From: Tribonema minus
Lineage: Eukaryota; Sar; Xanthophyceae; Tribonematales; Tribonemataceae
Length of the DNA: 64,000 nucleotides
Direction: 5' to 3'
NCBI GenBank assembly: GCA_017506865.1
Contig: JAFCMP010000029.1
Location: forward strand, 124,001-188,000
Below are positions 1-64,000 of this stretch, piece after piece (the stretch's first letter is position 1; every line of letters starts with the position of its first letter). A model generated the notes under the pieces. The model was not told the DNA's origin and did not search any database. It worked only from the letters and a program-made list of their open reading frames with translations. Position numbers and translations under genes: made by a program.

Positions 1-2137
1 GCAGACTATGCTCGCCCGAGCACCGACGCAATGCACGTGCACAAGGCGCCTAAGCTGCCCAACGACTTAAGTCTGGAGGTTTTACCTTGCTGCAGCGTCT
101 GCATACGGCTCTTCTCCGACGCTTTCATCGTGTCGACATGGATGAAAGCGACCGGGTCGCTCATTTTTGCCCCCATGGCCACCATCACCGCGCGCCCATA
201 CCCGCCGTGTGCTTGCCCTGCGAGGTGCTATCGCCTGATGGAGTCCCAGCAGACAAAATTTGGAGAGCTGCCGCCCCCCCTGCCCCCCCCCTAGAGCCAC
301 AACAGTCCCTGCTCGGGGGGAAAAGACCATTCGGGCCTCAACCTGCCTTCACAGGGCCATGAGGGGGCCGCATAATAATCGCTGAATCCAGGCAGAAACC
401 TGCAGCAGCCTTGGCGCATCTAATTGAGGTTGACGCAAATTGCTTCAGCGAGTGCATATGCAGGGTAGTACTGCTCTGCAGCAACCAAGCTGCTGCTGAT
501 ATCGGGGTCTCAGCCGTCAACCGCTCGGTCGGATGCTGGGGGCAGCGCAAATCAGTCTGCAGCAGTGGCAGCTGCTAGCTGCAAAATGGCAGTATGCACG
601 TTGTTGAAGATTGCGTCAACACACCTCTTTATTGGTTGCGCTGCTACATGCAAGAGCTCCCCGCCGCCCATGCGGCGAAGTAACTGAACAACCGCATTTC
701 ATTCCATTCGTCAACACCTGACTGGCCTCGCTATGGCCACCAACAACTGCCGCAGTGCTTCAAGCGGAAACTGGAGCTCCAGGCCAAGGTTGTGACCACA
801 AAAGCTGTGTCATGTAGTACCATCTGCCCCATGCTACACTTTCCACAAGCATCACACTCAAGTCGAGATGAAGGCACTGTGACATCAACAAACGCAGAAA
901 ACTTGCTTTGGCGCTGTACCTGCTCAAGCGGGCTCCTGTCAAATGCAACAAGGTCATATGCTTTTGCTGCTCACATCATTGCCGTTATGATGCTGCAAGC
1001 AATATGATGTACACGTGCTTGTCGTGTAGAATTGTGCATATTGACGTCACGTGCACCATCAGACCTCATGCGCGCCATCATGTGAGCTGCAGAGCTCCTC
1101 CAGGTACCTCAGGCTGATACTATAGGCTACTACGCTGTTGGAGCGAAGTCATCAGCGATTGTGGAAAGAGCAGGTGATTGCCAACTTGATGAACACCTGC
1201 CATGTCATCTGGTGATATGTGCCGTGCAGCATGAGTGGAGCAGCCTGAGGCTTAAGCAATGATTGCGGTGGTGCAGTAGCAAGAGGCGCATCATACAGCG
1301 TGGTCGGTGGTCTCTAGGAATCGCTAAGTAGTGACGAGCACACCACGGGAGCAGCACGAAGCGCATGACTTGACACCGATGCTGGCTTATATACTCACCT
1401 CCCCGGGCCTCGACGCAAGATCATGATGGCAAGATGCTGTGCGCGGCGGCGCTACTGAGGACATAGCATATGCATAAGTCTAGCCTTGATGAAACACGAC
1501 GTGACATTGTGCACCAGCGCAAGGCACATGGATGTGGACGGCAACAAACGCGCATCAAGCCAACAGGGTGGATGTGAACCACTGATTTGGCTCCGTGCTG
1601 TTGTCACACAGCCTCGACCACAAGCACAACACAACGACAAGCTTTGCAGCCTTGACCGAGCATGTAACGCCAGGTCATCAACAGGGCAATGATGCCAACA
1701 ATGTAACTTGTCAATTCTTTCATTATTGTACTGTGCATTGATGCGCGTGCCCTAGCTGCTAGTATGCTGCCAGCGAGCTCAGCTGACTGTCATCAACTTG
1801 AAGACTCTCACGCTGATAGATGTTGCTGCAGTGCTGGCTTCAAACTGCAAGCCTCTGACAATCTAGACCCGCTACATGTACATAAGCGCAACAACATCTA
1901 GTACACATGGCGTGTTTGCCAGTGCAGGCTACTCTCGCAACGCACACATGGTCGGACTCATAGCGTGCATGACTATAGTATACTGCCGCAGCATTCCCGC
2001 CGCTCCGCGCGCTGCCGCATCCTGCATACCCCTGTCCTCACTGCCACCGGCATCGACCGACGCGCAGCATGTGGGCAGCGTGCATGTAGGCAGCGCCGCA
2101 TTCATCGCGTTCATTGGAACAGATGCCGAACGGCGTA
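1..2137. other. Intergenic, no gene supported
   Basis: I see no gene with codon structure or recognisable protein here. Short ORFs occur on both strands but have no family resemblance and no consistent splice partners. Around 1-240 a minus-strand reading could end in a GT donor near position 83, so an exon edge from a gene outside the window cannot be excluded. No telomere-like tracts or exon-edge repeats of the kind found after 14 kb are visible. Confidence 0.5.
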
Positions 2138-3091
2138 TCAGGCGCAGCAGCCGGCCACTGTGCCATCGTACGGGTGCGTGAACTTTGGATTGCACAGGAG
2201 CGACAGCAGCTCCTGCACATCAGCTTCGTATTGCGCATTGCCATGACCTGTGCACTGACAGCAAGTGGCTGTGGCCTTGAAGTCCTGAAACTCTAGATAA
2301 AGGCCAGAGGCCCTGTGATAGAGCCCGATGCTCCACACGCTCTTGTAGCCGTCAATCGCTACAAAGTGCAGGTTTTCCGCGATAAACAGGCACTGAAGCC
2401 GGTACAGCAGCAGAGCTGAGCTCAGGACATCACCGATGTCGTGGTGCGTGTCGCAGCTATTCTCAGATGGTGCAAGTTCAAGCTTGCCGTTTTCTATGTT
2501 CCAGGCATACCGCAGTCGCTCCATCGCAAGCCGTGCCCCGCCTGATGCATTGTTTTTCCTCAGCTGCCATTTCTCAGCTATTTCCCACCTCCGCTGCTCT
2601 GTATCTGCTTCAAACACCCGATCCGTCAATTGAGGCGGGTCGACAACATACCTCCTTTGGCGCTTGCGGGCTTGCTCCTGTTCGTTCAGCTCCGCCGTAG
2701 TCTCCAAGCTCCTCTGCGCTATCTGTAGCAGCACTTGATGGGGCAAGCTCGGCAGCGAGCGCGCCGTCAGGTCAGCACGGCTGTTGATGAGAACCTGAAT
2801 ACACAGGTCGGCCAGAGGCTTGCACTCGCACTCTGGCTCCGGTTCTGGCGCTGCTGGAGGTGCCGGGGCAGCCGGTGCTGCTGCAGCTCGCGGCCTCGCA
2901 GGCACCACGCGCACTCTCGCTCGTCCGGACGACGTTGGCACCAGCTGTAGGTAGTAAATCACTCTTTGTTCGGCTGCATCTTCTTCTGGCGCTGCGGCCG
3001 CCGCTGCTGGTGGTGCCGCCACGTATTCAGCATGAAGTTCATCATTTGCTGACGCTAGGGATGGCGCTTCGGCTGCCTCCGCCAACGACAT
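2138..3091 (-). CDS. BC-box (elongin-A-like) hypothetical protein
   Basis: This intronless ORF of 317 codons opens with ATG at 3091 and ends with TGA at 2138. Residues 1-90 are Ala/Pro/Glu-rich and end in an acidic PEPEPECEC run. Residues 92-101 read PLADLCIQVL, which fits the elongin BC-box pattern (Ser/Thr/Pro)-Leu-x3-Cys-x3-aliphatic. It is followed at 112-124 by SLPSLPHQVLLQI, like the short helix after the BC-box in elongin A. A basic patch RKRQRR (142-147) could be a nuclear signal. The C-terminal third is mixed, with aromatic and Cys-rich stretches (CCQC at 267-270), and I do not recognise it. By family knowledge, BC-box proteins recruit elongin B/C to cullin ubiquitin ligases; that role here is inference from one motif. 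It is the longest ORF of the first 12 kb not disturbed by frame breaks. I am fairly sure it codes, unsure of function, and cannot exclude further exons. Confidence 0.55.
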   Translation of the reverse strand: MSLAEAAEAPSLASANDELHAEYVAAPPAAAAAAPEEDAAEQRVIYYLQLVPTSSGRARVRVVPARPRAAAAPAAPAPPAAPEPEPECECKPLADLCIQVLINSRADLTARSLPSLPHQVLLQIAQRSLETTAELNEQEQARKRQRRYVVDPPQLTDRVFEADTEQRRWEIAEKWQLRKNNASGGARLAMERLRYAWNIENGKLELAPSENSCDTHHDIGDVLSSALLLYRLQCLFIAENLHFVAIDGYKSVWSIGLYHRASGLYLEFQDFKATATCCQCTGHGNAQYEADVQELLSLLCNPKFTHPYDGTVAGCCA

Positions 3092-4265
3092 CGCTGGTTG
3101 TTGTTCGTGTGAGGTCTGGGGCCTTTCCTTAGAGCAGTGTGGGTCGATAAAAGGAGTGGTCGAGAATAAAACTGGCGAGAATAAAATTGCAACCCTCCTT
3201 GCCTATGGAGTTGGGGGCCCCTTTGCCCTACAACATGCATAGGAGGTATGTATGGGGGTGCCAGGGACAACAATTCACCAATGCTTTTTAAATAGAAAAA
3301 GTCGACCGCGGCTGCGCCATGCCACATTCGCAGGGGAAAGTGGGAACGTGAAATGGGTTTGGCCCAGCAGGGACAGCGGTGCCACAGTGGAGGTACCTGC
3401 CACCAGTGGCCCTCTGAGAAGCTCCATAGCGGTAGCCGAATCGCCTCTTGGGGGTTGGCATACATCAGGTTCCATGCTTGCAGCTCAGTGATACAAAAAA
3501 GCAGGCAGCCTGGAGTGGTACGCCGCCGTAGCATACACTGTTGTACTGAGCTTGCTGCACAATGGTGACTGAGCTTGCCGCACGTATGTCGACTGCACTA
3601 GCCGCACATGGTGAAGAGGCTGAGAGATTGAGCGAGGGAGAAAACGTCAAAGGCACGTGCCTGGAAGGCACACACCAGCGATTACAGGCATTATTGTGTG
3701 CCGCGGTATTGTCCACTGTACAGGTACGCCACTCAGGTGCGCATGGGCAACTGAACACGCGGCAATTCTGGTGGTACACATGCCGTGTAGAGCATGGCGC
3801 AGGGACCGCCAGTGAGCCTAGCGCAGGATTGGCTGTGCACATAACTTGAACATGTTTCCAGGCAAACGTACACTGCAGTCTAGCAACATCCTACCAACCG
3901 TGGCTGGCAGTCCAGCATGCCAGGACCATCTGTGACAGCACACTGGTTGCAAACAGCCGGACAAGTGCACTGATGGGACATGGTGTGATGCTGACTCAGA
4001 AGTGCACACAATTGTTAGCAGGCAGAAGCGGGCGGTGCTGGCCACCACATGCGTATTGCTAAGCCACGTGCCGCACATTGCTGCTGCACCTTCATGACCA
4101 TGTGGACCAGGCATTGCAGACCGGTTTAAGAACAGCAATTTTTTAAACACAGTAAAAACTGTACCGGGTGTGTCATATTGGTGCGATGTCAACAAGCTGG
4201 CACGTACACAAATCAAGTCACGGTGTATCTACTGCAGCACTGTTCAAGCGTCTACCGCTGAACTG
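3092..4265. other. Intergenic, no gene supported
   Basis: This stretch lies between the starts of the BC-box ORF (leftwards) and the 3' end of ankyrin locus A. It carries only short unrelated ORFs on both strands. It should include the promoter of the BC-box gene on the left and the 3' flank of locus A on the right. I see no TATA box, poly-A signal or repeat that I would defend. Confidence 0.45.
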
Positions 4266-5784
4266 TCAATACTCCACAAGGCCGCGCGCCTCGGCGGCCC
4301 TCACCCTGCGCCGCAGCTTCCTGTACTCCGATGTATCAGCGACACTGCACGGGCAGCCGTTTGCTACTGCCCACTCCGCCGCCGACAGCATCTTGATATT
4401 GCAATGCTCAACAGCGTCAGGATTGCCCTCCTCAGACCGCCCTGGAACGAGAAGCGTTAGGGTCCCCATTGGCAGCCACGGGCAGCCATTGGCCCGTGCC
4501 CACTGCAGCAACTCCAAGTGACCCTCTAAGACCGCCACCGCGCACACGGCCGAGTCCCACGGGCACCCGCGTGCCCGCAGCCACTGCAGGATGTCGAGGC
4601 GACCGTGCGTGGCGGCGGTCGCGCACTCACCTCCGCCCCAGGGCGCCCTTACGTCGTGCAGCCACTGGAGCACGTGTAGGTGGCATCCGTCCACGGCCGC
4701 TACGTAGATCTTGCCGTCGAGAGCGCAGTCGTTCGCGTGCGCCCACTGCAGGAGCTGCAGGTGGCCGTGCTGCGCTGCAGCGTAGGTCGTCGTGGTGCTC
4801 CATGGGCAGCCACCGCGCCGCAGGTGTTGGAGGATGCCGAGGTGGCCGCCCGCCGCGGCGCGTTCGCATGTCTCCTTGTCCCACGCGCACCCGGCGTCGC
4901 GTCGCGCCCACTCCAGCACCTCCAGGTGCCCTCCGTATGCCGCTGCGGCACAGGCGCTCTCGTCCATGGGGCACCCACGGGCGTGCGCCCACTGCAGCAC
5001 CTCCAGGTGCCCGTTGCCCGCCGCCGCTGCGGTCGTGCGCGCGTCCCAAGGGAACCTGCGGGCGCGCGTCCACTGCAGCATCTCGAGGCTCCCGCGCGCA
5101 GCCGCTGCCGTGCAGGCGAGCCTGTTGAAGGGCAGGAACCTGTCGACGATCCCTCTCACGCTGTTTGCGTACACATATTGCACCACTTCGAATGTGCCGC
5201 ATTCGGTGGCCTGCCAGACCAGCCATGCGCTCATTCTGCACCCTTTCGCAGCGCCCACTGTATAAGGGGCATGGATGCAACCATGGCCTGTCCATTTGTT
5301 TTTTTGGGTGACTGCGCCCGCCCCCTTTGTTGCATGCTACTGGCGTACAGCGCGCGCCACCCCGTGCTGACGGATGAAATCTGGAGGTAGTGCCCGTGTG
5401 GCAGGAACTCGAAGATTTTCGTCCACAAATCTGCGGCACCGGAGAATAAAAGTGCTTGAAGGTGAGTCACAAAGTCGTCGTGAGAGCTCACAAGCCGGTG
5501 GCGTCGTGAGAGCAGGAACCCACATGCTTTTAAGCCTACGCTCAGCAGGCGCCCAGTATGTGTATGCGGTGTGTCAGTCATTCAACAAAACGACTAAGCA
5601 GCTCCAGTTATTGCCAGGCACGGTCGCAACGAGAGCTTCACATGCTGCACACGTGGTGCCTAATGTTTGACGTGCAGTGGAAAGGGAAGATGCACTTACC
5701 GCGTTGCTGTTGGCTCGCTTCAGCTTTGGCGTCACAAGAAGAACCAAGAGCGAGGGCACGAGCCCTCTTCCTTGTCGCCACCAT
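4266..5784 (-). pseudogene. F-box-like/ankyrin-type repeat protein, locus A, frameshifted
   Basis: There are two exons: 5700-5784 (ATG at 5784, 28 codons plus one base, donor GTAAGT) and 4266-5430 (acceptor GCCGCAG, stop TGA). The phase-1 junction reads SQQQR-D-LWTKIFEFLPHGHYLQ, an F-box-like helix usually binding Skp1. About nine ankyrin-type repeats of 27-34 residues follow, with the signature GHLEVLQWAHARGCP and a WD pair, and then a tail (SEYRKLRRRVRAAEARGL) shared with locus B. Compared with locus C, one base is missing near 5245-5258. The first frame runs MPLIQWALRKGAE-stop while the repeats continue in another frame (CRMSAWLVWQATECG). Repeats of this style are common in stramenopile and haptophyte genomes and in some giant viruses; F-box plus repeats suggests a substrate adaptor of an SCF-type ubiquitin ligase (inference). 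Unless the missing base is an assembly error, this copy encodes only the F-box part. Confidence 0.82.
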
Positions 5785-5980
5785 CCTCTGCACACGCTAG
5801 CCTGCCTCGAGATTCGAGATTTTTTCAACAAACCAAAAAACGAGGTGCAGGCAGCGCGAAAAATCAAAATCAAAAAATTTCAACTGAACTTCAAGGCTTG
5901 AACTTCGAGATGAAACGAAAAAAAAATCCCCAAGTTGTTGTTCAGATCCTGTCTTGGGGATCCCCAAGATCCAGTGAGGG
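5785..5980. promoter_or_regulatory. Bidirectional intergenic promoter region of loci A and B
   Basis: Only 196 bp separate the first codon of A (leftwards) from the homologous first codon of B (rightwards), so both must start transcription here. The stretch is AT-richer than its surroundings, with poly-A runs at about 5860-5880 and 5912-5926. It carries a perfect 18-bp palindrome TCTTGGGGATCCCCAAGA at 5952-5969, with a further ATCCCCAAG half-site about 20 bp to its left. Function as a regulatory site is inference. Confidence 0.5.
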
Positions 5981-7372
5981 ACGGTGGCGACCCGGAAGAG
6001 GGCCCGTGCTCTCGCTCTTGCTTCTTCTTGTGACGCCAAAGCTGAAGCAAGCCAACAGCAACGCGGTAAGTGGCTCACGCCCATGATCTGGAGTTCTGTG
6101 TTGGCGCAAGGTGGCATGTAGCATCTTCGTTGCACGCGCGGCTTGCATGAAGTGTTGTTTCTCTGTCATATGATCGATATTGCCATCATAAACGCAGGTT
6201 TTTAATTCTAAGCAATGTGGCTGCTTGTCTGCATGTTGTCCGGGCGTCGATGTGCGTGTGACTGACTCTGAAGTACTTCCATTTTCTGCCCATGGCCTCA
6301 GATATGTGGATGAAGGTTTTCGAATTCGTGGAAGACGGACGTTACCTCCAGATCTCATCCGTCAGCACCGGGTGGCGCGCGCTATATACCAGTAGCACGC
6401 AGCAGAGGGGGCAGGCGCAGTCACACAAAGAGACAAGTGCCCAATCCAGGCCCCTGATGCAGTGGGCGGTTGTAAACGGGTGCGAGCGCACGATGCTGAT
6501 CCAGCACGCCGCCACATGCGGCATACTAGACGTGGTGCAGTACGTGCTCGAAACCGGCACGGAATTCGACCACGACATGTACTATAAAAAGCTCGTTTGT
6601 AGGGCAGCAGCATCACGCGGAGATATCGAGCTGCTGCAGTGGGCGCGCGCCCACGGGTTTGCCTGGGACGCCAGCACAACCACACAGCGCAGCGGCATAC
6701 AGGGGGCATTTGGAGGTGCTGGAGTGGGCGCGGCGCGATGCGGGATGTGCGTGGAACGAGGAGACTTGCGAAGGTGCCGCAGTGGGCGGCCACCTCGACG
6801 TGCTCCAATACCTGCGGCGCAATGGCTGCCCTTGGGACGCGAGGACGTCCGACGCTGCGGCACACAACGGGCACCTGCAGCTCCTGCAGTGGGCGCACGC
6901 GAACGGCTGCCCCCTCGGCGAAGACCACTACTCGGCAGCTGTGCGGGAAGGCCATTTACACGTGCTCCAGTGGCTGCACGAGATAGGCTCGCTCTGGGGC
7001 ATAGGTGAGTGCACGACAGCCGCCGAATACGGGCATCTCGACATCCTGCAGTGGCTGCGGGCACGCGGGTGCCCGTGGGATGGCGCCGTATGTACAATGG
7101 CGGTCCAGCACGGTTACTTGCAGTTGCTGCAGTGGGCACGCGCTAACGGCTGCCCATGGGAGCCAAGCAGAACCCTTCGCTCTTTGCAGTGGAGCGTGTC
7201 GCGCATGGCCGGATACCCTGTTGCGCGCCGCCACGTCAACATGCTGTTAACGGTGAAGTGGGCGCTAGCTAACGGTTGTCCGTGCGATTACGATGTAACG
7301 TCTGAGTACAGGAAGCTGCAGCGCAGGGTTAGGGCCGCCGAGGCGCGCGGCCTTGTGCACTGGCACCTTTGA
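5981..7372 (+). pseudogene. F-box-like/ankyrin-type repeat protein, locus B, start codon lost and frameshifted
   Basis: The structure matches loci A and C: exon 1 is 5981-6065 (85 nt, donor GTAAGT) and exon 2 is 6302-7372 (acceptor CCTCAG, TGA). The exon-1 codon aligned with the ATG of A and C is ACG, and a TGA lies in frame just upstream. Translation would need a near-cognate start or an ATG at 6292 or 6304. After the F-box-like segment (DMWMKVFEFVEDGRYLQ) and three repeat units the frame breaks at about 6680-6697. The repeats resume in another frame (SAAAYRGHLEVLEWARR), and one whole unit present in A (GHLEVLQWAHARGCPMD) is missing exactly there. The remaining repeats are intact to the conserved tail (SEYRKLQRRVRAAEARGL). 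A repeat-mediated deletion with a ragged join explains both facts. Calling it a pseudogene is firm if the assembly is correct. Confidence 0.82.
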
Positions 7373-9103
7373 CAACTCGGCGGCAGCAGTCGCGTAAACC
7401 CGCTGCAGTAGCATCATCATCACCACGTCTGCTCGCACGTGCGAGCTCAACAACGACAACAACAACAACAACAACCAACAACAACCCCAACAATTGGCAT
7501 TGCACCAATACATGTACACAGCCACATTTGGCTGATTTGTTGTAATTGCCAGTTGTGAAGCTGCCCTGCCTGATGTGCACTATCATGAAGGTGCAGCAGG
7601 TTGCGTTCATGTGGTTGTCGGCACCAGCCATTTGTCCTTGTCGTGCATTCCAGCAATGCGTGCGTCACATCGACAATGGTGGCCCATGATGTTGCAAACT
7701 ATGCTCCGCCTGGCAGGATAAGACTGCCAACCCACGGGTGGCGGGGTGCCTGCTCTGCTGAAGTGCATGCAGTGTCATACTACATTGACAGATCATCTGT
7801 GTGTCATGCTGCATCAGAAATGTGTGTATCATAGACTAGGATGTGAGCCTTGCCCTCAATCCTACGCCGATTGCACAGCCATATGGCCTGCACGAAAGCA
7901 ATGATTGTGCCGTCCAAGCGGCCGTCTTGACTGTTTGCGTCTTTCTCACTCTCTCGGCCTCTCGCTGACTTCGGAAGTGCCGCCAAGCTCAATGAGCTAT
8001 TCAGCACCTCAACTTGGTGATGCATTACTGCCACCGACCATGAGTATGACGCCGTGTACATCGAAGTAGATGCCAGTGTGCATACAAGGTATGTACGAGT
8101 TTATCATAATGTATGACAATACCGTAAACTTCAGAGGCGATTGCTGTTTGATCTGACACAATGACTTGGGCCATTGCCGCAGCGTCATTTGGCCATTGCC
8201 GCAACGTCATTTGACAGCATTGCGGCGCAGCGCAGGGGGAACACACTGGAGACAATAGCAGTAGAAGCTGCGAACAGGATGTTGGTACTTGCAGCAGCCA
8301 CCCAGGGCCTCTGACATAATGCTTGGCATTAGCCTGCATGTGGTCCCAGACTGCTCTTTTTGCAGCGCACCACATGGACAGTCTACTAGCAACTACTTCA
8401 GAAGTATGAGTAATAAGGATAAACAGAGTCTTGAGAGGGGTTGCAGGTGGATGAGGCTTTGTGGAGAGGGCCACACACCAATGGCATACGGCGCCAGCAT
8501 TGAGCATGGTCAATCGCTCACAACCATGTGTCTGACGTGAGTTGCTGCTTGACATTACTACCTGCTCTCCTCCTGCTGCAATCTGACGCTGATCATCCAG
8601 GCTTCTGTGAATCAAACATGTATGTCGCATACTGTACAGCACAACGCGATTGGCGTTGGCAGTGACTGTATCTCAGATTGCCAATGTACACTGCACTCTC
8701 TCAGAGCGCTAGTCTATGTCATCCAGCCAAGCAGGCATGCAATGCAAACACGCCGTGATGCTGCATGCAGGCAAGCACGCCATCAGGCAGACTAACGCTT
8801 GAAGACCGCAATCAAGTTGCAAGATGATTAGTCTGTCGCGTGCGCGGTGCCTGTGTAGGCTGCTCACAAGACTCACCTCAAGAAAATGTTGCTCAAAACC
8901 ACATGAGTCAATGTTCAGCACACAAAGTGCGGCATATCTCAGACGACACAGCGCAAGCAACACGGGCCAGTCCGAGGTAAAACTGGATCGTCGTTAAATT
9001 CAGATGAATTTTCATCATATGCCTCGATAGCTCCCATGCACCAGCGCATGAAGGTCTACCGCAGCACTCGGGGGTACGTTGACATCAGTCATTGCATGAT
9101 GAT
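7373..9103. other. Convergent intergenic region between loci B and C
   Basis: Locus B ends at the left edge and locus C at the right edge, so this holds two 3' flanks. It contains an (AAC)n microsatellite at about 7448-7493 and a local direct repeat (CATTGCCGC..CGTCATTTG) at about 8170-8215. The longest ORF, 205 codons on the minus strand at 8025-8642, shows no domain or family pattern and I do not count it as a gene. Confidence 0.45.
7448..7493 (+). repeat. (AAC)n microsatellite
   Basis: An imperfect run of about 13 AAC triplets, interrupted by single G or C bases, lies in the 3' flank of locus B. Confidence 0.9.
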
Positions 9104-10519
9104 TCATGCCTGCGAAGCCTGCGCCATGCGCCGCAGCTGCGCGTACCGAGCCCTGCAACTGTCGCTGCACGGGCAGCCATGCGCCAGCGCCCACTCCACC
9201 GCTGACAGCATGTTGATGTGCCTGTCCGAGTTACTGTGCTCGATCTACTCTAAAAATCTTAATGACCCCACTTCGTCCCACGGGTAGCCGCGTGCCCGCA
9301 GCCACTGCAGGACGGCCAGGTGACCCGGGCGGATGGCTGCACTACATAGGTTTTGTCCCCAGGGCTGGCCTATGTCCTGCAGCCACTGCAGCACGTGCAT
9401 GTGGCCTCTGTAGACGGCTGCAGAGTAGATATCGTTGTCCAACGGGCAGCCGTTCGCGTGCGCCCACTGGAGGAGTTGGAGATAGCCTCCTGCGGCTGCA
9501 CGATAGGTTGTCAAGCTGTCCCATGGGCAGCCGTGGCCGCGTACGTACTGGAGGATGTGCAAATGACCGCACTGTGCGGCACAACTGCACGTCCGCTCGT
9601 CCCACGCACACCCGGCGTCGTGCAGCCACCTTAGCACCTCTAGATGCCCTTTGCACGTCGCTGCAATGCAGGCTGCCTTGTCTGAGGGGCACCCATGGGC
9701 GTGCGCCCACTGCAGCACCTCCAGGTGGCCCGTGCCCGCCGCTGCTGCCATTGTCGATGCGCCCCAGTAAAATCCATGGGCCCGCATCCACTGCAGCATC
9801 TCGAGGTCCCCGCGGGCAGCCGCTGCGCTGCAAGCACGCCAGCTGTAATACACATCACCGTTGATTTGTGCGCCGTTTGCATGCACGTACTGCACCACTT
9901 CAAAAGTGCCGCATTCGGCAGCCTGCCAGAGCAGCCACTCAGTCATCCTGCACCCATTAGCAACCGCCCACCGTACGAGCGGCATGGATGCAACAATGGC
10001 CCGTGCGTTCGTTGCTTTCTGGGACTGTGCCTTTCCCCTCTGCTGCATGTTACTGGCATACAGCGCGCGCCAAGCGGTGCTGACGGATGAAATCTGGAGG
10101 TAGTGCCCGTGTGGCACGAATTCGAATACTTTCGTCCACAAATCTGAGGGCGCCAGAGAGTAGAAGTGCTTGAAGGTTAGTCACACAATTGTAGACAGCA
10201 GGCGAGCAGCTACATCGCTGAAACCTGCGCTCAAACTTGCCCTCAGCAGGGTCAGTGTGTGCATGCGGTGTGTCAATCATTGACACTGCAACAAATTGGT
10301 GCAAGACGTATTAGCAACAAAGCTCTAGATGCTATCGCGTACACAGAAAAAAGACGCAAAAAAGTGCCGCGCCGTCGATGCTGGCGGATGCATGATTATC
10401 AGGGACAGATCAGGTCCGTGCACCCTACACTTACCGAGCTGCTCTTGACTCGCTTCAGCTTTAGCGTCACAAGAGGCAGCAAGAGCTCGGACACGGGCCT
10501 GTTTCCTTGTTGCCACCAT
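9104..10519 (-). pseudogene. F-box-like/ankyrin-type repeat protein, locus C, premature TAG
   Basis: Exon 1 is 10435-10519 (ATG at 10519, MVATRKQARVRALAASCDAK, donor GTAAGT). Exon 2 starts at 10143 after CCTCAG. The spliced join reads SQEQL-D-LWTKVFEFVPHGHYLQ, again F-box-like. Ankyrin-type repeats follow in one frame (GHLEVLQWAHAHGCP, GHLHILQYVRGHGCPWD, GHLAVLQWLRARGYPWD) down to a TAG at 9245-9247. Reading straight on in the same frame gives IEHSNSDRHINMLSAVEWAL and then AHGCPCSDSCRARYAQLRR, ending with TGA at 9104-9106. This is the counterpart of the C-terminal tail of loci A and B, so the TAG is best read as a nonsense mutation. The truncated product lacks only about 46 residues and could be functional, so this is the least damaged of the three. 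Without the neighbours as a guide, the stop would look like a normal end. Confidence 0.85.
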
Positions 10520-10874
10520 CCTCACGAGATCCTTCTTGCACAAACCTCCGAGTTCCGAAAGGGGGATAGGTCTGGGGCTGATGGCTGGAGCTGTGCTCCC
10601 TAGCCAGAACGTCTGGATTTACAAAACCCGCAAAGCGTCACACTGCACCGTCACGCTGATGAGAGTTCAAGTGAGTGTTGAAGTTCGCTGGAAATGTAGG
10701 GTTAGGGCTAAGGCGCGACGCCGCTAGAACTAGGATTAGGTCAGAGTTCGCATAAACCGCAAATGAAGCAACAAGTGGGCAATCAGTGCCTCAATCTCGG
10801 CGTAGAAAGGCTGTCTGTCAACCGATCATGCATGTGGCCTCGCCTCTGCGTACCTGCTTTCATGCATTGCCTGG
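10520..10874. other. Upstream region of locus C
   Basis: No gene is seen. It should contain the promoter of locus C. Degenerate telomere-like words (GGGTTAGGGCTAAGG, TAGGATTAGG) occur at about 10698-10742, the only clear ones outside the EML gene. Confidence 0.4.
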
Positions 10875-11841
10875 GTATCCTTGCACACCTTAGACGACAT
10901 GATGGTTTCACGACATAGTCGGTAAAATATGTCGCGACGGTGCCGCCAGAAATCATGTCGCGACGCAGTCGCGCACCTCTGCCCATTTCATGTCGTCTAG
11001 ACGACCGTGTTGACGCACTGTTCACTGACTTCATGTCGTCCATTCACGACACCGTCGCGCAAGGTTTGCTGCTCTCATGTTGTGTAATGTCGTTCATGAC
11101 GTAGCATGTCGTGTGTGCACAGCAGTGCACACAGCATTGAAATTGCGGTGGGCTTGCCGCGATCAGAGCGTCTCGCAATAGCAGATGACACTTGCGCAGG
11201 CTCAGATGATCTCTGATCACTCACGCTGCATCGTATGATCGTCACGTCAAGCTCGGTGTATTATCAGTTGTCCCGAAAGGGCCTCCTCGCGTGAGGCAAG
11301 ACGCTGAGAGAGGTGGTGCTGAGAGAGGTGGTGCTGATGTGGGGATCTGCCCCAGAGGTGCTCTGCAGTAAACCCCTCGCCCAATACCCAGAGCGTCTTG
11401 CAGTGAGATTCAGCTCCGTTTCAGCCGCTGACAGTTGAAGGTTGCGCCAACAGCGTTGAGAACATGTTGACACATCAGAGAGTAGGCAGAAGTACGCGAT
11501 ATGAGGTTGGCGTAGCATCACACCACTTTTCCAGCAGTCGTGGCAGCGCCAATAGCTGCACGAGCGGTCTAAATCGCACTTCAATTTCTAGCTTCAACTA
11601 TGTCGTTGTGTGTTCGTTGATGTCACGACATTGTTGCGTGCTCCTGGCATAACCTATGTTGTCTAGACGACCATGTCGCGACATGCCTGTCAAAGTTGAT
11701 GTCGTATAGACGACATATGTCGCTTGCCACTGCTGAAATCCCGGTCGTCTGGACGACCATGTCACGACATACCCTCATGGATCGATGTCGTCTAGACGAC
11801 TATGTCGCGACATGATGTCGTCTAAGGTGTGTATCCTTGCA
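10875..11841. mobile_element. Short DNA transposon-like element with TIRs and target duplication
   Basis: Perfect 15-bp inverted repeats CACCTTAGACGACAT bound the element, at 10886-10900 and (inverted) at 11815-11829. Direct flanks GTATCCTTGCA occur at 10875-10885 and 11831-11841. Depending on where the terminus is placed, the target duplication is 8 bp (TATCCTTG with termini CACACC) or up to 11 bp. Families with 8-bp duplications include hAT, and 9-11 bp suits Mutator-like elements; I cannot choose. The interior carries many palindromic words: GTCGTCTAGACGAC at about 10992 and 11785, variants at about 11658, 11705 and 11743, and ATGTCGCGACAT-like words. These resemble the subterminal repeats that transposases bind. 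No transposase ORF is visible, so it is probably non-autonomous, and the matching ends suggest it is fairly young. Confidence 0.75.
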
Positions 11842-12730
11842 TCGTGCGTACATGCCCTTCGATGAGCGTTGCTGCCGTCCCCGCCCTCCCTCATTGGTCC
11901 CATTGGGGCGGCGCCATAGCTCGCGCTGCCTGTTGCCCGTCCTGCAAGGCCCCTCTCTTTGTTCGTCTCAAGCCCCAACTCGCACCTGCTCTTGGTTGAT
12001 GCGCAATTCATAAATATGTGACCACGACACAGCACAGCAGCACTGCCTCTCCCCTGCCCCTGCTTACGCTCAGCGGCTTTTGGGTACAACGCATTTATTG
12101 TTTTAACTGCAAATGGATACGGCGGGCAAGTCTCGCCAGGAAGCAACCCCCTTGCTTAGTACAACATCATCTTGTGACTTGCTGCAACACACATGCAATG
12201 CGGAAGCATGTAGGGGGCATGCAATGCCCTGACAGAGGGAGCACAGCAATGTTCAGCAGCGAATTGGCACAGACGCATTCATGCATCTAAAGGTGCTCGG
12301 TGATGAGATGCATCTCTCAGCAGGCAGCCCGGCAATGCGGTGTGGCATATGAGACCACCGCACGATGGTCAGAGCGTTGCAGCAGCGGAGCGGCAATGGC
12401 GATTAGCACGCAAACGGCGACATATACACTGTGCTTCAAGGCGTGGATGCTGAGCAGTGAATCAACAGCTTTGACGCTGTTGTGAATGGGCTGTGCTGAC
12501 GAAGTCATCATTAGGATCCCAACAACCTGCGCGTCTCTGCAGGAGCGGTCAGGTATGCAGCGCTCGTCCATGGCCGCAGCAGCATCGCTCAGGTGTGCAG
12601 CGCTCAGCAAAGCGCGCAGCGCCGGCTGGCAGCCACAAAACACCCCACGCACGCACGCTGATCACACCTCATGGGTCTGCTGCCGACAACACTCTGAACG
12701 GCGTAGACGTTGGGCGTTTTGGAGGAGGCG
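11842..12730. other. 3' flank of the EML gene, no gene seen
   Basis: This stretch lies between the transposon-like element and the stop codon of the EML gene. It should hold that gene's 3' untranslated region. Short ORFs occur on both strands without recognisable content, and I see no canonical poly-A signal close behind the stop. Confidence 0.4.
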
Positions 12731-15700
12731 TCACGGAAGCACATCGTGCACCCGCACGACGCGATCCACGCCGCCCACCGTCACCAGCCGCCGCCCGTCG
12801 CACGTGAACCGGACGCACGCGACATGCCCCACGTGCCCCCCGGGCACCTGTGCGCCGCCCCCAAACACCCCCTCTCCCGGGGGGGCGGGCTGGGGGGGCC
12901 CCTTGTGCCCCCCGACGGGCGGCGAGACCGACTGCAACGATGGCAGCGGCGACGGGGGCACGGCGGGGTATGGGAAGACGCGCAGCGTGCCGTCTGCATA
13001 GCCGCATGCAAGCAGACCGCGCGATGATGCGTGCGCGGCGGTCACGGCGGGCGCCGCGCCGGACTCTTCAAGTTGAAGTGCGGGCCATGCGCGCTGCATG
13101 GGCCAGCCCACCGACAGCGTCCACTGCGGCCACCTGCGGGTGCCACAGCGTGCAGTGAGCAGCGCGCGCGGGAGGGGGGGGGGGGGGGGGGGGTCATGCG
13201 ATGCGATCTGAGCGGCGTACGACAGCGGATTGGCCCATTGGTTCGAGGTGCATGTCGCGCAGCTGGTTGCAACGTGCGTGTCAGCGCTTGTATGTGTTGC
13301 TGTCCTACTCATGCTAACGGCTTGAGCATGCACAACGGGTGCTGTAACGGGTGCGGAACTTGTGTTGCGTGTGTGTGGTGCGGCACGACTGGCAGCTGCG
13401 TTTGGCGCGGCTGGAGATAGTCTCGTGTTTTGCATCATCAACAACCTCACAAGCTGCAGCCGTCTCTATACAGTTTCGCGGCGCTAAATGGGTGATACTC
13501 TTGTGCTGCATAGTCAACACAGCTCCGCACCATCGTGCGTTTACATACACGTCTCTTGCAAACATACAAAACACGACATACCTCAGCAACGCAAGTATAC
13601 GCAATTGTTGCAAACATACAAATCACGACATACCTGAGGTGCTTCAGCTGCGCCTCTATGGCCAGGGCAGACCCTTCCAGCGCACTGTGCCGCATGAGGG
13701 TGCCATCGAGAGCGCAGCTCTGCACGTGCCTGTGAGGTCAACGGCACGTCAACGGCACGACGTTTTATACACGATCGCTTGTGAGCATGCTTCGCATTTG
13801 CTGTGAAGGGGTTGTTGGTGCATTGCAGCAGCCATTGTGTAATTCTGCGCGTGCCATCACAGCGGTGACCTTGTCCTGTTCAACCTGCGGTATCTACCAA
13901 AGTGTGCTGTACATTTGCGGCAACTTCATCTGGGCCTGAACGTTGTTATACTCTGTGATCCCACGAGCATCGCGCTGTAGTGGCAACAATCCCTTGCCAG
14001 CCAGCCGAAATACAGGGAACACAAACAAACTGGGCAACCGTGTTTTGTGTTGACTCACAACAGCCACTCGCAGTGCTGTCAAACATTCAATGCATTGCAG
14101 CTGATTCTTGCGCTTTTGCCCCGCTTAAAGGCTCGCACGGCATCAACTGCAGGTGCTGGCACTTGCGCAGCACAGCATGGGATTATTTGGTCTCGATGGG
14201 TGCCACGAGCCTTGCGGCAAAGCAACTGAGCTTATTCAATTGCGAGCGCTCCTCGGCTCAAATGACGAACCCAATTGGTCATCTTAGCAGCCAATATTCC
14301 TTGACACAGCATCTGGGCCGCTGTGTCTCTCGCAGCTCAATTGTACACACTTCTACTTGAAGAAGCAAGTGCGAGCTAGCTGCCAGAGTGGGCGCGGACA
14401 GACTGCATGCACACGCTCCTACATCAACATATAAGTGCGAGCTAGCAGCCAGAGCAGGCGCGGACAGAATGCGTTGCAGCGCGCGCGACACTCACTGCGA
14501 GTCGTCGGAGTAGTCTATGGCAATGACGGGCGCCGTGTGCCCCTGGCAGCGGCAGCGCAGCCCAAAGCTTGGGACGTCGTACACGTACACCTGCGCGCGC
14601 AGGGGGCAGGGGGCATTGCGTGTTAAGGTTGAAGGTATCAATCCAGCTCTTGTCAATGGGGCAGACGCGATGTCAATGGGGCAGGCGCAAAGAGTTGAAC
14701 AGTGCCCCCGTTGCAGGGCGTGCGCTTCACCTCACACCCTAACTTCAAACCGGAATCTAACCCCAAACCTTAACCCAAACCCTGATCATGCGCACTGCGG
14801 CGGGCGAGCGCCCCTGCGCAACAAAACAGAAGGCCTGCATTGCGTGTGAACCCGCCTGTCTCTGCGCCGGCACTGATCCCGGTGACAAAACGCTGCTTTT
14901 TGCAGTGCCACCCATGCCTTGCGGCTGGCTGACTGGCGCTCCCGGGGCGTCACAAGCCAGAGCGCCTCGAACTTCCCCGGCAACCACCGCCTCATCACCT
15001 GCTCAGCAGCGCTCCTCACCTTGCCGTCGTGCGACGCGAACCTTGACTTTAATCCTAAACCCTATTTCGAACCCTGATTATGTGCGGCATCACTGCGGCG
15101 GGCGAGCGCTCCTGCGCAACCAGCGCCTCACGCAGTCCCCTAGCTGCAGCAACGCTCATCACCTGCTCAGCGACGCTCCTCACCTTGCCGTCGTGCGACG
15201 CGAGCGGCCCTCGCGTAGTCTCCTAGCCACAGCAACGCTCGTCATCACCTGCTCAGTGACGCTCCTCACCTTGCTGTCGTGCGCCGCGAGCGCAAAGCTG
15301 CAGCACCGCTCATTGGCCATGCAGCAGCGCTCCTCGCCTTGCCGTCGTGCGAAGCACGTGGCCCTCACTGTCTCCTAGCTGCACTTTGGGCTCGCCAAGA
15401 CGCTGGGGAGCCACGGCCAGGTACGTATACCTATAGTGCATGCGTATACCTACCCAAGCAGCAGTACGCTCATAGGTCATGCAGCGACGCTCCTCACCTT
15501 GCCGTCGTGCGACGCGAGCGCGAAGCTGCGCCCGTCCGGCGCGAACGCGGCGGCGCGCACCCAGCCGCGCGAGTCGCGCCCCTCAAAGGCCACCGCCAGC
15601 GTGTCCGCCTCAAGCACCCAGAACGCGCCGTCTCTGCGGCCCTTGCCGTCGCCGGCGCCCACAATGAGCCGCCTGCCGACGCGCACACAGGGAAGTGGTG

Positions 15701-18700
15701 GTCAGTGCTCAGAGAGGGGTTGGCTACTTCAAGTTGAAGTTGTGTGTTCGCGTCAAGCACCCAGAACGCGCCGTCTCTGCGGCCCTTGCCGTCGCCGGCG
15801 CCCACGACGAGCCGCCTGCCGACGCACGAGGGAACGAAGGTCAGTGCTCAAAACGGTGTTGCCCCCATGGCTACTTCAAGTTGAAGTTGGATGTCCGCGC
15901 CGGCGCCGACGCCAAGCCTCCCGCACATGTGAGGTGGGGCAGCGTCAGCCGCAGCGTGATCTGGGAAAGTGCAGCAGTGCTCAGGGGGACAGAGTCTCAT
16001 CAATACTTCATGTTGAAGTAAGGCAATGCACAGAGAGCGCGCGTTGTCTCGGCAGCCCCCTGCCATTGCCGGCGCTGCCGATGACCTCTGCTGACACGCA
16101 CTGGCAATGTGCAGCAGTGCCCAGGGACAGCGTCTCGTCAGTACTTCAGTTGAAGTGAGGCATAGCACAGAGAGTACGCGCCGTCTCGACAACCACTTGC
16201 CATCGCCGGCACCGCCGACGACGTCTGACAACGCGCAATGGGATGGCGTCGGACGCGGTGAGAGCGTGACGTCAGACGCAGTGAGCTTAGGTTTAGGGCT
16301 AGGGTGAGGTGGTGCTTAGCGCTAAGGAAAGTGCACTCAGTTGAGGTTATCAGGAAGGTGCCGCAGCGCCTGCAGTTGCCAACGCTGACGGGAGGGTGCC
16401 TGACAGTGTGATCTGGGATTCATAGTCAGTACAGCTGTCTCTCGTGTCTCTGTGTCTGTGTCATGACTTCAAGTTGAAGTGCTGAAGAAGCATTACAGAG
16501 ATCATGTCGGCGGCCTTTGCCGTGTCTTGCTGCAGCCGCGACTCACAGCTGAAGCGCTGACACCAACAGCAGCACGTCACTCAAGCTCATCAATATGTTG
16601 AGCGTGTGAGATGCCACAGTTCTGCAGAGGGCAGTGACCACCCTAACCCTAACCCTGACCCTAACCCTCAGCAAGTCGCAGCGGTTTCACAAAGCTAGTG
16701 CGTACCTGCCGTCAGGGGACCACGCGACGGCTCTGCAGGGGGCGGTGAGCAGCGCCTTTCGAAGCACGCGCCCGTGCGATACGCTCCAGACGCGCACGGT
16801 GCAGTCTGTCGCATGATGATGACAAGAAGGGGGTAGGGGGGTGGGTGCGAGTAGTGAGCAATGGGGGGGGTGACGGGTGAGAGGGGGGGGGGGAGTCACA
16901 CCTAGAAAATTATTTCTAATGCGCTTCTGATGCTTGAAATCACTTGCATAGACTTTTAAATTTGTACTGCGTTACATTTGAATTTGGCTATTGACGCGTG
17001 CACGCAGCCAGTGCCCAAGCTGCTGGGAAATAAAGCTTCTGGGAAATGGCACAGCCTCCAGTTTGTCCCCCCTTCCCCGTTCCCCGCTGCTGAGGCCTGC
17101 AGGCGCTCTTACTGTAAGGGAGTGAACATGCCCTAGCACACCGTTGATTTGCAAGGTCAAGTAGCTGACAAATCTGTGACATGAATGCTCTACACAACCG
17201 CCGTGCCACACCAATGTGGCAAAAGCGTCTTGCTGAATCGCCTCACTGGCATTCACGACGCAGTGTTACTGGAGGTGTAACATTGCGACTCCTGCGTCGC
17301 GTCACCAACACCCAATCTGCCTCGGACTGTGCGGCAGCTGAGCGTTGACACACAGTGTGGCTCACCGTCGCCCGTCGTGACAAAAGTGTCGGCATCCGTG
17401 GGGTGCACTGCCAGGCCCCTGGCAGGGCCGGCGTGGTGACCTTCGTGCAGCAGCACCGCCGCGCCGCTGGTGCGCAGAAGCTCGTATATCTGCAGCATTG
17501 GACCGGCACAAAATAGAGTTAGGGTTAGGGTTAGGTTCAGATTTAAAGCTAGGGTTAGGGAAAGCCGCTGACGCGCAGCACCGCCGCGCCGCTGGTGCGC
17601 AGAAGCTCGTATATCTGCAGCATTGGACCAGCAGAGGTTGGGATTGGCTCTAGGGTCAGGGTTAGGGGTAGGATGAGCCGCTGGTTTGCAGAAGCTCGTG
17701 TATCTGCAGCATTGGACCAGCACAGGTTAGGGTTCGGGTGTAAGGGCCAAAATTATAATGAGTGGTGGCCGCTGGTGCGTAGCAGCTCGTAGATCTGCAG
17801 CATTCCACCAGTACAGGTTGGGGTTAGGGCTACGGATGGGGTTAAGGCCAGGGTCAGGTTAGAGTCAGGATTAGGGTTAGGGTCAGGTGCTGGCACGCAG
17901 CAGCTCATTTATCCGCATTGGACCAGCGCAGGTTAGGATAAGGGTTAGGTTTAGGGCCAGAGTTAGCATTAAAGTTGGGGTTAGATTAAGCCGCTGGTGC
18001 GCAGCAGTAGCATATCTGCAGCATTGGACCAGCAAAGGTTGTGAAACTCATCAATCAGCGGTGGGCCAGGCACCAAGGGACTTGGGTGCAGTCAAGCAGC
18101 TGCTGGGGAGTTCCGCAAAAGCTGGGCAGGGTGGCAGTGGCAGTGGTAGGAGTGGTGGAAGTGGTAGCAGCATTGGTAGCTGGAGAGGGGGGGGACGACA
18201 TGCGCTTCAGCGCACCCTGTGTGCACTGGTAGCCATCCGCTACTGGTATGGTGTCTATGCTGCACATACTCTATGCGAGACAGGATGTTTCGCCCCTCAA
18301 GCGAAAAGAAAATAAAGCACAAAGGGATCGATCCCGGACGCGCACGGCTGCCGATATCCCCAGTCGACTTTGCGTTTGCTTTCTTCCTTCAACGCAGGCC
18401 GCCTTACGTGACATGAGCCCTCAACGACTTCACCTGCACGTACTGCGATACGGCAGCAAATTGAGTGCGAGCGCTCAAAGCCGCACCAATTTCTCACCTC
18501 TCCCCCGGCGGTGGCGGCCGCCATGCGGACAATGTCGCGTCCCGCACTCGCCGCTGCGACGGCGCGCACGCTCGCACGCAGCGGCGCCGGCATCACCTCC
18601 GGGGCTGCAGCAGTGCACACGTGGCCATAGAGCAGTTGGTATAGCTCGCAGAGGATGATTATATGGGTTGAATTTGGCAATTGAAGTTTGACGGCGCGCA

Positions 18701-21700
18701 TGCCCGCACGCAGCGGCACGGGCATAACCTCCGGGGCTGCAGCAGTGCACATGTGGCCATGGAGCATTGGTATCGCATAGAGCATTGGTATCGCAGGCGT
18801 TGATGCTGCGCTGAAGTTCAGGTTGGGAGTTGAAGTTTGACGGTGCGCAGCGGCTCGGGAATCACCTCCGGGGCTGCAGCAGCGCACACGTGGTCGTCGA
18901 GCATTGGCATCACTCGCAGACGCAGATCATATGGGTTGAATTCGGCAGTTAAAGTGTGACCACGTGCACGCACGGCCGCAGCTGTGCGGGCACTGCAGCA
19001 GTGCACACGCACCAGTGCCACTGGTATGGCGCAGGTATGAAGTGAGGTTGATATTAGTATTTGGTGAAGCTGACAGCGTGCGCGCCTGCACGCAGCGGCG
19101 CGGGCACCCCCTCCGGGAGGGTTAGGGTTAGGGTTAGGGTTAGGGTTAGGGTTAGGGTTAGGGTTAGGGTTAGCAGCAGCGCGCACACACCGCATCACTG
19201 GTACAATGGATGCCTGGGTCGAGTGTGTGTTGGTAAGGGTTTGAAGTTTTTGGGTTCGAGCTGCCAAAACTGCAGACGTTTGCCGTGACCTCACACGTCA
19301 ATTCTTGTGCTAAGTTATCCGCCAGGATAGATTCAAGAAAGCCACCGGCTCTTGTGTGAATACTGCCTAAGCTGCACCGGCGGACCCGCTCCCTGACCCT
19401 CATCCCTACCCTAACCCTGACCCTAACCCTATATTTACTTTCCAGCTCAGTGGATGAAATCAGCTGTGCGCAATGCGAAAAACGCAGCGCCACCTGTCGC
19501 GGCTACTTCGCAAGCACGAGCGAGTTGAACTTTGGTTGCTGTGACTCACCCGCAAGGTCGTAGATCTTCAACTGCTCCAGCTGCAGAGACCACAACTTCA
19601 CCAAGCCATCTTGGCCTCCGGTGACGACGCCCCCTTCATATGAGGCGATGGCGGTGACTCCTCCCTGATGCACGGGCAACAGGTGCGGATTAGGATAAAT
19701 GATAAATGATACTTATAAGAGAGAAGATGGTCATTTTCTTTGAGCGGTGCTCTCAATGGAACAAAAGCGATCGTTGCGAGGTTTACCAGAGTCACCAGCA
19801 CGGCAGCAAAACATGGGCTGTTGCACAAGAACAGCTGACCGCACGCGACTCCAGTCCAAATCGTGGGGCTAGGGTTACGCCATAGTGTACCCTTGCTATT
19901 CTAACACTGCCACCGTAACTAGTGTCATGTATCGAGTGGCGCTGTCCAGGGAGTACCAGCGGCGCACAGGTCGTGTTCGTCTGCGACAATGGTGGCAGAA
20001 CCAAGTGGTAAGCTCAATGGTAAAATGTGTCTTGACTACCACTAGTCGAGTGGCGTTGTCGAGCAGGGGCCACAGAAAGCCGAGCGGCGCACAGGGCTGT
20101 GCTTGATGGTGACAATGATGGCAGAAACAAGTGGCGAGCTCAATGATGAAGTGTGTCCTGATGAGCACTGCCCACCGCGTGCGCCAGAACAGGGGTGTGG
20201 CATCTTCCACGCCACACCATGCCCCATGCCTGCCCAGCTGTGCCACAACTACCACTGCCTGTGAAGTGTGCCAGAGGCATGACACTGGCGTCCGTTGGCC
20301 GAGGCACAGTACACGTATACCTATCATGGCCACCTATGCGCACAAACCAGGCGCATAAGACCTATACCTGCCATGACTAAGTGTGTACCTACCAGGTGAA
20401 GGGTTAGGGTTAGGGTTAGGGTTACCTACCAGCCGAGGCGCGCTTTGCGTCGTTTGCAACGCCACGCCATACCTATACCTGCCACGACATTTACCCGCAA
20501 GCGCGCATGTACCTGCCATGACTACCTATACGACCACCAGGCGTAACCACCCCTATACCCATCATAAACACCTGTATACCTACCAGGTGTGCCGGAGGCA
20601 CGCGCTCCGTCTTTTGGCCGCGCTGCACGATATCTATACCTGCAACTGAGGATACCCACCAAAGTGTGTGCCTGCCATGACTACCTGTATGCCCGCCAGG
20701 CGTACCTATATGTACCATGCCTATACCTATTATAAACACCTATATACCTACATACCAGGTGTGCCAGGGGGCGCACTCCGTCTTCCGGCCACGACCGCAC
20801 GCTATCTACACCTGCAATTACTAGCATTCAAAATGTGTCTACATGCCACGGCTAACGCTCACCAGGCGTACCACACCTATACCTAAGCACCTGTATACCT
20901 ACATACCAGGTGTGCCAGGGGCGCGCGCTCCGTCTTGCGGCCCCGCCACACCAGCAGGTGTCCGCTGGCCATGCCCGTCAGGAACTTTCCCTGGAACGGT
21001 CCCGCGGGCACCGCCGCGCCGCACAGCGCCGTTCCCTTGCCCGCCTCTGGCTGGCCCTCTATGAGCCCCAGCTTTGCGGTGAGGCTCCGGCCCTGGTGGC
21101 AGATACGCGTGATCAGTATGGTGCTGTATGTGGCATGTGAAACCTAACCCTGATCTAGTGTTGACCCTAGTTCTAACCATAAGGTTCTGGTCACGGGGGC
21201 AACAATGACGATGGGAAGTCTGGAATTCGGCCACCAAGAGGCTCAGGAAAACAGGTCTACATAAAGTGCAGGAGGTTGGACTTCAGCGTTTGCAGGAACA
21301 TACGCAAACTGCAATGCGCCCTTGAAGCTACTGATAGTCCTGTAGCTACATGCACTGCGCATGGTGCGATAATATCATTTGGTTGGAGTTCGGCTTAAAG
21401 TTTGGATCAGGGTTGTACATAACCTGCACAGGCTGTGCGCCTGTCTGCTAAGGCACCCGCTCTGGCACTTGGTGAGTGCATAATGCATCTTTGTCGCCAG
21501 AACAAGCGGGCCATCTGGCACTTGGCACTGCACCAGAGCCTCACGCTTGCTGAGGTTTGCATCTGTTGCCTGATCGAAGCAACGAGGTTTGCTTGGCGCT
21601 GCTGAGGGTAAGCGTTGGGCCAGGATTGAGTTCGGGTAGGGTTAGGGTCAGCGCCATCCCGCCTGCATGATCGCTGCTGCGCACAGCAACTGCGTGAGAG

Positions 21701-24700
21701 CAGCTGCCCGCATGAGGCGTGCGCCGCACACAACTTCAACTTCAACAGTCACATCCGATGATCGCAACCTGCACGAGTGGCAGCAAAGCTCAACCTCCAA
21801 TACCCCGACCATTGCACTCTCACTGGAAAAGCCTGCTCACGCAGAAGTGAGCACACCTGGAGAGTCCAGAACTTGACATGCTCCTGCCCGCCGGACACCA
21901 GGGCGAACTCCTGCGCGGGCGCGGGCGCGGCGAACGCCGCAAAGGCGACGCGCTGCGCATCGCCCGTGGCAGTGCTCAGCAGCTCCGCGTCGTGCCAGTC
22001 GCTGCTGCAGCTGCGGCGGCGGAGGCGTGTTGAGGAGACAGCGGGCGACAGGCACCGATCATAAATGTAGAGTGTGGTTTTTAGCAATATCAGACTTGAA
22101 GTTGTCAGTGTTGGTTTGATGTTCATGTGCATGTGCTAAGTGTGTAGCTCTCCTACATTGCGATGCTACGCTTGGAAACGCCAATGCCGACCAGCTGGCC
22201 TGCATTCAGGTTGTGGTTGGATGCCAGTAGTGCCAGTGTGATTCAACTGCTTGCATGCTGCAAACTTCAGTGTGGTGTGGACGTTGCTGGTTTACTGGTA
22301 AAACGTTTTGCTATTCAAATAGGTCTCCAACCAGATCGCGACGCCACGACCTGGGTCGCCGCTGATGCCAACCAGCTGCCGAGCTTTGCAGTTTAATGCC
22401 AATGTGGTGAATGCCTGAAATAATACTTTGAACCTCAATTGTTACGGACACTGCTGGTTTACCGTTAAAGCATCACGATATTCAAACGAGGTTTCTGACA
22501 TCTGCCAGATCGCAATGCCATGCCCTGTGGCTTTTGCCAGATTGCGATGCCACGCCATCAGACTCCAACGCCGACCAGCTGCCGAGCTTTGCGGCTGAAC
22601 GCAAGTGTGATTGGATTCATTACATATCGCGAACTTGAAATCGTTATGGACGCTGCCGGTTTATTGGTAAAATGTTTCGCTATTCGAATAGGTTTCTGAC
22701 CTCTGCCAGATTGCGATGCCATGCCCTGCGTCGCCGCCGACGCCCACCTGCTGCCGAGCGTTGTGGTTGAACGCAATGCAGTTCAATTGCTTGCGTACTT
22801 TGAACTTCAAACCGTTGCGGACATTGCTGGTTAAGTGGTGATCTTTTGCTCTCTTTCCAGAGTAAGTTTGTGACCTCTGCCAGATCGCGATGCCATGGCC
22901 TGAGTCACCGCCGACGCCGACGAGCTGTCGAGCGTTGTGGTTGAATACCAACGCAGTTCAATTGTATGCATACTTTGAACTTCACATTGTTACGGACGCT
23001 GCCGGTTGAATGGTAATGTTTTTCGCTATTCAAATACTTCAGAAGTAAATTCTAACCTTTGCCAGATCGCGATGCCATGGCCTGAGTCGCCACCAACGCC
23101 GACGAGCTGCCGAGCGTTGTGGTTGAATGCCAGGCAGACGGCGCCCTGCCGCAGCGCCTCCGGAAGTTGACACAGCTGCAGCACGGCAAGCGCGTTGGCG
23201 TTACGCAAGATTTGGAGTAGAGGTCATCCAGAATGAAAGTACCTGTAGCCATACCGTAGGTGCGTGGTTCAAAGTGCATGCGTACGCATACACTAGTGCC
23301 GCAGCGCCTCTGGAAGTTGACACAGCTGCGGCACGGCACACGGATTGGCGTTCCGCAAGAGTTGAAGTAGAGGACACTCCCCATCAAACGGTACTGTTAC
23401 GGGACCGCAGGCGCATAGTTTTAAGGAAGTGCATGCATGCGCATACGCTAGTGCTGCAGAGCCGTTGTCAGCTGACACAGCTGCAGCGCGGCGTCCGTGC
23501 TTGCATGACGTGCAGCTGTTGCTCCCAGTGGATGATGGAATTGAAGGTGCATGCCTTGAATGTATACCGCCACTGGCTGTACAAAGTGAAATGTCTACAC
23601 CACCACGAGCCAACAAACAAGGCGGCCTCGACCTCAGGCAATGTCGCTTGGCAAACGACATGGCACCACAAAAATGCAAACGTGAGATGAGCGCATGTCA
23701 CGCAGCATGGTAAAATGGCGTCGTGTAGGTCTTGGCCTGCTGACACATGCTTGCACTGAAGCTGCGGTTGAAAACCCCAACCCTCCCCCCTGTGGTAGGG
23801 GTAGTAGAGGTAGGGTAGGTAAGGTATGACATTAACTATACCTGCTCGCCGCTGCCACAGTCCCAGATCGCCACCACGGCGCGCAGCTCCGCCGATGCGG
23901 TGGCGATCAGCCTGCCGTCGGCGCTCGCGCAGAGGACTGCCCACGCTGCGCGCGCCTGTCAGCAGCCGCGCTCAGAGGGTTCGGAGTAGGGTTAGGGTGC
24001 AGGCTAGTAGGGTTTGAGCTGAGCGTGAGGGGGTTATTCGTATTGCACGGGCTGCGTGCAGAGCAGGTGGGAACCTTAACCCTAACCACAAACCCCTAAC
24101 TCTAACCCTAACCCTAACCTCTGACGCCTAACCTTAACCCTAGCCCTAACCCAAACCTACGGGGGTGCGACCTGGCAGCGCACCGGGTCAGGAATAATAC
24201 TTACATACACTGTAGTACAGGTCAGTTGCGCAGGTTGACAATTCAGGAGCAGTCCGTGCCATGCAAAAGCAGCGCTCAGCGCCACCCGACGTGCCCCCCG
24301 CGACAGGCTTCGTCGCTGCAAGTTTCGTTCACGCCAGATGCGCTTTGCAGCATTGCTCAAGAAGCAGAAAGACGTTGGTGCAGCATTGCTTAAGGAGCAG
24401 AAAGACGTTTTGAGCGCACAAGGCTTGCTGGGACAAACCAACAAGCTTCATGTGCTGGTTGGGCGAATGCTTCCAGTGTGACGCAATGCACTCGTCAGGC
24501 GCCTGCCACGGTGCTGCATAGCCACTTGGCCTTGCCTCTGTCGACCATACAAAGACACTGGGCGCTGCAAGTTGAAGTGATTGAGATTACATAACCTCCT
24601 TGAAGTAGTAAAGTGCGTCAGGAGGCATGTTGCACCTGAACGCATGACATGCGGCCCAGATATCTCACAGCATCAATCTTGTGACATGCGCATCTCACAG

Positions 24701-25924
24701 CTGAAGTTTAGTTTGTGTGCTGCACGATGCTTGACGCCACTCAGTGCGCCAGCAGCAGCGGCCGCGCACACTGGCGCGAGAAGCGTGACTGTAAAACCCC
24801 CGCAACTGCGAACCCTAACCCCAACCCTAGCTCTAACCCTAACCCTAACTGCGCACCTGCAGCTGGTCGCGCGCGAAACGCTTGGCGAACCGCTGAGCGT
24901 TGCGCTTTCGACTGTACAGAGCCACGTCGCCGCCGGCTACGCTCGCCAGCTCGCCCGATGCCACGTACGCCAGACTGCTCCTGCAACGCAGCTCAACACA
25001 CGCATCGGCGCGGTATGGCGGTGTGCTGTGTGGCCACTGGCAGTGCGACTGCATGTTTTCTGACGGCGGCGCAAAGAGAATTGTCAACGTGATTGTGACA
25101 GACTCACAAGTGTGCGTTGTGGTCACTGGCAGTGCGAGTCCATGACATGTGATGATGACACAAAGAGGGCATTGTAGTTGTAACTGTGACAAATGCCAAA
25201 GAGTGACTGCCGATGGCTGCATCATCATCAGCCGCAGCTTGAAGTGAACCTCCTAAAACACTGGACCGGCACAAGGACAAACCCTTTTCGATTTAGCAGT
25301 GATGGTGTTTCTCGGAGCCGCTCACGGGACCGCTGCTGCATCAGCACATAACATCGGGGCAGGTGGGCCATCCTGACATTTATTCTGCTGTTTGTCGCGT
25401 TTGTTCTACTCATCGCATGCATCATGAATGCGCCGTCGCACTCCCAGTGCATCATACACAACGCATAATGCTGGAGCAGAGCGCTGCAACCCACCCGCGG
25501 CGCGCCGAACGCTGACCTGGCGAGCGCCAAGCGTCAACCGTAAGAGGCGACGCAGCAGCGCGTCTCTCCTGAAACTTCAGTCTGGCTACACAGCTCCAAG
25601 CTGCCACTTCTAGTCACCGTCTCATGGCCTCAGTTTCCGCTCACCCCTGCGCCAGCTGCATGCAGCCGTGCGCCCACCGCAGCGCCGGCGCCTCGGGCAC
25701 AGGCGCAGACGGCTCTGCAGAAGCGCCTTCCGCGGAACGATCCGCCCGCGGAGAACTATCCGAACGCGACGCGCGCTTCTGATCCATGCTGCTGGCTGCG
25801 TCCCAGGCGGCGGGCTCTGAGCGCTGCTCTCGCGCATAGCTGGGTTCGACCATGTGCACGCTGTCCGTCCAGCGTCGCCGCCGCACGGCGGCGGATTCGA
25901 CGAAGGCGTCTTCGGGTGCGAGCG
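12731..25924 (-). CDS. EML: EML gene: third HELP-WD40 unit and C-terminus (14 exons)
   Basis: Exons, 5' to 3': 25645-25924 (linker plus HELP start), 24857-24980, 23842-23955, 23057-23175, 21857-22010, 20907-21092, 19550-19664, 18498-18604, 17366-17489, 16706-16805, 15498-15672, 14496-14590, 13634-13729, 12731-13133. The linker is long, charged and Ser-rich. HELP is degenerate: [12 protein letters not shown] then [20 protein letters not shown]. Landmarks: [137 protein letters not shown] and [16 protein letters not shown]. The last exon also carries a Pro/Gly-rich insertion of about 40 residues before the final blade ([15 protein letters not shown]) and ends VVRVHDVLP. All donors here are GT. 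About 730 residues. Units 1 and 3 share the phase-2 intron inside HELP; units 2 and 3 share the phase-0 intron before VY(I/V)YD. Confidence 0.9.
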
Positions 25925-28900
25925 CTGCCGGAGAGAGGAGGGAGGGCGGGGGGTGTCCTTCGTTGAGTTCTGGGGAAGGGGAGTGGCTGCGCGGAAGGCC
26001 TAGGCTGCAGAGAGCATGAGACCTAGGGTTAGGGTTAGGGTTAGGACAACGCGCAAGACAATGAGCGCTGCGGCGGATTTCACGAAGGCGTCTTCGGGCG
26101 CGAGCGCTGCGTGTGCGGAAGGAAGCGCAGCGGGGGTCGTCCTCTGTTGGTTTCTGGGCAGGGGGAGTGGTTGTTGCGCAGCAAGACTGGATGTGGCTGG
26201 CATTGGCGGTGAGCAAGAAACCGTGCATGTATGCAAGTAAACCCTATGGTTGGTTTAAGTTCTAGCCCTAAGCCTGACCCTAACCCTAACCCTAAACCCT
26301 CTCTATTTAAAAATTTGACGAGGGCGTCTTTTGGTGCGAGCGCTGCGCACCAAAATGGGGGACGACGGGGGTCATGCTCTGTTGAGTTCTGCGGAAGGTG
26401 AGTGGTTATCGTGCAGCAAGACTGGATGTGGCTGGCGCTGGTGTGGACGGGCAAGAGAACCTGCGTGATTGGTACGAAAGTAAACCTCATGTTCGGGTAA
26501 GGGTTAGACCCTGACCCTAACCCTGACCCAGAACCCTCACTAAAGCCCAAGAGTGGAAGATTGCAATGGCTGCCGCACAGCCCAGGCGCGTGCATGCCCG
26601 TCCGTGCACTTGCTAAGCAAGCAACAGGCTCAAAGGGTTAGGGTTAGAGTTAGGATTAAAATTACGGAGTTAGGATTAAAATTACGGTTAGTGTTAGGGC
26701 CAGGGCCAACGAGGGCGCTCACTGGCGGCAGCTGCAAGCGGCGGGCATTGGGGAGAAGCGCCTGCAGCCCGGCCATGCGAGCACGGCATGTAGGCAAGTA
26801 CGCAACACAGACTGGCGCAGCAGGCGCTGAGCGCTGTTGACGGGGGCGCCGGGGCTAGCCAGGTGCTTCGGCCCGGAGTTCCTGTCATAAGAGGCTGCAA
26901 GCTTAATGCATGTCCTGCAGTGCGGTCTCAGTTGTCGAATCAGTCAGTCAGTGCTCGTTTTTGTCAGCAGAGCGGTCTGCAGATGTGAGATCAGTCAGTC
27001 GGTGCACTCGTGCTTGTCGTCGCGCAGCCGATGTCCGAGCTGTTGGAGCACCATGCAGGTTAAGTCACTGCGCGCAATACGACTCGGCTGACAAAGCTTG
27101 GAACTTGTGTGCGCAACAAAACACACCTCCTAGCGGATGGACATGCATGGCAGTAGAACGCAAGTGCACATATGGCGTCTGCAAGGCTGCATCACACTGT
27201 GAGCATACCATTGATGATTTGTCAGGACTACGATGCATATGGTCTGCAGTAGCGAACACCAATCTACTAATGCAAAGAAGGGAGGACAGTGGTCATGTGC
27301 ACACCTAGCGCAGCGGCGGTGTTGGGCATCAGATCTTGGGGGGGGGCGAGTGCGGCTGCTCCTGGTAGCTTTGTGGCATTCCTGTGTACAGCAGAAGCAG
27401 CAGCAAAATGAGAATTAAAATAGCACGTTCAACAAGCTTCACTGTCCATGCATTTGAGGCCAATTGTCACGGCTCATCAACATGGTTACATATGGCTGTA
27501 TATCACGCAGTGGAGTACGGCGACCGTTCAGGTGACCCCAACGAAGCGCGCAAGGCTATTCAGGCGAACGCAGCAATCGCACTTTGACACAATGATGACC
27601 CGTCAATTTCTGTGTTGTTGGCTGCGGTGCCTGACCTGCCTATTCGCAAACTACAATATGTGGTGTACCAAGCGCCTACACACTGTATTGCTTGCTATTG
27701 AACCGTATTTGACGAAGCCGATGAACTCAAAGTATCCGATTCATGCATGCCTGTGGCTGTTTCCACTGTTGGGAGTACACTCTCAAATGCTCCCATCTTG
27801 CAGGGCAGACAGCGTATGGTCACAAGCAGTCAAGTGTTCCCTCTCAGTGAACCTGTTGTTGCCTACCTTTTGTGCTGCCTACCTATACCCCCACCTCTTG
27901 CCCTGCTGTGCTACAGTCTTACCTTCCTCGTGCCCTTCTGTGCCCACCTACAATACCCGCTTCTTGCCCTGCGTTGTCAACCTAGATGCCCACCATGTTG
28001 ACCTGCTTTTACCTACCTGCCTGATAGGGTTGCACAAAAACGTGCGTCCCCACACAAATACGCCGTTTCGAATTTGCCGTATTTCCAGTACGTATTTGAC
28101 GTGTTTGGGCAAATTCTGGCACAGGCAATGTCGCAACAGCGAACATATAGCAAACCACAAGTTCAAGTTGACATTGACCTCACAAAGCGGCACGTACGCC
28201 TCGTCGACTACAACCCCCACCTGCTCACATTACCCTACCCAATGTACTTAAAATTACGTTATACCTGCCCAAACCACCTGATCCTGCTGTGCCCCCCTAC
28301 ATAGCCACCTCCTACCTTATTCAGCATACCTACCCTAGTCAGCTTACCCTACATACCCCCATCATGTCCCCCTCTGCCTACCTACATACCCACCTCTTGC
28401 CCTGCTCCGCGCCGGCGTCGTCGCGCTCGTGCCGCCACTGCATGACGCAGCCGTCGCTAGCGCCCACGCTGATGAGGTGACTGTCGCCCTGAGATGTGAT
28501 AAAGACGAGGAGACAGCAGCGACATAAATCTCTTGCCAGCGCAGCCGCCTCTGGTGTCACACACTCATGGATCATTGCTCACCGAAGCCCACTGGCGAAT
28601 GGTGTACTGCAGTCCCAAAGCAGGTCGGTGCATTGTGATCGAGAAACGGTTAGGGTTAGGGTTAGGGTCAGGGTTAGCGTGCCGCCACTGCATGACGCAG
28701 CCGTCCCTCGCGCCCACGCTAATGAGGTGACTGTCGCCCTGAGACGCAACACAGATGAAAAAGGCGGCAGCAAGATGAAGGGGTGCTACAGTAGGCAGCC
28801 AGAGCTAGCCACCCGATGGTCAGAAATGCATGCCACCACAACCTCATTTCACGACTGCATGACGCAGCCGTCGCTTGCGCCCACGCTGATGAGGTGGCGG

Positions 28901-31900
28901 GCACGATGAAGGCGAGGAAGCAAGCACATGAAAAACAACAACGTTCATCGAGCGCATGCCAACGCGTCTGCCAGCGGTGACGCATATAGGCTACTCAGGC
29001 GGCCTGCAGGGAACCAGGCGGGAGGATCCCTTGTGTGCTAGCACAGCCGCCCAATGATATCGCATGCGCGCTGCTGAGGGCGAATACATGCACGCACAAG
29101 TATCCTAATCCTGTCACATGTGCACTTCGTGGAGCGCTCGGCATGCTTCAAGAGCCTCGCGGCTGATTTGAATCAATCTACAAGACAGTGGCAGAGTTGT
29201 GTGAACGGGTTTCTGCAGGCCATGCGAACGCCATCTGAACGCGCGCGTTTCTTGTTTGCGCACCTGCGCCACCCCCCCGCCCCCCGCCCCCATGTGCCCC
29301 GTGCACGTCTTGACGCAAGTAGCTTGTGCAGCCTTGCAGGTCAGCCCAACCCATCTCCCACCAAACTACAAGAGCCACTGCGCACTGCGGCCTCGAGTCA
29401 AGCCCAGCTGCCTCATCTGCACACGAGACATGCCGTAGCGGCGCGGAGTTTCCAGGCGTGCCGTCAAATGTCAGACAAACATGCATGCCTACATACACGC
29501 ATGCATGCCCTCGAATGCGCACCTGTGTCCACCGCACGCGCGCCACCCCCCCGCCCGCCCCCCCATGCCCCCCGTACGTCTTGACAACCGCGTGCGCGCT
29601 CAGCGCAGGGTAGCGTAGCAGGCGCACGCGCCCGTAGCCATCCCCCGTGGCCACGGCCTGCGGCACTTCCACTGCTGAGGGTTCCGCGCCCTGGAACCCC
29701 GTTGCGTCCAGGGATTGCAGCTCTATAGGCGGGAGATAGGGGGGGGGGGGGGGGGGGGGGCAATTGTGAACCCGGCTGGTTCGCATGAGTGGCCACCTCC
29801 AAGTGGAATCAAGAGGATATGCTTCCCGCCTGAATGTGAACGCAGGTGATTGCGACGGCTGTTAAAATGGGCGTCCACTGTGGTGTCTGGCGGCATGCAA
29901 CAGCGCTAGTGCGGCCATGGTGCAGCAAGCCCCCGCACTGAGCGCTGAGAGGTGCAATATGTGTAGAGGTATATGATTGCTGCTCTACTTACTACGTGCT
30001 CGACTGCTGCAGATCAAGCGCCGGTGCTATTCGCGTGATGCGGCCAGGTGCCCCTTGCGCACGGCAAAACAAAAAGCGCCGCGCACGCATGCGCTGAAAC
30101 TTCAATAACCTGATATTACAACTTTCAATGGTGACGCACCGATGCTGAGGCGGCCAGGCGCCCTGCACGTGCCATCAGAAACAGCATCATACGTATGCGC
30201 AACACCACTTCAATGATGACTTTACTTCAACGGTGACTCACCGGCACCGTCCCTCTAAGGTAGCCACGCGCCCTGCGCGTGCCACAACAACAGCGCCGTG
30301 CTCGCATGCATTGAAACTTCAACAATCTAAAATTACAACAGTGACTCACCGGTACCGTCCCTCTGAGGCGGCCAGGCCCCCTGCGCGTGCCACGAGAACA
30401 GTGCCGTGCACGTGTGCCATGCCACATTGCGGAGCCGTGATGCGGCGGGTATGGCCAGCCCGGTGTCAGCCTCGCAGTAGTAGAGCTCGTGCGCGTCGCA
30501 CGTTGACTGTTGAGGAAGTTGCAGTTGAAGTTGAGGGTGAGGTCAGTGTGAAGCAGATAAGAGCTGGGGTGGGATGAGAGGCGAGGGGTGTTTGCCAACT
30601 CACAGTAATAATAGACGAGCTGGTGCACGTCGCACGTTGACTGTCCCGGGGTGAAGTTGAAAGCAAGGGTTGGAGTCAATTAAGTTAGAATTGGGTTAGG
30701 GTGAGAGGCAAGGGGTGACGTGCCAGCTCTGGAGTAATAATAGTAGAGGTCGTGCGTATGGCCAGCCCTGTGTCCGGCCTCGCAGTAGTAGAGCTCGTGC
30801 ACGTCGCACGTTGACTGATGCAGTTGAAGTTGAAGTTGATGGTGGGTTCAGATTCAAGTAGGTAAGAGCTACTTAGGGGTGGGGTCAAAGGGTATTGTGC
30901 CAACTCTGCAGAGGTATTAGAGGAATTCGTGCGCTCCGCACGGCGACTATAGAGGGTTAAGGATCAGGATATCGGTAGGATTCGGTGAGTAGGGCTGGGG
31001 TAAGCGTTAGGAGTAGAGGCAAGGAAAATGCAAGCTTTAGGGCAATCTGACAACAGAATACACAGCCAACAGCGGAAACAGCCATTTTTGCGCACTAGAA
31101 AGGGAGAGGCAGATTGCCTGGGGATGTGAATATGCGCTTCAAAGTAATTGACTTCATGACCGCACAAACCAGATTGACTGCAGTGACACAGCACGTTTGG
31201 TGGGGGGTAGGCAGCATCACACCTTTCCATTTACAATTTCATGTCTGCCTGACAAGACAAATAGGCATGTAGGTCAGGAACTAGCAGCGTCAGCTCACAA
31301 CAGGCGTGTATGCATGAGCCTCGAAACAAGCGTTGCAGGTATGCCAAGCGGTACGCTTAGAGCTCTGCAACGACCCACCTGACCTCAATACAACCCATGC
31401 ACCAGTAAATGCGAGCCTCATCACCAGCGGATCGTCAATGTGCTGCACATGCGAGCCAAGGCCTCCAACACCCTGCAAACAATTACAGGGGGGGGGGGGG
31501 GGGGGGCAACTACTGTACTCACCCTGATGTACCTCGAGTCCTTGCTGAAGTCGACGGCGGTGACGCGCGCGTTGTGCGCTGCCACAACAGCGCTCAGCAC
31601 ATAGCTGGCCTTTGTATCGTAGATGTACACCTGCAGGCGTTGAAGAATGACAACGACAGCAGCGACCACGTTCATTGGTGGAAGGCACTCGCGCTCAACC
31701 ACACCTTGTCCCCTAGAGCTCTACGATCTTTTGATTCGTCTCCGTAATGGTAGTGCAGCTGGATGAATGATGACAAACTTCAAAAAGCAGTGCAGCCGGT
31801 TGCATGTGAAGCACATGGGCAGGCCTGGACGACGCGTTGCGATGAGAGTCACACAGATTCAGAGTCAATACCACGAGCGTGATTCTAGTACACGAGATGC

Positions 31901-34900
31901 AAGCGGCGAGCCAACAAACCCGTCTTCGTGAAATGTCGTGCCAGCAGCTGCGACATGCATGAATTTCGTGCATAAACACACTTGCACTGGTGTCAGACCT
32001 AACCCTTACCTAACTTTAACCCTTATCCTAACCCTAACCCCTCTCCCACTCCATATGACAGCGCATCCTCCTCAGGGCCGCCGTATGATAGCCGGCAGCG
32101 CTGTAGCATGCGACGAAAGCAGCTTTCCCGCTTTACCGCGTGCATGCCGTCAGGCGGCAGAGCTCCGGAAGCACACAAAAAATCAGCATATGCTTCAGCA
32201 AGAAACCCTCGCTCGTCCCGCAAGTGCCAGCGTCTCACGCTGCTTGTCAACCTTTCGCGTTTCGTCTAGACCCAAGCCCACCGTGTCGAGCTCCATCTGA
32301 GGTGCACGGGACGGATGCGCAGGCAGGGCCGCAGTTTAAAACCCTAACCCTGACACTAACCCTAGGCAGTCTGAAACGCTCACCCTCGAAAGCTTGAGCC
32401 GGGCGCAAGCAGCTCTTGACTCCGTGGTCGGAGGCGCACCCACGGCTTGAACCGAAATTCCAACACTAAGTAGCCCTACCCGCAACCCTAGCCCTGAGGA
32501 GACACAGGCACTTCAAGCGGGACGTGCAGATTCACAAGTGGGATGTACAGATTCACAGCGGCACTCGCCTTGCAGTCTGCCGAGGCCATCGCCAGCAGGG
32601 CGCTGTCCGCCGACCACTTGATGTCCTGCAACAGTGGCAGATGCAGGGCTATAGTTAGGGTTGGGGTGAAGTTCAGAGTTGAAGTTGGCATCGCCTATGG
32701 CATCTTCCCCCCCTCGAAGTCCTTGTCCATCTGCCCCTTTTTTGTACTTTAAGAAGAAGTTGGGTTAGGTTGGCACAGCGCGCAGCGTGAGGCATCAGGA
32801 AGTAGCAGGGCGCTGTCCACGGATAACTTGATGTCCTGCAACAGTGGCAGATTTAGGGTCAGGGTAAGGGGTAGGGTGAGGTCATACTTCAAGAGGTAGT
32901 TGAGGTTAGGTTGGCACAGCGCGCGGCATGAGGCGTCAGGAAGTCAAGCATCACTGCCTCGGCTCAACCCACATGCACCATAACAAGGATGGGAATGAAG
33001 AGCTCTGCTCGGTACGTTCGCGGTCGGGACTAGGGGTATACAGAAAAGCAACTTGTGACATGCCAGTTCCTTTCTTTGCAGGCAAAGATGCATTCGCAGA
33101 ATGAGAGACGTCGGTCGCCAATATCCTTAGAACTGCCTATGGCGCACGCATCAGCCCTAAAAACATGGGGGGCACAGTTTTGACTTCAAGGATGCAGATC
33201 TTGAAGTATCAGCAGCAGCACTCATCAGCTGAACACGGCTTTGAAGCCTGATGAGTCGCCAAATTTGAGGCAGCTCTGTGCTTGGGGGCAGCGCGCTGAA
33301 AGCAAATACTTCGCATCACACCGTCTACTGAAGCGGCGCAATCCCTTTGTTGTTGGAGCACCCCAGCGCCAGCGAAAGGGGCCAAATCTGAAGCCACACC
33401 TTGATTTTTGAAGCCCCTCAATGCAAAAGGCATGGCGCAGTACAAGTGTGCTCTGAACTAACTCAGATTTCTCAGTAGCCCAGCAAGGCGCAGTTGCGAC
33501 CAGGCGGTTTTGCACCGAATGCTGGGGCTGTTGATACCAGATTATGCATTGCTACGAGCTTTTGATACTGGCGCAGCACGGCTTTGCGGAACTGTCTTCC
33601 TCGGCACTACGGGCACCATCAACATCTCTAGCCAGTTGCTCAGCTTGGGTTACAGCACAGCTAATCAATCAACAATCAACTACATGTACGCCTGACCCTT
33701 GCCTTAGACCCAAACCTAACCCTAGTCCTAACCCTACGTCCGATTGCAAACCCAAGCCGCCCAACACTGCCTGCTTGTACTTGTGCGAGTCACGCGCTTC
33801 CTCGACCGCAACCTAACCCAAACCCCAAGATCCATGTTTAACCCTACTTCAAACTCTAACTTCAACACTTGCCTGTATGTACTTGTGCGAGTCTCGCGCT
33901 TCGTGCACGACGGTCAGGTGCTCCGTCTCCATGACGATCCATTTGCCTGCAGCGCACAAAGGAAAACGGTTTTGAATATGAGGGGTATTCTGGCCACAAT
34001 GCGAAACGCAGGTGGATGCGTTGAAGCAGGCGCGGGGGGCGGGGGGGGGGGGGGATACTCAACACACGTCAGCAACACCCGTTCAACATTCAATCGTCGA
34101 GCAGAGGGCGCAAGAGCCGTTGCACGAGTGGGCATGCGGAAAATGGGTGGTTGTCACATCCCTGCATTTACCAACACATCGCAGCACATCGCCCCCACGC
34201 ATCACAACCCTGATGGCATTTGCGGCACGAGGAACGTACCCTCAAGTGACCTGAGAGTTGCGATGTACTGCGGTGGGACTGAAAACCACCGCAGTGAAGA
34301 AATCCGAGACAACGGTGAGGTGCGCGGCGGCGCTGGTCTTGTAGGCAATCAAGATCGCAATGCGCCATTGCAAAACTTGAAAGCTGGTGGCGCCTCTCAA
34401 CGACCAAAACCGCCTCCGCGGAACTGCCGGGCTTGCGCCTCGTGTGTTTCTGTACATAATACGTACATTTATACTGCAAGGTGTGACGCACCGTCGATAA
34501 TACGTACATATATACTGCAAGGTGTGACGCACCGTCGAACTGCCGCACGGAGTCGTGCGTGGGCTTGCTAAGGCCAATTTTTGACGTTATACATGCAGAC
34601 TTTGACGTACATACTTCAACTTCAAGGTGTGACGCACCGTCGTAGTGCTGCGCGGAGTCGCGCATGGGCCTGCCAAGGTCAATTTTTGATTGGCACGACG
34701 TTCCAATGCTGCATCTTTTTCAATATGTTGACGATATTCATCAAGCGTTGTAGCACCTATACATTGTAATTCTCCTCGAGCTAAAGCGGGTTTTAGAATA
34801 TTTGCTTAGGCCAATTTTGGATACACGCAGACGTTGATGTATATAGATACTGCAAGGTGTGACGCACCGTCAAACTGCCGCGCGGAGTCGCGCATGGGCT

Positions 34901-37900
34901 TGCCAAAGCCGACTGCGAGCCTGGCGCCGTCGTGCGAGTACGCCACGGCACGCGCCGCCACCTGCATCGTTGTCAGAAAATAGCAACAGCTTTTGAAGGA
35001 CTAGGTGGACGAGCTTTAAGGCAGGATTGCGGTAGATACACGGGTTTGTGTAGTCTCGCCTGGCAGGTTTAGAGTATGGCAGGTCTGGGGGTAGGGTATG
35101 GGTAAGGGTTAGGGTTGTGCGAGTGCGTCACGGCACGCGCTGCCACCTGCATCGTTGTCAGAAGACACCAACAACGTGTAAAGGACAAGTTAGATGAACT
35201 TAAAGGTAGGGCTGCGTTAGGTAAAGGGTTGAGCGCAGTCCGGCCTGGCAGGTTTAGGGTATGGGTCAGGGTGAGGGTTGGGCGAGCATGCCACGGCGCG
35301 CGCCGCCAATTGCAGCGATGCCGCAGCGTACAAGGGGCACGAGACGTCGTGTGGTTCAGTCGGGTTAGAGCAAGAGCACAAGTGTGAAGGTGCGATCGTG
35401 GCAGCGAGTACAGTCAGGCCAACTCTGGGGCTACGGTTAGGGTTTGTGCGCGCAACCACCTGCAGAGATGCCGCAGCACGCAGGACACATGAAACAGGCA
35501 ACAGGCACTGTGAGTGCAAGGTCTCTGATGTCTGACACTGATGACAGTGTGCATGTCGGAGCATGTGAGAGCACAGCGGCCAACGTCGATGCTGGAGGCA
35601 GCAGGGCGCATGACACAGCCTGTCATGCAAGTGTCCCGTGCACTTGTTACTAATTCTCGCTCAGGGCGCAAAAAAAGCTTAGACCCCAAACTTCAGGTCC
35701 GGGTTGAGTGTTAGACGAGCTTAAAGGTAAGGCGACGGTAGCTGAAGAATTAAGGACAGTCTGGCCTGGCACCGTGGTGCAAGGATGCCATGGCGCACGA
35801 CGCGACCAGCGACGTCGCCACAGTGCTCAGAGCGCATGAAACACGTGTGCGGCACAGATGCAGCCCAGATGCGGCAAGGTGGGGCTGGCACTAGGGTTTG
35901 AAGTTCGGTCAGCGAGGGCTTGCGCTCACCTCGAGGGTCGCGGTGCGGATGCACGTGCGCTTGTAGATGTCCCACACGCGCAGGCGCCTGCACACAACGC
36001 ACAGCATAAGCGAGGCAGTTAGCCTTAGCTTTTTTCATGCGTGCTGCACTGTCGTCACCTCACTGCGCTCTCCTGTGATCGCGGACCGTGTGAAACCAGG
36101 GAGGGGTACACCAAATTGGAGGCAAGACCGTGCAAGCCGCTGCTGCTGTGGCTACAGGCCTTAAGTAGTCTACATTGTGCAAGGTGACAATATTGTCCAT
36201 GCATCACTGTTGCTGAGCGCTCTTGCGTTGCAGTCACCTGTCCTCGCCGACTGTGCAGTACTCGGGGCACACGGGATAGCAGATAATATTGCGTCGAGCG
36301 CTGATGACAGGCCTTTAGTCTACTCTATGCAACGTCAAGAATATTCCCTGCACACTGTTGCTGAGCGCTGCCGCCAACTGACTGCAGCCTACCTGTCCTC
36401 GCCGACGGTGCAGTACTCGGGGCACGCCAGGTTGCAGGCAAGGCCGTGCAGTCCGCTGCCACCATGGCTGCAGGCCTTTAGTCTCCTTTTTGCAAGGCCA
36501 GAAATCTGTTATGCACCACTGTTGCTGAGCGCTGCAGCTTTCACCTGTCCTTGTCGACGGTGCAGTACTCTGGACATGCCGGGTTGCAGGCAAGATTGTT
36601 TCGTCCGCTGATGACAGGCCTTTAAACTACCTAATGCAAGGTCATAAATCTACCCTGCATCGCTGTTGCTGAGCGCTGATGCTGCCGCAGTCACCTGTCC
36701 TCGCCGACGGTGCAGCACTCGGGGCACGCGGGATTGCAGGTGAGGCCGTAGAGGCCGCTGCCGCCGGCAGGCCCTTAGTCTACTTGTGAGGCTGCAGGCA
36801 GGCCCTTGGTCTGCTTTACGAATGTCATAAATCATTCACGCATTGCTGTTGCTGCTGTTACGGTCACCTGTCCTCGCCGACCGTGCAGTACTCGGGGCAG
36901 GCGGGGTTGCAGGCGAGGCCGTGCAGGCCGATGCCGCAGGCCTTTAGTCTACTTCATGCAAAGTCAGAAATCTTCCATGCATCACTGTTGCTGAACGCTG
37001 CCACCACCCATTGTCACCTGTCCTCGCCGACGGTGCAGTACTCGGGGCACGCCGGGTCGCAGGCAAGATTACGTCGACCGCTGATGACAGGCCTTTAATC
37101 TACCTAATGCAAGGTCAGAAATCGTTGCGCAATGGCCAGACATGTTCCCTGCATTACTGTTGCTGAGCGCTGATGCTACAGCGGTCACCTGTCCTCGCCG
37201 ACGGTGCAGTACTCGGGGCACGTCAGGGTGCAGGCGAGGCCATGGAGGCCGCTGCTGCCGTGGCCGCAGGCCTTCATTCTACTTTATGCAAGGTCAAAAA
37301 CCGCATTGACGTTGCTGAGTGCTGTTACTGCCGCGGTCACCTGTCCTCGCCGACGGTGCAGTACTCGGGGCACGCGGGATTGCAGGCGAGGCCATGCAGG
37401 CCGCTGCCGCCGTGGCCGCAGTCCAGGGGGGCGCACTCCCCCTGGTCCCCCGTGTGCGCGCACTCGCCCGTCGTGGCGTTCAGCTCCAGCAGGGAATTGC
37501 CGGCCGTACCGACCTGCAGCCAGCGTGCGGGCATGTGGGCAGCGTGTGCGCAGTGGAGACGTGGATCACTTCATCACGTGGAGCGAAAAAAAATGCTTAA
37601 TTCATTACGATGCGTGGAAGTCTACATGTAATTGTCAAAGTCTTTTAAAAACACTTGAAGCATCCTGTCATGGCGTTCAGCTCCAGCAGTGAGTTGCCGG
37701 TTGTCCCGACCTGCAGCGCCCAGGTGGCATGCGCACAGCGCGGACTTTCACCATCATGTCAACGTGAAAAGCATCTTGCATAGTGTCATGTTGACAATGA
37801 TATCATGCAGTACGACGCATGTACTCGAGAGGCTCTTCCAAGTCTAAGAACATTGATCCGTGAACTTTAAAGTATATGTAGAAGTATGGGTTCTTGCGCC

Positions 37901-40900
37901 ACGCGGATTATCATCCGATGGTTATTTGATACAAAGCGCGGAAGGCTACGTGTAAAAGTCAAAACGTTGCTACTTGAAGCGCCCTGTAAAAATCTTCCCT
38001 TTTAACCGCCCGATTGTGAAACACCTCTGCGGCGGCGCGCGGGCAGCGGGTGCGCGCAGCGCAGCCTCGCAGCCTCGGACCATCATCTCATCGTGAAGAG
38101 CATCATTTGTAGTATCGTGTTGTGCAGTACAATGCATGTACTTCGAAGCATGGGTTCTGGCGCCGTGTAGCAGGTATGCATCTACCCCTAACCCTAACGC
38201 AACCCTAACCCTGACCCTTACCCTGGCGGGTGCGCAGTTTTCATCTAGAGTAGCGTCATTCGATGGCTTTCGAAGCCGCCCTTGTTGTGATAAGTCCATG
38301 TGTAGATACATTTGCCATAAACGACAGTGACAAATCACTTCCAGGCACAGTGTCACATGCACGACCAGCGCAGCAGCGCGATTTGTCGGCCGACGAGCCA
38401 TAGCAGCCAGGCATGCGCTGCGAGCATGCTTATTGCTGCTCACCATGTCGCACTGAAGTGCCACTGATTTGATTTATGTATCACATTCAGCTGCGGCGCT
38501 CAAAGCTTTTAGACTGTAGCAGCTGCTGGTGTACTGCTTCTCAAGGGTTAGCGTTAGGGTTAGGGTTAGGGTTAGGGTTAGGAAGCTGCCTTTGCCGTGA
38601 AGGAGGCCACAGCCAGTCAGCTGCCCGAGGGAGGCGGGCACTGTAGCTATAGCAAACACGTGCCAGTATGATGCATCGGCCAACGAGAGTGGCGATGCAC
38701 ATGAACTTCAACTTTTAAGTGGTGTTGAAGTCGCATTGCGTCGAGTTGAAGTAAGCTGACGAATGCAACCCGGACACGATGTCTCTGCAGCATCAATACA
38801 GAGTGCGTCTGCATGATTGAAAATTAGTGATTTCTTTGATAAATAAAATCGTAATATTTAAAATTATTATGTCTTCGTAGTTCTCGACTACCAGAATCCT
38901 TTAGAGGAAAAAGTGTTGTTTGTCTACAGGAGCACGTACCAGTATCCTGCCGCCCGCAGAGTCCCAGCTTAGGCTCCGCACAGAAGGACTCGAGCATACC
39001 TGCCCACAGTCGCGAGCGCGCAGCGCAGTCAGAGGCAGCAACATTCAGAGGCAGCAACGCTCAGAGGCAGCACCGCTCAGCGGCAGCGGCGCTCAAGGCA
39101 CCAACGCTGATGGTGTCTGTTGAAGTGCAGGACAAAGTTATTGGCATTTTCATCACTGCATGCAGCTCCTCGAATGCACGCCATTGTGCTCGTTTTAGCG
39201 GCGCATACTGACTCTGGGCGTTGGTCTGAGCACTGAGTTGTTGACTAATTAATGACTGCTCTACTTCAGTGTACTACTGCGGATTGCAGACGATAGACCA
39301 TCTGGCGCAATCAAAACACAAGACATGGCGCAAACACGGTAACCAACAACGTGCACGAAACAAGCACTTCATATGCTGGGGAATGTCATGTTTTTGTGTC
39401 GAGACTTCAGATACGTGAACAACAGAGTGAATCAGTTGTTGCTTGCTTCGGGCCATGAGCTCTTCACACACAGCTGTAGCAGGACCTTAGCTGATAGGCA
39501 AGGCAAGAAAGAAAGCTGCACACACGAAATGCAAGTTCTTGCAGCACAAATTGAGCTGCTGCACTGACGCGAGCATGGACTTCAAGTTGAAGCGTGCACA
39601 TGCAGGACCTCTCCAGGCCTCCTTTGGTGCCGTTCAAAATTTAGGTCCACAGGTACTGCGTGCCGTATCCCAGCACAGTAGATCCGGGCAACCTCCGTGA
39701 GATTCAAGTTGAAGTGTGGCATTTAAGCCAGCTGACAACTTCAAGTGTTGACATTATGGCAGCTCAACAGGTGACGCACCTCCATGAACTTCAAGTTGAA
39801 GGTGGCTTTCAACCAGACAAGTGCTCTGCGGCTTCGCAACGCGTTGCAGCTGAACATGATGTCTGTCTCCATTGACATTTGCGTTGGAGGTGGCCCTTGA
39901 ACCAAAAGACAAGCGGCGTGTGGCGTATTGAAGCTCAACAGGTGACTCACCTCCATGAGGTTCAAGTTGAAGGTGGCCCTCAGCTCCAGCCCCTTCTTCC
40001 AGACCTTGACGAGGCCGTCGCGTCCCCCCGAGACCAGACCCTGTCAGTTTGACAACCAGCAGCAGGCGCACATAATTATGATGTATTCGTGAATCTAACA
40101 GGACAAGAGGGAGCAGCAGAACCGCTGTGACACGGCAGTAAGTGAAGGCGTGCACCATGTGCACCAAAGACAGGCTGAATACACGTCTGCATACACCTCA
40201 ATGCAGGCACACGGCAATCAGCCCATGTTTTTGTCGTGTTGCTTTGGATTAGGGCTAGAGTTAGGGTTGGGGGAAGGGGTCCACACAGCTGACGGTGACC
40301 ACACCTAGGGGAACCCCGCCACTGGCGCTGCTCACTGCTGCGTGCCTGCTTTGCCTGCCCTCGCTGCCCCCTCCTGCTGTCTGCCTTGCCCACATCACAG
40401 CCCATGCACAATTGACTGACGATGCAACTTCACCTTGTCACGTGCAAGCTCAACTTCAACTATTGGGTTTCTTTCTCGCCTCATCTGCGTCCGCAATGGC
40501 CCAGATCTCCCCTTCGTGCGCCTTGATGGCTTTTTCGAGTTGCGACCCCAGGAATCGGTAGAGGTGGCCGTCGAAAGTACCTATGACGGCGGCGTTGCCA
40601 TCCCACCCTGCGCAACAGCAGCCAGCCAAGAAGCGTGATGAAGTGAAGAAAATACATATCCTGCGCCCAAGAGCCAGCTGAGAAGCAGCATGGAGTGCAA
40701 GCCGCGGCATGGATTGACGAATGAATGGATGGATGAATGAATGAATGAATGGAATGGTTATTATTGTACTCACAAAGTGTCATCATCAAAGGTTCTTGAA
40801 CATGTCTGTTGGCCGGTGTGTGCCCGCAGCCAGATCCAACTGTAGCCCTGGCTCCGATCTACCCCTAATTCAAGCCCTAACATTAAGCAAGCAAAGTTGT

Positions 40901-43900
40901 CTGCTCAATGCAAACAGACCGATGTGCATTCAAGAGTGCTCGTGCACATGCAGCACTTGAGGCGCACAGCCATATCACTGTTGAAAGTCGCACCAGGCCA
41001 CATGGCTGGAAGCACAGGTGAACACTGCAACCATCAAGTATGAGATCTGATGATGAAATGCAAATGTAAAATGCTGTGTGCGCAGCGCAGGGGGAACAGG
41101 CCTCAAAGAAAGTGACGTTTTTGCGAAACACAGAACACTGTACCTATGCAGTAAAACGGCTGCAGTTTGCCGTGAATGCCCACTACACATGGCAAATATA
41201 ATCAAAACATGAGATCAGAGTTTATGGATCGTGAAGTTGAACATGTTTGTGCATGCGCAGCGCACGCACGCAGTATTGTACCTATGCAGTAGAACGGCTG
41301 CAGTTTGCCGCGAATGCCCACCACACATGGCACACATAATTCAAGTACGATATCAGCTGATGAACGTGGACTTGAACTGTTGTTACACAAAAGCAATATT
41401 GTACCTGTGCAGTAGAACGGCTGCAGTTTGCCACGTGACTGAAGGTACAGCAACATGCTCCAAGTACGAGAGCAGTTGATAAAATGTGAACTTGAACTGT
41501 CGTGTGTGCGCAGTGCAAGCGCATACCGCACCTATGCAGTAGAACGGCTGCAGCTTGCCGCGTGATGAGATGACAGCGTCCCTGCACACGACATTGTGCC
41601 CCCTGCTGATGGTGCGGCCTCCCTCCTTGGACCCCGATGTTGCCAGGGACCAGAACCGGATGAAACTGTCACCGACCTCTATCAGACCTGCAGCAGATGA
41701 CATAAACAAAAGCGTCATCGATTACCAGCAGTCTGTCAGCTGTTTTTACGGTGCTTGCACTGATAAGTTGAGGTTGCAAGGCAGCCAAGGGGGCGGGTTG
41801 GCAGATTTGGCGAGGACAGCCAGGTGGTGCTAAATATTCAGGGTGCGCAAGACAACGCTGTGCGCCTCAATCAGCGCAAGTACCTAGCGACAACTGCAAC
41901 ATCAACTGCAACATACGACACTCATGCAGTGTAGTCACGCAGCATCTTGTCAGCTTTTGCCTGCTGTACATGGCAACATCAGCTCCAGCACGAGCGAACG
42001 TCTGCGGCCTGACCCACAACGGAGTTTTATCATCTACAGGCTCAACTGCGTTAGCCAACAAATCAGGTGCAAGCAGTGCAGTTCGGGGGGCGAAACCCAA
42101 ATCGGCGTATGGCATGCGCAATTTCAAAGTGTGGCATACGTGGCCGCTCTGCAGCAGCACTCTAATCCTCGTGAACAACCTGAGACAAAAAAGCATGAGC
42201 AAAAAACCTTCTACTTCAAGGTGTCATCTTGCAGCTCCCATGCCAAACCAAACCACCGGCCTTGCGGAGAGTCCTAACCCTAACCCTAGCAAACAGCAGC
42301 CGCGGCCAACCCTAACCCTAGCAAACAGCAGCCGCCGCGGCAGCAGCAGCGCTCACCGCCTCCGTCGCGCTCGAACGCCAGCTCGAGGGTCGAGGGGGGC
42401 CTGCCATCCGCGGCGTTGGCGGGCGCGCTAGCGAGGTACTCCTGGGGTATGCCCCCCCCGCCGTCGACCGCGGCAATGACGGCTTGTCTCTAAAGCGGCA
42501 GGGGGGCGGGGGGGGGGTGAGAGGCGCTTTCTTGCGTAAATTCAGCAGCACTGCTGTCACAAGATCGCTCTGATATAAACACTGAGAGGGTGAGAGGCGC
42601 TCTCTTGCATCAATCCAGCAGCACTGCTGTCACAAGATCGCTCTGATTTGGTCACTGAGCTAGGGTTCTGACGTCAACTGACAGCGGCACGGCGCGCTGC
42701 CGCCGCCTTGCTGCTACTTCAACCAGGGTGAGTCGCTTTTGCAAGCACTGCTAGGGTGAGAGGCGCTGCTGCGCTTTGGACTTAAGTGCCGCTGCTGTCG
42801 CGGCGAGAGAGCCGGTTTGAGCTGCCCTGATGCATGTCTGCCTGCTGTCTCAGTGAACTCCAACTTCACCGGGGGCAGAAGACGTAAATGGCATCAGCAC
42901 GCCACCACACATTCTGGACCCCTTTTCCTCTTGTGCCCTCAGCGATACGAGAGCTTTCGTCAAAGGTGACGCCTTAACCAGCCAGCCACTGACTGCAGCA
43001 GTTCAGCCATGGCGACAGTGACAGGAATGCCTTCGTTGCGCGTAGCTGCGTTGCCTACCAGCGACAGGGCGTTCAGACGCCCCACGCTTTTGCCCGCAAG
43101 CGGCCATGGATGCACATAGTGAGCGTGCGTATGCACAACACCGACACGGTATGCACAGAGCTTGGTGCGCTTCCGCTGCCATCCGCCGGTGTTGATTACA
43201 CTACAAAGGTGAGCGTCGAGAAATCACGGCGAGCACACCGATTTACTCTAGGGGTACACTTCAAGTTCTTGAATTGCCTTCATACACCCCAGACGATCAC
43301 AGAGGTGGGCACAACCGGCTGATGTCAGCAGCGTCCCGTCAGGACTCAAAATGCACTTCAAGTACTTGAAGTAGGTAAACGCACCTCCCAGTCCCAGACA
43401 ACAATAGTGGATGGCGCGCCGCCGCCGCCCCCCGCCGTTGCCAGCAGCGTCCCGTCCGGACTGAAGGCGATGGCGACAACGCCGCAGCGGTGGTGGCCGC
43501 GCAGCACACGCGCCGTCTCCATGGTGTTGACGTCCCAGACGGCGGCCCAGGGCTGCAGGCCTTGCTGACCCTGCGCACGGGTGAATATAGGTGAATACAT
43601 CAGTGTGAATATATACATATACATCACGGGTGAATATAGGTGAATACATCAATTTTTCATACACTCGTTTTGCATATTGGTGTATGAGAAGTTGTCCCCG
43701 ATGATCAGTTAAAATGTGAAGAGTTCTCAAATGTAACTTTTTTTCGCAGTATGCGCGCCGTCTCCATGGTGTTGACGTCCCAGACGGCGGCCCAGGCCTG
43801 CAGGCCTTGCTGGCCCTGCGCGTGCGCAAATACATGAATGTTTTCATACCCCAATTAGTATTTGTGTACTTCAAGTATGGAACGCTTTCCCCGATTAACA

Positions 43901-46900
43901 GGTTGATTGAATCAGTTGATAATTCTCAAATGGAACTTCAAGAGGCAGGGACAGCCACATCAGTCACGCATGCAGACCCTGCTGGCCCTGCGCGCGGGCG
44001 AACATAACAATTTAATCATGCACTGTAACATATTGTGCTTCAAAGTAGTAGTTTCAAATATTTGTGTATGAAAGTGTTTTCCTAATGAAGAGGTTGATCG
44101 AATACGTGGAGAATTATCCAATGGAACTGATTTCGCAGCACGCGCGCCGTCTCCATTGTGTTCACGTCCCAGATGGCGACTTAGGGCTGGAGGCCGTGTT
44201 GGCCCTGCGCGCGGCGGCTGCTGTATAAAAAACTTAGCCCGATTAATAGATTGATTTAAAAAAAGATAAGTGGAGAGTCCTCAAATGGAACCTCAAGAGG
44301 CAGGGACAGCCACATTCAGGCCCTGCTGGCCCTGCGAGTGGGCGAGCGGTGCACGAGCAGCTTTCGCGGTTGACAGGGTGTTTGTGTTGTGGAGATGGTA
44401 GCTGTTAAATGGGACTTCAAGAGTTGTGAATGGTTTCACAGCGTCGACTGCGCAATTTTGATGTGTTGGTGCGTAGTTCAGCATCCGTTGGCAGGGCGCC
44501 GTAAGACAACGGCAACAATCTCCATTCGAAAACGGTACGACAAGGGGCCAATGCGCACCTACATGGTGACTGTCGGGACAAGGGCCAGGGTTAGGTTTAG
44601 GGTTAGGGCTAGGTTAGGGCAAGACGGCCGCTGTTATGCGCACACAGAGCTTGTGCTGCATGTCGACAAGAGCTGCGCAAGGGTTGGCCTGCTGTTATGG
44701 AGGAACGCGTTTGGATCAAAGAGACCTGCAGCCCTGGTGCCGACTGCAAGTTGCACAGAAGGTACTTGCGTGCGACGATGTCTGGTGTGTCCACCGCTTC
44801 CCATACTAGATGCGCGCATAAGCAGGGCTTCAGCCTTCATGTGAAAAACGAATCAAAAGATCGTTCAGCCCTCATATCACGGGCAACGAAACAGGTCACA
44901 CACTGGAATAACCTATTTGAAGCTGACATATCACAGGTAGTTTGAGGAGAGTCAACTTACCTACTGCTTACCGCCGCGGCGAGTGGAAGAGACAGGTGCA
45001 GCATTTGTCTCTGTGTTACTTTTGGAGGATGCCAACGCTGTAATTCAACTCCCCTCTTCAAGCACCAGCGTACTTTGTATACTTGTCAGAATGCAAGTGA
45101 GAGGCATTCACCCACACCTGCAACTTCTTTAGCACATCAGCGTACTTTGCATACATCTTACAGTGCAAGCAACAGACATTCACCGCTCTCCGTCGCAGCG
45201 AGTGGCAGTCGTTGTACTTCAACTTACATTTTTGCACAACAGCGTACTCATTATAATAACTGGAGTGGAAGCGGAAGAAAAATTGCTACTCACCGTCGCG
45301 GCGAGCGGCAGTGACGGGTGCAGCGCCAGGCACAGCGCGTCGTCCGTGTGCGCGCGGTAGAAGCGCTGCCGCGGCGGCCGCCCTTGTTCCCTGACAACTG
45401 TCGTGCGCATGATATAATGCACCGACACACAAAAAGCACGTGAGTGACCGCATCAACGACCACATGCTGAGTGCATGCATTGTTCTTGACGTGTGTAGGA
45501 TTAATGTTAGGGTCAGGGTTAGGGGATAGGGTTAGGGTTAAGGTGTAGCATGTATACTCCACCGACACACAAGAAGCATGTTATGCAGTGACCATATCGA
45601 CGACAAGATGCCCGAGTGCACGCACGGTTCCTGACTGATGCCGAGTGCACTCATGGTTCCTGACTGGTGCAGCACTGCCCCTTAGGGTTAGGGTTAGGAT
45701 TAGGAATTGCGTCAACAGCGTGCACACGCGCTGCGAGTAATGTTGCCCGCCGCCGACACGCAAGAAGCACGTCACTGATCTCATCAACGACCATGCTGAG
45801 TACGCCCCTGGCGCTGGTGCCTTAGGGTTAGGCCTAACCCTAACCCTAACCCTAACCCTAACTCAAACCCTAACCTCAACCCTATCGGGGGCAATGGCGG
45901 CCATGGCGGCGGCTGGTGCAGAGATGCGTGCAGGTCAATAGTGCAGCACAGCAATAATGCTGTGATGAGCAAACAGTGGGGGGTGGGGGGAGTGCACACC
46001 TGCTTCCTGAGGGGGGTAGGGTTAGGGTTAGGTGTAGCAACGCCCCAGAAGCAATGTGTCTGTAGCATGCATATAAGCTGCGGCTGAATGTTGGTGCATG
46101 CACGGAAGACATTGACGGAGCGCTTGGGCTGGATCACGGTGGCGGCAAGGGGAGGAAGCATAGCTGCGGCCACTGATCGTGGTAAATCTGCAATTCAAAG
46201 TTTTTTAAAAATGAATCAACTTCACTTTTGGAGTTCTTCGATGGGCTGATACAGAAACAAAGAATGGTAAAAAGGCCAGGCCTAAGAGCAAAGTCGAGCA
46301 TACTTCTGGTCACGTTGCGTCAAACCGTCCTGTGATTGTATATGACCGCCTCATGCATCAGGTCAGGGTTGAGGGTTAGGGTTGTGGTCAAGCATGTACT
46401 GCATGAGCCGACCACATGCGGCAATGCCACCAGACAAGCATCAGACCTCGAGCTCTACAATCTTATGAATCGTCTCTATATGTATGTACTTTGAAGTATG
46501 CAAAAAAGAGCTCAATCGATACATACGTACCCGCCAGCGTCCCCGCCAGCAGCACAATCAGCCGCCCGTCTGCGGAATACTTGACCGTCCCCCTGCGGTC
46601 CCCCCCTCCCCCCAGCCCTGCCCCGTGCACCCACTCCAGCACCAGATCGCAGTCGGGCTCCCTGAGGTTGGCGGGGGGGGGGTCGCTGGGTGCGGCGATG
46701 GACCTGGCAGCAGCAGAATCAACATAAAGGGGGGGGGAAGGGGGGGGGGTGGGGGGCGGTCTTAGAGGTGGGGTTGGGGGGGGGGGGATACACGTGCACC
46801 CACTCCAGCACCAGATCGCAGTCGGGCGCCCAGAGGTTGGCGGGGAGGGGGGCGCTCGGTGCGGCAATGGACCTGGCAGCAGCAGAAACAACATTAAGGT

Positions 46901-49900
46901 GAGGGGGGGGGGGGGAGGGGCTTTTTAGCGGTGGGGTTGGGGGGAGGGGGGATACACGTGCACCCACTCCAGCACCAGATCGCAGTCGGGCGCCCAGAGG
47001 ATGGCAGCGGGGGGGTCGCTATATGCGGCGATGGGCCTGGCAGCAGCAGAAAGAACATGAAGGCAGGGGAGATGAGCTCACTGAGTATGGAAAGGGGGGG
47101 AAGGCGGGGGGGGGGGGGGGGGTCCTCAAGCGATTTGTCACACCAGATCGCAGTCTAATCTGCTTGGGGGCTGCGGGGGGGTCGCTAGGTGCGACGATGG
47201 ACCTGGCAGCAGCGCCACCAACGTGCAGGCAGAGGGGATGAGCTGACTGGCAAGCGCTTGCAAGAATTGCAATTCTGGTATGTAAGGATGGTTTGGGGGG
47301 GGGGGGGTTCAGTGGTGGGTGGGGGGGGGGGGGGGTGCTGATGCAAGTTGCCGCACCAGATTCAGACTGGCTCCCAGAGGTTGTGGACGGTAGGGTTGCT
47401 CGGTGCAGCGATGTAGCAGCAGCGTGCACAGTACGACGGTAGGGAGTACTTCAAGTATCAGCTTACTCAAAACCCTTTGAAGTAGTGGACTATTGTGTAG
47501 CTCCAGTGTAATCGGGGAAAGGCAGGTTTGCCAAGAGTGAGGAGGGAAAGATCGCCCGCAGCCACAGCAGCACTCTTTCCAAGCCCGGCATTCGAAGTGA
47601 TGTGTGTACGTGTTCACTTCGTAAAGTGCCATATACTCCACAGTGGTGTCCTTGAAGCGATCGCACGTACCGACTGGAAATACGTACATTTGCCTGGACC
47701 ATTGTGCCTGTAACATTGTGTCAACTGTGGACATTACACATGCCTGTGCCAAGGGCACATGGGCGCGAAGGTCATCGCTGCAACTGCTGAAAAGGGCATG
47801 TGGTGTCGAGGCATACTTTTAGAGTCTGGACTTCCATACATGTGCTGCAGATAGCCTACATGTATGACTGTGTTTTGTCATGACACGTGCCTGTGCCAAG
47901 GGCGCATGGGTGCAAAGCGAGCCTCTCGCTGCGCAAACAGGTCGCTGCTAAAATCACTACCAAAGAGAGGTTATATGACCTTCCATACATGTGCTGCAAA
48001 GGAGCCCACTTGCACTGCAAGTAGCCTGCCTGTACTGCAAGTAGCCTACACGGATGACCGCAGTTGTCATGGAAGTACATCACTCGTGCCTGCGCCAAGT
48101 ACTGCAATGTAGCTAGCCTACATGCACTGCAAGTAGCCTACATGTACTGCAAAGTAGCCTACATGTATGACCGCGTTTCGTCATGCCACGTGCCTGTGCC
48201 AAGGGCGCATGGGCGCGAAACGCGCCTCTTGCTGCGCAGCGACTTTGGCCTCTTCTGTGGCCATGACGACATTTTCTAGTTGATCATTGGTGCTGCAGCA
48301 ACTGTTGCTGTCATTATTGTTGCCATCATTACTTCAAAGTAGAAGTAGAATGTACTTCAAACATATACTAACTTTCATACAGGTACTACAAAGAGTGCAC
48401 ATTTAACACAATCACGTTCGCCGTGACACGTGCCTGTGCCACGGACGCATGGGCGCGAAGCGCGCTTCTTGCTCTGCGGCGTCTGTGGCTTCCTCCATGG
48501 CCATGACGGCTTCCAGACTACCGCTGCGCACGCCATCGGCCGTCGCGCCTTCTTGCATCTGCGCACAAGAAAAAAATAGGGCTACGCTGAGAGCCGTTGC
48601 GGACTCTTTGATAGCAGTGGCCTTGACCCAGTGGTGCGAGAGAACGCCCATGCCATGGCCTTCTACTTGTGCACATGGACTTGAACTCAAGGAGGTTCCG
48701 GCGAAGGCTGGATGTCCAGTGTGTTTACTGTAAAAAGCTCAAATGCATCGCAAGGGAAAACAACCGCTGCGCACGCCGTCGGCCGTCGCGCCCTCTTGCA
48801 TCTGCGCACAAAACATCGAATAGGCTATGCTGAGAAACGTTGTGGACAATATATTGAATATGGCTACACTGAGAGATGTTGCGGATTTTGTTACTTACCC
48901 CAAACGGCCCCATGCCAACCCTCACCCCAACCCCCAACCCTACCCCTACCTCTCACCCTAGGGTGTGTTGTGTACTTTGAGTGCAGACGAGGCCGCTGCG
49001 AAAGATTGAACTTCACGATTGCGTAGGACACCGGCCTCCCTTGTGGCCTTTATGGATACAACGCCACAAGTTTTTATTCAGCACTCGCGGATGCAATGAG
49101 GTTATATACATCGAAGTATATCTATTACGTGGACGACCGACAGAGGCGTTGGGTCATCTAATTGTTGACCTAACCCTAACCCTGACCGTTGTTCGTCTTG
49201 CGAGCTCGCCATACTGCAGCAACAGCCCATGAGCACATGCTTCAGAATACAGCTTGGCCACAACACGCCAGTGATATTAAGACAGTAGCGTCTAGAGACG
49301 GACCAAGTGATGCCATCAGGCCAGAGCTCACCTCAGCACTGCTGAACTTCAACTACAGTGTCATCTTCCAGCAGCCGCACAATACAACAATGAGCAAAAG
49401 CCAGGCTCAAACTCTTCATTGGACGTCACGCATGCCGTTCGGTGCACAACAAGACATGCACTGTACCGGCAGCAGTTAGGAGTACATAGCGCTCTCACTG
49501 CTGAGCAGTGCCACATCATCGCACACCTGTCTCTTGAGCCTTCGCGCAGCCGCGGTCAGGTCCACGTCCTCCTTGGTCTGCGCAATCGGATCACGCAAAG
49601 CACGAGCAAACAAGTGGGTGCCAAATACTACGTGGCGCAGGCGGGATTAGCACAGGTGACAGTATGGACACCCGTCTGCTATCGGGCTCAAGACACGCAT
49701 TTGCAAGGCAGGGCGTTGTACGCATGTGTACGCGGCTGATGCTGCAAGTTGAAGAATCGAACCACTGTTGGATTGTGCAATGTGTCACAATGGGGGTAGG
49801 TAAGTACCTCGGGTGCCAGCGCCGCTGCGAGTCGCGTCTCTGGCGTGCGGCCGCGCTGCTGCCAGGAACCTGCCTGCATCTATGTTAGCGTTGCTCGACT

Positions 49901-52900
49901 GCTCCCATCCATCAGACTCCATCTGCGATCTTTGTCACCACTACAGGTACAATGGTAGTTAAGTACCTCGGGCGCCAGCGCTGCGGCGAGCCGCGTCTCG
50001 GGCGCGCGGCCGCGCTGCTGCGAGAGGCGCGCATGCGCCCACTGCAGCAGCGCTCAACCGCACCTCCCGCACCTGCCATCATACCGCATCAGACTGCAGG
50101 CAGACAGCTGCTGCCATCACCAACTACGTACGATACTCAGGGTTTGTAGGTACCTCGGGCGCCAGCGCTGCGGCGAGCCGCGTCTCCGGCGCGCGGCCGC
50201 GCTGCTGCGAGAGGTCCGCGTGCGCCCACTGCAGCAGCGCGCAGTCACGGCGCCCGACGGTGATGATGGCCGCATCATCTGCGCACCACGCGATCTCGCC
50301 GGCAGGGGCACCTGGGCCGCGGTACTCCCAGGCGCTCTGCGAGTTCAAGACAGGTGAAACTTCAATAAATGGGCTTTGAGGCTGTGTCGCAGTGTACATG
50401 CCGATGAAATAAGTAGCGGTTGCAGTGGGACACATTGCAGCCTGTCATATGCATCCTAGGCTGCCATTCAGGCGAATGAAATGGGCCGCGGTACCCCCAC
50501 GCGCTCTGCAAAGGCGAAATAGGGGCTTACGTTTCTCAGATGCTGCATTGGGCCGGAGACATGCGCGCACGCTTGCGGGTGAGGGTTGGGTTAGGGTTAG
50601 GGTTTGGAATACGGGCGCGGAGGCCGTGTCAAAGCACACTTGAAGTACATGACGATGAAACAAGTGGCGACGACGGTGATGGCCGCATTGTCCACGCACC
50701 AAGTAGCTTCGCCAGCAGGGGCGCGCGGACCGCGGAACTCCCAAGCGCTCTGCAACTTCAAGAGATGTGAAACTTTGCGCACAACTTGCCTGCCCCGCCT
50801 GTGATGCGGGATAGCGGCAGTAACCCTAACCCTAGCCCCAACAGCCGCAGTCTGCCGTACGAACCCAAAAGTGCGGCAGACCCTGCGATCTGCAATCACA
50901 AAATTGCTTGCCACACTGACCATGTCCGGAGCAGGGATAACATCCAGTGACATGTACTGCAAACGCGACTTGCCTGCCCCGCCTGCAAAGCGGGATAGCG
51001 GAACAGCCGCAGCCTGCCGTACGCATCTGAAAGTGCCACGAAACCTGCATTCGACACTTACACATTGGCTAGCCACACTGACCACGCCCGGAGCAGGGAG
51101 ACCATCCAATGACATGTAAGCGCGCAACTTGCTTGCCACACTCAAAAGTCTGACCGAACAGGGAGAACATCCAGAGACATGTACTGTAAACACAACTTGC
51201 CTGCCTCGCCTGTCGTCAGCGTTCTGTCAGAGCGCGTTCGATCTCATATTACCGCGCACGACTTGCCTGCCCCGCCTGCGAAGCGGGATAGCGGAACAGC
51301 CGCAGCCTGCCATATGCATCTGAAACCGCCAGCGTCTCGCCCGCGCAGCTGCGCGCAGCAGCGCTCAGCGCATTCTTGTCTGCGTACGGCCCCCAGGCGC
51401 CTGCCACAGCCCTGCTCAGCAGCACAACAGTAGTAACATTGGGGATTGGGAAACAGCGTCAGAGAGTGTGAAGCCTTTGCAAAGAGCGAAGTTTTTGCGA
51501 AGAGGCCGGGAGAGGCAGCGGCATGTGCATCACTCGTTGCTCGGCACCGACCAGCAAGACTATATAGGCACGCAGCTGTAGCAGACTACAAGCTGGTGAT
51601 TCTTGTCTGCGTACGGCCCCCCGGCCCCTGCCGCAGCCCTGCTCAGCAGAACAGCAAGGAGCAGATGTTTTGTTAACCCGAACCCTACCCCTAACCCTAT
51701 CCCAAACCCTAGGGTTGCAGCGGTGGCTACAATGATTTCGATGAATGCGCCGCGCAGCTCAGCAGCACAGTACGTAACACAATAGGGGAACATGAATGCA
51801 TATGAATGTGTGGAGCGTTTGCATTGAGTCTTTTTGTGAGCGCAGCACAATAGTGGCAGAAATGGTTGTAAATCAGGTTGATTGGCCACAATAGGTGCAA
51901 CGAGTAGGCTTGTGTTGAGCGAATGATCGTGGCCAGATCAGGGTCGCAGCGGCAGGTGTTGGGAGGGCTGGCAATGTGTTGCGCATTGCAATTTGTGTGC
52001 AGCAGCCGGGGTTTTTTTGCCAGCAGGCCGACCTGCGCAACTTCAAATTTGAACATTTCACTCTTCACAGAAGCTCTTCAATGTACCACACCTGCGAACT
52101 GGGGTATGCAGAGCAGTGGAGGTAGAAGTGGTGGCACAAGCGGGTGTGTGTGTGTGGGGGGGGGGGTATGGAGCCCAGATAATTGCAGCGGAAAGAACCG
52201 AAGTACTGCTGAGTACCACGTCGAATGAACTCTACTCCTACTGCAGAGAGCGCAGCGAAAGCACGCTTTCAAAAGTTGTGCGTCGTTTTGCTGATGCTCA
52301 GCGGTGAATGACACACAAACTACTCTTGTGAAGGTATGTAGGTACGCTGGGCGTACTTCAACCAGTGACGACGGTTGAGGTTTTCTCACCAGCTTATACA
52401 ACAAATAGATACCACTTCAAGTACAGACTTCAAGTGACCTAGATTGCAATTCATCCACAAGAACAAACTCGCGGCTTCTCTCACCAGCTGAAGCGATAAA
52501 CAAAAACCAGTTCAATCACACACTTCAAGTATCTTGTGGTACACTTCAACCAACAAGATCAAAGTTGAGGTTTCTCTCACCAGCCCAGTGTGCACGACTG
52601 GCCGTCCCACTGCACGTCGCGCACCACTGATGGAGCCACCTGACGGGGAGGGGGGGGGGGGGGGGCAAAAGAGACAAAGAGGCAGTAAGTGGCGGGCAAC
52701 AAACAGCAGGTGTTGCTATGCCTGCAGCATGGAACGGTCCAGCTCCATGCAGTTTGTGGCTTATTTCTGGAGCTGCGAAGTGCTTTGCTTCAAAGCATAG
52801 CACGGCGTACTTCAACAATATGGTTCAATGGTGCGCCGGGAGCTCTCAGCGCAAAAGAGCATCCCAGCTTCAGAGCGTGGTGTAATGCAACGGCATGCTC

Positions 52901-55900
52901 GTTGTGAGCAGTCTCGATGCAGTGCGTCTGCATGTTGTGCAGCGGTACTGGGAGGTGTCATCAATGGCAACGGTCGAGCAAACCTATCCTCAATAGTATC
53001 TGCAGGTTGGTAAGGTGAGAAATGACGCTGCGCTACAACTTTCATCATCTGCTCCACAGCTGTATACCCTGGTGTGCAGTACGTTGACGCTCTGATAACC
53101 TCCCAATGCCCCTGCTGCCCCCCACCCCCTCTTCTCCGCATCTACTTTTCAACTCTCACTGACACTTAACGACCGTCCGTCACTGCGCAAACGCGCGATT
53201 AAGACCAGATTAATGACTAACAAGTACTTGCCTGCTCGCCCCTGTCGGTGTCCCAGAAGAGCAGCTCGCGCGCAGCGACGCTGACGCTCTGACAATCTCC
53301 CAATGCCGCTGCTGCCCCCCCCCCCCCCCCCCCCATCCGCATCTACTTCTCAATTCTTACTGTGATCAAACGACCATCTGCCATTGCGCAAACACGCGAT
53401 TCATGACTTCAAAAGCTTGCCTGCTCGCCCCTGTCAGTGTCCCAGAAGAGCAGCTCGCGCGCCGCAGCGCTGACGCTCTGCAGGAACCTTTGTTGGCTAC
53501 TGCGCAAATGCGCGACTTATGACCAGATCAATGCCTAACAACACGTGCCTGCTCGCCCCTGTCTGCAACGCTGACGCTCTGAAAATCTCCCAATGCCCCT
53601 GCTGCCCCCCTACCCCAATCCACATTAACTTTGCAGTCCTCAATTAGATTCAACGAGCGTCCGATACTGCTCAAACGCGCGATAACTGACCAACTTCACG
53701 TGCCTGCTCGCCCCTGTCGGTGTCCCAGAAGAGCAGCTCGCGTGCGGATGCGCTGACGCTCTGCAGGAACCGACCGTCGGCGCTGAAGTCGCACTGCGCG
53801 ATGCCGCCCCTGTGCCCCGCACAGCGCGCTTTCGGCATGAAGGTGCCGCCGCCGGCGTAGAGGTAGACGCTGGCGTCATCGCTGGCCACCGCTAGCGTCA
53901 GGCCTGCCGTTTGCAACAGATAATTTGAACTTTCAGGTACCTCAAATAAGGTCTACACGCGCAACGGACGATTCAGAGTGTGTGCAGTTGAGCAGCTGAA
54001 TGGGTAGGTATAGGTGGTTAGGTAGACGCTGGCGTCGTCGCTGGCCACCGAGAGCGTCAGGCCTGCCGCATGTAACAGATGATTGTAATTACTTCAAGTA
54101 GGACGTGCACGCGCAATACATACTGCAAAGCGTGTGCACTCGGGCAGATAGGTAGATGGGTATCGCAGACGCTGGTGTTGTCGCTAGTCCTCGCAAGCGT
54201 CAGGCGCGTACAACGCATGGTTTGAACTTTGAGCAACTTCAAGTATCATGTACGATGTGCAACAGGTAACAACATCATGACGCAGGTGCAGAACGGCGAT
54301 GCAAGCATACCCCTACACACCAACCATGCCATCCTGTGAGCTCACCGTCGGGAGACCAGCCCACCGCGCGTATGGTCTTCTTGGAGTCGCGCGCCTCGTG
54401 CGCCACGGAAAGGTCCGCGGTCCTGAGAATGAGGAACGCGCCTTCCTTGCGCGGCGCTTTCCCGCCGCCCGTGCTCTTGCGTGTGGCCGGTGTTGCCGCT
54501 GTGCTCACCGCTGGCAGGGGAGTAGGGGGCGGGGGGGGGGGGGAGGGGGATAGAAGCATGGCGATGACAGGGGGTGAGCGCTGCTGTGTTGAATTCCAGT
54601 CTGTGAAGCGCTGCTGCTGCTGTGGAGCCGAGGTGCGGCGATTGGTGAGGGGGTGATTAGGTGAGGGGGGGGCACTGAGTCGGAGTTTGAGGCTCGATCT
54701 GCGGAGCAGTGCTGCTTGGGAGCCAGGCGCGGCGATCGGTTGAGGGTGAGGAGGCGAAGGGTACGGGCGATGGTATCCCTACCCCTGACCGCAACCCTAA
54801 ACCTAAGCCTAACCCTAATTTCAACCTCTACCCCAGGCCTAACCCATAATTTTGAAGTAAACAAACCGAGCGTTCACAGCCAGGGCCCGCACTAGTGAGT
54901 CACTCACCAAGCGAGTCACCCTTGAGGCTCTTGCACAGATGGTCGCCGTCAAAATCGAAGGCCACACAGTGTGCGGGCAATGTTTGAGCAGGGTTAGGGT
55001 TAGGGTTAGGGTTAGGGTTAGGGTTAGGGTTAGGGTTTAGCAGGCCACGCAACTGCGCATTTGAAGGACAGCACCGAGCATTCATAGCCCGCACTAGCGA
55101 GTCACTCACCTGGAGAGTCACCTCCAAGGCCCACGCACAGGAGATCGCCGTCGGGGTGGAAGGCCACGCAGTGCGCAGGGGTGTCGAGAAGGACGCTGGC
55201 CACGCAGCGCTTGGTGCCTCTGTTCCACATGCGCACCGTTCTGCTTCAACAGCACGAGGGACGCATTGAAAGCGGGTAACTGTGAGTCACCCGGCTCTGG
55301 GGGTTTCCACGGGTGATACACCTAGCTCCAGGTTTCCACCCACACAGAATACATCATTTCGAGGCATGACACATCTTCACGTGTGACGCACCTGTCAAGG
55401 CCCACGGAGCAGAAGGTGTCGGGCTTGTGCGGGTGCGTGGCGATGCCGCCCCCCCAGCCCCCGTGGCAGTGCCCCGAGGCGAGCGCCCCCCCCTTGTGCA
55501 GGCACGCGCCGTCTGAATCTGCAACGTGAAGAGACACATAGTTTATACTTATTAGTAATAATGATCTCATTATGAGCAGCGCCCAGACAAACGTGGCGGC
55601 ATTCATCATCGTCCAGCTGTGATCCCGGCAATCACACCTGTGATCACGGCGATCACACCTGATTCACAAAAACGGTTGACCTGCTCTGGGGTATCTCTAA
55701 GGGCAGTGACGTGCAGGTGGCCACAGTGCCAGTGCTGAAAGCCTCAGGATCTGTCGATCATTGCTCTCGCTCCATCATTGGTCACGATGGTCACAAAGGA
55801 GGGCATGCCATACTACGAAAACTGCCTGTGCCCTAACTTAATCCTAAGCAGGAGGCAGCCGCATGACAGTCGGTGGTGCAGGACCAGTTTAGAGCCTGCT

Positions 55901-58900
55901 CGGAGACAGAACGCGGAATGGTGACGTGCTGTAGCGTTACGAGGTCTGAGCAGCGCTGCTCAGTCGTTGCCACACAGTGTTGCTGAGCGCTGCCACATTA
56001 TGGCACACGTCAGCGCCCATCCCGCACTGACATGACCTCTGCCCGTCGTAAGTAGCGAGAAACAAATACTTCAAGTAGTTGATGCAAGCGTTATTAAGCG
56101 TTGCCATGAAATCTTGCACTGACGTAACCCTTTGCCGTCGCAAGTGTTACCGAGAAATACCAATGCTTTAAGTGGCTGAAGTGTTGCAGTCCTCGCCTAA
56201 GATCTCGTACAGCTCCCCCGCCTCCATCGCCACCAGCATGCAGCGGTTGCTCGCCGTTGAGAACAGAGTTACTGGGGAAGGTCATAGGACTGATAGATAG
56301 CTACAACAATGCCCCACAGTGTATCCTGAATGTGTGTTAAAGTAATGAGGAATACTGCTACTTCAAGTAGTTGAAGTGTTGCAGTCCTCGCCTGAGATCT
56401 CGTACACCTCCCCCGCCTCCATCGCCACCAGCATCAACGTTGCCACGCCGCTGAGACTGGAACCACTGGGGAGGGTTTTAGAACTGATAGCTGGCTGCAA
56501 CAAAAGCGTATCGCAGTGTCTCATGAATGTGTTGTCAAAGTACTGAGGAATACCAATGCTTCAAGTAGTTAAATGTTGGATTTATTGCCTGAGATCTCGT
56601 ACAGCTCCCCCGCCTCCGTGGCCACCAGCATGCGGCGGTTGCTCGGCGCCCAGCTGATGGAGTGCAGGGCGTGCACGCCGAGCAGCGCTGCGCCGGGCAG
56701 GCTGCGCGTATCAAAGCACGCCGCCAGCTGTAGCGAAGGGCCGCGCCACAGTTGAACCTGCGAGCGCACCCGACGTTGCGGCGCACGCAAGAAGAGACGG
56801 CTGTGAAAAGAAAAGGGGTGAATTGGCAAAGGCGGCGCAGCCTGCAACTCTGTTCTTAGCGCTTCAATAGCCTGTGTAAAGGAAGACGTGCACGCCGAGC
56901 AGCGCTGCGCCGGGCAGGCTGCGCGTGTCGAAGCACGCCGCCAGCTGCAGCGAGGGGCCGCGCCATAACTAAACCTGCAAGCACAGGCGACGTTTGTGGT
57001 CCAGGTACAAAGTCGTGGTCATGGCAATTCTAGGAGGGGACTCAGCACCAGCAACTCTGTTCTGAGGTGTGCGCGCGCCGACAAAGCGCAGCTTGTGCAG
57101 GAATGTGCGCTGATGCTGAGCAGCGCTGCGCCAGGCAGGCTGCGCGGCAGGCTGCGCGTGTCAAAGCGCGCCACCCGCTGAAAGTGAGGGGTAACCTTAG
57201 GGTTAGGGTTAGGATTAGGGTTAGCCGTCAAAGACCTGCGAGCGCATCCGCCGTTGTGGCACTCGCAGCAAGCAGAAGGCTGCAAAGCATTGAGGCGGAA
57301 GTTGCACGGCAACGCAATCATCATCTCTCTCTCTTAGGTATGCGCGCTGCAATAGCATACTTTGATGCGTCAACACACGTGTAGTGTGCATGATGTATAT
57401 CTGTGTGTATGAAACTCGAAACACTCTGAAGGTGAATGAGCGCGGCAATACATTTGATATATCGAAGGCACAGCCTGTGCAGGGAAGTGCGTTCGTGCTG
57501 AGCAAGGGTTAGGGTTAGGATCAGGGTTAGGATTAGCGTTAGGGTATGGACCTTGCCGTCAGCAGCGCCGGTCATCAATCTGTTGAGTGTGCAGCATGCG
57601 TTGCGGCTCGTTGCTGGTGAGACTGCGCCTGTGTTGAAGACGCGCAGCACACCTGACGCCGTGGAGGGCACCACAACCCTAACCCTAGCCCTAACCCTAA
57701 CCCTAGGACTCGAATTCGAACCACACACCTTGCCATCAGCAGCGCCGGTCACAAAGGCGCCACCGGCGCCTGACGCCTTGGAGGGCATGCAAGGGGCTCA
57801 ACCTTCACCCTAACCCTAGCCCTCACCTAACCCTGGGTTTTGAGATTACGCACCTTGCCATCGGCGGCGCCGGTCACGAAGGCGCCGCCAGCGCCCGCGG
57901 CGATTACCGTGACCGCCGCTGCGTGGCCCTTCACGCACCTGCGGAAGGGCGGGGGCGGCGACGCAACGCGCAGTGAGCACAAGTGACGCTCGCACAGCGC
58001 AATGTCGAATTTGAGGCATGTCGAGCTGCGCCACCGTGCTGAGGGGGGTAGGAAACGCGCAAGGGGTATGCATACAAGGTGCTGCTCCAAGTTTGCTTGC
58101 CAACACCGCCAACAGCCTTGGCCAGCAGCACTGCCACAGCTGCGTGAGATGCGGCAGTCTCCGTGTTGAGAACTTCACTACCAATATGGCGATCATTGCG
58201 CCCCTTTTGCCAATGATGCAGCGGCAAGCAACATAGAAGTACTCTGTGGTATTGAGGTGGCAGCGCTCCACGCTTACTTGGTGCAGTTGCGCTGCTCTCA
58301 CAGCCACGCATCGCCGCTACCGCCGCCACTGTGAACTTCAACTCTGTGTACTAAAACTCCAGTTGTGACAATATTGTATTGTTAGGTTTGTAATCAGGGA
58401 AGCTGCAAAGTACAAGGATGGACGTGTTGAGGTTACTTGGTGCGGCTGTGCCCCTCCCACAGCGACACGTGGCCGCTGCCGCCGCCCGTCAACTTCAACA
58501 TCAAGTTGCAGTCACGGAGTCTTGCTTCTCTCCAGAGTGCACCGTCGCAAATACGGCAAAGCATTTTGTCCGAGGCAGCACTGCTTGCATTGTGCAGTTG
58601 CGCCCCTCCCACAGCGAGACGTGACCGCTGCCGCCGCCCACGAATACTGTAGCAGCACTGTGCTGCGGTCGCTGTGAGTTCAAGTGTTTCGTCCAATGTT
58701 GAAGTAGCACTACTCAGCGCTCAGCACTTACTTGGTGCAGTTGCGCCCCTCCCACAGCGAGACGTGGCCGCTGCCGCCGCCCGTCGCGACGGCGCCGCCG
58801 TCAAATCCCAGGCAGCACAGCTGCGTCTGCTGCAGGCCCGTGGGGCCAAAGACCCCCGTGGATCGCTCAAATCCTGGGCCTGGTGGATATGCGCGTGAGG

Positions 58901-61900
58901 ATTTTAGAAAGTTAAGCCAGCAAAAAGTAGCACACGTTTTGACGGGGCGACGTTGACGTGGAGTACAGTGAAGTGATTTATCAAGAAGTCATCTTGCTCA
59001 AATACGTCAAAACACATCGGCTCATCGGTGGTGCACTTGGTGCAACTTCACCAGTGCAGCAGAACCGTGCGAAGCACCCAACCGGGCAGTAGTAAAATGA
59101 CGCGTGTTGTTGCCCGGAAAGGCCACCTTGCAAAGATGAGTCATCTATAGATGATGATGCTTCTGTAACACCAACGAGAGCTAGCCTCGCTGCAATACCA
59201 GGAAGAGTTGATCTATGATGCAGTAGAGATGACTGTTCGTTCCAGATAATCATGGAACACGCCTCTCTTCTCTTATGACAAGCGTTTGCCGGCTGCAAGC
59301 TTCACCCGCAGTCAGAACGTCACATGATCCACTGCTTCAGGGTGGCAACTCTTGCATCTACACTATAAAGCACTTTCTGTCCGCCAGTGTCACCTGTGCT
59401 GGAACGGTCCCAGAACGTTATGTGATCCACTCCGCAGGTGGATTGTTTTTCCAACACTAAAAAGCACTATCTGTCTGCTAGTCTCACCTGTAATGCAACG
59501 GTGCCAGAGCGTTACGTGATCCACTCCACAGGTCGCAAATTTCTTACTCTAAAAAGCACTTTTTGTCTGCCAGACTCACCTGTAATGCAATGGTGCCGGA
59601 ACGTTACGTGATCCACTCCACAGGTGGCAACTTTGTTGCTACACTACTAAGCACTTTCTGTCTGCTAGTCTCACCTGTGCTGGAACGGTCCCAGAGCGTT
59701 ACGTGATCTACTCCGCAGGTGGCGAACCTGTCGCCCCCCCCTGCAAAGGTTACGGCTATGGTAGGAGCGCCGGCGCCGCTGCACGTGGAGGTGAATATGG
59801 TCGTCTGGCTAGGCCAGTGGCGCACCTGCACAGCAGAAAAAGCACACAACCACTCATATAAGCAGGCATAGGTTTTCATACTCGATCAATAGCAATACAA
59901 TGCACATGATGAAACAAGCACTGACACAGGATTGGGGGGGGGGGCTTAAATTTCAGCATCGGGAAAAGAGTCGACAGGCTGATTTAGCAGTAACCCTACC
60001 CTTAACCCTAGTTCACGCCAGTGGCGGACCTGCACAGTAGATGCAGCACGTGCTTATTCACACGTCGCTCTGCATGATGTTTTTCGAACGATCCGCTACA
60101 CACAGTCAACAGCAATATGAAGCACACAATAAATCAAGCACAGCAGCAGAGCAAATGGTGGATGGGGGGGGGGGGGGGCTCTTGAGCCAACTTTGGCTTT
60201 TGATGCAGCTTCGGGCAGAACGACAACAGGCTGAGCTAGGTCTGGCTTGAGGCAGTGGGACGCGAATGATTCACCCATTGCATACCAATGCAATAGTTTA
60301 AGGGATGATGGCAACTGGCATGAAAAGAAAACTGCGACAAAACCATATGATCTCAGAGTTTTCCGCAAAGTTGGCACAAACTGGAGCCAAATGCGGGGAT
60401 CAGCAAGATGCCGTTTTGAGAGGGGGGGAGCGTGCTCGTGGGCAGGTATTCCCACCTCGCTCGATCACACGAGACGGGAACTGTTGGGGACACAGCAACG
60501 CTGCCTTAGGGTTAGGGTTAGGGTGGGGTCAGCTAACCTAACCCTAAGCTTGACCACGTTAGACGGGAGAGCTGTTGGAGACGCGGCAACGCCAGTCACC
60601 CACATGGCGTCTAAGCGGGTCGACACCACCGCATAAGAAACTTCTGGCCCCGGCTCCATGGCGAAGCTCAGAGCTAGCTAGCGCAGCAAGCTTTTTCTTT
60701 CACTGCTGATCAGTTGCGAGCAGTTTCTCACCGCAAGGGAGACTTCCGGCCCCGGATATTCTTGCAAATATGTAGGTGAGCACTTTCCACCACTTTCTCA
60801 CCGCAAGGGAAACTTCCGGCCCCGGCTCCATGCCGACGCTCAGCGTGAGCGCGGCGTCCGGCGAGAAGCGCACGAGCGCAATGCCAGAGCCGTGCACGCC
60901 CCTGAAACTGCCGAGCAGTGTGCACGTCTCGGCGCACCACACTGCTAGCTGCGCACAGCACAACACGGTCAGGCAAGATGAGTATGCGAGTGCACAAGTA
61001 CGCACGAGGGTACGCCGATAAGGCTTGAATGCTTTGCTTGCACCCTAGAAGGAGGCGATGGCTGAGCCGTGCACGCCCCTGAAGCTGCCGAGCAGTGTGC
61101 CCGGTTCAGCCATGCCACTTCGCTAGCCCTTCAGTCAAGGCCCACCGCCAACCGCAGGTCAGTCATACGGGGGGGCTCTGACCCCCGTCATGCACGCCGG
61201 CATCGAGGCTGCCCGTGATCACATCAGAGCCTACCTACATAATTTTATAATATCAATATCATGGGCTACACACTCATCGGCCAGCGTCAGACAACCATGA
61301 TGTGGCAGCACGAGACACACGCCGACACTGCTGCATCAGCGCCTGCCTCAACCTTCGGCCGCACGCATTCGCGCATCGGCGGCACATTGCAAATGTGCAT
61401 TCGCCTTGGATCGGCGACCCACTTGCCCCGTCGCCACAACAACTCTCGCCCGCCCGCTTCTACTCTCAGATCGAGGCACGTGATCGCGTCCGTGTGGCCC
61501 TGGAAGTGCCACAGGCATTCGCGCATTGGCAGCACACTGCAACAGTGTACATACCTTTGGTCGGCGCCCCAGATGCCCCGTCGCGACGACAACGCGCCCC
61601 CCCTTCTTCTACACCGACGTCAAGGCACGTGATCGCGTCTGTGTGGCCTTGGAAGTGCCGCAGGCATTCGCGCTTCGGCAGCACACTACGAGCGTGCACT
61701 CACCTTGGGTCGCCGCCCCAATTGCCCCGTCGCGACGACGACTCGCCCTTCCTCTTCTACACCGACGTCGAGGCACGTTATCGCGTCCGTGTGGCCCTGG
61801 AAGTGGCGCTGCGACCCGCACTCCGCGCCGCCGCCGCGGCCGCCGAGCCGCAGCGCGACGCCGACTGCGCCGACGGGGTAGATGACGTCGCCGGCGGGGG

Positions 61901-64000
61901 TGTACTTGGCGCTGCCCCTGAGGAACGACGGGGCAGAGTTGAAGAACGGGAGGAGAGTCACAAGACTTGCTCCTGGACGTTTACAATTCAAAGTCAGGTC
62001 TATGAACACACGGTGGCCGTCACTGGCGGGGAAGGTAGATGACGTCACCCTTCGGGGGTGTACTTGCGCTGCCCCTGAGGAGCATGGGAGTTGAAGAAAG
62101 AGGGGGAGAGTCACAACACTTGCGGTTGTGCGTATCGGCGCGCGTGCAGGGTGGATGGATGTCATTGGCGGGGGTGTAAATGGCGCTGCCCCTGAGGACT
62201 CCATTGAAGTTGAAGAAGGCAAGGAGAGTCACTGAATGGGCTGCTGTTTCAGTTCAAGGCGGAATGGTGAGCACACGGCGGCCTTGCGCGATCGGCGGAC
62301 CGCACTGCCCCCCCGCCCCCCTCAACACACACACCGCCAGACTGCTGTTCATGGTTGCTTGCTGAGCCATGCGGTAGGGGTAGAGTTAGGGTTTGCGCTG
62401 AACATATACGGCCGAGCTCTTGCACAATTGGCGAAACATTCGCGCCCCCCCCCTAAACCCTAAACCTAGTCGTAACCGTAACGTCGTTAGGCCTCATGGC
62501 TGCTCTGTCACACGGGGACGCGGCCCGAGCAGGTCACAACGGCCAGCGCTGTGCACGCGCAGTGCTCAGGCACGCCACACGCTTACAAGCGTCGCGCGTT
62601 GCAAGCTGCGGACGAGGCTGTGACGCATCGCCGCACCTCGCGGCAGTGCCGGCACCGCGGCGCGCTGCTGTCAACCATGTTCATACTTATCAGTCTTTAT
62701 GCATGCTCAGCTCTGTGCAGGAGCACAGAAACAACGCCGGCTAGTGCACAAACCACCAGTAGCTGCAGCCCACCGCCGCACCTCGCGGCGTTGCCGACAC
62801 CGTAGCCGTACGCCCACTCCAGCGACAGCGCGCACGCCGCAACGCTGTCTTTCCTCCCTCAAACTACATCCATGCGGAGCCTCGTGCATTGCAAACTGCA
62901 GTAAACTCTGTGTGACAGATCAACCCACCTTGCGGCGTTGCTGGCGCTGTACCCGTATGCCCACTCCAGCGACAGCGCAAGCTTCTGAAGGCATCAAATG
63001 CCATGAAGACATGAACCCTAACACTAACCCTCGCCCATAAATCTAACCCTGCCCTAACCTACCGCCCTACCTTGCGGCGTTGCCAGCGCTGTAGCCGTAC
63101 GCCCACTCCAGCGACAGCGCGGACGGCGGCGCGCCGCGCTGCGGCCCGCCGCGCGGCAGCAGCGTCGGCTCCGTGAACGCCGCCGCGTTCTGCCACTGCG
63201 CCTGCGGCTCCAGCGTCTGTGCGTACACATACGTACATACCACAGGAGATGATGGTGAATAGCGAGTGCACCAGCCGCAGGGTGTGATGACATGCTGCTA
63301 GAGTAGGTCACAGGTGGTGCTTGTGTCAAGATTCACAGATGGTCGCATGCAGTTGGCGACGTGTGCGGGGCAATGCGGCGGCGCACTGCAGCGAAGATGC
63401 GCGCCAGCAGCAGCGTCAGCCTCGAAAAAGCGGCCGCGTTCTGCCACTGCGCTGGCGGTGCCAGCTTGTGCCGGCAGCAGGGCAACACTTGACGCGTCAG
63501 CTGCAGCCTGATGCTGCAACAACCGGCGGGTGTGAGTCGCAACTGCAATCACATTCATGAAAACCCTGTGCCTGGCCCCCTCACTGAGCAACCTGCATCT
63601 CTCTCCCGAAGCGAAGGCCCCTCCCTCAAAGGGGCCCCCTGACTGCCGCCCGCAAACAAAAACGTCAACATCATTATCACAACTTCAAGCGCCTACACGC
63701 ACCGAAGCGAGCCCCCTGGCCTTAATGGCGGCGGCCTCCGTGCACCCCGCCTCCAGGTCAACCACATACATACATGCCCTGTGCAAGGCTCCTCTCAAAG
63801 GGACCCGACGGCCGCCAACAGACAAAACTTCAACATCCGCATCACAACTTCATGCGCCTACCACCCATTCACGCACCGAAGCGAGCCCCCTGGACTCTAT
63901 GGCGGCGGCCTCCGTGCACCCCGCCTCCAGGTCTGTCGCCGCAACATACCCCTCTTCAGCACCCCCCTCTGCGACGTCAGTGCTCAGGGTCTGCCCCTGC
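12731..64000 (-). CDS. EML: EML5/EML6-like microtubule-associated protein, three HELP-WD40 units, 5' end outside window
   Basis: One giant gene of at least 51 kb is read leftwards. I placed 47 exons (listed under the three units) from 63877-64000, open at the window edge, to 12731-13133, which ends in TGA. Spliced coding length is about 6.5 kb, near 2,180 residues, split over 46 introns. Consecutive exons keep frame at 45 of 46 junctions, which independently supports the model. Every segment follows the EML order: an acidic linker, the HELP motif (L-EW-YGY.. then a Y-GE-IY core), and then the two WD40 propellers. EML proteins bind microtubules; EML5 and EML6 carry three such units, as here. 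A cytoskeletal or flagellar role is family inference. I considered three separate genes. No start or stop lies between units, and linker exons join units in frame at 50.2/48.6 kb; the 28.4/25.9 kb join is the one unresolved junction. Introns are full of exon-edge copies and telomere-like tracts. Confidence 0.92.
13176..13196 (+). repeat. Poly-G run (poly-C in transcript) near an acceptor
   Basis: A run of about 18 G on the plus strand lies 45-60 nt upstream of the last acceptor of the EML gene (13134), read as a poly-C tract in the transcript. Confidence 0.9.
15000..16240 (-). repeat. Exon-edge ladder around exon 15498-15672
   Basis: Downstream copies at about 15325-15355, 15250-15300, 15165-15210 and 15000-15045 repeat the ALASHDGK end and the GTGAGG donor. 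Upstream copies at about 15745-15825, 16030-16090 and 16165-16240 repeat the acceptor and [15 protein letters not shown], decaying with distance. Confidence 0.9.
17570..18035 (-). repeat. Exon-edge ladder above exon 17366-17489, alternating with telomere-like DNA
   Basis: Five copies (about 17575-17635, 17680-17725, 17770-17812, 17893-17925, 17995-18035) of the acceptor and first codons ([11 protein letters not shown]) lie at about 100-110 bp spacing. Every spacer is a degenerate TTAGGG tract, so the telomere-like DNA belongs to the duplicated unit. Confidence 0.92.
18685..19120 (-). repeat. Exon-edge ladder above exon 18498-18604
   Basis: Four upstream copies (about 18690-18750, 18840-18890, 18965-19000, 19080-19115) repeat the acceptor and [11 protein letters not shown]. 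The outermost abuts the longest telomere-like tract of the window. Confidence 0.9.
19117..19173 (+). repeat. Interstitial TTAGGG tract, longest in window
   Basis: Nine near-perfect TTAGGG units lie in the intron between exons 19550 and 18498. It joins directly to a copy of an exon acceptor edge on its left. Confidence 0.95.
20255..20805 (-). repeat. Exon-edge ladder below exon 20907-21092
   Basis: Copies at about 20755-20800, 20583-20630, 20420-20465 and 20260-20320 repeat the [10 protein letters not shown] end. Spacers are an imperfect CCTATACCTACC-rich repeat, which continues the sequence just beyond the true donor. Confidence 0.85.
22150..23500 (-). repeat. Exon-edge ladder around exon 23057-23175
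   Basis: Five downstream copies (about 22865-22945, 22690-22770, 22495-22600, 22325-22400, 22155-22215) repeat [20 protein letters not shown] and the donor at about 170-185 bp spacing, with a shared spacer. Two upstream copies (about 23300-23335, 23455-23500) repeat CQLPEALR with the acceptor. Confidence 0.95.
23985..24162 (+). repeat. Cluster of telomere-like words, both orientations
   Basis: GGGTTAGGG-type words at about 23990-24010 face CCCTAACCC-type tracts at about 24075-24162, in the intron between exons 24857 and 23842. Confidence 0.85.
26065..26360 (-). repeat. Exon-edge copies above exon 25645-25924
   Basis: Two copies (about 26065-26105 and 26310-26360) keep the acceptor GCAG-CGCTCGC and the first codons ALAPEDAFV. 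Telomere-like tracts lie beside each (26023-26045, 26265-26300). Confidence 0.85.
27440..28255 (+). pseudogene. Possible decayed coding remnant, opposite strand, inside the longest EML intron
   Basis: In one plus-strand frame this stretch gives protein-like runs broken by stops: [19 protein letters not shown], then [41 protein letters not shown], a further TGA, and [15 protein letters not shown]. Further on, another frame gives [20 protein letters not shown] and [18 protein letters not shown] recognise no family. The composition differs from the Pro/Leu-rich translations of the pyrimidine-rich DNA around it. It could be the remains of a transposon or retrocopy inserted in the intron, or chance. 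Confidence 0.25.
28394..48558 (-). CDS. EML: EML gene: linker and second HELP-WD40 unit (18 exons)
   Basis: Exons, 5' to 3': 48434-48558 (acidic linker), 46531-46703, 45294-45397, 43385-43570, 42357-42489, 41532-41687, 40480-40607, 39951-40040, 38940-38999, 37341-37513, 35930-35987, 34868-34961, 33873-33946, 32569-32625, 31523-31630, 30350-30506, 29523-29722, 28394-28488. HELP reads [16 protein letters not shown] then [20 protein letters not shown]. Landmarks: [203 protein letters not shown] and [19 protein letters not shown] donors follow exons 48434, 40480, 33873 and 32569. About 720 residues. The 3' border of the last exon is uncertain: GT sites at 28393 give the wrong phase, whereas a GC site at 28400 gives the right one. 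Confidence 0.9.
28680..28900 (-). repeat. Exon-edge copies above exon 28394-28488
   Basis: Copies at about 28680-28745 and 28850-28900 repeat [15 protein letters not shown] with the acceptor region. A short copy of the 3' end lies about 500 bp downstream, at about 27885-27910. Confidence 0.85.
29739..29760 (+). repeat. Poly-G run (poly-C pyrimidine tract) before acceptor 29723
   Basis: About 20 G on the plus strand lie 15-35 nt before the TATAG acceptor of exon 29523-29722, so the pyrimidine tract here is essentially pure C. Confidence 0.9.
30020..30950 (-). repeat. Exon-edge ladder around exon 30350-30506
   Basis: Downstream copies at about 30235-30290, 30130-30175 and 30020-30065 repeat the AWPPQRDGT end with donor. 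Upstream copies at about 30608-30648, 30745-30825 and 30920-30950 repeat [13 protein letters not shown] with the acceptor. Confidence 0.85.
32563..32568 (-). other. GC splice donor GCGAGT
   Basis: It joins ASADCK to VYIYDTK, the EML spacing. A GT 12 bases further on is also in phase and would add four residues (ASAA), so this one is less certain. Confidence 0.65.
33867..33872 (-). other. GC splice donor GCAAGT
   Basis: Exon 33873-33946 ends ..HKYIQ in phase 0, joining DIKWSADS. The GT at plus 5 is out of phase. Confidence 0.85.
34480..35330 (-). repeat. Exon-edge ladder around exon 34868-34961
   Basis: Downstream copies at about 34635-34680 and 34528-34580, with a fragment near 34485, repeat [12 protein letters not shown] with a GTGCGT donor. 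Upstream copies at about 35113-35160 and 35280-35330 repeat the acceptor and VAARAVAYS. Confidence 0.85.
36050..37722 (-). repeat. Longest exon-edge ladder, around exon 37341-37513
   Basis: Seven clear copies and one decayed copy of the 3' part ([21 protein letters not shown] region) and donor stand below the exon. Their donor ends lie near 37188, 37017, 36868, 36692, 36544, 36389, 36237 and about 36057. Spacing is about 148-180 bp, and each copy brings the same spacer (AGGCCTTTAGTCTACTT, then TTGCTGAGCGCTG). One upstream copy (about 37672-37722) keeps the 5' part and acceptor. Confidence 0.95.
38540..38581 (+). repeat. Interstitial TTAGGG tract
   Basis: Six units, one with a G-for-A change, lie in the intron between exons 38940 and 37341. 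A CCCTAA tract of opposite sense lies at about 38187-38223 in the same intron. Confidence 0.9.
40474..40479 (-). other. GC splice donor GCGAGA
   Basis: This is needed to join WAIADADE in phase 0 to GLVSGGRDG. The next GT is out of phase. Confidence 0.8.
41140..41440 (-). repeat. Exon-edge ladder below exon 41532-41687
   Basis: Three copies (about 41398-41440, 41278-41320, 41146-41185) repeat GKLQPFYCI with a GTACAA-type donor, at about 125-bp spacing with shared spacer sequence. Confidence 0.9.
43752..44345 (-). repeat. Exon-edge ladder above exon 43385-43570
   Basis: Upstream copies at about 43752-43820 and 44135-44213 repeat [19 protein letters not shown] with the acceptor. Shorter ones at about 43975-44003 and 44310-44345 keep only GQQGL. 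Shared intronic spacer sequence (GTTGATTGAAT..) is repeated with them. Confidence 0.85.
44970..45215 (-). repeat. Exon-edge copies below exon 45294-45397
   Basis: Short copies of the exon end (LPLAAT) with donor-like sites lie at about 45185-45212, 45100-45115 and 44960-45000. Confidence 0.65.
45826..45885 (+). repeat. Interstitial telomere-like tract with inverted junction
   Basis: TTAGGGTTAGG turns directly into CCTAACCCTAA repeats, a head-to-head arrangement of telomere-like units inside the intron between exons 46531 and 45294. Confidence 0.85.
46798..47410 (-). repeat. Exon-edge ladder above HELP exon 46531-46703, with poly-G runs
   Basis: Four upstream copies (about 46798-46880, 46963-47048, 47145-47213, 47350-47410) repeat the exon's 5' part (RSIAAPS through DCDLVLEW) with the acceptor CTGCCAG-GTCCATCG. 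Between copies lie poly-G tracts of different length on the plus strand, poly-C in the transcript. Confidence 0.9.
47740..48822 (-). repeat. Exon-edge ladder around linker exon 48434-48558
   Basis: Downstream copies at about 48188-48245, 47885-47935 and 47740-47770 repeat the ARFAPM-PWHR end with the GC donor. An upstream copy at about 48770-48822 repeats [10 protein letters not shown] with the acceptor. Spacers between copies hold short CTACATGTACTGCAA-type tandem words (about 48000-48170). Confidence 0.8.
48428..48433 (-). other. GC splice donor GCACGT
   Basis: Phase 2 is required by exon 46531-46703 (R-SIAAPSD). The nearby GT gives phase 0. Confidence 0.8.
49805..50765 (-). repeat. Exon-edge ladder around exon 50154-50336
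   Basis: Downstream copies at about 49963-50040 and 49805-49865 repeat [14 protein letters not shown] and the donor GTACTT. An upstream copy at about 50675-50760 repeats SAWE-RGP-APAGE with the acceptor. Confidence 0.85.
50154..63216 (-). CDS. EML: EML gene: first HELP-WD40 unit (14 exons)
   Basis: Exons, 5' to 3': 63071-63216, 61704-61917, 60802-60948, 59675-59825, 58732-58879, 57854-57938, 56589-56757, 55392-55518, 55110-55240, 54346-54498, 53704-53903, 52581-52639, 51267-51411, 50154-50336. HELP spans the first two exons ([16 protein letters not shown], then [20 protein letters not shown]), followed by the blade motif [19 protein letters not shown]. Later landmarks are [149 protein letters not shown] and [17 protein letters not shown]. 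These align one-to-one with the EML order, including the EW-TYTCTLGF and FGKVHLFSYPC landmarks. About 686 residues. Donors after 56589, 53704 and 51267 are GC. The acceptor of 51267-51411 is placed upstream of the nearest AG because only that keeps frame. Confidence 0.9.
50780..51655 (-). repeat. Exon-edge ladder around exon 51267-51411
   Basis: Downstream copies at about 50960-51030 and 50782-50815, with fragments at about 51125 and 51195, repeat the YPASQAGQ end with a GCAAGT donor. An upstream copy at about 51600-51655 repeats the acceptor and the first codons ([13 protein letters not shown]). Confidence 0.85.
51261..51266 (-). other. GC splice donor GCAAGT
   Basis: Exon 51267-51411 ends CAG before GCAAGT. 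The next GT would shift the frame against exon 50154-50336. Decayed downstream copies keep GCAAGT. Confidence 0.85.
52648..52666 (+). repeat. Poly-G run (poly-C pyrimidine tract) before acceptor 52640
   Basis: A long G run on the plus strand lies immediately before the CCCGTCAG acceptor of the short exon 52581-52639. Confidence 0.9.
53230..54205 (-). repeat. Exon-edge ladder around exon 53704-53903
   Basis: Three downstream copies (about 53231-53275, 53420-53470, 53548-53570) repeat [10 protein letters not shown] and a GC donor (GCAAGT, GCAAGC, GCACGT). Two upstream copies (about 54023-54065, 54165-54200) repeat the first codons ([13 protein letters not shown]). Confidence 0.85.
53698..53703 (-). 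other. GC splice donor GCACGT
   Basis: The GT four bases on would give phase 1, but exon 52581-52639 ([11 protein letters not shown]) needs phase 0. One nearby copy has the stronger GCAAGT. Confidence 0.8.
54985..55038 (+). repeat. Interstitial TTAGGG tract
   Basis: About eight near-perfect TTAGGG units lie between the decayed exon copy at 54905-54985 and exon 55110-55240. Confidence 0.95.
56190..57255 (-). repeat. Exon-edge ladder around exon 56589-56757
   Basis: Downstream copies at about 56391-56447 and 56196-56262 repeat the 3' part (EAGELYEIS) and keep a GC dinucleotide at the donor. Upstream copies at about 56885-56975 and 57100-57255 repeat the 5' part ([16 protein letters not shown]); the outer one is split by a telomere-like tract at about 57190-57230. 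Confidence 0.85.
56583..56588 (-). other. GC splice donor GCAATA
   Basis: Exon 56589-56757 must end in phase 1 to join [11 protein letters not shown]. Only the GC at this position does so, no GT lies nearby, and two decayed copies also carry GC. Confidence 0.8.
57551..57780 (-). repeat. Exon-edge copies below exon 57854-57938
   Basis: Copies at about 57727-57780 and 57551-57585 repeat [13 protein letters not shown] and the donor. Each is separated by telomere-like tracts (about 57675-57712 and 57505-57545). Confidence 0.85.
58265..58655 (-). repeat. Exon-edge ladder below exon 58732-58879
   Basis: Three copies (about 58270-58330, 58433-58495, 58578-58650) repeat [12 protein letters not shown] plus the start of the donor region. 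The two nearest the exon are the most similar to it. Confidence 0.85.
59310..59630 (-). repeat. Exon-edge ladder below exon 59675-59825
   Basis: Four copies of the exon's 3' end, coding VDHVT-W, with a GTGAGA-type donor lie at about 59318-59345, 59390-59440, 59490-59535 and 59578-59630. They are spaced about 90-100 bp and joined by a shared intronic spacer containing AAAGTGCTT words. Confidence 0.85.
60620..61105 (-). repeat. Exon-edge copies around exon 60802-60948
   Basis: Downstream copies at about 60725-60760 and 60620-60655 repeat the exon's last codons (GPEVSL) with the donor area. An upstream copy at about 61045-61105 repeats its first half ([16 protein letters not shown]). Confidence 0.75.
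61400..62225 (-). repeat. Exon-edge ladder around exon 61704-61917
   Basis: Two clear downstream copies (about 61406-61512 and 61549-61672) repeat the segment coding [11 protein letters not shown] through the donor, at about 130-150 bp spacing. A fainter one may lie at about 61330-61385. Two upstream copies (about 62040-62085 and 62160-62205) keep the acceptor CCTCAG-GGGCAGCGC and the first codons of the exon. Confidence 0.85.
62630..63470 (-). repeat. Exon-edge ladder around exon 63071-63216
   Basis: Three downstream copies (about 62930-62985, 62781-62835, 62630-62665) keep the [13 protein letters not shown] 3' part of the exon and a donor. One upstream copy (about 63405-63470) keeps only the 5' part (AQWQNAAAF). 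None has both splice borders. Copies differ from the exon by substitutions and small indels. Confidence 0.8.
63877..64000 (-). CDS. EML: EML gene: acidic linker exon, partial at window edge
   Basis: This exon is open across the window edge and ends at a GTGCGT donor in phase 0. It reads [19 protein letters not shown], then [20 protein letters not shown], a low-complexity linker like those preceding the other two HELP motifs. Its 3' half is repeated at about 63703-63755 with the donor kept. Because linkers stand before each HELP motif, this could be either the N-terminal region or a link to a further unit outside the window. Confidence 0.7.

Follow-up and report, generated by a model that had tools for sequence, protein, structure and literature searches.

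One-sided copies of exon edges in the introns of an EML-like gene of Tribonema minus

The EML-like gene and its exon-edge ladders

The window analysed here is a 64,000 nt stretch of Tribonema minus DNA (contig JAFCMP010000029.1, positions 124,001 to 188,000 of the forward strand), from a genome of 158 Mb. Most of it is occupied by an EML-like gene with three HELP/WD40 units (12740..63201, minus strand), modelled as 47 exons and 46 introns by spliced profile alignment (own script) against EML homologues, including a paralogue from the same genome. The alignment modelled 54 exons, of which seven weak or terminal pieces were removed manually to leave 47; an earlier count of 47 was known beforehand. 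The exons sum to 6,029 bp (57-214 bp each, median 128) and the introns to 44,433 bp (81-3,486 bp each, median 940). The 5' end of the gene lies beyond exon 1, the 5' border of which varies among model runs and is uncertain, and the stop codon lies near 12731. For exon 14, the 3' end initially placed at 50190 is most likely at 50154 (GAG/GTACCT); both copies of this edge keep GAG/GTACTT. Seven modelled donors have GC, not GT (56589, 53704, 51267, 40480, 33873, 32569 and 29830). The two longest introns, 46704-50153 (about 3.5 kb) and 25796-28393 (about 2.6 kb), are those that join the units, and linker exons within them may be absent from the model.

Units 1 and 2 of the three were scanned with Pfam, and the domain order that marks the EML family, HELP followed by two EML beta-propellers, was found. 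HELP (PF03451) scored 29.8 bits in unit 1, where propellers PF23409 and PF23414 exceeded the cut-off; both EML propellers also exceeded it in unit 2, for which HELP was absent among the 25 families listed and the closest solved structure is PDB 4ci8 (EML1). The neighbours of the gene are ankyrin-repeat genes at 4302-5336 and 9290-10180 (minus strand), one of them with an F-box. Eight short, telomere-like TTAGGG/CCCTAA arrays (at least three units) are intronic across the gene region, at 19122-19169, 54994-55035, 38554-38577 and 45838-45861 plus four shorter ones; across 308 kb scanned there were 21. An Rfam search of the window returned no match at gathering scores.

Copies of exon edges were sought with 65 bp queries (40 bp of exon and 25 bp of intron) against positions 12001-64000 on both strands. 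At a score of at least 0.45, all 42 donor-edge copies of the EML gene lay in the intron downstream of their own exon and all 23 acceptor-edge copies in the intron upstream; none was found elsewhere in the gene or on the opposite strand. This is the polarity claimed in a preliminary description of the DNA. Noise starts at 0.40, where two distant donor matches and one reverse-strand match appeared, and the later sets hold in-place copies only. At this score 43 donor and 26 acceptor copies were in place, making 69 copies in 37 ladders (series of copies of one exon edge) at 26 of the 47 exons, with at most seven copies per ladder. The extent described earlier, at least 22 exons with one to eight copies in about 80 places, was thus upheld for the exons, whereas the copies and the maximum were fewer.

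All ladders in the edge scan lie on the minus strand and are given here from the 5' end of the gene. Exon 1 has one acceptor copy (63202..63452, its 5' border being uncertain) and two donor copies (62782..63070), and exon 2 has two of each (acceptor 61918..62191, donor 61405..61703). Donor ladders follow exon 3 (one copy, 60732..60801), exon 4 (three copies, each with CAG/GTGA, 59394..59674), exon 5 (three, 58278..58731) and exon 6 (one, 57728..57853). Exon 7 is flanked by one acceptor copy (56758..56974) and two donor copies (56197..56588), as are exon 11 (53904..54062 and 53232..53703), exon 13 (51412..51638 and 50790..51266) and exon 14 (50337..50749 and 49807..50153), the donor copies of the last being at 49966 and 49807 with the likely true donor at 50153. 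Exon 9 has a single donor copy (54908..55109).

Further downstream, acceptor ladders precede exon 15 (three copies, 46704..47202) and exon 17 (two, 43571..44204), and donor ladders follow exon 19 (two, 41282..41531) and exon 21 (one, 39780..39950). The longest ladder, with seven donor copies, is that of exon 23 (36238..37340), which also has one acceptor copy (37514..37710). One acceptor and two donor copies accompany exon 25 (34962..35146 and 34533..34867), exon 29 (30507..30814 and 30129..30349) and exon 36 (23176..23325 and 22701..23056). Single copies belong to the donor of exon 26 (33771..33872) and the acceptor of exon 27 (32626..32835); pairs belong to the acceptor of exon 32 (28489..28905), the donor of exon 38 (20584..20906) and the acceptor of exon 40 (18605..18873). 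Exon 41 has four acceptor copies (17490..18015), and exon 43 has one acceptor copy (15673..15815) and three donor copies (15184..15497).

Each copied edge and its adjoining intron lie head to tail beside the original, as tandem duplication across an exon border produces. Comparison of the whole window with itself by BLAST, which the preliminary description had proposed together with a check of orientation, gave 158 repeat pairs in direct and 68 in inverted orientation, six of the latter being no more than 2 kb apart, and the edge copies were on the same strand as their exons at 0.45. Intron length and the number of copies are positively correlated (Spearman 0.45, P 0.0015). In the six introns that hold both kinds of copy, the donor copies always precede the acceptor copies (6/6), and the elements of the ladders alone therefore cannot form a new exon.

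Insertion of mobile elements or introners could also place sequence of a similar unit size in many introns, and such a recurring size is seen here. Against this, at 0.45 the EML edges match nowhere else in the gene, and in a whole-genome search of two of the 37 ladders, the donor ladders of exons 4 and 23, each matched its own locus only, so that the dispersed family expected of an introner or transposon was not found for these two. Insertions are therefore given a negligible chance of being the source of the ladders.

Occurrence in other genes and preference for exon borders

The preliminary description had proposed a check in other large genes, and one-sided copies were also found in dynein heavy-chain genes elsewhere in the genome. 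One dynein heavy chain shares 81-82% identity with proteins from Phaeothamnion, Ectocarpus and Choristocarpus, which would probably place the organism among ochrophytes close to the brown algae. In four dynein heavy-chain loci (40 exons), 14/14 donor and 7/7 acceptor copies within their own gene were on the matching side, and three more acceptor matches were located in different dynein genes within the set. A third set combined an EML paralogue with four short dynein loci (27 exons) and gave three donor copies downstream and seven acceptor copies upstream; three matches departed from this pattern, two of them acceptor matches (within an exon and in another gene) and the third a donor match on the reverse strand. 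In an EML paralogue whose introns measure 309-1043 bp, a single ladder is present among 16 exons. The structure thus does not define a gene class, since ladders also occur in dynein genes and are nearly lacking from this long-intron paralogue.

A further paralogue at C9:313001-333000 (G000; L009, L010) has open frames of 817, 375 and 832 codons with a HELP match in each and hardly any nearby repeats; EML genes poor in introns and others rich in them occur together in this genome. Nearby direct repeats made up 4-39% of bases in 12 stretches of 10 kb picked arbitrarily from the genome, and in one of these (L021) 21% of bases were also in inverted repeats. The median array period in the 12 stretches was 209 bp, with a broader distribution (72 arrays), compared with 172 bp in the EML gene (52 arrays).

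In the four dynein loci the ladders take up 12% of the intron DNA, and in the EML gene 11,411 of 44,433 intron bp (26%). With the latter share, and with 24 of 55 EML and dynein arrays untied to a border, the earlier wording that the introns are built from ladders goes too far. Local copies were present at 48 of 188 random intron sites as against 37 of 94 exon borders (score 0.40, unmasked), suggesting that borders are at most moderately favoured and are not marked hot spots. The copies at random sites lay on the 5' side in 47 cases and on the 3' side in 26, with 29 matches elsewhere in the gene. Tandem copies are therefore general in these introns, and what is peculiar to the borders is the one-sidedness.

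When exons and exon-derived parts were masked, 31 of 55 arrays were tied to a border where 30% were expected (P 4e-5), and 19 of 38 at a strict setting (P 0.008); plain random placement does not predict this excess, which counts against it. Two looser counts, 29 of 37 arrays with a border when unmasked and 42 of 57 near a called copy when only the real exons were masked, were inflated and rejected, and the stricter masked count (31/55) was therefore used. Repeat coverage toward exons is flat, with no enrichment.

Content and decay of the copies

All 91 in-place copies at a score of 0.40 (69 EML, 22 dynein; 53 ladders) were extended from their border. Their spacing has a median of 153 bp, with the middle half at 132-185 bp (91 spacings, EML and dynein). 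The exon part of a copy has a median length of 52 bp, about 35% of the exon, and the intron part a median of 47 bp, reaching up to 360 bp. None of the 91 extends to the opposite border. Three further points of the preliminary description are borne out by these values, namely a regular spacing of about 90-185 bp, the duplication of intron spacer together with the exon edge, and the lack of any copy with both borders. In a model of random placement, units of about 152 bp include both borders in 15% of visible border events; about 9.5 whole-exon copies would be expected beside the 53 ladders and none was observed (P 1.6e-4).

The exon breakpoint tends to be shared among the copies of a ladder (median range 11 bp against 25 bp when permuted, P 0.0005), which suggests one founding duplication followed by growth of the array. 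The repeated duplication across the junction that had been proposed earlier is amended accordingly, to often one founding event and then array growth. A clear age gradient along the ladders was not seen; in 15 of 26 ladders the nearest copy was better than the most distant one. Between adjacent copies the exon part is less diverged than the intron part in 14 of 21 ladders (Wilcoxon P 0.024), which growth purely by copying from copy does not predict and which counts against that form of growth. Restricted to the homologous stretch, copy-to-copy divergence is 16.4% in the exon part and 24.5% in the intron part. An unrestricted comparison, in which the exon part seemed strongly protected (14.1 against 30.5%), was rejected as biased, since it ran past the exon breakpoint or the homologous intron.

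Divergence from the real exon and its intron is 13.8% for the exon part of the copies and 23.0% for their intron part; at codon positions 1, 2 and 3 it is 10, 11 and 21%. This pattern is as expected of a copy that decays neutrally while the exon is under constraint and the intron is not, and divergence of about 14% and 23% speaks against a recent haplotype or assembly duplication. There are nine stops in 1,574 codons, and 23 of the 91 copies are frameshifted. Neutral change of 8, 10 and 12% predicts 11, 14 and 16 stops (P 0.32, 0.12 and 0.03 for the nine observed); the count appears to agree with near-neutral decay at 8 and 10%, and poorly at 12%. With stops and frameshifts close to neutral levels, the copies were rejected as coding sequence.

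Most of the copies retain their splice site. GT or GC is present in 53 of 58 donor copies, two of the five exceptions being those of exon 14, where the border was mis-set, and AG in 29 of 33 acceptor copies. Scored with a matrix trained on the real sites of the same EML gene, these decoy sites have median scores of 15.7 (donors) and 14.7 (acceptors), compared with 17.8 and 14.9 for the real sites and −4.7 for random GT. Scores so near to the real ones are what would be seen if the copies were really spliced, as alternative exon ends or mutually exclusive exons. Such use is nevertheless highly unlikely, as none of the 91 copies has both borders, 23 are frameshifted and nine have a stop, and the exon part is about a third of an exon in median. 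Tandem exon duplication with mutually exclusive exons was rejected on the same absence of two-bordered copies and the same frameshifts.

The decoys had been described as real-looking and unpaired. The first part stands on the scores, and the second holds for acceptor decoys, which have one strong downstream donor where 7.9 are expected; this expectation includes the 34 of 94 strong intron donors that are themselves ladder decoys, and is about 5 without those. Upstream of donor decoys, however, acceptor-like sites are as frequent as in the background (52 against 49.1 expected), with at least one strong site for 28 of 55 decoys, and so the argument from unpaired sites is only half supported.

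The cores of the decoy splice sites have changed at 11 of 270 positions, compared with 139 of 1,630 neighbouring exon sites (P 0.010). This excess conservation is slight and suggestive at most, given the small numbers, the related ladders and the dependence on the neutral rate. It bears on whether decoys are kept by selection while the exon part decays, the ladders being a device that holds splicing factors (U1/U2AF) on long introns and steers exon recognition, or that gives regulated alternative edges. In favour of such a function, the cores have diverged by 4.1%, compared with 8.5% for codon positions 1-2 within those copies, and the difference persists with one copy per ladder (5/158 against 75/952, P 0.03) and from copy to copy (6/111 against 97/676, P 0.009); the score loss simulated under neutrality also exceeds that observed at 10% mutation (donors P 0.006, acceptors P 0.036). 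The signal is weak, however, and the ladders are non-independent; it fades at a rate of 8% (donors P 0.05, acceptors P 0.15), stops and frameshifts in the exon-derived parts are near neutral, and three donor copies, not counting those of exon 14, have lost the site, as have 4 of 33 acceptor copies. Selection for the decoys, and with it a role of the ladders in exon recognition, is considered unlikely.

Origin of the ladders and implications for splicing

The reading that we favour, at a probability of roughly 80%, is that border-straddling segments about 150 bp long were duplicated in a head-to-tail arrangement, leaving one-sided edges that splicing is predicted to ignore. Local tandem duplication would copy pieces of about this size across the introns, favouring borders little or at most moderately. 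A piece with one border would lengthen the intron and survive; it would be tolerated, since the exon remains complete and the added border is unpaired. If a piece included both borders, it would create a second spliceable exon and be removed by selection, and a founding duplication would often expand into an array. Each decoy lacks the other border of its exon, and for this reason splicing is predicted to pass it over. The tandem duplication put forward in the preliminary description is retained in so far as the copies are local, head to tail and one-sided, include spacer and are never whole exons, with the reservation that borders are favoured at most moderately.

The nearest published case found is a potato RdRp gene, in which a tandem duplication across an intron-exon border copied the 3' side of the intron and the 5' side of the exon (PMC4974935, from the portions of that paper available). 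The EML ladders resemble it in the border-crossing tandem duplication; however, one event there gave a new intron, whereas the EML gene has dozens of unpaired edges, of both border kinds, in existing introns.

The same paper, in its available portions, cites Rogers 1989 and Hellsten 2011 for intron gain by tandem duplication of exon sequence containing AGGT, a process that shares with the ladders a local tandem duplication involving splice sites (PMC4974935). The introns themselves could have arisen in this way, with the copies as remnants, and the copies are indeed tandem and carry exon sequence. Yet such a gain puts the copied donor edge at the next acceptor, which it becomes, and for the ladder-bearing introns this is contradicted by position, the nearest donor copy being 246 bp away; the copies lie away from the far end of the intron, the ladders also include native intron sequence, and there is no sequence hint of intron creation. 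This origin has a very slim chance of being correct. Internal gene duplications, with cases that include entire introns, were reported by Gao and Lynch 2009 (per the available portions of PMC4974935). These are like the ladders in being duplications within a gene that take in intron DNA, but unlike the cases with entire introns each ladder copy consists of one border and part of one exon.

In Ectocarpus, a probable relative, the median autosomal intron is 524 bp, mammal-like exonic splice enhancers are reported, and tandem repeats make up 3.35% of the genome and are distributed fairly evenly (PMC12477816, available portions). Long introns are common to both organisms, and no mention of exon-edge copies was found in the available portions of that intron account (PMC12477816). 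In the open literature, no description of ladders of one-sided exon edges as a general feature of introns was found, subscription journals being mostly outside the scope of that search. The earlier statement that no gene class with this structure has been described agrees with the open literature to this extent, though the organisation is not confined to one class, as the dynein genes show.

Exon definition, in which borders are paired across exons, would fit the sizes of exons and introns in this organism and, by analogy, the enhancers of Ectocarpus. The decoys beside real borders offer a natural test of how cells distinguish real exons. If splicing ignores these strong one-sided borders, they would be direct evidence for border pairing across exons in this lineage; if it does not, mis-splicing would have a large and hidden source in the ladders. 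The ladders represent one route of intron growth, and they also display a likely selective filter, by which edges are spared and whole-exon copies are removed.
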